Shown piece by piece: positions 1-64,000 of a stretch of DNA of 64,000 nt (position 1 is the stretch's first letter; every line of letters begins with the position of its first letter). Made by a program: the position numbers and the translations under genes. The notes beneath the pieces were generated by a model, which worked only from the letters and a program-made list of their open reading frames with translations, was not told the DNA's origin and did no database searches. Source of the DNA: Earliella scabrosa (taxonomy: Eukaryota; Basidiomycota; Agaricomycetes; Polyporales; Polyporaceae); NCBI GenBank assembly GCA_022605405.1, contig JABYQQ010000014.1, positions 248,001 through 312,000 on the forward strand. The letters are read 5' to 3'.

Positions 1-120
1 TAGTATAGGCATGTTCAGGTAGCCTACGATGAAGGTCCCGCCTGCCGACGAGAGATGTACCTATGCAGGCATCCCGGAGAGGTCCTCCCGCGCGTTCACG
101 ATGGACGCTGCATCGTAGGT

Positions 121-250
121 ACCCATAGACAGTCATGCACACGTCTTCTAGCACTCTCTCTAGTACCTACCCATAGAGGTCATGCACACGTCTTCCAGCA
201 CTCTCTCTAGTACCTACCCATAGAGGTCATGCACACGTCTTTTGGCACCC
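121..250. repeat. 48-bp tandem repeat, about 2.7 copies
   Basis: The motif cccatag recurs at 122, 170 and 218, giving a 48-bp period. Each unit contains a tacctacccatag block followed by a catgcacacgtct block. The stretch from 1 to about 790 holds no gene that I can support. It lies just beyond the 3' end of the first minus-strand gene and may be the outer part of element A or flanking DNA. I found no convincing partner sequence at the other end of A. Confidence 0.8.
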
Positions 251-798
251 TCCCAGGGATGTCTAGCGTGAATGTCTCTGAGGAGCTCCTCATGTCCTAG
301 TATGTTAGGTCCCTATGACATCTGTTGTTTTGATATTGGTTCCTCAAGACATATATCACGACGGAGGATCATTGGAACACGGAATGACACGATAGCGTAC
401 CCTCAGCACTGACACTGTCTGGTGAGTCGTGTGTCAGTAATGAATTGCTACCTTGAATGCGCTCTAGTCAGGGCCTCAATCCATGTTCCGAGACAGATGT
501 GTACTGTGTACTTGAAGCATGACATACATTAATCGAATGCGCAGATATCTGCGTAGGAATCGCTGCTAGTAGTACAGGAATATGGGATGGCGAAGCGCAA
601 GATCATTTCGGGACACGACCAAGTCAGGTGAGAAGAACGAACGAAGAGTACAGATACCGCGGGTACAGCAATGAGGAAGAGCGTCCATGATATGATACGA
701 TATACGAGTCGGCGAGGGAAAAAGCGGCCACTATCCGTTTGTAAGAAGTTCAAGACGTACCGCAGGTGGGGCGCTCCGGAGCCCGGAGCCCCGACTTC

Positions 799-3700
799 TC
801 AACGATTCTCCGGCGGCGGCTCATTTTGCGTCGCAGGCCCTTGTCCCTGTTGCTGTTGGCCGAACTGCTGATACGGGTGCATATGCGGTTGCTGGTGGAA
901 GGTCGGCGGCATGTGTTGCGCGGTGTAAGGAGGCATCCCGCCGGACATATGGTAAGGGGGGTATGCTCCTGGCGGGTTACCGTATGGCGGCGCGGGCGGG
1001 TAGAAGGGTGCACCGTGCGGGGGATACCCGTATGCGCTCGGATAATGACCATACGGCGGAGGGTCGTACATCCCGTAGGGCGCTCCTCTCCTCGCGTCGG
1101 GCTGGCGTTGGGGCTGGCGGTGTGCTTGCGCGAAGTCCGCAGATCCCTGCGGGACGCCCTGCGGACCCCGCCATGGGACATCTCCGCGGCTCTGCTCATG
1201 GACATGCTTGCGAGCGTCGTGGCGTGCCTCCTGTTTGCCCTCCTCGCGGACCTCCTCATGGGCCTCCTCGCGGACCTCCTCACGGACCTCCTCGCGAATC
1301 TCCTTCGGAGCGTACCTGCGGACCTCTTCACGGACCTCCTCGCGGGCCTCCTTTGGAGCGTACTTGCGGACCTCCTCGCGGACTTCCTCGCGGACCTCCT
1401 CGCGGACCTCCTCGCGGACCTCCTTTGGAGCGTACTTGCGGACCCTCTCGCGGACCTCCCTCGGAGTGTGCTCGCGGACCTCTGCGCGGCGCTGCGTGGA
1501 GCGTTCCTGGTCGACCTCCATAGGTACGTCTTCCCGGACCCTCTCCCGAGGCGGAGGTGGGCCGTCCTTGCCGCCCTTCGCAGGTACGTAGTCGCCGCCC
1601 TCCGCACGTTCGCCTCCATCGACCACCATGCGTTCATCCTCGCGATCGTACTCGACGACGTCCGGTGCTGCGTCCGGGCGAACCGCTCGAGGAGCGTCCT
1701 CTGGAGGATCCTGCTGGAGCTTCGTGTGCGGTTGTAGATGTTTACGAGGCTATGTCGGATGAGTGAGGAGACGGTAATGACTGAGTTCGTGCCCATACCT
1801 TGGAAACCGCAGCGGCGTGGGCTTGGTTGTCGCGGACGCGGAGCTGCGTGCTCTCCGCCTCGTTCAGTCGGCGCCGTTTTGACGGAGGTTGACTCCCAGA
1901 ACCTTCAGCCTTGAGACGAGGTTCAGGATCAGTGAGGGAGTGAACGGAATGCTAGAGCTTACCTGTGTGTCGCGATCCTGACGAGCGGACTCGTCCCGAG
2001 GTTTCTTCGTCGATGCTGCACTCGTCCTCGACGTCTTGCCCTCCCTTGACTTAGTCGCGGCGATGATATCGCCGACGTCGGGCAGATCGGGATCGGAGTC
2101 GACCAGCGCGGCCGCCCTGCGCTTGATAGCTGTCGGGTTACCGGCTTTCTTCTTCCTGGGATTCATGGGCGAAGGACTTCCTGCGGAGGCGTCCTGGTAT
2201 TCGTCCGACTCGTCCGAGGGCAACAGAACCGGGTCCTCACCGCGCGCATTGGGAGCAGCGACCTCCCTCCGAGGCGTATCGTGGATGTGAACTGGCACAG
2301 GGCGGAATCGAACGGGAGCTCTCGTCTGCTGAGGAAGTTTCGAAGGACCGGGCGTTGGCGGGGATACTGCTCGCGCGACCTCACCGCTTCGTCCGGAGGG
2401 AGTGGGGCGGATAGTGCGGGAGGCGGGGTGGGTCGTGCGGGCGGCGGATTCCTCGTTGCCCTTGTTGTCGCCCTCATCCGCGTTGTCCTCCCCGTCTCCG
2501 TCGTTCTCGCTGTCGTAATCCGACTCCGACTCCGACTCCGTGTGCTTGCGGGCCTTCTTCGGCGCAGCCTTGCGAGTCTTCTTTGCCGGAGCAGCCGATG
2601 ACTCGTCGTCGGTAGCCTCGGAAGGGATACCGGCGTGGTCGATTCGGCCGTTAGCAAATTGTCGCACTCCACAGGGATCTCTGGCTCCGCCAGGTGGTGG
2701 GGCGCCATACACGACGGGATGCAACGACTTTGTGAGATCTAGAATGCAATCAGCGCGAGGGTCGGGCATAGAGCGGTGCTCGATGAGTACTTACCGGATT
2801 TTGGCCCTTGGTGGAGCACGAATCGCAGTGGGTGAGGGTTCTCTCGGTCACAAATGGCGTTGACTATTGCGGTCAGCGCCGCTCCGCCTAGCCCCTGGAA
2901 ACCCTTCGACTTTTTCTTCGTGGGCACCTTGGCGTTGGGATCGGGTAGTGTGACGGGATAAGGAAGGCCGTGGAGCTGGATCCCCAGACTTGCGAGGACT
3001 GTTGTCAGCTGCTTGCAGGGGAAATTCGAGGAGTCCCACAGCGGCTTAGCGCAGTCTCCAAGCATTTCTGGTCAAGGCCGGGCTGTGAGCGGGTAGGACA
3101 GAAGACCAAAGTAGTACTCACTAGCCAATAGACGCAGATGGTTGATGATGAACTTTGACCTGCCGGCCGCGGTCGGAGGGTCGATGTCTTCGGGAAGGAC
3201 GTACTTCGCGACGATTTCGGTGGCCGGCAGTGAGGTCTTTGATGCTCCTACAGGAGCCTTTTCGACCGCCGGAGCGCGACTAGGAGGGGCTGGCTTGCCT
3301 AGCTTCGCCGCGGTGACGCGCGCATATCTCTCGTCCGCGACCTCGGTATTGTCCTCGTACAGCATATCGCCGAGTTCCCGATCAACGTTATCGCTACCGG
3401 GCAACGGTCGAAGAGTCAGGCTGGTCCTACGTTAGGCTTGGTAGCAGTACTCACTAGACGTGTGTTTTGAATCCTGCGAGCACGGCGCTGTCCTGGATCC
3501 GCAGGCGCGTAGGGAAGAACTACGTAGTATCTTATCAGATCCCGAAGGCGATGTCAGATATCGAGAAACGTACGTCTGTTGCGTTCGGAGTTGTGAACAC
3601 CTTCGCAAGTCCGGTGTCAGAGTTGACGATGTTGCCGGCCACGATCAGGGCGGCGCTGAAGCTGTTCAAGACCTCAGCTTCTTCGAGCTATGAGGTCACA

Positions 3701-6700
3701 GTCAGCCATGCAGATCACTAAGATACAGAGTACGGCGCGCTCACAATCCGTGTGACCTTCCGAAACACAGCAGCGAATTCCTTCTTGCGGCTGCCAACGG
3801 TTACCACGCTGGTATTGTGGAGGTCTTCGTGCAGGCGAAACTTCTCCAAAATCTTCTTCGCGTCCTTGCCGTAGGCTCCCTTGAACTCCTTGTAGCAGGC
3901 GCTACGCAGTTGCAGGTCGGTCTGCCAAGCTGTCGCGGATGAGGCTTGTCAGTCTCGTGTAAGCCACTCGCGACCGAGACTCACTGTCGCGCGCGTCTGT
4001 CCCATGAGTTGTCAGCATAAAAGGTGCAAGGGCAACAGAAGCACGACACGTACCCTCCGACAGTCTCCCAATTTCCGACAAAGCATTCTGCTTGTAGAAC
4101 CGGAGATAGAGGTTCCACATGTTGTTCAACAGATGCTTGCGCGAACGTGCGGCCGACCACTGATCAAATACTTGGCCGACGGCAAGATTTGTGGCGGCAG
4201 CGACCTTCTTGGCGATATTGATGACCTCCTGGAAGCCCTCCTGGAGCAGGCGACGATTCTCGTTGGAGACTCGCCCAGGTGCTCTCGGGCCCTCATCGAC
4301 CCATTCGTCGTCGGTGATATCGAAGATGTTGTCGTCGTCTCCGAAGATGTCGCTGAAGGGGTCATAGTCGTCCTCCACGTCGATGTTTCCAGCTGTGTCC
4401 TGCAAAAAAGCTATGTCAGGAGGAAACACGGTGCTTGGTTTGACAGACGGACGTACGCGGCCTTTGCCCTTGTCAGCGGTTGGAATTGACGTGCCCGCGC
4501 CCGGCGCACTGTAGGAGAGTGTCTCCGATGACCTCGCCGACGTTCCAGCAGCGGGGACGGGATTACCGGAGGGTGACGAGGGAACGTCCTGGGGTACGCC
4601 TGCCCATGGCTCCTGAACGTCAACCGGTGAGTTAACCCCTGGGTCTGCAAGGGGGTATGCGGAAGGACTTACGATCGGGTCTGCGGGAGGGTCTGCGGGA
4701 GGGTGCGCGGGAGGGTGCGCGGGAGGGTGTGCGGGAAGGTGCGCGGGAAGGTGCGCGGGAGGGTGCGCGGGAGGGTGCGCGGGAGGGCGGTCCGGAAGGT
4801 ACGTCGGCGGTTGCGGCGGAGGGCGCGGCGGAGGGTGCTCGAGGGTACCCTCGGGAGGGTACACACGAGGTTGCGGCAGAGGGTTCGCGGGAGGGTGCAC
4901 TGGAGGGTGCGCGTGAGGGTGCGCGGGAGGGTGCGCGGGAGGGTGCTCGGGAGGGCGGTCCGGAAGGTACGTCGGCGGTTGCGGCGGAGGGCGCGGCGGA
5001 GGGTGCTCGAGGGTACCCTCGGGAGGGTACACACGAGGTTGCGGCAGAGGGTTCGCGGGAGGGTGCACGGGAGTGTGCGCGGGAGGGTGCGCGGGAGGGT
5101 GCGCGGGAGGGTGCTCGGGAGGGTGCTCGGGAGGGTGCGCGGGAGGGTGCGCGGGAGGGTGCGCGGGAGGGTGCGCGGGAGGGTGCGCGGGAGGGTGCGC
5201 GGGAGGGTGCGCGGGAGGGTGCGCGGGAGGGTGCTCGGGAGGGGCCTCAACCAGAGGGACCGCACCATCGACTCGGTAGATCGGGTGATTGTTGTACCCA
5301 CCATGCAGGAGATCGAAGCCCTGGTGGCGAGGGTCGACTTGAGGTTGGAAGGCGGCCCCGCTCCCGCCAGCAGCCAAGGCGAAGTCGTTGGAGAACTGAT
5401 ACGGGTCGTAGTTGAATGCGCCGGTGATGTTGGGCTGTGTTTGGGCAAAGTTGCGTGATCCTTGAGGTCCCGCAAGATCTGGATGGGGAATGACATGAGT
5501 ATAGCGTTTGAATTATAAGTTCGCCCAACCCTCACCTTGCTGCCAATAAGGCAAGTTGAAACCCATCTCCTGATCGACGTCCATGGTTCCCCATCGAGGA
5601 GCTCGGGCCACGCGTTGAACCTCGCGATCCAACATCTCCGCGCCGTGCGCTCCGAAGTCTGCATGATAGGTGTTGGGAAGCGGCTGGAGGCGGTGGTTCA
5701 GAGGAGCGTTGCTGTGATACTGATTCCCGGCGAGTAGAACGTTGGGCGGCTCGGCAGGGGCGGTCGGGGGACTTGCGGGAGCAGACAACGCACGCCCGCT
5801 GTCGCTGTCAACAGGAAGGTCGGAGGTGGGCTGGCGAGCGGGAGGTGGGTTGTCGGAGACCTGCTGAGGCACGTCGTGGTGAGCATGCCCGCCGATGACC
5901 GCCTGGTGATGGTCGGCGAAGACGTCGTGGCCATGCGCGGTGTCGGCTGAACTTGCGCGGACCTCCCGAGGGACCTCCCCAGCGCTCAGTCCCGAGCGCT
6001 TCGCGAGGTCTTCGAGTACGTTCTGTCGCACTTGCTGTGGGGGGAGGTGGCTGCGGTCTACAAGGGGGTCGACGGAGGCGTTACGTTCGACACTCCCAAC
6101 ACCCTCCGGAGGCGCGTCGGAGGAGATGTCGCGGCGGGGGACTGCCCTTCCCTTGCCCTTGTCAAGTCGAGGGGCGTGAGCAGACACGTCCTCTCGTTCT
6201 GCGAAAGTGGAAGGAGCCTGCGCGGGAACGCTCGCAGGAACGTCTGCGGGGACGGCGGGAGGCTCACGCCCATGTATCTCCACTCCGGACTCCGTGTGGA
6301 CTGCTGAGGTCACCTCCCGAGACGCAGCGCCTGCTGCGCCGACATTCACGAGTACCTGCTTCGGTACCTCTACCGGCACGCCCGCAGGAGGGTCGTAGAC
6401 GATCCCACCAGGCCCCGAGCTAGCAAGACTAGATCCTATACCCTGAGCATGGTACCGGCGCGGAGCGAATGGCTCGGATTGTATGTCAGTATGCTGACCA
6501 TTGCCGACATAGATCGCCGACACAACCTCTGCAGCTCCGACCTCCCAAGCCTTCGTCCCCTTACCATCTCCCGAAGACGCCCTATTGGCAGGCAAAGCCC
6601 CGCTCGCATCCTGAGGGGTGCTCTTCGCTGGATTCGGCCACAGTCAGAGACGGAGGAAGAGGTATCTATGAGACGGATACTCACAAATATCTCCGCTCGA

Positions 6701-7631
6701 AGTATTCTTCCGGCGGACTCTTGCAGGCTCTGCGCTGGCCGAAGTTCCTGATACGAAGCAGCATGAGATGGGTAAGTGAACAGATGGACAGTTTGACTTA
6801 CCCATCTCATGCTGCTTCGCTTCAGCCTTCGTACGTGAGCGGGTTGCGCGCGAGTGCATGAAGTCTTTGCCAGTCGCTGCGTGTGCTTTGGTGCTTTTTG
6901 GTTTCTTGGCCGCCGTTGCGCCCGTAGTGATAGCTGGCGCGTCCGCGATGGGAACCGCAGATGTCGGCAAAGCGGGTGTAGGAACGGGGGCGGGTGCGTC
7001 GGAGGTTGGGGTGTCGGAGGTTGAGGTCAAAGCGTCGGGAGCGAGAGGAGGGGGGCTAAGGGCTGAACCGGACGATGTCGACAGCGGCGTAGTCGCATCC
7101 TGCGCACTTGTCGAAGCGCCGACGACGGAGGTGGACGTGTCGGAGATGGTCGTCGACGCGTTTTGGGCGTCATGGGACGCGTTCGACACGGTCGTCAACG
7201 CGTTCGGGGCCTTGCGGAACGTGTCGTCGACCGTCGTCGACGCGTTCTGGGTGTTTTGCGACGCGTCGGAGATCGAGCTCAACGCGCTCAGGGGGTCGTG
7301 GGATGCATCGGAGGCGGTCGTCGACCTGCTCGAGGCGTCGGGGGACGCGTCGGATGCGCCGCTGGACTGTTTCTTCCCGGCTAAGAGATGAAAATGAGTA
7401 CATCACTGCCTGCCAGCCCTGACCAGGGAATATTTGCGTACCTCTCGCTCTAGGAAGCGTCTCGGGTTTGCTAGACGGTGGCGGCTTCGCCATCGTCCGT
7501 ATGCGCGTCGATTTGCGGGTCGGTGGGGGAGGGCATTCGACCGGTAGGACGTGTCGCAACGCTCTCGGGGTGGGCGTACCCGATCCCTCGCGTACCGACG
7601 CGTCCAACGGCGCGTCGATGGACGCGTCCAT
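799..7631 (-). CDS. Large disordered protein of an expanded agaricomycete family
   Basis: This is a multi-exon gene read from about 7.6 kb down to 0.8 kb. The N-terminal half is disordered, with Ser/Thr/Asn/Ala repeats, then Pro-rich stretches including a long HPPA repeat (4.67-5.25 kb). A conserved-looking core follows at about 4.3-2.7 kb. It contains an acidic stretch, a helical RRLLQEGFQEVINIA segment, an AGNIVNSDTGLAKVF segment, an FFPTRLRIQDS exon and a VVYGAPPPGG segment. From memory this core matches a protein family that is expanded and uncharacterised in Agaricomycetes. The C-terminal part has acidic/Ser tracts, VREE repeats (1.2-1.5 kb) and a QQQQ tail. Introns are about 50-70 nt; one near 3.94-4.05 kb is about 115 nt. 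The ATG at 7631 is a guess, because the upstream frame stays open to about 8.0 kb. No enzymatic domain is visible, so function is unknown. Confidence 0.65.
1195..1500 (-). repeat. VREE/VRKYAPKE coding minisatellite
   Basis: Twelve-base units (cggacctcctcg on the plus strand) and longer units with ggagcgtactt encode VREEVREE and VRKYAPKE repeats near the C terminus of the first gene. The charged repeat probably forms an extended helix. Reading frame is kept through all units. Confidence 0.8.
4675..5250 (-). repeat. HPPA coding minisatellite with a duplicated 168-bp block
   Basis: Twelve-base units (gtgcgcgggagg on the plus strand) encode tandem His-Pro-Pro-Ala. A block of about 168 bp encoding a less regular Pro-rich sequence occurs twice, at about 4785 and 4953, inside the array. 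The frame is intact across the region. Arrays like this commonly vary in length between strains. Confidence 0.85.
6754..6819. repeat. 24-bp perfect inverted repeat over a splice donor
   Basis: The arms at 6754-6777 and 6796-6819 are perfect reverse complements with an 18-nt loop. On the minus (coding) strand one arm holds an exon end plus its GTAAGT donor, and the other lies inside the intron just before the acceptor. The pre-mRNA could fold so that the 5' splice site is in a stem. Confidence 0.85.
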
Positions 7632-8124
7632 CGGCGCGTTTTGGGCCTTCTCGGGCGGCGGCTGGTACCAATCAGCTTCAGCACTTCTGAAAGAATGGCT
7701 GCAACGGTACCTTGGACATGTGAGATCGCCAGAGTTCGTGGTGGGTGTGGCTGCAGTGGGGCTGATAGCGGTGGTGGTAATGGTGGAGGAGGAGGAGGAG
7801 GAGGAAGAGGAGCAAGGGCAGGTATCAGCCGTGCGTTGCCACCGGCACGGTGCCCAAGGCTCGGAAGCTGTCGCGATGGCAGCTTTTTGGCCTGCGGCGT
7901 GGTGAGCGACGTTCGCGACGACCTCCTGGGCAAATGCTACGTCAAATACAGCAAAGGGAGCTCTGCAGAGACCTCCCCTAGCCCAAACATAGTAAGTACA
8001 CGGCGCAGGCACATGGCGATGCCGTTGTTTGCATGATGCTCCCCCATGCCTGGCTGAAATGATCGCCCTTCAGTACTTCATAACCGCTGCGGTACAAGAT
8101 ACATACATTCACGAACAGTGGTGT

Positions 8125-9094
8125 CTAAGAACCATTCCCGTACTCTACATCTTCGACATGCTCGTGCCAGACGTACTGAAAAAGCTCACCGCGCGCACCG
8201 ATGATTGCGTTGTAATTCTCCCAATATGGCGATCGGGATGTAACGAGAGACTCGGGCTCGACGCCGAGCATCTGATCAGCGCGGCGCAATGAGACCAACT
8301 CATCGCTGATTTGGCAGAGTCGGCTCCTTGTTTTCTCGTGTTCCCATTCAAGCCGCGCCCGCGTATCATCCTCTCCGACGCCGGCGTGCGCACTGCTGGT
8401 TGAGCACGTAGATGAGGGATGGGGAATGGGGCTCGGAGATAACATGCCGTAGGGACTGGTGTAGATGTTCGGGAAATGGACGGTCGTTTCGTGCATGGTC
8501 GACGCCTGCACCGGGGGCAATGGGGCTTCTCCATCGGAGCGCTCGGGCGTCTCGCCGATGGGTTCTGTTTCGTCGGAGTCGAAAATGTCCGTCTCACCCA
8601 CCGGACCAATGGGAGAAGAGAAGGAATCGTCGCGGTCATCCTCTCCTATTGGACCAATGGGAGGGCGGTCAGCAATCGTCCGGGAGAAGAGCGGAGAAGT
8701 CAGCAAATTCGCACTCACCTATTGGCCCGCCCGGAGACTCCAACCGACCTACGTTCGCTACGTGGCCGCCGCCCCCGACAGCATCTTCCGGCCGGTCAAC
8801 GACGGTGTGATTGTCGTCGGGGCTCTCGTCGTCGGAGCTGTGGAACTCTCCAATGGGCTCTACGTCCGATGAATTGGCGTGCGGTGCCGTGCCAGGCCCG
8901 CCGATGACGACTGCACTCTCGACCTCCGCGCCCGCCCCCGGCGCCGGGAGATGAACGGCTTGCTGAATGGGTGCGAAGAGCTCCAACCCGCTAGCGCCGG
9001 CTGCAGGAGCGTCAACCATGGAAGCCGTACTGAGTGGCTCGGGAGCTTGTGCTGACTCTGGAGGGGAGGATGAGCGTGCCTCTCCTATAGGCAT
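8125..9094 (-). CDS. PIG-motif protein of element A
   Basis: Two exons (9094-8719 and 8645-8125) joined over a 73-nt intron give about 298 aa. The intron splits a PIGE motif and splicing restores it. The N-terminal two thirds are acidic and disordered, with five PIGE or PVGE motifs, most followed by Ser/Asp-rich runs such as FHSSDDE and RDDSFSS. The C-terminal part is a helical region with ISDELVSL and YWENYNAII. The second copy in element B (20376-21391) shares this C-terminal pattern and has its own P-x-IG motifs, so I treat them as one family. It is divergent from the Zn-cluster gene at 9460, with 365 bp between the start codons, so the two may share a promoter. Function unknown; the short repeated motifs suggest docking to a partner protein. 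Confidence 0.6.
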
Positions 9095-9459
9095 CCCCGG
9101 AGAGAGTGGCCCTGGAGTTGGCGAGCGGATGCGTAGTCGACGAGCTGCACTCCGTTCTACATTCTACGCATTAGCTTCTGATATGCATCCGACGGGTGAT
9201 ACCTTACCATCTTCGGAGGATGGCGACGTGTCCCTGGGGTGCTTTCCAACCATGAACGGGCCTGCACATAACATTAGCAGCAACTAAACTCAGAGGTTGG
9301 TGTGTGAGTACCTTGCAACCTGGGGAGACGGTAGATGACCGGAACCTCTTCGCGCGATGCGGAGTCTTGTACCCGAGCCCACGTGGGATGGGCGCTTGTA
9401 ATGCCACCGCATGTCATGTGTCGGCTCCTTGGTCGTGCCCATCTCTGTCCTGCTTTCTT

Positions 9460-12454
9460 ATGATGTCTCAACCTGATTCCGCATCCAACTCTGCTAAGCG
9501 ACTGCCACCAACTCCTGAGGCTATCGAAGAGGCTGAAGAGTACTGTAGTCAACTCTACTATGCCTGGAAGGAGCGACCGCCGACAGACTCTGCGTCCCGT
9601 CGGAGTTGGGACCTCCACTTTGCGAAGACCTGCAAAGATCTCGGGAAGGTTCTCAAGCAATATAAATTCAAGACGCTCCCGCCCTTCGTCATCGGTTGCA
9701 TCTGGGAGTTTAACAACTCCTTCTACGCCCGCAGAGCTTTTGTGGACGCGGAAGCCATACGGGACGCCAACGATAGCAGCCATCCGGCCCTCAATCCCGC
9801 ATCTGCTCGCTATATACGCTATCAGCCCGCGACAGAAGGCGAGGTTGTTATACGGGGGCGCGCCGAGATGCGTAACACATGGTGGGAGGTAGATGGTGCG
9901 TATGTGGACCATCATCGTCTGCAACATTGAGCTACACCTCTGTCACCCAAGCACTCACCTGTAACATTAGCCTCCACTGTCAACGAGACCTTCGACGCCC
10001 GTGCTTCAGCGAGCACAGTCATCCCCGACGTGGCAACCTCCGCCGACTCGGAGCAAAATCCCTGTCCTCCCCCTGCTAATCCAACCGGGTCCCCGTCACA
10101 GCCATCCCTCCTCGAGGTCTCTCGCCCGCGCCTGCTCTCACCGCGCCCGCTCTCACCGCTCTCGCCGCGCCCGCTCTCACCGCTCTCGCCGCGCCCGCTC
10201 TCGCCGCGCCCACTCTCGCCGCGCCGTAGGGAGCGCTCTCAGACGCTATCGCAACGCGCGATGTCCGCTGAACCTCGCTCTCAGCCTCAGGGCAAGCGCA
10301 AGGCCTCTCAGTCCCCTCCGCAGGAAGACGATACTGAGCGCTCAGCGAGGACCGGCCCGGGGAACACATCCGAAGTGAATGAAGCCGAATCAGTCCCCGA
10401 AATGTTGTCCTTCGTAAGTTCACACCAACTTTGCGCATTTTATCCCTTGCTCAGCATCGGGCAGCCGTTGGGATGTGGGTGTGAAGGATGCAGAAAGATT
10501 GGGGCAACTTGCGAGGTGGATACGTTTGCTGGGACAGTATGTAAGCAGTGCCGGAAGATCAAGGTGAAATGCAGCTTTATGCAAGTCACCTCAAAGCCCC
10601 TGCGATGCTACCTGGTCTGGCGGTTCTGGAGGGCGTCCCATGAGAACAATGAGAACCCGGATCCCAACTTCATACCTCCAGAATACTCGTCAGACTCAGC
10701 GTCGCCACCAGACTGGTGGCTAGCGCGGACGCCCTCTCGTCGGGACCGCAAGCGCGCACGGACTTCTGAGCCCGTCGGGAGACCTGCGCCGCCACCGTCA
10801 CGGGGTCGTTCCCGCCCTAGATCCGCACCTTCCGCTCCCAGTGAAAAAAACATCGAGCGTCCATCGCTACTGGAAACGACCGCGGGCTCGCCTCAGGGGC
10901 CCCTTCCTCCTCGTCTCCCTCCTCGTCCATCTCCGGCACCCTCATCCGCCGCCTGCGGCCAACCAATTCCCACTCCCGAGCCAGCATGGACTCGTTCGCC
11001 TGCTGTCGTCGTACCTCCACCGTCTGCCCGCAGGCTTCGCTCTCGGACAGCTGCCATCATCCCTCCGGGCGCCGAGGAGGCTCCGGGCAATGCTTCTGGA
11101 CCTGATTCTCATCGGACTTCCCCTGCAACTCACTCACTCACGAAACCTGCTTCGGGAGTAATGCGCGCGGCCCGTTTGAACGGTGCGTGTTTCCGGATTC
11201 TTCAATTGACTTAGCTGATACAGCCACTGCATAGGTTCATGGCGAGATCTACCAACTCTGGCTCGGGCTCCGGCTCCCACCCCTGAACCCGAGGCTGAAC
11301 GCCCTAACTCCCCACCGACTCGGTCCTATCTTCCCGAGTCCTGGCGGCCTAGCGCTAGCATCTCCGACCCCGAACGACTTGCTATTTCCAGTAGCACGAG
11401 CGCGCGACCCCGGACTCCCCCAGCCATCGCATTCCAGCCCGGTGTCAACACGATCCAGTTAGCCGAGGAAGCCCAAAGGCGGATTACCCAGATCCGGGAC
11501 CTCCAATCCTCGCTTGCACGCGCGGCAGCCGAAGCTGAAGCGCTCGCGCAGGACAGTCGTTTGCGACGTCTCGCAGGACAGACGGAAGTCCGGCAGCCAG
11601 AGGCCGTGCCGGAGGCGCTTGAACTACTTGCGGCTCAGCAGACGCAACTAGCAGCCGACAATCGGCGAGGCGCGGAGGTGCTCGGTCGAGTGTCCCAAAC
11701 TCTTGGATCCGTTTGCGCCCTGTTTGAACTTCTGCCGCCCATCCCGATGAACGATCGCGTGTTGTTGGAGATGCTGGACTTGGTCCATCAACTGCGCGAA
11801 CTATACGGCACGATTCAAACGGCGTTTCAAACGAATCAAGAGAGTCTCCGGCCGGTGCAGGAGGAGCTACTGAGGGTTCGCGAAGAGCAGCAGTCTATCA
11901 TCGACCGATTGGATCAGGTCCCCAACGACGTCTCTACAGCAGTTCACCCCCTTCTTCGACGCCTCTATGACCATGTCAATCAAACTCGCCCGAAAGCTTT
12001 ACCAGACGCCATTCCACGTGGACAAGATTCTTCGCCCGCGCGCAACCCTGCTCCTCCCGCGTCTGAGCTCGTCTCATACCAGCCAGTGGCAGGACTATGG
12101 ACAGAGGTCAACGCGCTCAGAGCACGCATCGAAACGCTGGAGGGTGCGCAGGGTTTGCAAATGCAAACTGACGACGGAGCTGCAGGATCCGTGCATGCGA
12201 GTGCTGACGGCGCGCCTGTAGAGGTCAACCCCAGTGCGCCAGACAGCGAGGACGACCTGCGGAGGATGGTAGTTGACCTTGGTAGACGTGTGACACGACT
12301 TGAGGGCGCCCAGGACAGTCGACTCGCTGTTCGTGAGTATCTGGAACAGCTTGGGCTGGACGGTGACCTATTGCGCCGTCTGGCATGCACGACGGCTGCT
12401 CAGTCTACCAAATACGCGTTTCCCGGTTGGTCATGGGGCTCTGGAGGTAGATAA
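9460..12454 (+). CDS. Zn2Cys6-like cluster protein of element A
   Basis: Starts at ATGATG (9460). The first exon encodes a helical N-terminal domain (EEYCSQLYYAWKERP, FVIGCIWEFNN). A disordered Ser/Pro/Arg exon with LSPRP repeats follows. After an intron at about 10.41-10.45 kb comes a cysteine cluster spaced C-x2-C-x6-C-x9-C-x2-C-x6-C (about 10.48-10.57 kb), which matches the spacing of the fungal Zn(II)2Cys6 binuclear cluster. Unlike typical Gal4-type factors, the cluster is internal. The C-terminal quarter (11.46-12.45 kb) is rich in heptad-like Leu and Gln and probably coiled coil, with a second short helix-rich tail. It may bind DNA as a dimer. The paralogue in element B keeps the same order: N-terminal helices, disordered region, cluster, coiled coil. 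It is divergent from the PIG-motif gene. Confidence 0.65.
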
Positions 12455-12667
12455 AACCGCGCGAGTCAAGTAGTACCATGTATTTCGAGTTCGAATTTAG
12501 TCGCTCATGCTCGGCAGTCAGAATGATGCGTCCGCGTGCGACATCAAGGGTCGACGCTGAACGGAGACGGCATCAGAACCGGCCTCCTCACATTGCTTTG
12601 CTGGCATCCCCGACCCCGTTCCCCTCAGCTTACTCAACTTGGACTGCGTGCCTCTCCTCGCAAGACT

Positions 12668-14012
12668 ATGGCGGCGCCAGTGTACGACATTACCATCGCC
12701 GAACGTCGTGCGACCACCGCGGCGTTCATTGTCTCAGCTTTTAAAGTCTACAAGGAAGAGATCGCTGTTGGCCACCCCGCAGGCGCTACCAACCCTCAGC
12801 TACCCAGCGCACCAGCTCATATCAGCCCTGTACTTCGTGAGGAATGCTACCATGTAGCAAGAGTCCTCGCTGAGGCAGCGAGCAACATTCGTGAGGAGCT
12901 CTCATGAGGTGGCGTCATCAACAATGCTGACTTTCCCTTTTACAGATACGCTAACCTGGGACGCCGCGCACTACGCCGCATCCCTCCAGAGATCCACAGT
13001 TGGAAACGTGGAATATGAGAATGCTTTGCTTCAACGGTTCCCGCCCCTCGGACCTATTGAAGCAGTCATAGACGACACTAAACCCTTACCGGTGATTCCC
13101 GACCCATGCGTTTTCTGCGACCGTGTCGGCCGACAGGTCTCCTGGAGTCTTCCGTCGATTATGCCTGAACGACACCAAGTAAGATGCTCAAATCGGCGGC
13201 CTGCTTTGAAGCTGACGCTTTCGTTAGACCATCGCTCTTGACGCAGTCCGTGCACTTCAAGCTCGTCTTACTTACGATCATGTTCAGCAAGAAGAGCCCA
13301 CAAGCCGCAAATGGCGCACGGCCGACTACTATTTCAGCCAGGGCGGAACTCTCAAGCCAGGTCAAGTGTTTTTGGGACCTGCTTGGTTCGAACAGGGTCA
13401 CCTTGTACGTTTCGCGTAGCGTTGGTTCCTCCGTCCCGCCGTTGATACTAGGGAGTATAGCCTCCAAAGTATCCGCCCATCGTGCTCTCAGCTACGAAGA
13501 CCCCGGAGGCTTCGATCTGGATGACGGACATGCAGGAAACATGTCAGATTCTTGATGGTATCTTGGCTGTTACCCATCCGGCTTTATATGCGGCTGGACG
13601 GCGATTGATGCAGCGGCTCTATCAAGACGACGCCCGTGCGCGCGCCGTTGTGGAACAGTGGCCGTCGGTGTATCACGCGGTGCACATCATCGTCAACCGC
13701 GAGACGATTTACCATCGTGATGTCAACGGTCTTCCTGGATGGTACGATATGCTCCTGTCTGTCGGGGACTATGGAGAAGAGGCGGTCTTCTCCATGAGGT
13801 CTCTCGGCGTCTGCGTTCCCTACGACAGCGGGAGCATCGTCATGGTGTGCTCCCGGATTGTGCTACACGCCGTTCCCCCGGTTCCCAATACTAGAGTCTG
13901 TTTTGCGTGGCTTATGAGAGACATAGTTCTCGATTACCATAGTGTACATGGCGCTGAATGGTCCTACATAGGCTCTGAGCTCTTTGACGGTCCTGAGAAC
14001 GATTCATTGTAA
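12668..14012 (+). CDS. TET/JBP family dioxygenase of element A
   Basis: Four exons (12668-12890, 12946-13178, 13228-13404, 13461-14012) give about 394 aa with no stops. The double-stranded beta-helix core of Fe(II)/2-oxoglutarate dioxygenases is in the last exon. The H-x-D iron ligands are in NRETIYHRD (H296, D298), the distal His in VLHAV (H347) and the 2-oxoglutarate-binding Arg is R356. The THPALYAAGRR and WYDMLLSVGDY segments are typical of fungal TET/JBP proteins. Family members oxidise 5-methylcytosine in DNA, in the nucleus. The protein is short and has no extra DNA-binding domain. It is the counterpart of the gene at 28668-29952 and lies in the same orientation as the W gene downstream. 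Confidence 0.85.
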
Positions 14013-14039
14013 CTACTATAGTCCATACAATTACTTTCC

Positions 14040-14612
14040 ATGCTCCGGAACTTATGTATGCTATTTCCAGCATGCTTTGCCCTATGCTTACTCTGCTCCG
14101 GGCTCCCCAAGAGTGCTCCGGCTCCCTGGAGCCCTTCCAATGTTGACATTCCTTCAATCGAGCGCCCGCATCAGACGTCCGACGCGATTGAAACTCCTCG
14201 CCATATCCGCAAGACTGCGGAGCAACGGAGGACCATCTTATTTCAGAGTTTCATGCTTTCGGGTGTGCTGTACATGCCTCCGGAGGTACTCCCATTAGGC
14301 TGGGGCCGCGAAGACAAGACTATTCCTGACAGTCCCACTGGCTGTCGCCGGCGCTCCTGGACGGCGCTCCGAGAGATGCACTGCCAGCTGGGCTGGGCTT
14401 ACTGGAACATCTACTCTGGCCGATATTGGCACTGCAATGGGACGGAGTGGAATCGGAAGCATAGCCGTAGTATAGTAGAACCAACCCGGGGGCAGAGAAG
14501 AATCCATGGAGCAAAGTGCACATGCAAAGTCGCTCGGTCTCGTCGGAGAGGCTGCCAGAGAGGCTGTCGGAGACAGCATCGTCCTCCACGCCTGTCTAGA
14601 GACATTGCATAG
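14040..14612 (+). CDS. Possible small ORF after the TET/JBP gene
   Basis: A 190-codon ATG ORF begins 28 nt after the TET/JBP stop. Its first 25 residues are hydrophobic and Cys/Leu-rich, like a signal peptide, and the C terminus is Arg/Cys-rich. I do not recognise it, it has no counterpart in element B, and an overlapping antisense frame is also open. It may be 3' untranslated sequence of the dioxygenase gene. Confidence 0.2.
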   Translation: MLRNLCMLFPACFALCLLCSGLPKSAPAPWSPSNVDIPSIERPHQTSDAIETPRHIRKTAEQRRTILFQSFMLSGVLYMPPEVLPLGWGREDKTIPDSPTGCRRRSWTALREMHCQLGWAYWNIYSGRYWHCNGTEWNRKHSRSIVEPTRGQRRIHGAKCTCKVARSRRRGCQRGCRRQHRPPRLSRDIA

Positions 14613-14777
14613 GCCTTTCGCAAGGGTATAAAAGCGTTTTATTAACACCTCGGCCCAGGCTTAAGCTCCCAACCTGGCGGCTGAGCATGGCTGTCCGTAC
14701 TCGGAGGGGCTCCTGCCATCTTGACTGATTAGTGAAACGCTTTGCCACGAGGTTCCAGCACGCAATCTACGACCGCC

Positions 14778-15604
14778 ATGTCCCGCACCAGATTACCAAC
14801 GACGGTCGCCATGTCGCTCATCGGCTCCCCCGAGCAGGTCATCTTCGTGCAACATCCCTCTGAACCACTGCCGGCGGTTCTATGGTCGGCCCGGCTCGAG
14901 ATCCTTCTCAGTGTCTGGCGTATCGCGCAGGCACTCAGGGCCCTCCCGGAGAGCCCTACGGATTTGGCATGGCGACGGTGGGGGCACGGTATTGGGAGGG
15001 AGCTGGTGCGCCGATACGTTCTACTCATTGCGGTCTGTCCACTCACGGTCCGTACACGATCGGCTCAATCATAGTGGGTGGCCATCTCAGCTACGGGCCT
15101 CGACAGCTGCGCAAGCGTCGCGTTGGGAGAGCCTCAGACCTCCCGATGCGGCGCCCTCGTTCTCCTGCTCAAGCACCTGGAGTGGCAGGCCAACAGGAGC
15201 CTGAAGTTTGACGCCCGGACGTTCGACGTCACGCCGTTCTTCGAGAAGATCGGCGACCTGGCGGACAGTCCGGACCTCGCGTCCATGGATCTCGTATGGA
15301 GCCACGCGAAGTGGTGGACCTGGTCAAACTATGGGCCAGACGAAGCCCTTCCCGTGTGGTGGATTGATCCTAGCGAGTTTGTGGTGCGTGGGCCATACTA
15401 TCTCGTGTACATATCCCTTCTCTGAGACTCGGAGGGCGTTTGCAGCCTCATCCGATGCAATTGCATGCGTCGGCCGTCGAGGATATGCGGCATCGTAACG
15501 CTGCCATTAAGTCCGAGCTGACCAGGGTCAAAGAGGGGCACGAGTTTGCAGTAGAGCAGATGAACGCACGCGTCAGACAGCTTGAACGCGAGCTGTTCGC
15601 GTAA
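14778..15604 (+). CDS. Small Trp-rich protein W of element A
   Basis: Three exons (14778-15005, 15075-15380, 15446-15604) give about 230 aa. The first exon ends in a conserved stretch with WRIAQALRA and WGHGIGREL, the second runs from WVAISATGL to WWIDPSEF, and the third is a coiled-coil-like tail. The gene at 52394-53099 has the same architecture, with both introns at the same place and phase (after GRE-L/M and after PSE-F/A). Trp is unusually frequent. No known domain is evident. It is convergent with the KDZ/Ulp1 gene, whose stop is 134 bp away. Its pairing with KDZ genes in both elements suggests a transposition-related role, but that is inference. Confidence 0.65.
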
Positions 15605-15738
15605 GCATCGTCGTTCTTGCCGGGGATGATTCAGGTGTAGAACTGTCCTACTAGATGTATCGTCTCTATCGAAATACAATCGCCTGCGTCCGTCTACTGC
15701 TAGTCCGAGTACAAGCCTAACAAAGAACACTATGAGAG

Positions 15739-18700
15739 TTAAACCGGTTCAGTCTTCATCAACAAAAGCGCCAGGAGACGAGAGCGGAACCGTGCAATCT
15801 CGGTCTCGGGGATTGAAACGCATTGGTATCCCCGGAGCAAGGCCGCTATGCATGCAAGAACCCAAATCCCGCAATCGTATCCGTTTGTTTGCAGTCGCTT
15901 CTTCTGAGACCCACGAAACATTGGTTTGAGAACGACGATGATTCAGGTCTCGGCACTCACCACTAGTCGATGCGCGGACCATTCACCGTTGAGATCTGGA
16001 ACGGTTTTGTTCTGGCCCATGGCAATGCGGATAAGTCGGTGCACTAGAGACAACACGGTCTAGACCGGAATGAGCAACTTCAGCGACGGCTACAGGTAAA
16101 TCCCGGCTCCCGCTTACTTGGACGTCGACCTCCCATGTGGATGCGTTGGCGAAGCTGTCGAACAGAGCTATTTGACGCTCCTTGAAGTACACCACCGCCA
16201 GCTCCCAGTGATGCGCCGCCGGCTGATGGATAGGAACGATCCAGACGTCGCTCTCCCAGTATCGCGTTCGGTGGTTGACGCGCCAGACTCCCTGATCGGA
16301 AGACTGCCCGTCGCGCTCCTGAGACATAGCAAAGCTGGAGAGGATTGTCGGGCGCCCTCCGTCGACGTTCTCCGTGCCCAGATACAGGGCGAGAAGCTGA
16401 GCGCATCCGTTGATACAATCGTCATTGAGCCACCCGCAAGGGTCTCGGATTCGGGCCACGTCTTCCGGCGCGAACTTGATGCTTTTACAGGCTGGATTGG
16501 GGTGCGCCAGCAGACGGGTCGCGTTTGGATCCGCCACGGTGGGCCGGGGAAGTTTGGGAATTGCGACGGAGCAGTCCATGTTCGCTCCATACTATGAAGA
16601 CCGCACATCAGCATTGTCGCAGCTGGTCAGTGCATCACGCTCACCGGATCTGCGTCCTCGGCAAGCTGGAGGACCCGAACAATCATTGCGGGGTCGGTAT
16701 GAGACTGAGAATGAGCGTCGGAAGTAGATGCCGGGTCCGGGCTGGGAAACCTGATTGGGTTCCGCGGGGAGCTCTGCAGAGAGGAGGAGGGCACTACGTC
16801 GGGGTTTGCGTTTGAACCGACGACGTCTACTTTCTCCGGGGATGCATCTTCCACAATTGGAAGCTCCGCTTCGGCGTGCAGTCCAGCCTCGGCCTCGGCG
16901 TCGCCCTCGTCCTCGCCCTCGTCCTCGTCAGCGTCGTCACCGACCAGTTGCGCGATGGTGTCTTGAGCAAGCACAGTATCCGGGTCGCCGTAGTAATCGT
17001 CTAGCTCCGGGTGGTCTTCACTATCATGACCAAAGGTGAGGTGCACCCATGTCAGCGGCTGGGCTTGAGAAGCTCCCAAAAGGCGCTCGGCGATGCGGAC
17101 GGCCTCCTCGGTGTGCGACACGAAGCGTAGCTCCGATGCCAAAGGGGTCCGCCAGCGTGCCTGGAGCAACAGCAGCTCCGCTTTCCGCTGCTGTAGAAGG
17201 AATGCGATTGACGAATCTAGTCAAATTCAGCGGTTAGGTGGCACGCATGATCCGAGCAACATGGGGTATGACTCACGGGCAGAGGTGCGAAGGGCAAGCT
17301 CCACTGCTGCGAGTTCGTTGCCATACCAGCGACACAAGTTATCGGCTTCGTCGCCGAGTCGTCTCCGCTCCTCCAGACATCGGTCTTTAGACAGCATGGC
17401 GCGAATCCCGCGGCGCACGTCCAGGTCTTCCAGCCAGCGAGGTGTTGCAGAGGTCAGAGGGGTCACCCACACGTCTGTGAGAAGGCTGGGGTTGTTCCGG
17501 AGGGCTCCGAGTTCGACCGGGAGATGCTTTGGTAAGGGAATCTTCCAGCTCTTCTTGTGTTCGCGCTTCAAGGTATCGCAATACGTATTGAACTTCCGAA
17601 TTGCGGTGAGCAGGGCCGGTGTGCGCTTCGCAATGGCCTTCCGGGTCTGCTGGTGTAGCTTGGTACCTACAATGGAAGTCGGAATGATTAGCTATAGTCA
17701 CTCGCGGGAGCTTATACCTACCTAATGGTTGATCCCGTCCACCGGCGGCTCGGTCGAGCTTATCCCATTCAAAGAAGCTCCCGATAGCCCGCTTGCGGAT
17801 GTTGATCTTCAAGTCGCGGGCCATGATGAGCGTCTGGACGAAGGGTAGTGAGAGTCCTTGGATCTCGGGAAATTCTTCCGGAACGTTCAACGAGGCGTAG
17901 AGCGCTTCGACTTGCTCAATCGTGCGCGCATGCGATTGTTGCAAGCTTCTGAGAAAATGGTGGGCCTGCGGATTCGTATTCTCGGTCCGAATGTGAGTCT
18001 GCATGGCAGCGACGAATTTTTTGATGTCGTCTAGCTCCGCTTGTAGGTTTAGGACGCTGTCAAGCTCCCTCCTCAAACGTGCAGGCGCATCTGATAGAGC
18101 GCGATTAGTGGACGCCATAGCTGAGGACAAGGAGCGCCTTACGGTTCCTCACGGAGAGTTGAGCGGCGCGCTGTAATTGCCACTGCTGTCGAAGTTCTGG
18201 CATTGGAATCTGGAGCTCCTTGAGTTCTTGATCCGCCTGAGCAGTGCGAGCTTCCACCCCGTTCTTCAGGCGAGACCGGAGCCAGTTGCCTAAGTCTTCT
18301 CGGGCAATTGCATTGACAGAGTCGGCGTGGCGGTCTAGATACCAGATCCTACGCGAACGCTGTATGCAATCCTGTTCAGCATGGGTGCGGAGTGACGACC
18401 GATAGTAAGTGCTCACTCCGGATGTTCTGGTTACGCCTATCAGCTTGCGGAACTTGGACCAGACCCTTTCGGTGCCCTCCCCTTCCGTAAGGCCAAGCCC
18501 TTCCCTGAGCCGGGGGTTGTAGACGAGTTGACAGGACCATTGGTGACCATAGGCGTGCATCACCGAAGTGGCAAATACAAGCCGCTCCACAATTGATTGA
18601 GGGAGAATGTCATACTGTGAATAGGTCATTCGTCTCGTCATATGGAGCTCACGGAGTGTACATACCAAGTGCAGACTGCGGTCGAGGACGCAGCCGATAT

Positions 18701-19122
18701 CGTAGAACACGGCGACGGTCGCTTCGGGAGGGAGTAGTGACATAAGATGTTCCACCAAAGCAACGCCATACTTCTGCTGCTCGCCCGGAGTATCGACGTT
18801 GGCCAGGAAGAGCACGATGTCGTGGCGACACACCAGAGCCATTAGGCCCGTGTCATCAAACTTGACGCCGTGAGTCTTCGCTTTCTGCTCGTCCGCGGCT
18901 TCAAACGACTTCTCACATTCGTCCAAGGCGTTGTCTGGGACTTCGCTGGTATGCGGACGCGGCGGATTCTTCCGGGCCTGCTCAATACGAGCCCCGACGG
19001 TGTCCACGGCGTCCTTCGGGATGAAGTACTTGGGTTCGTGGAACCAGGGACTATCGCCGGCGGCAAGGTTGTGACGCTGACTGAAAGTTGCGTCGATTGC
19101 AACGTGAACATCGCCACCGTCC
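15739..19122 (-). CDS. KDZ transposase/Ulp1 protease, 3' half of split gene
   Basis: Downstream half of a KDZ (Kyakuja-type) transposase whose 5' half lies at 55346-57178. The first exon starts at 19122 behind the acceptor gatacag and opens with DGGDVHVAIDATFSQRH, the start of the KDZ catalytic core. Further core signatures follow: VFYDIGC, FATSVMHAYGHQW, GEGTERVWSKFRKLIGVTR and RRIWYLDRHAD. The middle resembles the KDZ helical region (PRWLEDLDVRRGIRAML, ADNLCRWYGNELAA). The C terminus is a C48 (Ulp1-like) protease: GWLNDDCIN, catalytic His in HHWELAVV, Asp in LFDSF, and Gln and Cys in QTNGYDCGIWV. All four catalytic positions are present. Several short introns; stop TAA at 15739-15741. No frameshift or stop is visible, so the element B insertion looks recent. 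Confidence 0.85.
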
Positions 19123-19166
19123 CTGTATCGCAAGACAATATCAGAAGAGCGGCCATATATGCGTCA

Positions 19167-19173
19167 ATAACTC
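19167..19173. repeat. Left target-site duplication of element B
   Basis: ATAACTC lies here and again at 55337-55343, directly flanking element B. Both copies fall inside the same intron of the split KDZ/Ulp1 gene. One copy belongs to the donor-side intron sequence and the other to the acceptor side. Confidence 0.8.
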
Positions 19174-19240
19174 CACACAGCTCAGTAGATTTCTCCCAGT
19201 ATACTGACCAGTAAACTGTGATAAACTGCCATGCTGTTGT
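19174..19240. repeat. Left terminal inverted repeat of element B
   Basis: Reading inward: AGTAGAT at 19184, CAGTATACTG at 19197, then CAGTAAACTGTGATAAACT. The right end (55270-55336, complement) reads AGTAGAT, CAGTGTACTG, CAGTAAAGTGTGATAAACT at matching offsets with one 1-nt gap. Identity is roughly 80 percent after the first 10 nt. Confidence 0.8.
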
Positions 19241-20375
19241 CCCAATCATCTCTACTAAACATTTCATTTCATCATGCTAGCACACCAATTGCACCAGCAT
19301 ATCCCCAGCCTGTCACTTCAATTAAGCTGAAGTTTTACACATTCTGTTGTGCCAACTGAGACACCATTGTGACTGTGGTTATGCATAGCTTTCCCATCTA
19401 TTCTGTACACCCATGCTGCCTCGACACAGACTTCGGCATCTTGATATGCTGAGTCATGGATCACATTTGCGATTTAGCTCCTCTATACAAGCATGACCAA
19501 TATTGCCATATATGTTGGTCAAATAACTGGCCATATTGTCATGGATCTCTGCCAATCAGTGGCCAATATACACAAACAGCTTGAACAACTCAGTGTGTCA
19601 AGTTGCATGAACAGTTTGCAAGTGTACCGTGCATGTTGTTATTTCATTGATGATCTGGCTTATGATCTCCAATATTCTATTCAACCAGACTATAGATTGC
19701 ACACTGTCACATTTACGTTTCACTGTTTCACCGTCTTGGTTACATTCTAGTGCAATCAAATGGTGATGGTGCAGATTTATAAATTTACTGATACATGCTC
19801 AGGTGATCCCTGGGTTTGTTTTAATATCTGAACATTATTGTTAGATGATTTCTGAACAGTGCTTTCATACTTGGAGTGTTGTGCCCCAGACATTGAACAG
19901 ATATTGAGTAAGCCCATATTGGACACATGCCAAAGTGTAAGCATGGAGCTTAGCACGTGTTCGGAGCCACATAAGTATCCCGTGGCTGGTAAGAACTCAA
20001 GTTCCACCTGGGCGTGTAGTAGGGCAATGCATAGGAGCAAACAACTGTATTGATAGTACAATGGCAGAAAGATGCACAGAAGCACTGCACTGAGCAGAGG
20101 TCATCATTATAGGATGCTGATGTGGTTACTAGTCTATAGATCTGTTAGTGACTTGATTGACACATGTCCATGGGCACATTCTCAGTCAAATGGGCGTATG
20201 TGTTGGAGATGTAGAAAAATGAGTGACATGGTATACTGCCTATCTTGCACCCTTAGTCAACTCAGCAGATTGTGCATAGTGTCTCATATTAACAGATGGC
20301 ACAGGTGAACATACCATAGCAATACATAGGGTCAATGACTTTATACTTCACATTTCTCTACAGACAACTATATTA
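19241..20375. other. AT-rich, CpG-poor left flank inside element B
   Basis: About 1.1 kb without a supportable gene. It is AT-rich, with many TG/CA dinucleotides and few CG, in contrast with the GC-rich genes around it. A ctgtcacttcaat string at about 19310 recurs at about 53281, near the other end of B. This fits subterminal non-coding DNA eroded by CpG methylation and deamination. Confidence 0.6.
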
Positions 20376-21391
20376 CTAGTCACAATCCATCACATCAGCA
20401 CTATTACTGCCCTTACTCTCTTTCTCTTCAGCCATTGCCAGCAGCAAGGTATTGTATTCTAGCCACTGCTCCCCATTCAATCTCCCCAGCTGATATCCGA
20501 GTTCATCGGAAATGTCAGCTACCCATTGCCATGCTTTACCATCCATCATTAACATACTTCGTCGGTCACTTGCCAACGTGAGGCTTTCAAGGGCGAGTCT
20601 CTGGTCCGTTCCACACACCGCCTGTCCCCACTTCTGACCCCAAGTCCGGATGAGTAAGTCGTCCTCGCAACAAATGGCCGTCTACTCACGGGAGGAGCTG
20701 ACGGTGCTGCTGTAAGTTCCAACTGACATGAGTCGCTTAGTCCGATGACTGGCAGATCTAGAGCCCCGCTCTGTCTCTGAGGCAGGCTACTACCGATGTC
20801 TGCTGATGAGGTGCTATGTAAGCGCATCGCAGTCCATCGGACGAGTCTCCTACCTAGTTGCGCATCGGGCGACAGCTGCATCGCAGGCAAAGGAGCTACA
20901 ACTTTGCCCGCACCATCGCTCAGACCGATCATGGGCAGTTCTAGGCGCATTTCTTGGGAACGTAGCACCGACGTGGCATCCGCGATCCTGCCACCCCCGC
21001 GCGAAGCTTGCGGCGGGGATAGTAGAAAGACCGTTGTTGTTTCGGCACGGTCTGGCGTTGTAGCGTCTGGGGTACCAATTTCAGGCAGGCTTAGTCGCAG
21101 ATGCACATCTCCCAAGACGTGCTGCAACTCTCGCCGCTCCCCCGCGTCTTGAGGTGTATCCTCGAAGGTATTGCGGGCATGCGGGTATAAGGCCGAGTGG
21201 TCCTCGGAACGAATGACGTGTCGGGGATGCCCAGCGTACATCTCCGCAAGCTTTGAGGCTGTGAGCGTCGGCGTGTGGTCCCGCTGTGAGGACAACGGCT
21301 GTTGATGTATGCTGTCTGTCTGTGAGCTTGGGCATACTGGCGGGAATTCTCTGTCGCCCGGTCCATCTTTGCGTATCGATGCGGGGTCCAT
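20376..21391 (-). CDS. PIG-motif protein of element B
   Basis: Two exons (21391-20690 and 20633-20376) give about 319 aa from a true ATG. The disordered N-terminal part has three spaced motifs, LPEIGTPD, LPMIGLSD and LPVIGLSD, each preceded by an L-x-L or similar strand. The C-terminal exon encodes WQWVADISDELGYQL and WLEYNTLLLA, which parallels ISDELVSL and WENYNAII in the element A copy (8125-9094). It is divergent from the Zn-cluster gene at 21807, with about 415 bp between start codons, the same arrangement as in element A. Function unknown. The very C terminus is acidic. Confidence 0.6.
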
Positions 21392-21806
21392 CAGCCGAGT
21401 GCGGGGCCCTCCTGTTAACTAGCAAACGTTGAGTTGTATCGCAACGGTGCGCCGCGCGTGGTCTGGCTACGCACTGAGTCTCCGTGCTTTGAGTGACGAC
21501 CGGTTGACCTTCGTGCCGGAAGAACACGTCCTGAAAATACTAAGTATCAGATCAGACATCTGTGAGCAGTATTTCAACTTACCTATACGTCAAGTTGCTG
21601 GTGAAATATTCGCAAGTTGGACTGGTTGCGATGTGATCGTCGACGCTGCGGGCAGAGATAGCATCGCACAGCATCCGATCTGCTATCAGTGCGTAGGCGC
21701 CCGACGACTCGGAGCATTTGCTCTCTGCAACACCGATCTCTGCACAAACCGCATTGCTCTTGCTCTTTCCCTACTTACTTGCTCTACCTGTGCTTTACCT
21801 TTGACC

Positions 21807-24475
21807 ATGGACCCGGCTCCTCTTCCTGTGCAGCGACTTCGCCTGCTCTCCGATACCTGTCACCGGTCTTGGCTTACCCGCCCTCCTGCCGACAGTCCGC
21901 TATATCCGACATGGCACGCTCAGTTCCTGCAGGAGCTCGGACAGCTCGGCGTGACCGCTCTTCAAATTCGCGAGCGCACAGCGGTCCCTCCCTTCGTCAT
22001 GGCCTTCCTCGCGGAGCACAACCGTACCGTACGGACACAAACCCCGCTCGACATTGACCGACTGTCCCCTGCTCTGGCTCCTCCGCAAATCGGTATCTTT
22101 GTCCTGGACCCGGAAGCGTCGGAAGGAGGAGCTGCCAGAGGCAATGCAGATGCCGCAGGTACGAGAATTGTCGGCTTGTTTCTTCGTCCCACCGTCTAAA
22201 CGGCGCATTGCCCGCAAACAGCAGTGCCCGCATCCCCATCTCCCTCACACGCCGGACCAGAGTTATCCACCCTCTCCGCTCCGCCATCCCAGCCTCGAGG
22301 CATCTCACGAACTGCGGACTCTCCGCCGCGAGATGATGACGCTCCGATCGGTGAGGGCGGCACTTCTGGCCCTGCTGGAGCGGGCCGGAGGCTCACGCGG
22401 GCGGCAGAGAAGAAGCGGGCAGCTGTTGCGGGTACTGAGACCGGCACAGTTCCCGACGCATCCGCGACAACATCGTCAACAGTCACCTCACGAACCCGTA
22501 GCGCACGCGGTCGCAAGAAATCAGCTCTCAACTCTCTTATCGACCTGCCATCGGCTCGTTCATCCCCCGACGAGACGGTGCACGAATCCGATGGGCAGAA
22601 CGTCAATCTGCTCCGTTTCAACCCCAAGAGCCGCACGCTGGTTAATGACTGGATCTACATGGTGAGTGTCCGTCCCATTCCGTTCGCTCTAACTTTTTGA
22701 AATACCTCGATCAAATTCAGCCCGTGAAGTGCGTTCGGTGCCAAGGTCTCAAGGACTCATCGTGCCGCGTCAACTTTGCCCGCGGCGCAACCTGCAACAA
22801 CTGCAGCAATGCCCAGCGCTCCTGCTCCTTCAAGATCAAGAAGCAGAGAAACTCGTCCGACTGGTCGCGTACTCAAGCCGCGTACGTTCTCTTCAAATGG
22901 GCGTCGACTGCCAAGGAGGGCGAACCTCAGCCCGGTGAACGGCCTCCGCCGGAATTTGACGGACACCCGGACTTCTCGCCACCAAAGTGGTTCATGGACG
23001 AGCGGTCACGTCTTGGCAAAGGTAGTCGCACCAAGGGACGTGATGCTGCGGCCGATGAAAGCGCGGCGGAGGATGTCACTGCAACGGTACCCCGAGGCGC
23101 GAAGAAGAAACGTCCCCGCCACACTGCACCCGCATCCGAGGACGAGTCCCTTCCTGCGGCGTCCTCGACCACACATGCATACGGCACACGGCGCCAAGCT
23201 CCCTCCCCCGACACGTCCAACGACGATCCAGATGCCTCTGTGACGCGTCCAGTCAAGAGGGCGCGGTCCCATTCTACGGGCCCCCAAAAGCAGGGCAAGA
23301 AAGACGCACCCGCTGCGAAACCCCAAGCCCGCAGGTCCTCTCGACGCAGATCCCAGCATCAAACCGATCCTAGCTCCCTTTCTGTGGAAAGTGAGGACGA
23401 CGAGGAACAAGGTGCGCCTGCAACTGCGCCACCTCCGCCCACCAAACGAGGCCGCGCCCGCGAAGTCATGCGGGTACCAGTTGACACCCGTACGTCCTTA
23501 TCAGCCAGTCGGTCTGACACGCTCACGATTTCGTCATCAGGACCCTATGTATGCGTCCCCTCTGTGGAGGAGATAATGGAGAAACGTAGGCACGACTTGG
23601 CACAGGCGGCTCCGAACGCTCCGCGCGACGCGTCGGGTATGCTCTGCCCGTGTTCATCCTTGCAATCGCTGATCACCTCTTTCCAGCGATGCGGGTGTCG
23701 TTTGCTCACGCTGCGGGTCCTTCGGACGGGCAATCCGTTGAGCACATCTCCGGTGGTTTAGATGTGCAGGATCCCCAGGACCAACCCACCCTGCTCGTCG
23801 TACCCATCCTCGGCTCTCCGCACACGGACTCACCGCCGCACCCGACCACGGGCCCGTCAGCTCATACTGAGTCTCAGAGATTGGCGGAGCTGGAAGATGT
23901 CGTCGCTGCACAGGCCGTCACTATCGCCCAGCTGTCTGCGAGGCTCCAGCTGCTAGAAGATGTCTCTCGTCGGCCATTCCGCACCCCTTCATTGCGTCTA
24001 TCAGCCTCTCCCAACCCAGCCTCGGCTCCTCCACAAACCCCGAGCGGTTCTCCCTCCACGGTCGCGAGCAGTTTATTTCCGGAGCGAGGCGAGCAGGACG
24101 TAGCTCCGATCGCTCCGATCGCCGACGGCTTGCAAGAACCACCAACAGAACCGCAGCACCTTGTCCCGGCGGATCCTCCTGCGAGCACAACCCCAGGTAT
24201 GTGCAGAATGGTCGAATTTCGGTTAGGCTCGTGCTTATGATCTTTGTACCGCAGACGCGGCGACGGAGCTCGATCAGGGTAAGTTGCCGACGCTCAATAC
24301 CCGTCACTCGCCCGCCCATATCTCCGCAGAGTATCCGACGCCAGCTGCCGCGTTGCCAGCCCAAGGTCTCCGCAGTGGAGCGGGGAAGCAACGGCGTTGG
24401 GATGATTCTGACATATCCATGGGATCAGATGAGGAGTATCATTGGGGCGATGGCAAGCTCGGTCCCACCATGTAG
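21807..24475 (+). CDS. Zn2Cys6-like cluster protein of element B
   Basis: Multi-exon gene starting ATGGACCCGG. The N-terminal exon is helical (WHAQFLQELGQLGV, PPFVMAFLAEHNRTV) and parallels the first exon of the element A copy. A disordered exon contains one PIGE motif, the same short motif repeated in the divergent partner protein of element A. After the intron at about 22.66-22.72 kb comes a cluster spaced C-x2-C-x7-C-x9-C-x2-C-x6-C, close to the Zn(II)2Cys6 pattern. Basic, Ser-rich sequence follows, then a short coiled coil (LAELEDVVAAQAVTIAQL) and a tail ending HWGDGKLGPTM. Likely DNA-binding; target unknown. Confidence 0.65.
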
Positions 24476-24778
24476 CAGTTCAGTTGTACGCCTACGTATA
24501 TGTTCTTATCATGCATCTGTCGCGTATTTTCCCAGACGTTGTGTGAGGCGATCATCCTGCTGCTCCAAGTGCGATTGCGGACTCTGCGCCCGACTTGCGG
24601 CGCAAAGTTCAGGCATCAGTTGCGGGGATTGGCATGGCCCGCAGGGCTAGCGGTCAACCCGATTTGCGCAGTGGTTCGCGAAATATGTATGAATAGCTAC
24701 ATACGCGCGCAATACATTCTGTTCTATGCATGGGATACTTTACACGGCACACATCGCGATGTCCGCGTTCAACAGAGC

Positions 24779-27700
24779 TCAAGAGTCACGAACCTTTACC
24801 TTGCGAGCTCGCTTCGACCGACGAGGTTCGGCGGCACCGTCCTCGACGTCCGCAACTTGTCCGTCTGCAGCCGGAGGAGCAGGAGCGGGCTGTACGGCCA
24901 AGGCGGTGCTTGTAGTGCCTGCCGGGATATCAGGCGCAATCCTGCGCTCGGCCGATGTGGAGGCTCCAGCCGTGACAACCTCAGAGTCAGACCGCCCGTC
25001 TGTCCCAGTATTCGGCTGGCCCCGGCTCGAAGCGGTGGTGGGGGGTGGGGGGACTAGTACGTACGGGGTTCCATGGCGGCCTCGCCCGGCCACGCTTGTC
25101 GGGCGGAGAGTACCCGCCGTGCTCGTAGTTGCGGCCTCCGCCGATGTTCCGACGCCAGATACGGTCTCGACGTCGCGCATGACAACGTCCTCTACCTCCA
25201 TATCTGAGGTGCCCGACTCAGAGTCTTGGTTCACCGTCCTGTCGCCCTGCGCAATGACGGAGGAGTTGCCCGCCGCATGCGGGGACATTGCGCGAGAAGC
25301 AGCGACCGGAGGGGGAGCCGTGGTGCCCTGCACGTCGAGGTTGCGAATTCCGGGAGGTCCCTTCTTGCCTGCCTTGATGACTGTGCGCGTGCGCGCCACT
25401 GCTGGTACTGGCACGAGGGCGGACGCTGGAAGCGCAGGTGCGGGCACAGCTGGAAGCGCGGGCGCGGGCAAAGCTGGAAGCGCGGGCGCGGGCACAGGTG
25501 GAAGCGCGGGCGCGGGCAAAGCTGGAAGCGTGCGCGCAGGGCCAGCTGGTCGCGCTACGGAGACCCCATCCACGGTTGCAGCGGCAGAGTCGGTTGGAGG
25601 AGCGAAGAAATTGGGGACGGACTGGCTCGATGGGCCTGCCTGCATGAAGCCGGGCAAGGCGAAACCTGAACTCTTGCTGGGATCCGCAACCCGACCTGGA
25701 TGAAAGGACGCGGCACAGACGGGCAGGAGTACGTGAGAGATGTCGTCGAAGATAGCCGTACTGAAGCGTAGGTAGTCTGGGAAGCCTTCAATCATCAGCT
25801 CCCCGTCGTCTTTCTGTGAAGATGTGTTGATGACGAGCGTGTCACGCAGGGCCATCCCAGTAACCAGGAACCATTGCTGGAGATCGCCAGGCGCGGTGTT
25901 CTCCTTCGGACGGTTATCCATGATCCAAACGAGCAGCCGTTCCCAAGAGGTGCGGACCCGATGGATACTGTCGGGGATGGCGTTGCAGTCGTAAGACCAA
26001 CGGGCCCAATCTCCGGGTGTCGGATCGCGGAAGCTTCGGATGCGGGTGAGCTAGACAGCCCTTCAGCAATGCACAGAAAGCAACGTCAACAACTGCCCGC
26101 ACCTGATCCTTCCAGGCGACCAGCAGATCGCGGTATGTACTTGACGTGCAAAGCGACCAGAGATACGGGAAAACCCGAGAGTTTCCCTGCACCCAGGTAG
26201 GAGGCTTGTCCTGCGCAGCGTCCGTCAGCTCGACAGGTGGCGGGATTGAGATCGCGGCGGCAACGGCGCCCGTGAGCGCAATCTCTTCCTCTTCGGGCGG
26301 GGGTACCGCCGAAGCTTGGTCCTTGCGACGAGGGCGCGGGAGGATGCGCTTGGCTGGGGCTGAAGCGAGAACCGGAGGGACCGCCGTCTGCGCATCGGGC
26401 GCGCGGGAGGCAGTTTTATCGTGCTCATTGCCCGAGTCGTCATCTGTGCCCTCGCCGGTGTCACTATCAGAGTCCAAGGGCACGTGCTCAGGCTCGGATG
26501 ACGAGTTCTCCGAGAATGATGCTGATTCGGACTCATCCGCTGCGCGAGCAACGCGTTTGCCCTTGCTCGCCTTACCCGCCCTCCCCGCCGCCTTGCGCGC
26601 GGGCTTGGCGCCTGCACGGCCTCGAGGAGCAGCAGCGGAGCTGGCTCGAGAGCCTTCGTCAGCAGTGGAGGGGTCGTTGCTTCGAGCCAGGATTCCCGGT
26701 GGAAGACGAATCGGACGTGAGGGCTTAGACCGCTTGGTCGCGGACTCGGCGGGAGTAGCGGGCGCATAGCGAGCGGCCACCAGCTTCTCACCGTCCAGAA
26801 TGCCCGCGAACTTGAACCGTTCGTCGTTTTGACGGTCCTGTATGGTGTGGATGAGATCCCAGAGCGCGTGGACGTGTTTCGCTCGCATCTGCCGGGGTTG
26901 CTGAATGTTTATATCCAGGGGGACGAGCTCGGCGGGAAAGAAGTGGGATCGGTGGTTCTTCACGGTGGCCCACGGCACGGCGGTCTTGGGAATGCCGCAA
27001 GCCAATGCTACAGACCGGTAGGTCAGCTCACTCCACACTTGAGAGAATGACGACGCACAGTAGTTCTCATTGAGATAGAACCGGAGTATGAACTGCCGAC
27101 GGGAAAGCTCGAGGATGGGCTTATCGTTTTCGTTCTTCGGGAGTATCGGGAGGGCGTCGTCGTCGTCGTAGTGAGCAAAGACATACTCCTTGGCTTCCAT
27201 GGCCCCCTCCGACGATTGGGAGGGCTTCTTCGCAAGAAGCAGCTCCTCAGCGTAGTCTCCGAGACACTTGAAGGTGTTCGTCTTCCAGTCTGGGTACTTC
27301 TCTTCGAACTTCGGAATGCGGGGATCGTTGAACACTTGACCCGTGTTGAATCTAATCAATAGAGCGTAAGCGTATGATATTATTCAATCACATCGCAAAC
27401 TCACGTGGCAGACCTCAGGGAAAGACCGTCCTTGTCGGGGTAGAAGAAGATGTGAAGCCCAACAGCACTCAGCTGCGTCCAGTAAAGCAAGGCATAAGCC
27501 TTAGACCAGCCTGGCGCGCGTTTCTCAGCGAGCCTAAAATACTGATGGGTCACCACACGCCGACAACAGAAGTACAGACAGCGGGCATTGACGGCACTCA
27601 CATTACCCGCACCTCAGCATCAGGGCCCTCATTCGTCCATTCCTCAGCCTTCGCAGCAAAGACTTCTCTTTCCTCGTCGGTGAGCTCATTCCACAACTGC

Positions 27701-28132
27701 GAACGTGCCTTGTTAAGTGCAGCGAGCTGCTTGCACCTCTCCTCCTCCAGGATTTCTTCGGCACGCTCGTGGATGCGGTCTGCCTCGACCTCGTGGAAGA
27801 CCTCACGCGCCGTCCACGTCGCCTTGATGGACTTTGGCAGGCGTGGCTCAGACGTCGGGGTATTGTTGCCAATCCAGGTCTGGATTTTCTGCGGGGACAT
27901 CGACGTGAGCAGTCTGGGTGAGCGGCACAGAGTCAAAGACGCGCACATGTTTGAGGTAGCCCCGTGCGAACAGATCAGTGACACTGTGCTGTCGAGCCTG
28001 CAGGAATTTTGTGACGAGGAGTTCCTTTGCTGCGGACCTCTCAGCGCGGGATTTTGTGGACCAGGTCTTGTGGACCTCCTCGAGCTGCTCGATTTCTTCT
28101 TTGGTGAGTGTGACGTCCTCGGTGTCTGCCAT
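24779..28132 (-). CDS. Large disordered protein with HMG-like N terminus
   Basis: Starts MADTEDVTLTKEEIEQ at 28132. An intron at about 27.9 kb joins GYLKH to KIQTWIGNN. The N-terminal region contains TWTAREVFHEVEADRI and LWNELTDEEREVFAAKAEEW, reminiscent of an HMG-box-like helix pair. Next come an exon at about 27.4-27.6 kb, and a domain with FKCLGDYAEELL and SRRQFILRFYLNENY. A long Lys/Ser/acidic disordered region and a helical exon (QQWFLVTGMALRDTLV) follow. The last part has an ALPAPALPPVPAP repeat and ends in PRRSKRARKVKVRDS, a basic patch like a nuclear localisation signal. From memory this is a second expanded, uncharacterised agaricomycete family, different from the gene at 799-7631 but in the same cargo position. 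Function unknown. Confidence 0.6.
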
Positions 28133-28667
28133 AACGCCCGCAAATGACACGAGATATTGAGCACAGAGGAGGGGGAGACGATAGCAGGTATTTGGGGAAG
28201 GGACAAGTTCGTCGCAAGTTCCGGGGCACTGAATCGTCACCGACCATATGTCTCAGACAAAGCACGGGCACGCAGTTCTACCAAAAGCAGCAGATAGCCT
28301 CGCACTTCAGGGGGGTTGTGCTCATCGTAGTCTAGACGTTGCGTACATCAAGCCAGTGATCGGCGTGCCTGACGGGCTCCGCACGATAACAATGACGCCG
28401 TTGAAACCGTCTGAACTCTGGGTACCAACGTCGGTATTCAGCGTGAGTATACTGCAGTATGTCCGGCGCCCACACGGTCGCTCTGCAGGGGACTCAGCCC
28501 ATCTGGAGAATACATTCGAGATGAATGCTGCTGGGAGCGAGGACTGATATAGACCGATCATACCCGTGGTGATCGCCATATCATGGAGTAGTTTGGGCGC
28601 CTCAAGCCTCGATGTTTTGATATCTACCAGCCACCTTCAGCGACACTGACTAGCACTGACTGTCCGC
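28133..28667. other. Divergent intergenic region, gene-free
   Basis: 535 bp between the divergent starts of the large disordered gene and the TET/JBP gene. It must hold both promoters. I see no RNA gene or repeat in it. Confidence 0.5.
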
Positions 28668-29952
28668 ATGGACGGCTATTTCCAATTTCAGGACCACGTC
28701 GCCAATCGTCTCCTGCAGCTCTTTGAAGCAGAGCTTCATCCAGACAAGCATGGCTGCGGTGTCACTTTGACTCCTCCAGGCCCAGACCAGCCGGAACTTG
28801 CTATATCTGAGGAGCTGGAGAACGACCTCATGCGTGCTGCCATAATACTGGCCCAAGCATGGACGTATCGGGGTGAGTGATTTTGCGGCGACGAGCGGGG
28901 TGGTGATGTGAACGTGTCGGCTTAGTTCCGATGTGCTGGCATGCGGATGACCTGCGCGCATCATTATCCAAGAAACAGAATGGATTAAATCCGGCCCGGG
29001 AGGACGAGCTCCTGGATATCTTTCAGCCATTCTGCGAACCCGAAGAGGTGAAAGATAACCAAGTGCCGATTCTGTACAGGCCTGGAATGGTCGTGGACGG
29101 ATCAGGCAATGTGCTAGTATGGCATCTTCCGGGATTGCTCTCGGAAGGTCGGCAAGTGAGTGCTCCGCCTTTCATGTCTAGAAAGATTTACGAATTGGCG
29201 GCGCAGAATCAAATCCTTGGGGCCACGGAGCATATCAAGTTTAAGCTGAAGACGTGCGGCAATGCGGGACATCCAGATCTTCGGTGGAGAGATTCGGACA
29301 CGTACTTCCAGCCCGGCAACAACTGGCCACCCGGTGTATGGCTTGCGAGTCCAGCGGGATATGCGGTTGGTCACAAGGTGCGAAACTCCAATCAAGATCA
29401 CAGGCCCCGCGGTGACCCCTGTACTCTCTCCAGTCCCGAGCTTTCGACCCCGCGCCAAGTCGGACGCTCCGAACACCCGAAGGTCGAAAGTGGGCAATAG
29501 CGATGCACGAGGCGGGAGCCTTGATGTCAGCCGTGCTCTTCATCACCCATCCGCGACTTTATCGGGCCGGCCGTGAATCACTAATCAAAATGGCTCATCA
29601 TGACGGTGTCTCAAACGCACTGACAGCGTGGCCGACCGTCTTCAACGCTGTTCAACTCATCAGTAACCGCGAGACTCCCTTTCATCGTGACACAGCGGGT
29701 CAGGCAACGTGGTACGATCTCCTCGTAACGCTGGGTGACTACGATTGGGCGACGATGGTGTTGCGGAACATAGGTATCCAGGTCGCATACCAGCCGGGCA
29801 CAGTCGAGGTGGTCGCCGCTTTCCTCGTGCATCATGGCGTGTCTAGAGTCCGGCCGGATCGATTGTGCTATGCTTTTTTCATGACTGATGCGGCGCATGT
29901 AAATCACGACATCGATACTTTGCCCTGGATGACCGTAGATTACTATGTGTAA
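28668..29952 (+). CDS. TET/JBP family dioxygenase of element B
   Basis: Four exons (28668-28872, 28926-29155, 29207-29377, 29434-29952) give about 374 aa. The ITHPRLYRAGRESLIKMA and FNAVQLISNRET segments are strongly typical of fungal TET/JBP proteins. Iron ligands are H286 and D288 in FHRD and H336 in VHHGV; R345 in RPDRLCY should hold 2-oxoglutarate. The N-terminal part (GLLSEGRQNQILGATEHI) matches the conserved helical lead-in of the family. Predicted to oxidise 5-methylcytosine. No inactivating change is visible. Its stop (29950-29952) is 14 nt before the insertion site of element C, and in the uninterrupted element the KDZ start codon would be about 55 bp downstream. Confidence 0.88.
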
Positions 29953-29960
29953 AGACTGTT

Positions 29961-29966
29961 CACTTC
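29961..29966. repeat. Left target-site duplication of element C
   Basis: CACTTC directly precedes the left end of element C and recurs directly after its right end at 48073-48078. Confidence 0.75.
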
Positions 29967-30070
29967 TATGAGGCCGGTTTTTGGACATAATTACTCATTG
30001 CACCCTCCCTAGCCATACATCATTGACAAATTTCAGATATCACTAACATTTGCCTTTCTTTGTCACAATC
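29967..30070. repeat. Left terminal inverted repeat of element C
   Basis: Starts TATGAGGCCGG; TTGGACA at 29981; CATTGCA near 29997; TGACAAA at 30024, CTAACA at 30043, TTTGTCA at 30059. Matches the complement of 47960-48072 with small gaps. More TTTG/CAAA words continue to about 30,240. Confidence 0.8.
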
Positions 30071-30629
30071 CAGACAGCGTTGTCAAACTTTGCAAGAGTT
30101 TGTTGCCCTATGCATGCAATTGCCCAACTTTGTCAAGCCTTGACGCCCATCAGCCTACATCTGTCAGACCAACCCCTGTCTTCTCATCGAAGATCCCATT
30201 GACGCCAATGTGAATCCTGTTTGACAAATGTCCACATTTGCCATCCTGTTGTCCACCACGTCCTCTCAACACCCTCTTTCATGCTGCCAAAATTGCTTTA
30301 ACTTTGTCGGAAGATGACAATGCACAACTGACCTGCGCGGAGTTGCACCGCCACCACTACCAACCTCCAGTCGCATCCCACGCAGTCTTGCCAAAACTTA
30401 CCACCACTTTCTGCCGCTCATATATCCCGTCATCACCGGCCAAGCCAGCGTATCTCTCCGACTCGGAGGGCTCAGTCATCAACTCGGACCCCGTCGGCCG
30501 GCACTGACAGGTCCCTCGCTCGCGATAATCGGTCTGTCTGCCCACCCCGCTGCCTCTGGCGTACCCCACCCTCAGTCTTCTCTCCGCATCCACAGGCCTC
30601 TCTCCCTTCAGCCTTCCTCCCTTCCTCTC
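30071..30629. other. Subterminal and promoter region of element C
   Basis: No gene seen. It contains repeated tgtca, tttgtc and caaa words, several of them variants of the terminal TTTGTCA motif (for example actttgtcaag at about 30128 and gtttgacaaatg at about 30218). Such repeats could be transposase-binding sites. The region also supplies the promoter of the integrase gene. Confidence 0.5.
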
Positions 30630-32425
30630 ATGTCCGTTCAACTCGACAACCTCCGCCGTGCGTACTCGGAGCTCCTCGACCGCGTGCAGGTTGCCCTCCG
30701 TACCCAGGTCGGTGACGCCCCTCGCCTTCGTGATGTACGTCGCGAAGTGCTGTCTCTGCGCGCTGCCGCCAACCAGGTCAGTCCCCGTCCCCTCAGTTGA
30801 CCTCGGACCTCTTCCTCACGTCTCTCTCCACCCTCCTCCAGCATCGCGCGCACTTTCCGCCGGTGGAGTTCGGCACTCTTGAAGACAGTCTTGCTCGCAT
30901 GGTCGCCGACCTCGACGCCGCCTGTGAGCAGTCCGTCGACCCTCCCGAGGACGTCGCCCTCCCAGTCATTCAGACCGTCCGCACCGGTCGCCGTGGACGA
31001 CCCTCCAAGCTCATCGATCGCACTTTCCTCCAGTATGCGCTCGAGATGCGCGGCCCGGCTCGCATCGCTCGCCTCCTCGACTGCTGTCCCCGCACCGTTC
31101 GTCGAGCTGCGCTGCGGCATGGTTTGGTTCAGCCTGCACCTCCTGTCTTTCGCACTCGTCGTCAAGCCGACGGCACCGTCGCTCAAGAGCATACCACGGT
31201 CACGGCCCCCGTCTCCACGCTCACTGACCAGCAGCTCGACGAGGAGATGCGCAACATCCTGAGCGTCTTCCCCGACTTCGGACGTGTGATGATTGCTGGC
31301 CATCTCGCTGCCAGCGGCCATCGCGTGCCCGACACCCGCATTCGCCTCTCCTACATTCGCATTCGAGGCGCACCACCTTCGTTCGGCCGCCGGCGGGTGC
31401 TTCGCAAGAAGTATCAGGTGCCTGGGCCCAACTCGTTATGGCACCATGACGGTCAGCATGGTACGTTGCGCTGTTTCTTCTTGGACTTGTGTGCTTAGCG
31501 CGTCGCATTCATAGGTCTCATCCGATGGAAGATGGTCATCCATGGGTTCGTCGACGGGCACTCGCGTTTCGTCACCAGCATCAAGGTCAACACGAACAAC
31601 CGCGCCGACTCTGTGCTGGACGTCTTCCTCGATGGAGTACGCCGGCATGGCATCCCTAGTCGCGTGCGTGGAGATCATGGGACCGAGAATGTGAGGGTCG
31701 CGGCGTGGATGGAGCGTAGGCGCGGGTTGAACCGGGGGTCGTACATCTGGGGCCGGTGAGGATTCTTCTCGCTCTCGACTTCCGTGTCATGTACCTATTC
31801 CGTCTCTCCAAGGAGCGTCCACAACACTCGCATCGAGCGCCTATGGTACGACGTCACGAAGGGCTTCGGCGGGAAATGGAAGGTCTTCTTCCTTGAACTC
31901 GAACAGAGTTACGGTCTGGAACCCGAGCGCCCTCAGCACATCTGGTTGATCCATCATCTCTTTCTCCCCTGCATCAACCAGGACGCGCAAGAGTGGTGCC
32001 AGGCGTGGAATGCGCATCGGCTGCACCTTCGCGGCGAGCCCCGCGCCAGCCCTCGAGAACTGTTCATGTTCGGGATGGTGCGCCACGGGCCGCGCGGACT
32101 CCAAATGCAGGCTAGCGCGGACGACACCGTCGTCGATGACCTCGTCAACTATGGCGTCGACTGGGACGTGTTGGAGGACGACGTCTTGATGCGTCACCAT
32201 TTTGAGCACAACCCATTGCCACCGCCCCCGCGCCCTTTCTCCTCGACGGAACCGCCCCAGCTCTCCGACGTCACATGCGACCCACCCAGGTGCCCGTTGT
32301 CCGCGGCCCAGGTTGCCGGCCTCAACGCCCACCTCGCCCGGCGCTTTGACCTTACAGACCGCGACATGCTCGTTCGTCGAAACCTGTGGTCTGCAGCGCT
32401 CGAGTACTGTAACAACCATCTCTGA
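30630..32425 (+). CDS. DDE integrase (rve-type core) of element C
   Basis: Four exons (30630-30776, 30842-31460, 31515-31755, 31813-32425) give about 539 aa. The N-terminal part has [20 protein letters not shown] and [19 protein letters not shown], an apparent helix-turn-helix. The catalytic core reads [19 protein letters not shown] (D252), [11 protein letters not shown] (D309) and [11 protein letters not shown] (E344), so D309 and E344 are 34 residues apart. The C-terminal part ([19 protein letters not shown]) is typical of the agaricomycete 'integrase core domain' family. All three catalytic acids are present. It would cut and join the element ends in the nucleus. It sits next to the left end, reading inward. 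Confidence 0.9.
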
Positions 32426-32666
32426 CTCATGTGTATCTTCGCTTCGCATGTTTGTACGTGTAATGTAGTCGTTGTACACGTTGACGCGATTCATATTGGT
32501 AAACAATCTTTGAAGCGATTCGTGGGAATACCCTTGCGACCTCGCGCGCATCGTCCGCCGTTAAGCACACCGAGATCTCAGGTCAGTCCAACAAGACAGC
32601 CGTGCTCGATTGATTACGGGATGAGGTACAACACGTTCAAACGTCAATACAGGTAAGCACCCCTAG

Positions 32667-33490
32667 GTCACGCGCGCAGCTTGCGACGCTCAGCCTCCGA
32701 CCTCCAGATGAACTCGCGCCCCCAGGTGTCGCCCCAAAAGCGGTCGTGCGAAGACCAATTGCGCACGATTCCGGGCTGTACACGGTCATGAACCACGCGC
32801 TGGACAGCACGAGAACGCGACGCTTACCGGCAGGGTGTTGACGGCGCTGCAGCACCAAGCCCAGGCGCGAGACAACTCGCCGATCGAAGCGTTCTCGATG
32901 AGCTCGGCCGCCTGGTCCTCGAGAGCTCGCCATTCCTCATCCAGCTCTCGGTGATCGTAGGCGTCGACCGGGCGAGACATGTACCGCATGAGGTCGTCGA
33001 GGACGGGCAGGACGTACGCGGCGTTCCACGGCATCTCGTCCTCGCTGATGCCCTCCGGGGTAACAACCCTCCACAGGTGCGCCTCGTCCCGGGTTCGTGG
33101 CAGGCGGGTCTACGACAGTGGAATGGATGTGTCAGTCGGGCACCACTCGGCACCACAATCGTCGCTCACCTGAACGACATCCCACACAACATCGTTCGCT
33201 CCGATGACCGCGTCTGCCGGCGCATTCGCGGGCAGTTCGGGGATGGCGATCTTCACCCACAAGTCGCCCATCGTGATCCTACCGCCCTCAAAATTCGCAT
33301 CGAGGACGAGCGAGAGCGTGGACGTAGGCCGGCGCGGCGTCCAGTCCGATGTCGGTGCGCCCCATCCCTGCTGGCTGTCCTCGACGCGGAGGGACTCGGT
33401 TTGGGCGATCATGTTGTTGAGGTGGTCTTCGACCGAGGGCGGGGTGGGGTAGACGCGAAAAGCGACGTACTCGGGGACCTGGGCGGCCAT
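32667..33490 (-). CDS. Uncharacterised acidic Trp-rich protein, element C
   Basis: Three exons, starting at an ATG in strong context (acaccATGGCC). The first exon encodes VAFRVYPTPPSVEDHL and LVLDANFEGGRITMGDLWVK, the second PWNAAYVLPVLDDLMRYM and SRAWAWCCSAVNTLP, the third WSSHDRFWGDTWGREFI. Introns at about 33.11-33.17 and 32.77-32.83 kb. About 236 aa. No known domain; the last exon is Trp/Arg-rich. It is convergent with the integrase, whose stop is about 240 bp away. Confidence 0.55.
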
Positions 33491-33715
33491 GGTGTCGGGA
33501 GCAGGCACTCGGAGATGGGGGAGAAGAGCAACTAAACGCGCGCGAGAATGGGGCGGGATCCGGGAACCGGCGTCTAGTCATCCTTCTTTATACCCACAGG
33601 TCACCCAGGCGCTCATTTCGTATCCGCATGAGTACTCGTGTACCTCGACGATAAATGCGTGTCATCCGTGATTCCAACCAATAGTTACATTGTTCCATTG
33701 CGGGCGAGAACTATT

Positions 33716-35453
33716 CTAATCGATCAACTCGGGAGGCGCGGGAATACTCGAACGACGCAGACCGAAGGACCCGTAGATCGCTTGGGCGATCGTGTACCAA
33801 TGCCAGGTGCCCTTCTGGGTCGCGTCACGGGACGCTGCATCTAGAGGGCGCAACAGAGCCTGAGTGCGGTCAGGCAAACGCTCAGCCCCAAAGAAAGCAC
33901 GCATCGTCATCCAGAAGGACCACTCCGTCGACGTCCGCCTCGTCGGCTCCCACTGATCGAGGTTCTCATCCAACCACAGGTACGTAGCGTGCATGAGATC
34001 CAAGCGCGAGCGAACACTCGCATACGTACTGGGGACCATGCCGAAGGTGATCATGACGTCGTGCGCGTGCACCGTCAGATACGAGCCCTGGTACAGCACG
34101 TCGCAATCCTTCAGGTCCTGCTTCCCCGTCCCGATGCCCAGTTCGCGCAGGATGCCCCCGATGAGCCTGATCCGAAGCAGATCGCGGTAGCCCACGCCAA
34201 AGGGCGCAGGGCGGCTGGACAGGTACTGCGCGCGCACCATGCGGGCGGCAAAACGTCGCGCCAGATAGTTGACGACGCGCTGGTTGACGTGGGGGGCAGG
34301 CGTGCGTCCATTCCCGGTCGCGAGGGGCATCACGTCGCCGTCGCCAACCGGGACGATGTGTGCGAAAGGGTTGGGAGTCTCGTCGACCGCCGGCGGAAGG
34401 GGCTCTTCCTCTGGAATGGGCACTGGGGCAGCCGGCGCGTAGTCTGAGAATCCGAAGGCGACGTCAGTGCACGGTGGTCATCGTAGGAAAACCGTGGCGG
34501 CGTACTCCAGTCACTGTCCGTGCCGTTGAGGCGGTGAAAAAGTCGCTGACGTTGTTCAATGTCGGCGGAGCGCGCGCGGGCGTGGTTATCGGGGGGTTGG
34601 GCGCCGTAGAGTTGACCTTGCAGGCGCTGAATGTTCGCGGCCCGCTGTTGGCAGGGGGTCAGTGGAATGCAGGCATGACAGCGACCACTCAATGTCTCTT
34701 GGAATCTCACCTGCTCCGAAACGGCACGAGAGTGGACGACGGTGAGGTTCTGGGTGGGCGGGTAGAATGGGCCCAGGTTGATGGACGCGGTCGGACGATG
34801 CCCTACGAGCATTGAGGTTGACATACACACGAAGCGAACGTAAGGCATGGCCAAGCTTACCATGTAGCTCGACCCCGAGGGCATTGGACGTTCTCGTGCT
34901 CACTCCCCGCGCCATGCCGCGACCTCTCGGCGGCATCTCGCTGGCCCGCTCACGCGAGATCACGGCCGACGCCGCGAGGAGGTCTCCCTGAAGTCTGTCG
35001 ACAACTTTGGGGTAAACGGAGTCAGTAGTCGGTTCAGCCAAAGTTCGACCGTCACGCACGTTGTTCGATGTGTTCGCCTGGGGAGGCTTGAGTGTCCATA
35101 GGGTCCTCCTCCTCGTCCCTCGGGCTGCCGAGGTTGGTCGGCGTGGGGGTTGCGCGCATGTCGATCGTGTCGCCGTCGTTGTAGCCGACCGCAGGCAATG
35201 GCTGCGTCGGTGGGGGGGTCGGCAGGGCGCCAGCTACAGCGGCCGCCCCGCCCTCGTGGTGGGACATCGTGGGCGGGGGAGAGTCGAACCGTTGTTGTCG
35301 ACGTGCGGCTCTCGCGGCACGGTCTTCATCTCTGGGGGGAGAAGGACGCGAACGTCGCCCGGTGGACATGGTTGCGCCTGGGTCGGCACGCCCTCGAGCA
35401 CGCCTGGGAGCCCTCTGACTGGAGACATTGTGGGACAGGCCGCGGCGGGACAT
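33716..35453 (-). CDS. Uncharacterised protein with coiled coil, element C
   Basis: Five exons. The N terminus is Arg/Ser/Pro-rich. A short exon (VVDRLQGDLLAASAVISRER) and a Pro-rich exon follow, then a coiled-coil exon (RAANIQRLQGQLYG). The last large exon is a compact domain: VNYLARRFAARMVRAQYL, YRDLLRIRLIGGILRELGIG, DVLYQGSYLTVHAHDVMI and WHWYTIAQAIYGSFGLR. I recall similar proteins next to this integrase type in other agaricomycetes, but the function is unknown. The start at 35453 is tentative; a second good ATG is at 35369, and a further upstream exon near 36.0-36.1 kb (starting MRFLSHDRS) is possible. Confidence 0.55.
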
Positions 35454-36325
35454 GGTTGGGCACAAGGATCGGGGGGTTGCCGCAAGCTTGCGTCGTTTAG
35501 TAGCTCCGGAGAGGCGGGGTTGCAGATGAGCGGAGCTTGAACTAGCGTCCCGAATGCGGTATCGGACGCGACAGCAACATTTCGGCGCGCCCTCGCGTGC
35601 CAGGCCCCTAGTCGCTCCACGCATGTCGATATCGTACGAGTTAGGCATGCAGGACAATGAGTAATCAACAGGGCAATAAACTCACTGTCCCAATAAACAC
35701 GGGTGCTCATGTGGCCTTCTCGGGCCGTAAAGGGCGAGTAGACGCAGGCGGGGACTGGGGAGGTGAATACAGCGCGGATCTCGATCACACTGTTGGTTGT
35801 ATGGTCAGAAGACATCATCAGAACTCTGATCGCAGCGGCACATCCTCCCCCCCCCCCCAAAAAAAAAGGCTAGGTCCCAAACCAAGCCACTGTTTGATCT
35901 GGGCGGCGGGTCGCAATGAATAACACCTGTCTCGCGCCCCATTTGGTAGCGCGATCTCCTACTTCTTCACTCACCAGCGTCGCATCATCGTCCGGCGGGG
36001 TGTTGTTCATGTCAAACCGCGCAAGCACCGGGCGGGCCAGAGGCGCAGACGAGCTCGCGAGGGCTTGGGACGAGGGCACTGCCGACGCGACGTGAGATCG
36101 ATCGTGAGATAAGAAGCGCATGAGGTGATTATCTAATCACCGGCGTCAGCACCTTGGCAGCCGCCAGGGGTTAAACTCAGGCCGGGGTCGACACGCGTCC
36201 AATCACACTCGATACGCCATTGCATGCTCGCATAATCCAGGTGGGCATGGGGGGGCACGACGACGAAATAAAAATTGTCATTGTCAGGCACTCAGATACA
36301 ACTCCGTCGCCCTCCGGTTACGGCC
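35454..36325. other. Intergenic stretch in element C
   Basis: About 870 bp between two minus-strand genes. It has a C12/A9-like homopolymer run at about 35849-35868 and a short minus-strand frame (36121-35975) that could be a first exon of the gene downstream. Otherwise nothing supportable. Confidence 0.4.
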
Positions 36326-36992
36326 TCACGCAGCGTAAATATGCTATCGCAGTCAAATCAGCATGAGACATGCGACCTCGTGCTCACGACTTACTGGATA
36401 TCGCGCCCGCAGCCATTGCGCCACCGCGGCCAGATGCTCCTCGCCGCGAATGGTCTCGCCGCGCCGGAAGCCGGCGACGAGGACCGCGTAGAACTCGCCC
36501 CAATCGCCGAGGGGCACTTGGACTTGCAGGGGCAACGAGAGCACCCTCAAAAACAGCGCAAGATCTTGGAATGCGCGGGCTTGATGCGGTTCGAGCTCCG
36601 GGAAGTCGTGATCCCCGCCCTGCGCCGCACGCAGCCACCGACGGTATCGCGGCATGTTGCCCACGACGGCGTCGACGGTTTCGGGCAGTGTGAGCTAGAT
36701 ACAACCTCAGTCACCATAGCATCTCGTACACAGTACCAAGACATACCGTCATGAGCACCAGCTCCCCATGCTCCTTCCTCGGCCCAAACAACCGCAGCTC
36801 GAAGACGACAGGGTCCTCCGGATCTTCAGGGTGATACTGCCCAGCCGCAATCCACACCTCCGTGCGCGGCCATGGTCGTTCGGATCCCGCCCGAGGCGGG
36901 ATCGCGTACAAGGCATTCGGGACCCACAGGAAGTCTTCGGCGGGGGTAGGCTCAGGCGCAGCGGACATGGGGAGCAGATGAGGGGGAAACAT
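36326..36992 (-). CDS. Small uncharacterised protein, element C
   Basis: Three exons, starting at 36992 (ccaccATG). The first exon contains DFLWVPNALYAIPPR and WPRTEVWIAAGQY. The second holds TVDAVVGNMPRYRRWLRAA and LALFLRVLSLPLQVQVPLG. The last exon is only five codons (HIYAA). About 188 aa. No recognised domain. Frame and splice sites (gtatgt...ctag, gtaagt...atag) agree, which supports a real gene. Confidence 0.5.
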
Positions 36993-37600
36993 GGTGGGGC
37001 AGTTGCTGGAGAGATTCGTCTACGCGTCCTGGTATATGGCCTCCAAATGGGGCGTGCGTGGTTCAGCGGTGCGCGATAATCAATCACCATGAGTTGGGGC
37101 ACAAACGGTTTGACAGCAACGTGTGCTTGGCGTCGCCGACCCACAACTGGCCTAGCGTGCGCTCTCGCCATGAGCTGAACCTCCAACGGCTGGTATCTTG
37201 GGACGCGTGCTGTCTGACGGACGCGGGCGCTCTCGAGACGCGTCCGGCCCCTCCGGGCTATCGTTTCATCGTGTCGATCTCGCGGGACATGTATGGCGTC
37301 CCGGCCAGGGGGTCATGAGGAGACTGGAACGGGATACTCATACCCAATACATGCAGCAGTCGTACATCGCGCGCGGAGTTGCCTATGTGCTAGTCGAGCG
37401 TCGGCGACCGACACTCTACGGCGTGCGTCCGTGCTCCTCCCCAGGGCCCCGTCCTTCTCCCGCACCCTCACGCGCAGCCCACCCTCCCAACGACGTCGCA
37501 CTCACCCTTCGCGTGTCTGGCGATCGGCAGCGCAAGTCTTCGTTGGTGACATTGCGGTCCTCGCAGGGTGGTGCCGGGGCTCTCCTCTTGTGACGGTCAT
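36993..37600. other. Intergenic stretch in element C
   Basis: About 600 bp with overlapping open frames on both strands but no supportable exon pattern. Confidence 0.4.
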
Positions 37601-38429
37601 TCAGCACCCCTCGGCAGTACATGGCAATTGGGCAGCGCTCACCGAGGTGCCCACTTGCTGATCCTGGCATTGCAGAGTCTCCGCCGCCGACCCGTCGAGT
37701 CGCCTGCGCTTGCGCCCCGGGAAAGGCGTGTCTCCGTCGAGCCCCTCTCGTAACCCCTCGCGATGCCGGAGGTGACCGTGTGAGACGCACCAAGTACCAC
37801 CCAAATGATCAGATGCGGCATTCCTGACTTCCGGACTCGATGCGAGCACGGCGACGTGCGACTCGATTCGCGTCGTCCGAAGCCCGATGCGGTGGAGGGC
37901 GTCGGCCATCAGCCGATTTTGCTCCATGACGAAATGCAGCGCGCTGTTCAGGTTGTGGAAGAGCGCGGGCAGTTCGAAGTCGGCACGCGAGGCGACGCGG
38001 CCTGTGAACGTCGGAATTGGGATGTGCGGAGGAAAACAAGCAGGCTGGCGACGTACCTCCGAGATAGCTGCAGCCGAGGCGGTGCGCGTTGCACCGCCGA
38101 CACCCGATGGTCCTCCGGTTAGTAGAACACTCCTGGGCACAACCGGCTTGCGCGCACTGAACACACGACCGAGGGACCTGGGGGTTGAGTGGCTGGCTCT
38201 CTGGTGAGGGCGTCGACATCGTCGACATCAAGTGCGTGGAGCTTGGGGACGTCCAGCCGCGCGCGGGTATTGAAGGCTGTTGCAACGTCGAATAGGGGAC
38301 GGGCCCGACCGCCGCGACGGGCTTAGACGAAGTCGCCGGCAGCCCGGGCGAGATCTCGATGTCGTTCAGAGGACTACGTGGGGAGATACTCCTCACAGGC
38401 GGGCAGCGATGGCAGTTCGGGGTGGACAT
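37601..38429 (-). CDS. Zn2Cys6-like cluster protein of element C
   Basis: Starts MSTPNCHRCPP at 38429 (a shorter start MSTMSTPSPES near 38.23 kb is possible). A Pro/Ser-rich lead is followed by a cluster spaced C-x2-C-x8-C-x8-C-x2-C-x6-C, close to Zn(II)2Cys6. An intron of about 56 nt follows, then a helical region FELPALFHNLNSALHFVMEQ and GLRTTRIESHVAVL. The tail has a basic GRKRRRLDG, a probable nuclear signal. A further intron near 37.77-37.84 kb is possible, since two frames are open there. It is the third such cluster protein in the window, one per element, but otherwise not alike. Confidence 0.55.
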
Positions 38430-40993
38430 AGACGATGGCTTTGGGGACACGATGATGGTTTCTGGGCGTCCTGCGATTGCAGCAGTCACCTCGGGCCTCT
38501 CTCTCTCGCTTTTTCAGGCGGAGCTTATAATGCTAGGACGGGCGTCAGTTTACCACCCCGCTCCGTGCCCTGCGGTGGACGGCGACAGACTTCTCTCCTT
38601 CGCGCTGTGGAACATGTAAGCCATTGTCGAAGAGGGACAGGGAGTGAGCACTCGATGACTGACCTGCAAGAGTGGCGTGCGCGATCGGGTGCCCTGGAAC
38701 GCCATCTGACCTGGCCTGGTCGGTCTCCAGACGTGTGTAACGGTAACGATAGTACCTAGCCCCATGGTATTGAGTTCTAATATAAGTATAGCCCATGAGT
38801 ATATCCATCTGGACGCCGGAAGGTTCGACTGGGAGGGCGTGCAGATCCCTATGTCCGGCTCGGCAGGGGTCTGGTGCCACAGCGACATATTGTCGAACAC
38901 GTCCTGCGCTCCACTTGCTTGTTGCGATCGCTCGCGAGACCGGAGGCCGTTCGCTGGGGGTGGAGTGCAACATGGCCCACCGTGCGCGTGACCCCAGCCC
39001 TGCCGATGTCATATTGCCGTCCGTTGAGGTATTGGTTTGGCTGGGAGCGGGATGACCAGGGAAATACCGCACGCAGGAGCACTAATTAAGACTGTTCAGT
39101 CAGGTATACATATTCGCATGCTCCAGATGCCGGCTTGTCGCGTGGTCATGGTGCTCTGTCCTTGGGAAGGTCTGGGAGAAGTGCATCAGCTCGAAGGTGA
39201 AAGTTCGGCGCCGGATTGCCTACCATGTGAAGAAGGTCCACTAGGTATGAGCAATTCGGGTGGCCGGCGCGCATGCTGGAAGTGGGGTCCCCAGGGCAGT
39301 AGCGACAATGAGTGCTCAGCTATCGCGTACATCTTCTACAGAAGAGCAAGCACACCCGCCAAACGACTCGCGATGTTGTCCTATTCCACCTATGAGATAT
39401 CAGTCGGCCATGGTGACCCGGGGCGAACGTCCGCCCTCCCAGTTGTCCTCAATTTCGGCGAGCCTCGTGCTGTTCGGCCAGATGACTTTGTCACCGACAT
39501 ACGGGCGCACACATGTACGCCTAACACTCACCATTCATGCCGTTACCGTCCGGTTGTCGGTTGGCCAGCCCCTCGACGCATCCCTCGGCGTACTGTTCAT
39601 TCCATAAATGGTGATCGAGTTCCCAAATTCGGCAATCGCCACCACGCGAACCCAACGTCGCAAGTTCGTGCGTCGGCACTGTATGCTTCGGTCGGGTACT
39701 AGAGCCTTAGGGCCCGTGGCAAGCGTCGTCCCCAAATCTCGAACACTGACACGGGCGACTTGGGGTGCTGCCGGGGCTCCTACCTCATTCGGCCGCGTAC
39801 CACGCCTCGGTACGCCCCCAGATCGCTCTCGTCTTCTCTCGTCATGGGTTGGATCCTGCGGACAATGTTGAAGAAGTCCCAGGTGACCATGCGCGCCGAC
39901 CGGAGATGTGGGCGAACAGTCCTTGGTCAGATAGATGCGGACCGGAGGGGTCGCTAGGGGTCGCTGACGAGCACTCGCGGCTGGTGAGTGTCGGTGTGGC
40001 TCGGTGTCGGCTTTCGCTCTCGCGCCGAGGGAGGCGTGGTGGTGAGAACGGATGACGATGTACTGCGGGCTATGGAGTAGGACCTCGTCCTGCGAGATCT
40101 GGTCATGTACTGTGGGAAGCCCGCGGGACTCGGCCGAATGGCCACACTGGACGTCGGTCGTCGCTGCCGAGCATGAAGAACACGACCTGCCTCAGAACGT
40201 GAGAGTCACAAGGGTGAACTAGTTTGTTGAGAGAGCGGAGCCACGACAGGCGCCGCGTCGACCTGCGGTGACCGAGTCTCGCCGGGGAGCCACTGACCTA
40301 CATTCTGCGACGCCGCAGGAAGTGCAAAGGGAAATGATGTCGAGCTCGGTTGACCCCGCGGGAAATGAACGCGACTACCGTCGGGGCATAATAATCGCAC
40401 GAGCGAAGTAGTAGGGCGAGAGACCGGAGCAAGGACAGGCGCGGCTGGAGCAAGACAAATGCGATATTTGCTCTGGCAGCACGGTGGGCCCTGCGGGGTC
40501 AGAGGAACACAACATGCGTCGTAGCACGGTCATACCTACACGAGCGCTTTAGTAGGGGGGGACAGTGGAGGAACGACGGGTGTTAGGTCGAAATGGAGAA
40601 ACCCAGTCGCGCCCGAGAGCCACTTACCCTTACTCGTGCAGGTCCTCGGGCCATACTAGCTCACCACCTGCAACTGCTCTCAGGAGCTTTTCGACGTCGG
40701 GGACCCATGTTGCCCGGCTGAGCCGACGCCCGACGCCACCGTTGACCTCCTGTAAGAAGATCGCGTAAACAGACAATGGTGCGACCATGAGTGACGGCCA
40801 CGCACCTGGGAGTGTCGGGGCTGGGACGTATGCGGCCCGGAGGGATGCGGCTCGCCCGGAAGCGGCTCAGACGGATGCTCATCGGTTGTGAACTTGTGCA
40901 CGGGCTGAGAGGGGCAGGTCACGGTTATTGGGCTGGCCCGCAGCGAGAACGCAAGGGGTCAACTGAAGAGGGAGGTCAGTTGGAGTGATGCAT

Positions 40994-41331
40994 CAGTGGA
41001 TCCCCAAATCCCTTATGTCACTTACGTCTACTTACGCCCACTTATTCCACTTATGCGCTGTTTCGGAGGTTGTGCGGTTTTATAAACTGCTTCGCGGCGA
41101 CTGAACAGAATCGAACCAAATTTGAACCACACATTCCTTACATCCTGAACTACCATCGTACAAGTTTTTATACGAAACGGTGGTGATTCGAAGGTGCTAT
41201 AAACCGAGCGCGAGTGGGTCGCAAACGACCCCAAAAGCTGTGCACAAGCGCCCGTTAGCCGCCCACTTACGTCCCCTTACGTGCCCAAATAAGTCCGCAT
41301 AAGTGGACATAAGGGATTTGGGGATCCACTG
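40994..41331. mobile_element. MITE-like element, 338 bp
   Basis: Ends are inverted repeats starting CAGTGGATCCCC and continuing through AAATCCCTTATGT (25 nt, nearly perfect). Inside each end are repeated cttacg/cttatg words. It has no coding capacity. The flanking bases are AT on both sides, a possible 2-bp TSD. It is inserted within element C. Confidence 0.8.
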
Positions 41332-41557
41332 ATGTGGGCGATAGATCATAGAAGCGATGCGAGCGGCACCGCGACAAGTGGCCCCGCACTGAGCTAGTCT
41401 GCGTTATGATGCTCGGTTGGGGGTTCGAATGCACCAGAGCGCGCTTCGAGACCAATGGTCGCAACAATGTGGCCCAAGTAATGAAGCTGGGTGGGGCGAA
41501 CGCCAGCGAGTGCGCCGGAGTGGACCGGTGCCTTGCTCGCCCTAACCGTGGCCCGAT

Positions 41558-41803
41558 TTAGGATGCTGGGTTGGAACATCATCTGCCGGGCAGGGCTCGC
41601 TTCAACATGGACCCAGTTAGGATGCTGGGTTGGTAGTTCATCGGCCGGGGAGGGCTCGCTTGAACGTGGAGCGAGTTAGGATGCTGGGTTGGTAGTTCAT
41701 CAGTTCATCGGCCGGGGAGGGCTCGCTTGAACGTGGAGCGAGTTAGGATGCTGGGTTGGTAGTTCATCGGCCGGGGAGGGCTCGCTTGAACGTGGACCGA
41801 ATC
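41558..41803. repeat. 59-bp tandem repeat, four copies
   Basis: Units start ttaggatgctgggttgg at 41558, 41617, 41676 and 41743. The third unit has an extra 8 bp from a small internal duplication of ttcatcag. The first copy is the most diverged. Confidence 0.85.
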
Positions 41804-43047
41804 AGAGAGCAATAGACAAGCGAAAGTGACGAGAAGAGTGTGAGATAGAAGAAGGTCCAGCCGACATCATCGGCAGAGAAATGCGTGTGGCTCACCAACT
41901 GAGTCAGGCTCGGTGGAGGTCGCCGCTGTCTCGTGCGATCCCGCGATTCTCTGACTGCGCGCGCACAGCGGATGTGTTCCCATTTGTGATTGCGGGAGCG
42001 TCACAAAGGGAATCGGTCTTGTTTTGGTTAGGGTGCCACACCGGGGTAGCCGCACACCGTGACATGTCTGTTGTGTTGCATGCGTACTATAGGTGTGATT
42101 CGGGAGATCGATTCCACCCGGCGGACGCTCAACGGCGCATCATCCGCGCGCGCAGGGATGAGTGGCCTCCCAGAAGACAGTGTGTCCCCAGCGTGAACCG
42201 CTGAAGTATCCTCCCTTGTCTCGTAATGCGAGACCGCTCGAAGAGGGGAACGCGATGGAGAAAGGCCAGACCTGCCTGCCGTGACTCAGTGTACTCGCTG
42301 AAAATTGAAACCTGGTTCTGCGCACCATGTGTTGAAAAGATGGCGAGGTTGGGGCCTGTTGACCGTAGAAAGGCAGCGGGGTGAGCGGTGTACCCGTACT
42401 CCTCGTGCGTACGAGTGCTCCGCAAGTCTTGGACGACGACAGGCGCCCCGCAGCGGCGGCACGAGAATCCTCCCTATGCCACAGGCGCATATTGCGAACC
42501 TCACCCCGGGGCGCAGGTCAGACAGGGCAAACTCACGCCCGCCGGTTGTTCGAGGATAGATAGGGTTCTCTGATCCACAGACGGCGGATGCGCCAGCACG
42601 GGAAGGAGTGAGTGCGGCGGTCCACATTGCACGCCCGGCGCTCGCTCTCGGACGTCGGACGGGCTCACAGGACGATAGCGAGGGAGCAGGGAACAGCGCG
42701 AAGGAGCTACGGAGACAGCTGTGTGTGCGCATGTGTCACGCGCGCGCGGGTCAGGCCCGAGGTTCTCTGACGGACCCATCGAGGATTTGCGCGGTCACAC
42801 GGACGAGGCAAGTCGGACGAGGCAAGAACGGGACGGACTCAGCGACGCGAACGCGCGTACAGGTCAAGACCGGGGAGGGTGGAGGGACGCACGCGCGGAA
42901 CGTGAGCTCACGAACAGGCCTCAACCACTGCCACAAGGGCACGACATGGGGCAAAGGACATATGATTGACGATGCGACAGACACAAGATACACATGCGGC
43001 GGCGGAGACCGCGACTACGACGACATACACATGGGGAGGGAGCGCGG

Positions 43048-46000
43048 CTACGCCTGATTGAAGTCCAACGGGTCGAGAACGGCGCCGTGGAACCAAGCCT
43101 GGAACGTGAGTGCCGGCAGATCCTCGCGCAAGAGGTTCCGCAAACCTGCGTCCATCGTGACGTTGCAGTTGTAGAAGCACGAGTGGACGTTGATCTGGGC
43201 GGAAGTCAGTATCGTGATTTGCCTGAGACAACATAAAGGGGCGGTACTGACCGGAGCCGGGATGGGGACGTCACCGGTCGGTTGCGAAGGAGCTTCGCGT
43301 GGTCCCTCGACGTGCCAGAACACAATCTGACGAAGAACATCTATGAGTGAATGCGAGACGACGAGAAGGAGGCACTCACAGCAAGCGACATGGTCGGGTC
43401 AGCGGGAAGCTGGTCTGATCCGGTCAGCATTTGCAAGAAGAGTCGGACGCGCAAGAGACGATCGTGCGCGTCGGCCTGCCACCGCGCCTCGCCAACGGCC
43501 TCACGGACATCGGGGTGATCAGGATGGCCGACGCCGCGAAGGTAGCACTCCAAACGCGCGACGAAATAGTCCTGATAACAAATGTCCCACGAGTCGGGAT
43601 CCATGTCCGAGTTCCGAGCGGCCTGCGACGCGACGTGCGCAGGGATATGCGGAGACCTATACACAATGCGCGAGATGACCTGCTCGACGTCCGTGACGAC
43701 CTTGCTAGACATAGCGGCGATGAAGTCACGCGAACGGCCCTCAAATGTCTGAGACGCCAGGACAGCAGTCAGTCGCGCATCACCCGGCGGCGAACGAGTT
43801 TGAGTCTCACCTGAGGGAGGCTACCGGGTGCGAGCGCGCAAGTCATGCCATGCGCGAATGCCTTGAGGTCGGCGTTCGAATCGATCTTCGCGAGACCGAA
43901 GACCATCTCCGAAACCAGGGCGAGCTCCACCCACAGCAGCTCCTCAGCCAACGGTGGATCCCCGAACGACTGAATCTGCACATGAAGCAGAAGTTAGTGC
44001 GTGTCAGACATTAATCGATAATGACCACTTACGTCGATGCCGGCGCTGACCAACAGGGAGTTCAGGGCGTCCTGCGGATTGCGTGGCAGGGCCTTCGTGC
44101 GGTCGTGGTCGAGCCAGGGCCTGAGGCCGTGCTGGAGGAGATCGGCGTCGATGAGAGACATGAACGCGTGGTCGATGACGCATGCGCTCATACGCCCCTC
44201 GATGACGTAGCGGATGAGCCACGGCGAGATAGGGTCAGGCCCCGTGAGGACAAGGAGCATATGCAACAGCGCAATGAAACCCGCCGACTTCATCGCGACC
44301 TGGCGCGACCGCAGCCCCTGCGACCCACCGATGTGCCAGCGGATGGTATGATAGCGACCGCGCGGCTGCCAGTGCGTGGTGTCCGCCTTGATCTTCTCCA
44401 TGGCCTGTCGCAGCAAACTGCGCACGGCGCCCATTCCAAACGCGTCACCACTGGAACGAGACACCTATCAGCATATGAAGATGCTCCACGGGTGCATGAA
44501 CGTACACTTTGATGTCCAAACCGGGAAGGCGCGCACATCGGACCAACTGTGAGAGCGTCGTGAACTCGCAGTCCGCCTCGACACCGAACCGACGCTCGAA
44601 CGCGTGCGTGAAGTCCGCGCCCAGGTCTGCTGAGTAGGGCTCATCCTCGTGCTCGAAAAACCATTGCACGAGGAACCAGAGGATCTCCGCGCCCTCAGCG
44701 GAGTCGCGGCAGACGATGCGAGGCCGCGGCACCGCCTCCGCAGGCTGTGGAGCGGTGTTCGCGACGCGCTGAGCCCAGTCATCGAGGTCTTTCCACGTCA
44801 CGGACCCTAAGGGATCGTAATTCTGTGGGCGCAAGGGACCAGTGAGTGAGCCGCGCAGCGACGTCAAACATACGTCTGACTGACCTGGTAGGAGACCCTC
44901 GGACGATCGCGGGGCGGAGACGTGGCGACGCGACGTCGATTAGAGGGACGGGAGGCTTCGGCGGAGGGAGAGCGAGCATCACGCGACGGCCCGGGGGCAG
45001 GTACAGGGACCGCGGCTGTCGCAGTCACCGTTCGAGTGGTTGTTGCTGGACGCCCGCCGCGCCGAACCATCATCGGGGGCGCGCGGGGGGCTGCCGCGAG
45101 CGGTGCATGCCCAACTGCGAGCGGGGGGGCCAACGTCAAAGGGAGCGGAGGGAGAACCGACGCCGGGGTGCTTATTGACGTCGACGGAACGGGACTGGGC
45201 GCTCGGGATGTCGCCTGGCATAGCACACGCGTCAGTCGCGTGGACATGGGAGGGAGGCTAGGAGAACGCACCGGGCTCGAGTCGTCAGACTGGATGGGCG
45301 AACCAACGGGTTCGCGGGCACGGCCGGGAGGAGGTCGGCCGCCGGTAGACATGCGTCCGGTGTAACGCGTCCTGACAAAGCGTGATCGTGCCTGCAAGAA
45401 GCACTGAGCATCAGTCAACTGAACGGCATACTGCGGGAAGGCGTACCTCATCCAAAGGGGCAGGGCGGGGCGCAGACGGCGCGGGGTCGCGGGAGGAACT
45501 TGCAACGGGATCGGAGGAGGACGAGGAGGCCTGGGCGGAGGCACGTAGCTGGTAAAGATATGTGCGGGGCGACGTCTCGCTCTCGGAGCTGTCAGAATCG
45601 TCTGGGAGGTAGGTGGGGTCGGGACTCGTAGACCGAGGATGGGAAGCTTGCGCAATCGGGGCGCGCGCTGCAGGGGCATTGGAAGCTTGTGCGATTGGGG
45701 CGCTCCCTCCAGGGCACTGCGCAACGCAGGCAGCCTCGAAGCCGGGGAGCTCGACCATCATGCGCCCCGTGACACATGGATGGAAGAGGTGTTTGCACGG
45801 GATCGTTGCGTAGTCGTCGAGTCCCGCAACCTTGTCGACCAGTTCCGGGCGCTCCAGACGACCGCGAAGATCGCCATTACGGCAGGCTGGAACAACAAGG
45901 CGTTATCAGCCAAGGTGACGGTGGGTCATCGAACAGTGGAGACATACCCATTTTGAGATATGCGATGTCCGGGTCAGTGTATTCGTTGGCGAGGGGATAT

Positions 46001-47541
46001 TTAACACATGTGAAGCGCTTGTCCTTAAGCGCATCGGAGGTGAAGGTGGCGGGCGTGAGGTCGTCGTAGGGGGCGTGGGTCTTCACGAAAGCATGAGAGC
46101 GCGGGGAGGTCGTGAGAAGAACGAAGGGAAGTTTGGTGGGAGCGTCAAGCTGGGAAGTGTTTGAGAAACCGTGGAACGCATAGCCGGCAGCGGTGAGGCG
46201 GTCAGAGACCTGCTGCCCGAGCTCCCGCCATACGGGACCGGTAGCCGGCAGGTCGACGTAGAACACGAGCTTCCAGAGATAGAGCGCTTGCACAAAGACG
46301 GTGTAGTCCTCACTCGACCACTGAAACTCACCTTGGGGATAAGAACCCCTGGCCTGGCCGGCACGTGTAGGGAGTGAGGGTGCCTATGGGGTCATTGAAA
46401 TGTGAGTGGATGGGATGGGCGGGCGGCGTAACGTGCGGCTCACCCGAAAGGGATAAAACGCGACCAGAAAGCGCACGGTTCCCGGAGGGGGAGGTTCGCG
46501 AGAGGGGCCCGCCTGAACGCCGGGCGCCACGGCCGTAGACGGCCCCGCCGTAGAGGGCCCCGCCTGAGGCGGATCCCACGCGCCATCGTTGCTCCAAGAC
46601 CCAGACGACGCGGGCGCGCTGGGGGCGCCGGTGGTGATGCGGGTCCTCGGGGTGTTCGAACCGCGACCACGCGAGGTGGTGTTGGACGTGTGGCGCCGAG
46701 CGCGCTCCGCACTGGCCATGCGGCGTTGATGGACGGAGCCTTCTTCGGCTGGACGCAGGCCGCCGTACGCGGCGATGGGAGGGGCGGCAGCCATGACGGC
46801 GGACGTGCGGGCTGGGAGCAGAGGAACGCTATACATGGCGGGGGAAGGGGCCGCGCCGGGCACTGGCGCCAACCTGCGTTCGCGTGCAATGAAGGGAATG
46901 CGGACGTGGACGAAGACAGCAAACGTACATGGAGGGGTAGGAGCCAGGCTGGACGACCGCCAATGCGAAGTCATGCGAACGGAGGGGCGCTTGACACGCG
47001 CAGAGAGTGTCGAAACCCCAGTCACGCGGATCTTCATCCTATGTCGTACACAAGGGTGAGTAGTGAATCGCGGAGTGTTCGAGGGAGATAGTACGCACCG
47101 ACGTGAAGCCCCCGCACTGCGTGCGAGGCAAGCCAGCGCGTTGAAAACCAGGGGGAAGGGCTGATTGTTCGCGGGGGAGGGCGGAGTGGGAGTACCAGGG
47201 ATGAGGAGTGGGACAGGCGGAGCACATCTCCTCGGCGGTGAGCGGGGTCTGGGTAGAGGACATGAGACGCGATCGTTCCGGTGCAAGCATCCATGACTCA
47301 CATAACGAGCCTGGCCGTCGGCGATGACGACGAACCCACCACAAGGACCGTTGGGATGGGCGAGGCACTCGGTCCCCACGCAGGTACCCCGGAGATCGGA
47401 AGGCGGCATGTTGAGAAGAACGAAGCAGGAGAGGCAAAGGAGTTGAGCAAGAGAGGCGAAGGACGGGGCGGCGAGCAAGGAAGAGCGAGCGGCGGAAAGC
47501 GCGTCGTGGTCGAAGAGCGGGAGGCTTGGGGACTTCGCCAT
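43048..47541 (-). CDS. Large Cys-rich protein of integrase-linked family
   Basis: The largest gene of element C, about 12 exons from ATG at 47541. The N-terminal region has paired Cys motifs (LLCLSCFVLLN, GTECLAHPNGPCGGF, MCSACP, QCGGF) that may bind zinc. After a Pro/Ser linker comes a domain with WKLVFYVDLPATGPVW, then YATIPCKHLFHPCVTGRM, a RING-like Cys/His run. A second disordered region follows. The C-terminal half holds ILWFLVQWFFEHEDEPY, RYHTIRWHIGGSQG, MKSAGFIALLHMLLVLTG and finally INVHSCFYNCNVTMDAGL with WFHGAVLDPLDFNQA. From memory this organisation recurs in agaricomycetes beside the same integrase. A HECT-like ligase fold is conceivable but I cannot show it. Confidence 0.65.
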
Positions 47542-47959
47542 TTTTTCAGCCGCCTTTTATGGCCAATTATCTGAGCGTGAAGGGCCAGGCATGATCGACG
47601 AGAGTTCGTCGGTGGGTTCGGCTGTCCGACCAAGGAACGCGTTGAGATCGCCAAGAGGATGGAGGAGATACGGTAGGCCGGCTGATCGTGGGCGCTGAAG
47701 AAAGTCTAAGTAAGCGTTAGCAAGTGTGCCAGTGTGGCGGTGTCGCGGGAATGCGGCCGGCGCGGGCGGCGGAACACGCGTGGCAATGACGGCGGCAACG
47801 TACAGGAAAGTTCCGGCATTGTTATGTCAAAGCAGGAAAGTACCGCACATGGGTGTGCAGGTGGCCGACATGACTCCGAGTACATGGGAGGACAGGCGGA
47901 GTGTAGGGGTGCATGTTGCAAAGTAAGGTTTTAGTTGACAAAGTCTGCTGTTTGTCTGC
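47542..47959. other. Intergenic, right part of element C
   Basis: About 420 bp upstream of the large Cys-rich gene, holding its promoter. No gene or repeat seen. Confidence 0.4.
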
Positions 47960-48072
47960 CATAGTTGACAAACAGCATCTTTTGTTAGAGCTTGTTGGAG
48001 TTTGTCATTAATTGCAAGCAAACCAACATGCCAGGGAGCTGCAATGTATTTTGTCCAATAAAACCCGTCATA
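47960..48072. repeat. Right terminal inverted repeat of element C
   Basis: Complement reads TATGACGGGTTTTATTGGACA from 48072 inward, then CATTGCA, CTCCCT, TGACAAA (48007-48001), CTAACA (47988-47983) and TTTGTCA (47972-47966). Spacing of the last three words equals that of the left end. Confidence 0.8.
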
Positions 48073-48078
48073 CACTTC
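48073..48078. repeat. Right target-site duplication of element C
   Basis: CACTTC, matching 29961-29966. It lies 41 bp before the KDZ start codon, so element C sits in that gene's promoter or 5' leader. Confidence 0.75.
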
Positions 48079-48119
48079 TTACTGCTACACTCTGCCGGTA
48101 CGCCGCATACTCCTCCAAC

Positions 48120-51100
48120 ATGGCTCGCAAACTACGGACAGAGCGCTATGACCGGTACGGAGAGCAGAGAGTGGTGCAGCGAAAGACCAAACGTGGCAAC
48201 AAATATGTTCTCAAGAAGGCCGCGCCAAATGCCTCTGCGAGTGCGGGACTCTCTAGCTTGATCCCCGAAACACCTCGCCACTCCCAACCACCTCCCCAGC
48301 CACAGCCATCCCCGCCGATGCTTCCCGTAGATGACATTAGAAATGAATTTACATTCGAAGTCAAAAAACAGGTGTGTCTACATCTCGCTGATGTACCTAC
48401 CGGGCGATCCTCACGAATTGCCCGCGCACGCTCTCGAACAATACCCGCCGTGCACTGCAATGTCCGGAAATACCACAGACCCAGAACGACTACCAGAGAG
48501 CGTGGCTCGCGCAACACCGCGATCAGTATCTTGGTGTTCTCTATGATCAGGAGGGAGGGGGAGATGAAGCTTTCTGCAACTGCGGACGACCGGCGTTGTG
48601 GAGATGTATGGACTGTGTAGGACGGGCCGAATCCTGTGGCCCATGCTGTGCCAACTCCCATCGCCTCAACCCGCTACATCGTATCGAATATTGGACAGGA
48701 ACCCACTATGAACAATCATGGCTACGCACGCTGGGTGTCAGAGTAGCCCTCGGGCACAGTGGGGCTGATTGCCCGACGCAGCGCCGGTGGGAGCGGTCAT
48801 CTTCTGCAGCAAGCAGATCGGTCAAGACGAGTTCCTCGCCGCTGTCCTCTCCTCCGCCATCCTCTCCTACTCCATCCTCCCCTCCTCCATCGTCTCCGCC
48901 ACCATCGTCTCCCCGCCCATCATCTCCTGCGGAGAGCGACAACACTGACCCTCCACCGCCGGCCCTCGGTAAGCGACGGGCCGAGGGCGAGCCGGACAAT
49001 CCCCTCAAGACTCGGGCACGCTCTACCTTGACCCCCATAGAGTCAGACACGGAAAGTGAAACCGAGGAGATTGGAGAGGACCCTGAGCAGGATGACGACG
49101 AGTACCGCCAGTGCCCGTATGTCCTATCTCCCGATGACGCTGCTTCGATGCCGCGCCTGTCCGAGTCCTCCCTCGCAGGAGCTGCCCGCAGACCTCGACA
49201 ATCGACCCGCATACACTTGGGGACACCCAGTATGATGGTCGTGGTGGATGTATCTGGGGTCCACGAGCTACCGTTCGTGTTTTGCTCATGTGCCGACGCG
49301 GAATCCCGAGACCTCCAACTCCTACGAATGGGCTACTATCCCGCAACTGCCCGCCGGCCACGAACCGTCTTTACATTCCGAGTGCTAGACGATTTCTTGC
49401 TGACAAACAAGGAGTGCAAGACGGCTGCTATGAACTACTACAACAAACTTCGTCGGATAACCGACGATACGTTTCCGCACGCAGTCCCAGTACGAGAACA
49501 GCTATGTAGCCGCTCCGCTGTATCTGATGTGCGTCTGTTTACAGGACAGATACCGCGATCTACTGCGCGTATCTCGTCAGTGGCGAAACCTCAAAGCTCG
49601 AAAGCGGTTCGGAGTTGGATATCGGAACGAGCAGCCCCCCGGCCCAGGAGGCTTGACGACGTCTTGCCCGGCGTGTCCACGCCCTGGAATCAACATGGCG
49701 GACGGATGGGAGCAGGATGCAGATCGGTAAGTCAGTTCACTACGCAGAGCACCTAGCTTAACGACTCATTGCTCTCAGATGGAAACACATGCCTACCGTG
49801 ATTCTCGACGGGAACTTTAGTGCCCAGCATCAACACATGAAAAACCCGCAGGACGATGTCCGCTTATCCGACGGGCACGGATACATGGTCACCAGTGCAC
49901 CCTACAGGGAGCACCTACGAACGGCCGTTCAGTTTAAGCAGGTAGGGCCCGCCACAATGTTGCACAGTCGCATGTAACTGACGAGTCTGCAGAAACTGAC
50001 ATGCCATGATCACCGCGCCGTCTTAGCGGCAGCTTCTGAGCGAGCCCCTCTGGAAGCCACCGGAATTGGCGCTGCAGCATGTAGTCGCCACGGTTTTTTT
50101 ATTCCCCACTCTACAGTCGACTTTCAGAAGGGCGAGCAGTGAGTTCTACTTGTCTTCCAAGCGGGCCCGCCCGGGGAATTCATGTTAGCTAATATATTAC
50201 CCGCAGACAGAAGAACATGGACTACTGCCTGTGCCAGGTCATCCTGTTCTTTCAAACACTGTATCTGCTATTGATTCTCTACGACATATGGTGTCACTAC
50301 TGTGTGCACCTTATGCGACGGTTTGAGCGCAGCCCGAGCTTACATATGCCCGCTGACCTCACAGTGATGGGTGGGATTGACCAATTCCACGTTCACGGAC
50401 ATATCCGCGAGTGCTACCCTCGATACTCTCCTAATTTTATTCCGGGAGCCGGTGTACAGGATGGCGACGTTCTAGAGACACTCTGGATCAATGTGAATGA
50501 GATCTCTACCAGCACTCGCGGGATGTCTGACGGACATCGTCAAGAGTCTATCGACGACATCATGGAGGATTCGAACTGGAACAAGCTCCTGCGTGTAGGT
50601 ACGCCAACCTACAACATTGGAGATGCAGACCGGCTCTTGACATTGGATTGAACAGCGCCGGCTCTGGCTCGAAAATGGAGGACTGCATGTGAGGAGTGGG
50701 GGCCCGCGGCGCAGGCGTTGCAGAAGGCGGGCGAAGAAGTGGATCCCAAACAGATCGAACAGTGGACCAGGTTGGCCAAGCGGGCGGCAGAGATGCGGCA
50801 CAAGGACATCAAGGTGATGGACGTATTTGAGTTCGAGAGTCGAAAACGTGAGTGTGGAACCCGCAGCTTGCCCGCATTTGCGTTCATTGACCGGAGCGCC
50901 AACAGTTCCGACTCGGGCAGAGATTCAGCTCCAGCTCACGCGGGCCGAGAATGAACATCGTGAAGGACTGAAAGGCTCAGCGGCTTGGCTGGCCTCTGGA
51001 CTTAAGATCGAGGAGACGAGGTATGGTCTGATCAGCAATATCATCAGTTTACTTAATGACATCTGTCCAGGCTATCTGTTGCCGCCAAAGCAAGATCCGT

Positions 51101-52192
51101 TACACTACACAGTCCACTAGCAGAGCAAATTGCGCTTGAACAAATGAGGACCAACCTGCTGCGCGACATAGAGCGGTTCCACAAAGAGGCCGCCTCCTAC
51201 CTGAGCCCGCTCACGCTCGCGGCTGCCCGGTCCCTGGATGCGGACATATCGTCGCTCGGGATGGAATGGGACAGCATAACAGCGGCAAGCGAGGTTGCCG
51301 ATGAACGCGCTACCCCAGCACAAGACGGCGAAGCAGATACGCATGAAGGCTCTAACAACAGAGGTCCGACCATCCCTGAGCGGATGAAGATCGCATTGCC
51401 GTCAAATCTCGGGCGCGCGTTCTGCAAAGAACACGGCCTTGAAGTTCTCGTCAAGAAGGAGCGGGAGCTCCGCGTCGGTCAGATGAACGACACGCTGCAT
51501 GGGATACGAGTAGCGGTCGGGTACAAGTCGTTTCTCTATTGAACAGGTGTGCGCAAAGCGACGTCGCATCGTCAGAAACTGCGCAGTTTTGACGAGGTCC
51601 ATCTTGCGGATGCGGGCGTACTGCACAATGCCCGTACATACTCTGCCGCCCGTGCAGCATCCGCCGCACTCTACGATGAGCGGGACCCCAAGGAGCTCGC
51701 GGCTCGAGATGAACTCTTCTTGCGATACCGGGTTCTGGAGAAGACTGACTTGAAGGCCAATACCGCGATTATCGAGCAAGCCACGAGAGGCATCCGCAAC
51801 AAGCATCTAGCTTGGTTCTGGAGCCTAGACGTCGAGGAGGACTCCAAGGAAAGTCCGTGGATGAGCGAAAGTGCGTGAATTACTATTTCTGTCAGCCGTG
51901 ACTGACTCACTCATCAGTGTACCGGGTTGTTTGGCTGCGGGCACACGAGCGGAAGACCCGCTGGACTGAAGAGCTTGTTCTCGTCTGGCTCGAGATGACG
52001 CGAACGCTCAGGACGTTTCAGTTCTGGGAAGACGAGTGGACTGATCGTCGGGAGAGAGAAGGCCGGGCAGGACATCGTGCATTCGCCGCCCGCCAGGCGG
52101 CCATATGGCGCGGGCTGAACGGTCATGCATCGCAGCTGTTCCAAACAGCTCGCACCCGATACAGCGCCCCAGTTGCTGTAAGGGTAGCGTAA
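48120..52192 (+). CDS. KDZ transposase, CxC2 type, of element B (one in-frame stop)
   Basis: Multi-exon gene starting MARKLRTERYDRY. A CxC2-like cluster (AFCNCGRPALWRCMDC, ESCGPCC, LNPLHRIEYWTG) precedes a Pro/Ser linker. Next come VVVDVSGVHELPFVFCSC and TVFTFRVLDDFLL, typical of CxC2 KDZ proteins. The catalytic core has TVILDGNFSAQHQHMKNP, ILYDIWCHYCVHL, DQFHVHGHIRECY and DVLETLWINVNEISTSTRGM. The C-terminal region (TDLKANTAIIEQATRGIRNK, LAWFWSLDVEED) is also typical. One in-frame TGA at 51540-51542 follows KSFLY, where an Arg codon would be expected. The frame continues on both sides, so this is probably a CGA-to-TGA change that truncates the protein. Fragments of C-terminal helix follow to the TAA at 52190-52192. 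Confidence 0.85.
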
Positions 52193-52393
52193 ATTCTGGC
52201 CGGATTATGTATTGTATTGAGGTATCTATCGTCTATGGCGTGAAATGCCCGCGAGCGGGCGCCGCTCGGGCGGGCAATATCTCTGACTGCGCGCGCGCTG
52301 ATCTTGGGCTCCGGTACGGCCCGGGGGTGCGGAGAAAGGCTCGTGCTCTTGTCTGATGTCTCTCGCGCTGTTCATTCTTCTGCTCTCACAGCA

Positions 52394-53099
52394 ATGACCA
52401 CGGCAAAGACAATGCCCGCCCGGATCCTGGCTGCTGGACGTATTGAACTAGACTTGATATCCTGGCGCATCGTCCAGGCGCTGCGCGCATACCCGGCGGG
52501 GGCTGATATTCAAGTGCAGCGACGCTGGCGGCATGGATTAGGGCGCGAGATGGTAGGTGTGATTACGTGACTATCTCAGTACAGTCAGTCTCACCGGAAG
52601 CAACATCCCAGTGGCAGGCTATCTATGCCATGGGGCTGACGGCGGCAACCGGGGCAGTCCCTGCGGGGTTGGGCTGTGCTGGTGCAATCCTGCCCGTACT
52701 GAAGACGATGTTTGCCAACATCGAGTGGCGAGATCTGGCGATCTGGGTCAAGCTTGAGGAAATCAACGTGGAAGGCGTGGTCAGTACTCTGGACGCATCG
52801 ATCGACTTTGCCGACAGTGCTCTCGCGGGCGATCAGTGGTGGCTGTGGCCGAATGCGGGTAATGACGAATTCACTCCCCCTGCCTGGTGGAATGCTCCAT
52901 CAGAGGCCGTGGCATGTATTCTGCAAGCTATAATCAGTAAATAGAACTGATTCCGTTGTAGAACCGACCGTTGATGGTCCACTACATGGACATTGTCGGT
53001 GTGTCTGCTCTTGCGGAGTCTATCGTCAAGACAGCCGATTGCCAGAAGAAAATCGTAGGCACTCATGTGCAGCAGGAGGATTTACGCAGGACGGAATAA
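52394..53099 (+). CDS. Small Trp-rich protein W of element B
   Basis: Three exons (52394-52552, 52612-52908, 52962-53099) give about 197 aa. Exon 1 contains SWRIVQALRAYPAG and RHGLGREM, exon 2 WQAIYAMGLTAATG and WWLWPNAG, exon 3 PLMVHYMDIVGV. Both introns match the positions and phases of the element A copy (14778-15604), which argues strongly for homology despite low identity. It lies 201 bp downstream of the KDZ gene in the same orientation. Function unknown. Confidence 0.65.
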
Positions 53100-53504
53100 A
53101 TAGAAGCGGGTGGAGGGTATGAGATTGCTTCGGTATATGATGATGTGGCGGTAGCTTGATCTGTGGGGTCTGGCTGGCGGGCAGTGCGGGCGGGCAACAT
53201 CGCGGGCAGTGTGGCAAATGTAATTAATGGGCGGGGATTATGGACAGACCTTGGTCAAAATAGCACATTCATCAAATAGCTGTCACTTCAATCCAAACTT
53301 GTAGAGAATTCCTCGAGCTCGAAGCTTCAGAACCATGGTTGATGTGCTATATGGCCACGGAGTGTGTACAATATACAGGGACCAAATATGTCCAGATGAG
53401 CAAGTCAATTGACATTTCATATATTCATGACAGTAAGTTGAGCAGTGCAGGAAACCTGCAGGGAACTGGATCTTATGAAGAAGAGCATCAGCGGTGTTCA
53501 GTAT
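53100..53504. other. AT-rich right flank of element B, gene-free
   Basis: Falls between the W gene and the satellite. AT-rich with few CG dinucleotides; ctgtcacttcaat at about 53281 matches the left flank of element B. No gene seen. Confidence 0.5.
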
Positions 53505-54740
53505 TGGCAGATGCACGGAGATAATATTTACACGTTGATCATCCAGTTGAGATATAATATGCACACCACGGTACCTCGATTGGCGGACGATGTTCCCAGG
53601 AGTGTTGTCTGATTGGGATTCGATATATCCATGATCGTTGATCAATTGGAGAGGGATATCTACAGCTCAGTGCACCAGTCGGGAGACAATATTGCCAGTC
53701 CGCTGCACCAGTTAGGCTCCCTCTCTCCGGATGAAGCTGCACCTGGAACTTTCGGCAGATGCACGGAGATAATATTTGCACGTTGATCATCCAGTTGAGA
53801 TATAATATGCACATGGCGGTACCTCGATTGGCGGACGATGCTCCCAGGGGTGTTGTCTGATTGGGATTCGATATATCCATGATCGTTGATCAATTGGACA
53901 GGGATATCTACAGCTCAGTGGACCAGTCGGGAGACAATATTGCCAGTCCGCTGCACCAGTTAGGCTCCCTCTCTCCGGATGAAGCTGCACCTGGAACTTT
54001 CGGCAGATGCACGGAGATAATATTTGCACGTTGATCATCCAGTTGAGATATAATATGCACATGGCGGTACCTCGATTGGCGGACGATGTTCCCAGAAGTG
54101 TTGTCTGATTGGGATTCGATATATCCATGATCGTTGATCAATTGGAGAGGGATATCTACAGCTCAGTGGACCAGTCGGGAGACAATATTGCCAGTCCGCT
54201 GCACCAGTTAGGCTCCCTCTCTCCGGATGAAGCTGCACCTGGAACTTTCGGCAGATGCACGGAGATAATATTTGCACGTTGATCATCCAGTTGAGATATA
54301 ATATGCACATGGCGGTACCTCGATTGGCGGACGATGTTCCCAGAAGTGTTGTCTGATTGGGATTCGATATATCCATGATCGTTGATCAATTGGAGAGGGA
54401 TATCTACAGCTCAGTGGACCAGTCGGGAGACAATATTGCCAGTCCGCTGCACCAGTTAGGCTCCCTCTCTCCGGATGAAGCTGCACCTGGAACTTTCGGC
54501 AGATGCACGGAGATAATATTTGCACGTTGATCATCCAGTTGAGATATAATATGCACATGGCGGTACCTCGATTGGCGGACGATGTTCCCAGAAGTGTTGT
54601 CTGATTGGGATTCGATATATCCATGATCGTTGATCAATTGGAGAGGGATATCTACAGCTCAGTGGACCAGTCGGGAGACAATATTGCCAGTCCGCTGCAC
54701 CAGTTAGGCTCCCCCTTTCCGGATGAAGCTGCACCTGGGC
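53505..54740. repeat. 248-bp satellite, five copies
   Basis: Five head-to-tail units of 248 bp, for example ggcagatgcacgg at 53506 and 53754. Copies 2 to 4 are almost identical; the first and last are more diverged at the outer edges. Units contain gatcgttgatcaattgg and two EcoRV-like gatatc/gatata words. Apparent 113-codon frames recur with the repeat and are not genes. The array lies in the AT-rich right flank of element B. Confidence 0.95.
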
Positions 54741-55269
54741 CTTTTGGTGGGTCTAGTAGACATGCTCATTTCATGCTTATCACCATATCATAAGTACAGT
54801 ATCCTGAACCAATTGATCAGTCAATACTGATTGACATTCACAGAGAGCAATTTCAGTCTACCACTAGATACAGCTCCAATAGCACTAGTGGTAAGATGTG
54901 ACACATTGTTCATGAATTGAACACAATATTACAAGACTCTGGATCAGGATCTGGTCACATAAGTCATTTACTGGTTGATCTGCACATAATACCTACACAG
55001 AGCTTGAAACTCACTGTATTGCAACCTCCTTGCAAAGGACCTGAGCTATGCCAACAACACAGCCCCCTCATGTCTAAAGCTAAGAGAACCAATAGACAGC
55101 AAGTATATAACCACAGCACAGATCAATAGCCATACACATCCATAACAAATACATTTGAATGGACCACCTAGTGGCATGATTCTGATCAGAGATACATCCT
55201 GTGAACACTATATGATCTCAATTGACTTTCATATTTAGCCAAATGAACATTATTACTAAGTTCAACTGC
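54741..55269. other. AT-rich, CpG-poor right end of element B
   Basis: About 530 bp between the satellite and the right inverted repeat. Composition is like the left flank (19.24-20.37 kb). No gene or RNA seen. Confidence 0.5.
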
Positions 55270-55336
55270 CCCAGCACCTTGGGAGTTTATCACACTTTAC
55301 TGACCAGTACACTGTATATATCTACTACATGGGCTC
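55270..55336. repeat. Right terminal inverted repeat of element B
   Basis: Complement of this stretch, read inward, gives AGTAGAT at 10 nt, CAGTGTACTG, CAGTAAA and GTGATAAACT, matching 19174-19240. Confidence 0.8.
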
Positions 55337-55343
55337 ATAACTC
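55337..55343. repeat. Right target-site duplication of element B
   Basis: ATAACTC, identical to 19167-19173. Its complement GAGTTAT forms part of the splice donor region gtgagttat of the split KDZ/Ulp1 gene. Confidence 0.8.
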
Positions 55344-55345
55344 AC

Positions 55346-57178
55346 CTGTTAAAGTCGCGTCCAAACCGCGTGCCTCCGAAACACGCCGGACACCGTTTCT
55401 GCAAGATCCGGTCGCAGCTACTTGCTTTGAGTCCAGCAGCATTCAATCCCGGTATGTGAGGCTCTTGACTGGTCGGAGCCTGTGTCGCTGCAGGTCGCGG
55501 AGGATTGGCCGAGGGGCCACGATTTTGCTCTCTCGGACCTCCCGCAACATGTCCATCTGAACCCTCTCTCGGACCTTCTGCTGAGTGTGCGTTCGGACCC
55601 TCCCACGAACCTCCTGCCGGATGTGCGTTCGGACCCTCCCACGGACCTCCCTGGAGACCTCCTCCCGGACCTCCCTGGAGACCTCCCCCCGAACCCTCCC
55701 GCGGACCTCCCTGGAGACCTCCCCCCGGACGTCCTACCGGAAGTCTATGGAGAGGTCCCGTGGTACCCTCCCTTGAAGGTTCTGACGGATGTCCATGCGC
55801 ACCCTCCAGCGGAGGTCCTCCAAACGGTTCCAAGGGACCCTCGCGAGTACCTGCAGTGGGAGGGTGAGAACGAATACCTACCGCCAGAGGTCCTGTCGGC
55901 CATTCCATTGTAGCTCCTCCGGAAGTTGCGCGTTCCGTCGTTCCCTGGTGTGCCCCTAGAATAATATGTCAGTTAGTAGCGGGAATACTTATGAACTATT
56001 CTATGAACAGAGGCAAGCCTTACCTGTGTCCTGGGACATTGCCTCGGATTCCGAACCTTTCGCGACCTTGAAGGATATGACCGTTTGCAAACAATCGTCG
56101 ACAGCGGTCTCCACGATGGAATCGACTCGATTCCGGAGGCAGTCGTACCATTGTATCGCGTATCCTATTCCTCGGCGGAACGGGTCTTGGACAGGTTCTC
56201 CCTAGTGCAAAAGAGTCAAGGATCGGTATCGTGAGGTCTCGGAGCATGCAAGTAGCGGAGCGACTATAGCTCGGACTGACCTTGTCGTTCAGAACAGGGA
56301 AACCACGTCTCTGATACAACGTCTTGAGTGCTCCTGCCAGCGCAGTCACCGCGTCCGCCGATCGTTCGAAGAGTGCGAAGTAGAAATCGAGGAGGTCTAT
56401 CGACACGGCTACACGGGGCTGAGAGGGTGCTGTGGGGAATAGACCATTCTTGACAAGCGTATGGGATAGAGGCGAGCAGGAGCATGAATGTATATCGAGT
56501 GTTGCTAAATCTATATCAGAGAGAACTTCGTCAATCGCAGGTGGACGCGTCAGCAAAAACAGGCGTACGGTCAAAATAGAGACATGTGATGCTTGTCACT
56601 TCTAGCATGCAGGATTGTTCCATGCAGTGACATGGCTCAAAGCTTCCGGAGCCTCCGCCGGTCCGCCCTTGAGCTGCTTGTAAATATGTAAGATAGTTCG
56701 GTACCAGAGTTGGGATAAGCGCCAGCCAGGTGGAATATAGGCGATGCGCCGCCTCGTCCGGATGGAGTCGTCGGGATTTTTTTGAAGCAGCGGTTTCCGC
56801 CGTAAACTCGACATGGTTGTCCTGCATCATCACATCATCCTCTGGAGGTATGGCGTGGGGGTTGTCAGAATCGAGGAGAGGTTCGCTGGTCATCTCCGAG
56901 TCCGAGAGGTCATCCGCGGCCGCAGCGTCAACGGAAGTCGGATTCGAGTCTGATGGACCCGGAGTTGGAGTACCGGGAGGATGGAGAAGTTCCGCGATTT
57001 CTTGAGCGAGTCGGTCTCTGAGAACGAGTGCGTTGGCTCGTGTCACGACTTCCGCATTCTTCCGAGGGGCGCGCCGTCCTTGAGGAGTGCTGAAGTGCTG
57101 GCCCACGGCTTGCTCATTGCGACGTGGTGGTCGCCGCGGAGGCGTTTGGGGAGGCGGTAGCACATACTGAGAGTCCAT
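55346..57178 (-). CDS. KDZ transposase/Ulp1 protease, 5' half of split gene
   Basis: Upstream half of the gene continued at 15739-19122. Starts MDSQYVLPPPQTP at 57178. A disordered lead is followed by a CxC1-like cysteine cluster (PCHCMEQSCMLEV, then after an intron IHSCSCSPLSHTLV) and a helical region (SIDLLDFYFALFERSADAV, QWYDCLRNRVDSIVE). A Gly/Pro/Glu-rich low-complexity stretch (55.5-55.85 kb) separates these from RCPACFGGTRFGRDFNR, which leads straight into the catalytic core in intact KDZ proteins. The last codon is split by the donor AACAG|gtgagt at 55346/55345, phase-matched to the acceptor at 19123. No stop or frameshift is visible. Confidence 0.85.
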
Positions 57179-57666
57179 ACTAGAAAGGAAGACGATGGCG
57201 GTGGTTTCAAGGCTGTAGAGGCCCTCAGGCGCCGTGTTAGAGAGGTGTGCGGGCGCGGCGTGTAGACTTAGGTTGAGTAAATTTCGGTCATGTAATTGCT
57301 AAGTACTACAAGCGGGAGAATCTCGTCGGAGAGGAGGTCTTTGCGAACGTCCCAGAGAGGGTCCTTTTGAATTTGAGGTCGCCAGTGACGTCCTGGGGAG
57401 CGTCCGAGCGGTAAATTACCAAAGGGGGGGACGCTATTAATAGGATGACAGCATGGGAACAGGTACCAAGGGGGTCCTCTAAGGTAGGTTTCCCATCTAC
57501 AACGAAACCCACCTAAGAGGTTGGTCGTAGTCCTGGTCAGGCCCTGCCTTAGGTGGCGAGAGCAAACCTGAGAGGGATGCCACGTGACCGTGGCTGTCGT
57601 GGCGGGCCGGGGGTCGGGAATCGGGATCAGAGGCCGGAGGCGGCGCGCGCGATTAGGTCGAGGGCG
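57179..57666. other. Junction between element A and host DNA
   Basis: No gene that I can support. An imperfect palindrome (57476-57492 with 57504-57520, 2 mismatches in 17) lies close to the expected right boundary of element A, with a related ccttaggtgg at about 57547. A minus-strand frame ending near 57268 reads like coding sequence for about 30 codons but has no context. Confidence 0.4.
57476..57520. repeat. Imperfect palindrome near right end of element A
   Basis: Arms cctctaaggtaggtttc and gaaacccacctaagagg with an 11-nt loop. It may be a terminal structure of element A or a promoter motif of the host gene that starts about 150 bp away. Confidence 0.6.
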
Positions 57667-60600
57667 ATGGGCCGCAGTCGCCTGGCATCTCCGTCCACGT
57701 CGTCGCTCGCATCGACGACGACCGCTTTGGCGACGAGCATGGCGGCGGACGACCGGTCGCTCAGGATCGCCTCCAGGCTTGGTACGTCCCTCTTCCATCG
57801 TCCTCACTGCATCCGCCCATAACGCCCATGTATGCCCGCCATCAAATTCGCCAGTCTGCACCGACCAATGGCTCGTCACCCACGTCGACCCCTCCTGGCC
57901 CATCCTCTTCCTCAAGCAGTTCCTCCTCAGCAAGTTCCTCAGCACCGACGACGGCGACCGCAACCCCCGCACGATCCCCGTCTCTCCCCGCAAAACCCGC
58001 CGCCGCTCGCTCTCGCCCATCACCTTCGCCCCGCCAGCGCCGCGCAAGGCCCTCGTGCCCCCCTCGAGCTCAGATGAGTCGAGTCTGAGCGACTTGTCGG
58101 GCGACCTCGACCTGGATGACGACGTGAACATCACAAAGTCGTTTACGGATGCGCACAGGTACAAGTACAATGCCCGGCCGTCCACGTCCTCTGCCTCCGA
58201 GTCCGTCCTCCAACTGCTGCCCAAGGGCGGGCCTGATCCGCAGGGGTACATCCTCCTCACGTTCTCCACCACCCAAATCCTCGAAGACCGCTTCTCGCTG
58301 GCCTGGTACGGCGTCCACCCCAACGAGCTGCTCGAGCTACATCCCTCCGCCGTCTCGTTTGTGTCCCTCCAGCGCTGCTCCCTGGACGCATACATCGAGC
58401 CGTACTTTGCTACCCGTGTCTGGGCTCTCCGCATTGTTGGGAACAGGCTCGAGACGGCTCCGAGCTTCATCCGCCACCGGCCGGGCACAGACGACAATGT
58501 TCCTGATGGCAAGAGTTCCAGCACCCGGGACAAGAAGCGGAAAGTCGCGGTGGAGTGGAAGGAGCGGTGGGCCATCATTCACCAAGGGGTGTTTTCGTTG
58601 TGCAAGGAACGCCATGTGAGTTCATTTTCCTAGCCATTTCTCCTTCCTTCGCCTCTTCTGTGCACAGCAATCGTTGTGCATTACCAATGCACTTCCCCGA
58701 AGCATGTGCGACCATGTCCGGCCTCGTATATCGCGCATCTATGCACGTTTCGCACGGGCTACAGTCCGGAGTAAAGGACAAGATCGTTATGCATATTGCG
58801 CAGAGACGTTCTCTATCGGTACAGGCTGGACGTTCACAGGAAGAAGTCGCAATTACCCATCATTTCTTGTGGCCAGAGCATTCGGCTCATCAGAGACTTC
58901 CCTACCTGCATATATGCTGACTGTACCTGCAGGACACCCATGCGGCATTCTCTGCTCCGCTCTCCTCTCTTCTCTCCATCCGCGACAGCGCACGTCTCAC
59001 TCTCCCCCTCCATGCGCGACGACACCGACACAAGTCGTCCGCAGCCTCGTCCAACGTCATATGCGTAAAGTTCACCGCGTCTCCTCCATCCAGGCAACGC
59101 ACGTTCTCGAACGAGTCCGTGACGTTCGACCGTCGGCCAGCCCATCCACCATCAGCTTACTCCACGTCATCGAGCGGACAAGGCGCGTGGTGGCGGCGCT
59201 CGAGGGATGTATCCACTGCGATCAGTATGGGCTTGACGTCGAGCGCGAGTGTACTGGTTGGTGGCGGGTCCGGGTCAGGGTTCGCGGAGGTGTGGGATTC
59301 GTTTGCACGACGAGGGAGCAGGGCGGGGCTGGACGACCTGGACGAGCCGGTAAAGGAAAAGTGGAAGGGCAAAGAGCGGGAGGAGAGGGCGGACGCGATG
59401 TGGATCGTCTTGGACATGCTCGACAGCCCAGGTGAGTCCCGCTTGTGTCGCACCAGGTTCTGGTTCTCAGCGCTGCCTAGCGTGTTCCAATATCCTCCGG
59501 ATTCTGCACCGACATGCGCCGACCGACTGCCAGTCGACGTTCCTGCCCTCGCGCTCGACGCCGCCATACTCTCCCGCCCCTTCTCCAATCGTGTTCAGCT
59601 CGCGCGCGACGACACCAGCCACGCCCGGCACACCGACGGTGCCGACAACGCCAGGACCCTCAGCGTCGTTCACTTTTCCGCCAGCACCTCTCTCTTCGGC
59701 GTCCACTATTCCACCTTCGTTTCCTTCTGCAACCTCTTTGCACACCTCGAGCAAGTCGTTCCCCTTCTTCCCTGACGACCGATCGACGTCCACGCGTCCG
59801 ACAGTTATGCTGCCAAAGATAGACACCTCGGTATCTACTTCACGACCAGGTGTGCCCTACCCTTCGTGGAGGCTATCCCTCGTGCGCAATGCGCGTCGCG
59901 CGGGTCTTGGAGCGGTCGGGCGCGCCATGGAGCTGGTGATGTTTGGCGACGAAGACGAGGACGGGCTTGCAGACGACGAAGGCGCAGGGGAAGATGATGA
60001 TCTCGCGATCGAGTGGGCGCGCAGGACGAGCAGCGTCGCCTCGCCGTCGCCCGTCGAGGTTCCGCACTCTGCGATCTCGACATCCCAGCCGCTGTGGCCC
60101 CATGCGCAGCTCAGGCCACCGCCGCGGCACTTTAGCGACCCCTCCGTGCTCTCGTTCAAAAGCGTCCCGGAAGAGGCGGGGTTCGAGGTAGACACTGACC
60201 TCAGTCCGAGTGCCAGTGTCAGTATCAAGCCGGAGGCCGAGTCCGACCCAATCCCAAGCACGGAACTCGAACACGACACGACGTACGACGCGGACCCGAC
60301 GACCCCACTTCCAGAGGCGGAGGGACGTCCGCACCGCCAGTCTCACCCCCTCGTGGACCTCACGTCCCTGAACAGCACCGAGCGCGACACGTACTACGAC
60401 TCGGACGCGAGCGAGACCGAGTGGGACGGCTGGGTCGACGCCGTCGTCGAGCAGCGCAAGCAGGAAGCCCGCGCACGGCAGGACGCCCTCGCACGTGCGC
60501 GCGCGCTCGAGACGTTCGCGCCCGTCCCCGTAGTCTCGAGCGGGGGCGGGAGCGGGAGCGGAAGCGGCGTCGAGTTCTGGGGCGAAGGGTGGTCGACGCA

Positions 60601-61594
60601 GTTTGGGGGATCGACGTCGCGCGTGGGCACGCCTTCCCCAGCGGCAAGCGCGAGCACCCCAGACAGAGACCGCGAGCACAACTGGCCCCCGCAGAGCGAC
60701 ACGGAGGGCTCCGAGGCGCACAGCAGCTCGGACCCGAACGCCCCCTCCTCCATCATTGGCCAGCGGCGCGCGACGACAGGGACTGTGTCCTCAGCGGGCT
60801 CGCGCCGCAAGAACGTTCCTTCACAGGCTAACGCGAACGGACGGACGCTCTCGAGCTACTCGTCCGTGGACTCGCTCCTCCGGCGCACGGTCGCGATGCG
60901 CACCACGTTCCGCGACATCGGGCTCTCGCAGGCGGCGAAGCGCGCGTCGATGCACGTCCTCTTTCCATCCGGCTCGCGCTCGGAGATGAACCTCGGCACC
61001 AGCGTGCCACAGCGCGCGGCGTCCGCCTCCCCGCCGAACGCGTCCGCGCTCGCCATGCACATGACGGCGGCCGCGTCGGTGGGCAGCAGCAGCATGTCGC
61101 GCCCGTCGCTCGCGAGCATGCGCAGCGCGGCGAGCGGGACGCGCCCGCTGTCGCCGCTGTCGAGCCAGCTGGGCGAGCGCGAGGACTACTACGACGAGGA
61201 CGACGGGGACGGGGATGGCGAGGAGGACGTGGACGCGGACGATGTCGACGACGTCGAGGAAGATCATGACGGCGGCGACGGCGAGGGGTGGATGGAGTCT
61301 GAGCTCGGGCACAACCCGAGTCTCAGCGGCGGACACCACCCGATCCCGCTCCCTGGGATGCGCATGGTCCCTGCGGGGTACACGACCTTCCAGCACTCGG
61401 CGCTGTACGGGTCCTCGGCTGGCGGGGGCACCGGCGGCGGGGGCGGCGGCGACGGCGAGCGGGAGGGGATGCATGCGGGGATAGCGCATGGGCAGAACAT
61501 GCAGAGGCTGCCGATGGGCATGGCGCGGATGTTGTCGACGGTGAGCAGCACGGTGAGCGTCGGCCCGAGCGCGAGGGGGACGGGGACGCGGTGA
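57667..61594 (+). CDS. PH-like domain protein, host gene
   Basis: Four exons (57667-57781, 57855-58615, 58933-about 59430, and 59481-61594), ending TGA at 61592. The first intron joins IASRL to VCTDQWLVTHV. The conserved part (about residues 35-330) includes LFLKQFLLSKFL, GYILLTFSTTQILEDRF, VWALRIVGNRLE, and WKERWAIIHQGVFSLCKERH leading into SAPLSSLLSIRDSARL, a pattern like a pleckstrin-homology domain. The 317-nt third intron is long for the window. The large last exon is mostly disordered: Ser/Pro, acidic and Gly-rich stretches. This looks like an ordinary chromosomal gene, because codon use and GC are even and no mobile-element genes intermix. Probably membrane or cortex associated by its PH domain; specific role unknown. 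Confidence 0.65.
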
Positions 61595-62021
61595 GGGCAA
61601 GAAGCTGTAATGGTTGTAACGGCAGGCAAGACTGCAGGCAATGAATGGTGTAGGTGTATAGTAGAGAAGGTAATGGGCTCGTAGAGGGCCGCGCCCTCGT
61701 AGATCGTCTGTAGTAATTTCTTGCACTCCTCATCTGGTCAGTGGTTAGCACACACACTCATCATACTCATCGCTCTGGTACTCGGTATTCACGAACATAG
61801 CATCTTGGGAGCCGCGGTCAGGCACTATTCATGTTCTCTTAGCAACTACATTACCACGCATCGTAACGCAGACTCTCTATTTACCGACGACCGTGTCTTC
61901 GTGAATCGTGTAGTTCGTGGGGATAAGGTCACAGCGTTCCTGCCAGAGGCAGGCATACATGAGTTTTACTACAGGCAGCCCGTGTAGAACGAAGGATACG
62001 ACGTGGGCCTCTCAGTTGTAC
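61595..62021. other. Convergent intergenic region
   Basis: 427 bp between the 3' ends of the PH-like gene and the GH92 gene. No gene or repeat seen. Confidence 0.5.
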
Positions 62022-64000
62022 CCTCCAGTCGAGAGCGAGGGCGGAAGCGCATCCTTGCCCTTCCCGCAGGTGACGTTGATGTCGTCCGTCAGCTGCAGCT
62101 CGATGAGCGACCCCTTCGTGAACGCGTCCCACTCGATGTAGCAGTTCGACTTCCACGGCCGCCCGTCGATCTTCACGCTCTACACCGTCGCAGGTCAGTA
62201 TACGTTAGGCAGAACGCGGACAGGACGGGAGACAGACCTTGACAAAGACATTGCCTCCGATGCCGTCCTTCGGGTTGCCCTTGAAGCCGTGCGCGCGGAT
62301 CGTCGTCGTCGTTTTCAGCACCGGGTTCCGGAACGAGATCTCGGGGAAGTAAGGCGAGGAGAGCAGGAACTGCTTCGTGGCCGGGAGGGGGTAGAGACCC
62401 ATGAGGTAGAACGCAACGTAGCTGCCCATCGCGCCCGAGTCTGCGTATCCACAGTGTGAGCACATACGGTCAGCGTTGGCGGTGTAGGAGTGCGTACCGT
62501 CGTTCCCAGGAAGGCCGTTGACGGACGTGTTGTAGAACTGCGCGATGACCTGCCGCGCGCGCTGCGTGCTCAGCCCGGGCTTGTTGACGTAGTGGTACAT
62601 GAACGGGATCTGCTGCGACGGCTCGTTCGTCGACTCGAAGTAGTCCTGCGACACGAAGGTCAGGTCAGAAGATGCCCTCCACTATGCTCAGTGATGCGCT
62701 AATGACAGTGCGCACCTCCTTGAATATGAAGTCAAGGCGCTCAACGAACGGCTCGGCGCCCCCTTGGAGCTCAATGAGCTTCGCCGTGTCGTGCGGGACG
62801 TATTGCGAGTACTGTGGGTAATAGACGTGACGACGCATTAGAGAAAAGCAAGACTCTCAGGATACTATGCACTACGTACCACGATAGGTGAACCCTCGTA
62901 GAAGCCGTCGTGGCGCACCGCATTGAGGAAGCACGTCGCCTTCGTCGGGTCGTGTATGCTGCAGTGGCGCGGATCCGTGTAGTTGAACGTTCCGTCAATG
63001 AAGCGGGGCTATAGAGGCGCGTTGAGGATGCTCGAACTACGATAACGGGGATGGGGATGACAGAGACGCACCTGCATGAAGCCTTTGATGTCATCGACGC
63101 CGGGGAACGTCACGTTCGGGTTCCACACGTTGACGAAGTTCGCAGAGCGTTGGAAGTACTGCGTTGGTGGTGTCAGCCGTAATGGGACGGGAGGCAGATC
63201 ACAGGAAGGAGCAGACCTTCTTAGCGTCGCTCCTCTTTCCAAGGGCCTTGGCTACTTGGGCAATCGTAAAGTCGTTGAAGGCGTACTGGCAAACGATGGA
63301 GTCAGCATCAACAGTCTGTGAGATTCACGATCGTGCACGAACCTCAAGGGTACGAGACACCTGCTTCGTGTTAGTACCGCTGCGCTCGAAGACATCCGAT
63401 GGGATGTAACCTGAAGGTTGACATCGCAATCAGTTTGGTTGGCATTCACTCAATGGGAGAACTCACCGATCCTCTTCCAGATGTTAGCCTGGCGACCATG
63501 CAAGTCCCAGTTCGGAGGCTGCAGCTCCGCATCTGCCAACAGGGCCTTGTAGAGTGCGTCGGCGGGTACACCCAGGGCCTTCGCCTGCTTCTGGAACCTA
63601 TCACCATGTAAAAAGCAGTGAGTGGGCGGTCTCGTGACGATCGTCGCAGACGCACTTTACGAAGAACTCTGCGAGGATCGGGTCGCCGTCTGACTCGGAG
63701 GGCGCGCATGTCAGCTGCAGGAAGCGGAAAGACGGGCGCGGGAGAACGTACCGCTCCCTCCTTGAGAGTAGTGCTTGATGGTCGCCCCGCGGCACTCAGG
63801 GATCCAGCCTGAGCCGGCGTGTCAGTATGCGAAGAGACTACCTAACGCATATGGGCGGGGAACGAACCTTCGTGTTGCTGGATGTTGATCATCGCGCGCA
63901 CGATCCGGGCGAACGTGGCGGGGTCGTGAAGCGACATGAGCGGGAACATCGTCCGGTACGTGTCCCACTGCACAGGCCCGCGTTCAGCACTACTCGAGGC
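62022..64000 (-). CDS. GH92 alpha-mannosidase, partial (5' end outside)
   Basis: Minus-strand gene running off the right edge; stop at 62022-62024. The exon at about 62.25-62.65 kb has SQDYFESTNEPSQQIPFMYH, VNGLPGND spliced to DSGAMGSYVAFYLMGLYP, and SPYFPEISF, the signature of glycoside hydrolase family 92 (GLPGND-DSGAM). Upstream exons contain FVNVWNPNVTFPGVDDIKG, FIDGTFNYTDPRHCSIHD and TMFPLMSLHDPATFARIVR. The C terminus is KIDGRPWKSNCYIEWDAF and NVTCGKGKDALPP. GH92 enzymes are calcium-dependent exo-alpha-mannosidases that trim N-glycan mannose. Many short introns (about 50-60 nt). The N-terminal domain and any signal peptide are beyond the window. Confidence 0.85.

Follow-up and report, generated by a model that had tools for sequence, protein, structure and literature searches.

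Architecture of the locus

What accounts for a transposase region that is spread over some 41 kb in the genome of the wood-decay mushroom Earliella scabrosa? The window, by which we mean the whole 64,000-nucleotide stretch of DNA analysed (C14:248001-312000, where C-numbers are contigs of this 51.7-Mb genome of 48 contigs), holds three large DNA transposons, A, B and C, and a tiny one, D, each inside another. On the evidence of their sequences, we interpret the locus as a nested DNA-transposon insertion, with D in C, C in B and B in A, and put the probability of this reading at about 95%. An earlier, sequence-only reading of the window had proposed a three-element nest, A[B[C]B]A; its nesting stands and its depth does not, a fourth level (D in C) having been missed.

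The target duplications of the nest measure 8 bp (A), 7 bp (B), 6 bp (C) and 2 bp (D), and the element ends are homology borders or inverted repeats. Each of the large elements carries terminal inverted repeats, as had been suggested: ~80 bp, gapped and imperfect in A, ~55 bp and imperfect in B, and ~45 bp and imperfect in C. In a control of 2000 stretches of 75 bases, drawn at random from the window, equal-or-better scores numbered 0 for A, 3 for B and 3 for C, the counts for B and C including the query's own place, as the top scores show. Empty sites, which had been proposed as a check in other strains or related genomes, were sought among paralogues in the same genome and found for both B and C; all are paralogous and none allelic, and the comparison draws on one genome assembly.

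Element A

The features assigned to A are as follows.

1..57555, minus strand: element A, a KDZ transposon with Tet/JBP; its left end, C14:247893, lies outside the window
57556..57563: right copy of the A target-site duplication GCGAGAGC; the left copy, C14:247885-247892, lies outside the window
13461..14012, plus strand: Tet/JBP dioxygenase frame with HRD motif (Pfam Tet_JBP, 2.3e-16; CcTet match)
15943..17324, minus strand: Ulp1-type (C48) protease segment downstream of the A KDZ part (gene model; Pfam Peptidase_C48, E 2.5e-4 in 15983-16591)
18105..19122, minus strand: KDZ transposase part, 3' side of the transposase gene (Pfam KDZ, E 1e-48)
19123..55345, minus strand: intron of the transposase gene, with GTGAGT donor and CAG acceptor intact
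55346..57298, minus strand: 5' part of the same transposase gene, with CxC1 cysteine cluster (Pfam CxC1 in 56020-56595, E 2.2e-6); 57298 is a reading-frame limit

A had been placed at 799 to 57550, and both ends required correction: the left end is C14:247893, 107 bp before the first base of the window, and the right end is 57555; at 799 a reading frame ends. The C34 copy of A remains homologous leftward through the first base of the window and rightward as far as 57555. At the left end, BLAST homology starts exactly at C14:247893 in comparison with the copy on C23 and 15 bases further out in comparison with C34, and CACCCCAGGCAGGG stands there in all three copies fetched (window, C34 and C23). 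A is flanked by a perfect 8-bp duplication, GCGAGAGC, and the C23 copy is flanked on both sides by the 8-bp duplication GGACACTG; the flanks of the C34 copy show no matching duplication, which leaves two of the three copies with both ends seen carrying one. The element measures 57,663 bp with its nested guests and 21,493 bp without them.

In 10 other copies of A, 2.1-2.5 kb separate the gene-side terminus from the KDZ match; in the window copy the distance is 38.4 kb, and in an eleventh other copy (on C1) the nearest such terminus is ~19 kb away. A short pattern search for this terminus returned 30 matches against 33 for a reversed control, so the pattern alone proves nothing and it is the steady distance from KDZ that carries the evidence.

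Element B and the enlarged intron

B and its genes are oriented opposite to the transposase gene of A.

19174..55336, plus strand: element B, a KDZ transposon with Tet/JBP
19167..19173 and 55337..55343: left and right copies of the B target-site duplication ATAACTC
29416..29952, plus strand: Tet/JBP dioxygenase frame (Pfam, 7.9e-15; CcTet match)
48120..50651, plus strand: CxC2-KDZ transposase gene (Pfam CxC2, 9.2e-29, at 48392-49756; Pfam KDZ, 1.2e-28, at 50193-50651); the ATG at 48120 was picked by eye and the 3' end is approximate

Both copies of ATAACTC were found flanking B at the positions first proposed, and they are the only plus-strand copies in the window, with one further copy on the minus strand. 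The left border of B is where a second B copy, on C23, begins to be homologous; a C shared at 19173/19174 leaves this border open by one base, so that the duplication may be 6 or 7 bp long. B starts with CA and ends with TC, and its right end (..GGGCTC) fails to mirror the left within the first 10 bases. Its length is 36,163 bp with C and D, and falls to 18,051 bp once C and a single copy of the C duplication are taken away. The copy on C23 has the same start and covers ~2.6 kb only; a genome search for the right-end stretch of B found no second copy, and a plasmid search with the left junction returned no match. The Tet frames of A and B are 36% identical over 155 residues and the KDZ frames 25% over 83, and from this low identity we regard the two as different families.

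The proposal that B lies within an intron of the A transposase gene is supported. The intron measures 36,223 nt with B, and joining the flanks of B with one duplication copy restores an intron of 53 nt. On the gene strand, the exon ends in ACAG and the intron opens with GTGAGTTAT, the duplicated target being GAGTTAT, directly after the donor GT; beyond B, the intron resumes with GAGTTATTGACG, ends in ATACAG and is followed by GGACG. The KDZ frame of A spans 18105-19163, with the exon starting at 19122, a splice site.

Relatives of A elsewhere in the genome retain a short intron at this position. From at least 42 matches, close KDZ relatives were recognised at 12 or more places with at least 67% identity, window included; 10 of the other 11 places were aligned across the join, and matches at or below 38% identity were left out. 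A short GT..AG intron, read by eye, is present at the position of B in all 10 aligned relatives, which belong to the same genome. The BLAST pieces that flank the join in the eleventh relative (L024), left out of the alignment, lie ~1 kb apart. An origin of the two gene halves in different copies had been named as a finding that would speak against the nest. In each of the three closest relatives (L010, L011 and L012), one continuous paralogous stretch matches both halves: a single alignment by BLAST, ~2.6 kb long and 77-81% identical, crosses the join, where it is ungapped, and the two halves are therefore one gene. The spread of the A transposase region over ~41 kb is supported as the product of a guest-filled intron; the Ulp1 segment may belong to the same gene or to a separate one. 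Rough gene models, from which the KDZ gene of A is missing, assign 1,658 of 21,385 bases to introns, so that insertion into an intron of A is by itself unremarkable.

Two repeat structures were observed in and around the B family. Near the right end of B, 53506-54738 is a tandem array of five copies of a 248-bp unit with 98% matches. Around the truncated copy on C23, two stretches recur letter for letter ~34.8 kb apart (C23:78399/113154 and 81051/115806), perhaps as a large direct repeat.

Element C and its position in B

The features of C, and of D within it, are listed below.

29967..48072, plus strand: element C, an IS3EU-like transposon of 18,106 bp with termini TATGA..TCATA
29961..29966 and 48073..48078: left and right copies of the C target-site duplication CACTTC
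30630..32425, plus strand: transposase with rve-type core (Pfam rva_4, 4.1e-52; rve, 8.4e-8)
33716..35267, minus strand: putative accessory gene (gene model; a 253-aa frame recurs in C relatives)
43048..47263, minus strand: putative large accessory gene (gene model; the C-terminal 503 aa recur in C relatives)
40991..41334: element D, a 344-bp MITE inside C with 29-bp perfect inverted repeats

As with B, the boundaries given for C were borne out, both copies of CACTTC being present. C starts with TATGAGGCC and finishes with CGTCATA, and its left border is the point at which the match ends between two C relatives, on C16 and C17, that share 1,865 bp of identical sequence. A pattern search for the C terminus gave 39 matches against 27 for the control.

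C had also been described as lying between two genes of B, and it does sit between the Tet/JBP and CxC2-KDZ genes, starting 14 bases after the Tet stop codon, with 41 bases between its right duplication copy and the ATG at 48120. The gap between Tet and CxC2 is 18,440 nt with C and 328 nt without it, and measures 279-348 nt in 11 of 11 B-family places. These were drawn from the best 30 of 93 matches to the CxC2 frame, which were cut out as the window and L040-L068; 20 loci (L040-L059) with both Tet and CxC2 matches correspond to the 11 places, and nine (L060-L068) were left out as lacking a Tet match in the fetched stretch. With near-identical copies among the 11 (C26/C35/C37; two on C24; C11/C19), about seven of the places are independent.

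The C relatives on C16 and C17 (C16:730602-752372 and C17:192842-214612) measure 21,771 bp each by the positions of their termini and have different flanks, and the C16 relative carries the 6-bp duplication CGAACC on both sides. By their sequences, the pair most likely arose when an IS3EU-like element of 21.8 kb transposed very recently, and the C family would be a candidate for a recently active lineage of large IS3EU-like elements in Polyporales.

Genes of C and element D

In the C transposase, D258, D315 and E333 are invariant in 12 of 12 aligned rows and are the putative catalytic three; the splice model used lacks ~17 residues that are found in relatives. A total of 349 homologues were reported, and the named organisms among the 120 listed are, as we take it from their names, Agaricomycetes.

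Both accessory genes occur in the same order and opposite to the transposase at 7 of 10 places (two on C21, and one each on C16, C17, C23, C24 and C28), places being counted where a C-type transposase match covers most of the query. The place on C6 has only the first accessory gene, and neither gene is present in the copies that lie close to the starts of C15 and C19; on C13 and C35 there are both accessory matches and no transposase match among those listed. The parts of the accessory genes that were searched gave no significant Pfam, NCBIfam or PDB sequence match. For the large protein, Pfam returned only a sub-threshold DinB_2 match (E 0.04), NCBIfam none, and PDB sequence searches either none or chloride channel chains at E of 1 or above; a structure model built from two sequences has a mean pLDDT of 33.9, too low to be of use. 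An impression from the letters that this protein resembles a HECT ubiquitin ligase found no support in Pfam, PDB or NCBIfam.

We considered whether C, with its 6-bp duplication and 18 kb, could be a Maverick/Polinton element and rejected this assignment, no DNA polymerase or packaging match having appeared in Pfam searches of 14 of the 41 C frames of at least 150 aa, each run singly, and of the typed proteins. With 14 of 41 frames searched singly, the rejection rests mainly on the TA..TA termini.

D has the termini CATCA..TGATG, is flanked on both sides by a 2-bp duplication, TG, and occupies a part of C in which no gene was modelled. A genome search with D gave 12 main matches including itself, of which four are shorter at one or both ends and the remainder share borders within ~2 bases.

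Order of insertion and alternatives

Nesting had been taken to give the order of insertion outright, which it does not do, as it proves only that a host was present when its guest landed. It is silent on whether C entered B before or after B entered A, and we therefore rate the order A, then B, then C, as read from the sequence, as likely rather than proven.

A less probable course, which we consider unlikely without dismissing it, is that B had received C (with D) at another locus before the resulting 36-kb unit moved into A. The sequence of the nest would look identical under either order, and the sole other B copy found, a fragment of ~2.6 kb from the left end, is uninformative on the point. 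This course requires a transposition of 36 kb, and C is present at its site in B in 0 of 11 B-family places examined; these relatives are distant (~40-60% protein identity), which makes the absence weak counter-evidence.

We see very little room for an assembly chimera or mis-join that stacked unrelated repeats, even though the region is repeat-rich and the analysis draws on the assembly alone. Such a join would not yield exact duplications at family-defined ends, nor intron and gap lengths (53 and 328 nt) that return to those of relatives once the guests are removed, and the contig that carries the nest is 1.46 Mb long. Least credible is the notion that the giant intron is natural to the A transposase gene and that B and C, instead of having inserted, are part of its resident sequence: the transposase region does cover ~41 kb with its splice signals intact, but the short intron in all 10 aligned relatives contradicts it, as do the transposase genes, inverted repeats and duplications that B and C have of their own.

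Under the preferred reading of successive insertions, the TET-bearing KDZ element A would have settled in the genome and duplicated 8 bp of its target. B, a distantly related TET-bearing KDZ element, would then have integrated through 7-bp (or 6-bp) staggered cuts into the 53-nt intron of A, at a target directly after the donor GT that left donor and acceptor intact. The IS3EU-like C would have followed through 6-bp staggered cuts just downstream of the Tet/JBP stop codon of B, and the Plavaka-like MITE D would have entered the gene-model-free stretch of C. We infer that these were cut-and-paste events by the named transposases, in the real-time order A, B, C, D.

Comparison with known transposons

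In the accessible part of the report on Cryptococcus neoformans, the elements KDZ1-KDZ3 are ~9-11 kb long, have TIRs of 139-241 bp, encode a KDZ core with CxC1 and make duplications of 8 bp (KDZ1) or 4-8 bp (KDZ2 and KDZ3), and KDZ2 and KDZ3 were seen inserting into introns and exons of a reporter gene (PMC12810828). A resembles them in its KDZ core with CxC1 and, in its 8-bp duplication, KDZ1 in particular; it differs in its 21.5-kb length, its shorter, gapped TIR and its Tet/JBP gene, none being mentioned for KDZ1-KDZ3 in that part of the report (PMC12810828).

TET+ Kyakuja and Zisupton elements of Agaricomycetes, as portrayed in the available text, combine a KDZ transposase with an AG-type Tet/JBP, marked by HxD and by the positions of CcTET Gly331 and Asp337 (PMC12730594). 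In alignments read by eye, the Tet/JBP frames of both A and B show these marks: H-R-D, with G at +5 and with D at +11. A has the KDZ domain with CxC1 and the 8-bp duplication of the KDZ superfamily (Zisupton, Dileera and Cryptococcus KDZ1), and B has the KDZ transposase domain with CxC2. In duplication length, B (7 bp) is like Kyakuja and A (8 bp) like Zisupton; in that text, Polyporales are reported with TET+ Kyakuja only, whereas A has an 8-bp duplication (PMC12730594). The two Kyakuja families described there have CA..TG termini and no TIRs, while B has CA..TC and imperfect TIRs (PMC12730594). B thus agrees with Kyakuja in its 7-bp duplication (6 bp being possible) and departs from it at the termini, and is for this reason filed as KDZ only.

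IS3EU/GingerRoot elements are characterised by an rve-like transposase core, TA..TA termini and a 6-bp duplication, all of which C shares, in so far as the accessible portions describe them (PMC10045372, PMC12730594). C has TATGA..TCATA with CACTTC, its C16 relative has CGAACC, and its transposase is of the rve-type DDE kind; from termini, duplication and transposase core, we class C as IS3EU-like. The TET+ IS3EU of rust fungi have TAYGG..CCRTA, and C, starting TATGA, agrees in TAYG and differs at the second G; fungal TET+ IS3EU are there said to carry a Tet/JBP and an alpha-kinase gene (PMC12730594), neither of which was matched by Pfam in the 14 C frames, of 41 of at least 150 aa, that were run singly. 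C further differs from the IS3EU elements described in these portions in its 18.1 kb and its two recurring opposite-strand accessory genes (PMC10045372, PMC12730594). Plavaka-B elements are given CATCA..TGATG termini and 2-3-bp duplications in the text available, and D is like them in both, although only 344 bp long (PMC12730594). By these features D may be called Plavaka-B-like, a 2-bp duplication being weak evidence.

The locus is a clean, well-marked example of its kind, the families and nesting as such being already known. As far as the literature was searched, four things are new: this locus, the presence of a fourth level in it, the ends of A as corrected above, and an IS3EU-like family of large elements in which accessory genes recur. 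Literature listings on large nested elements, nested elements in basidiomycetes, KDZ nesting and introns, IS3EU with HECT, and Earliella contained no entry on this locus.

Implications

Fungal introns are typically short, so loss of its own transposase is the likelier outcome for A: the 36-kb intron would be poorly spliced and this copy would no longer make the enzyme, although other copies of A could still supply it in trans. It seems quite improbable that the transposase is still made, with a 36,223-nt intron that includes whole KDZ and IS3EU-like elements spliced out; if it were, A would host its guests without cost to its own mobility. The locus thereby offers a simple test case for the splicing of a 36-kb intron in a mushroom.

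More generally, the nest presents transposons landing in harmless gaps of others, namely an intron, an intergenic gap and a gene-model-free stretch, with four duplication lengths. The occurrence of two TET-bearing elements in one nest agrees with what has been published on fungal transposons equipped with an enzyme that counters DNA methylation.

Three further features of the A family were noted. A predicted 2,381-aa gene of A contains 12-bp and 72- or 168-bp tandem repeats (4683-5243 and 1239-1482), and a hairpin at 6748-6825 has 33-bp arms, 91% complementary, around a 12-nt loop. The A copy that extends from C6:1934098 to ~1981400 is at least 47 kb long; it holds ~26 kb of additional sequence between the positions equivalent to 5929 and 18105 of the window, which may be a different nested insertion.
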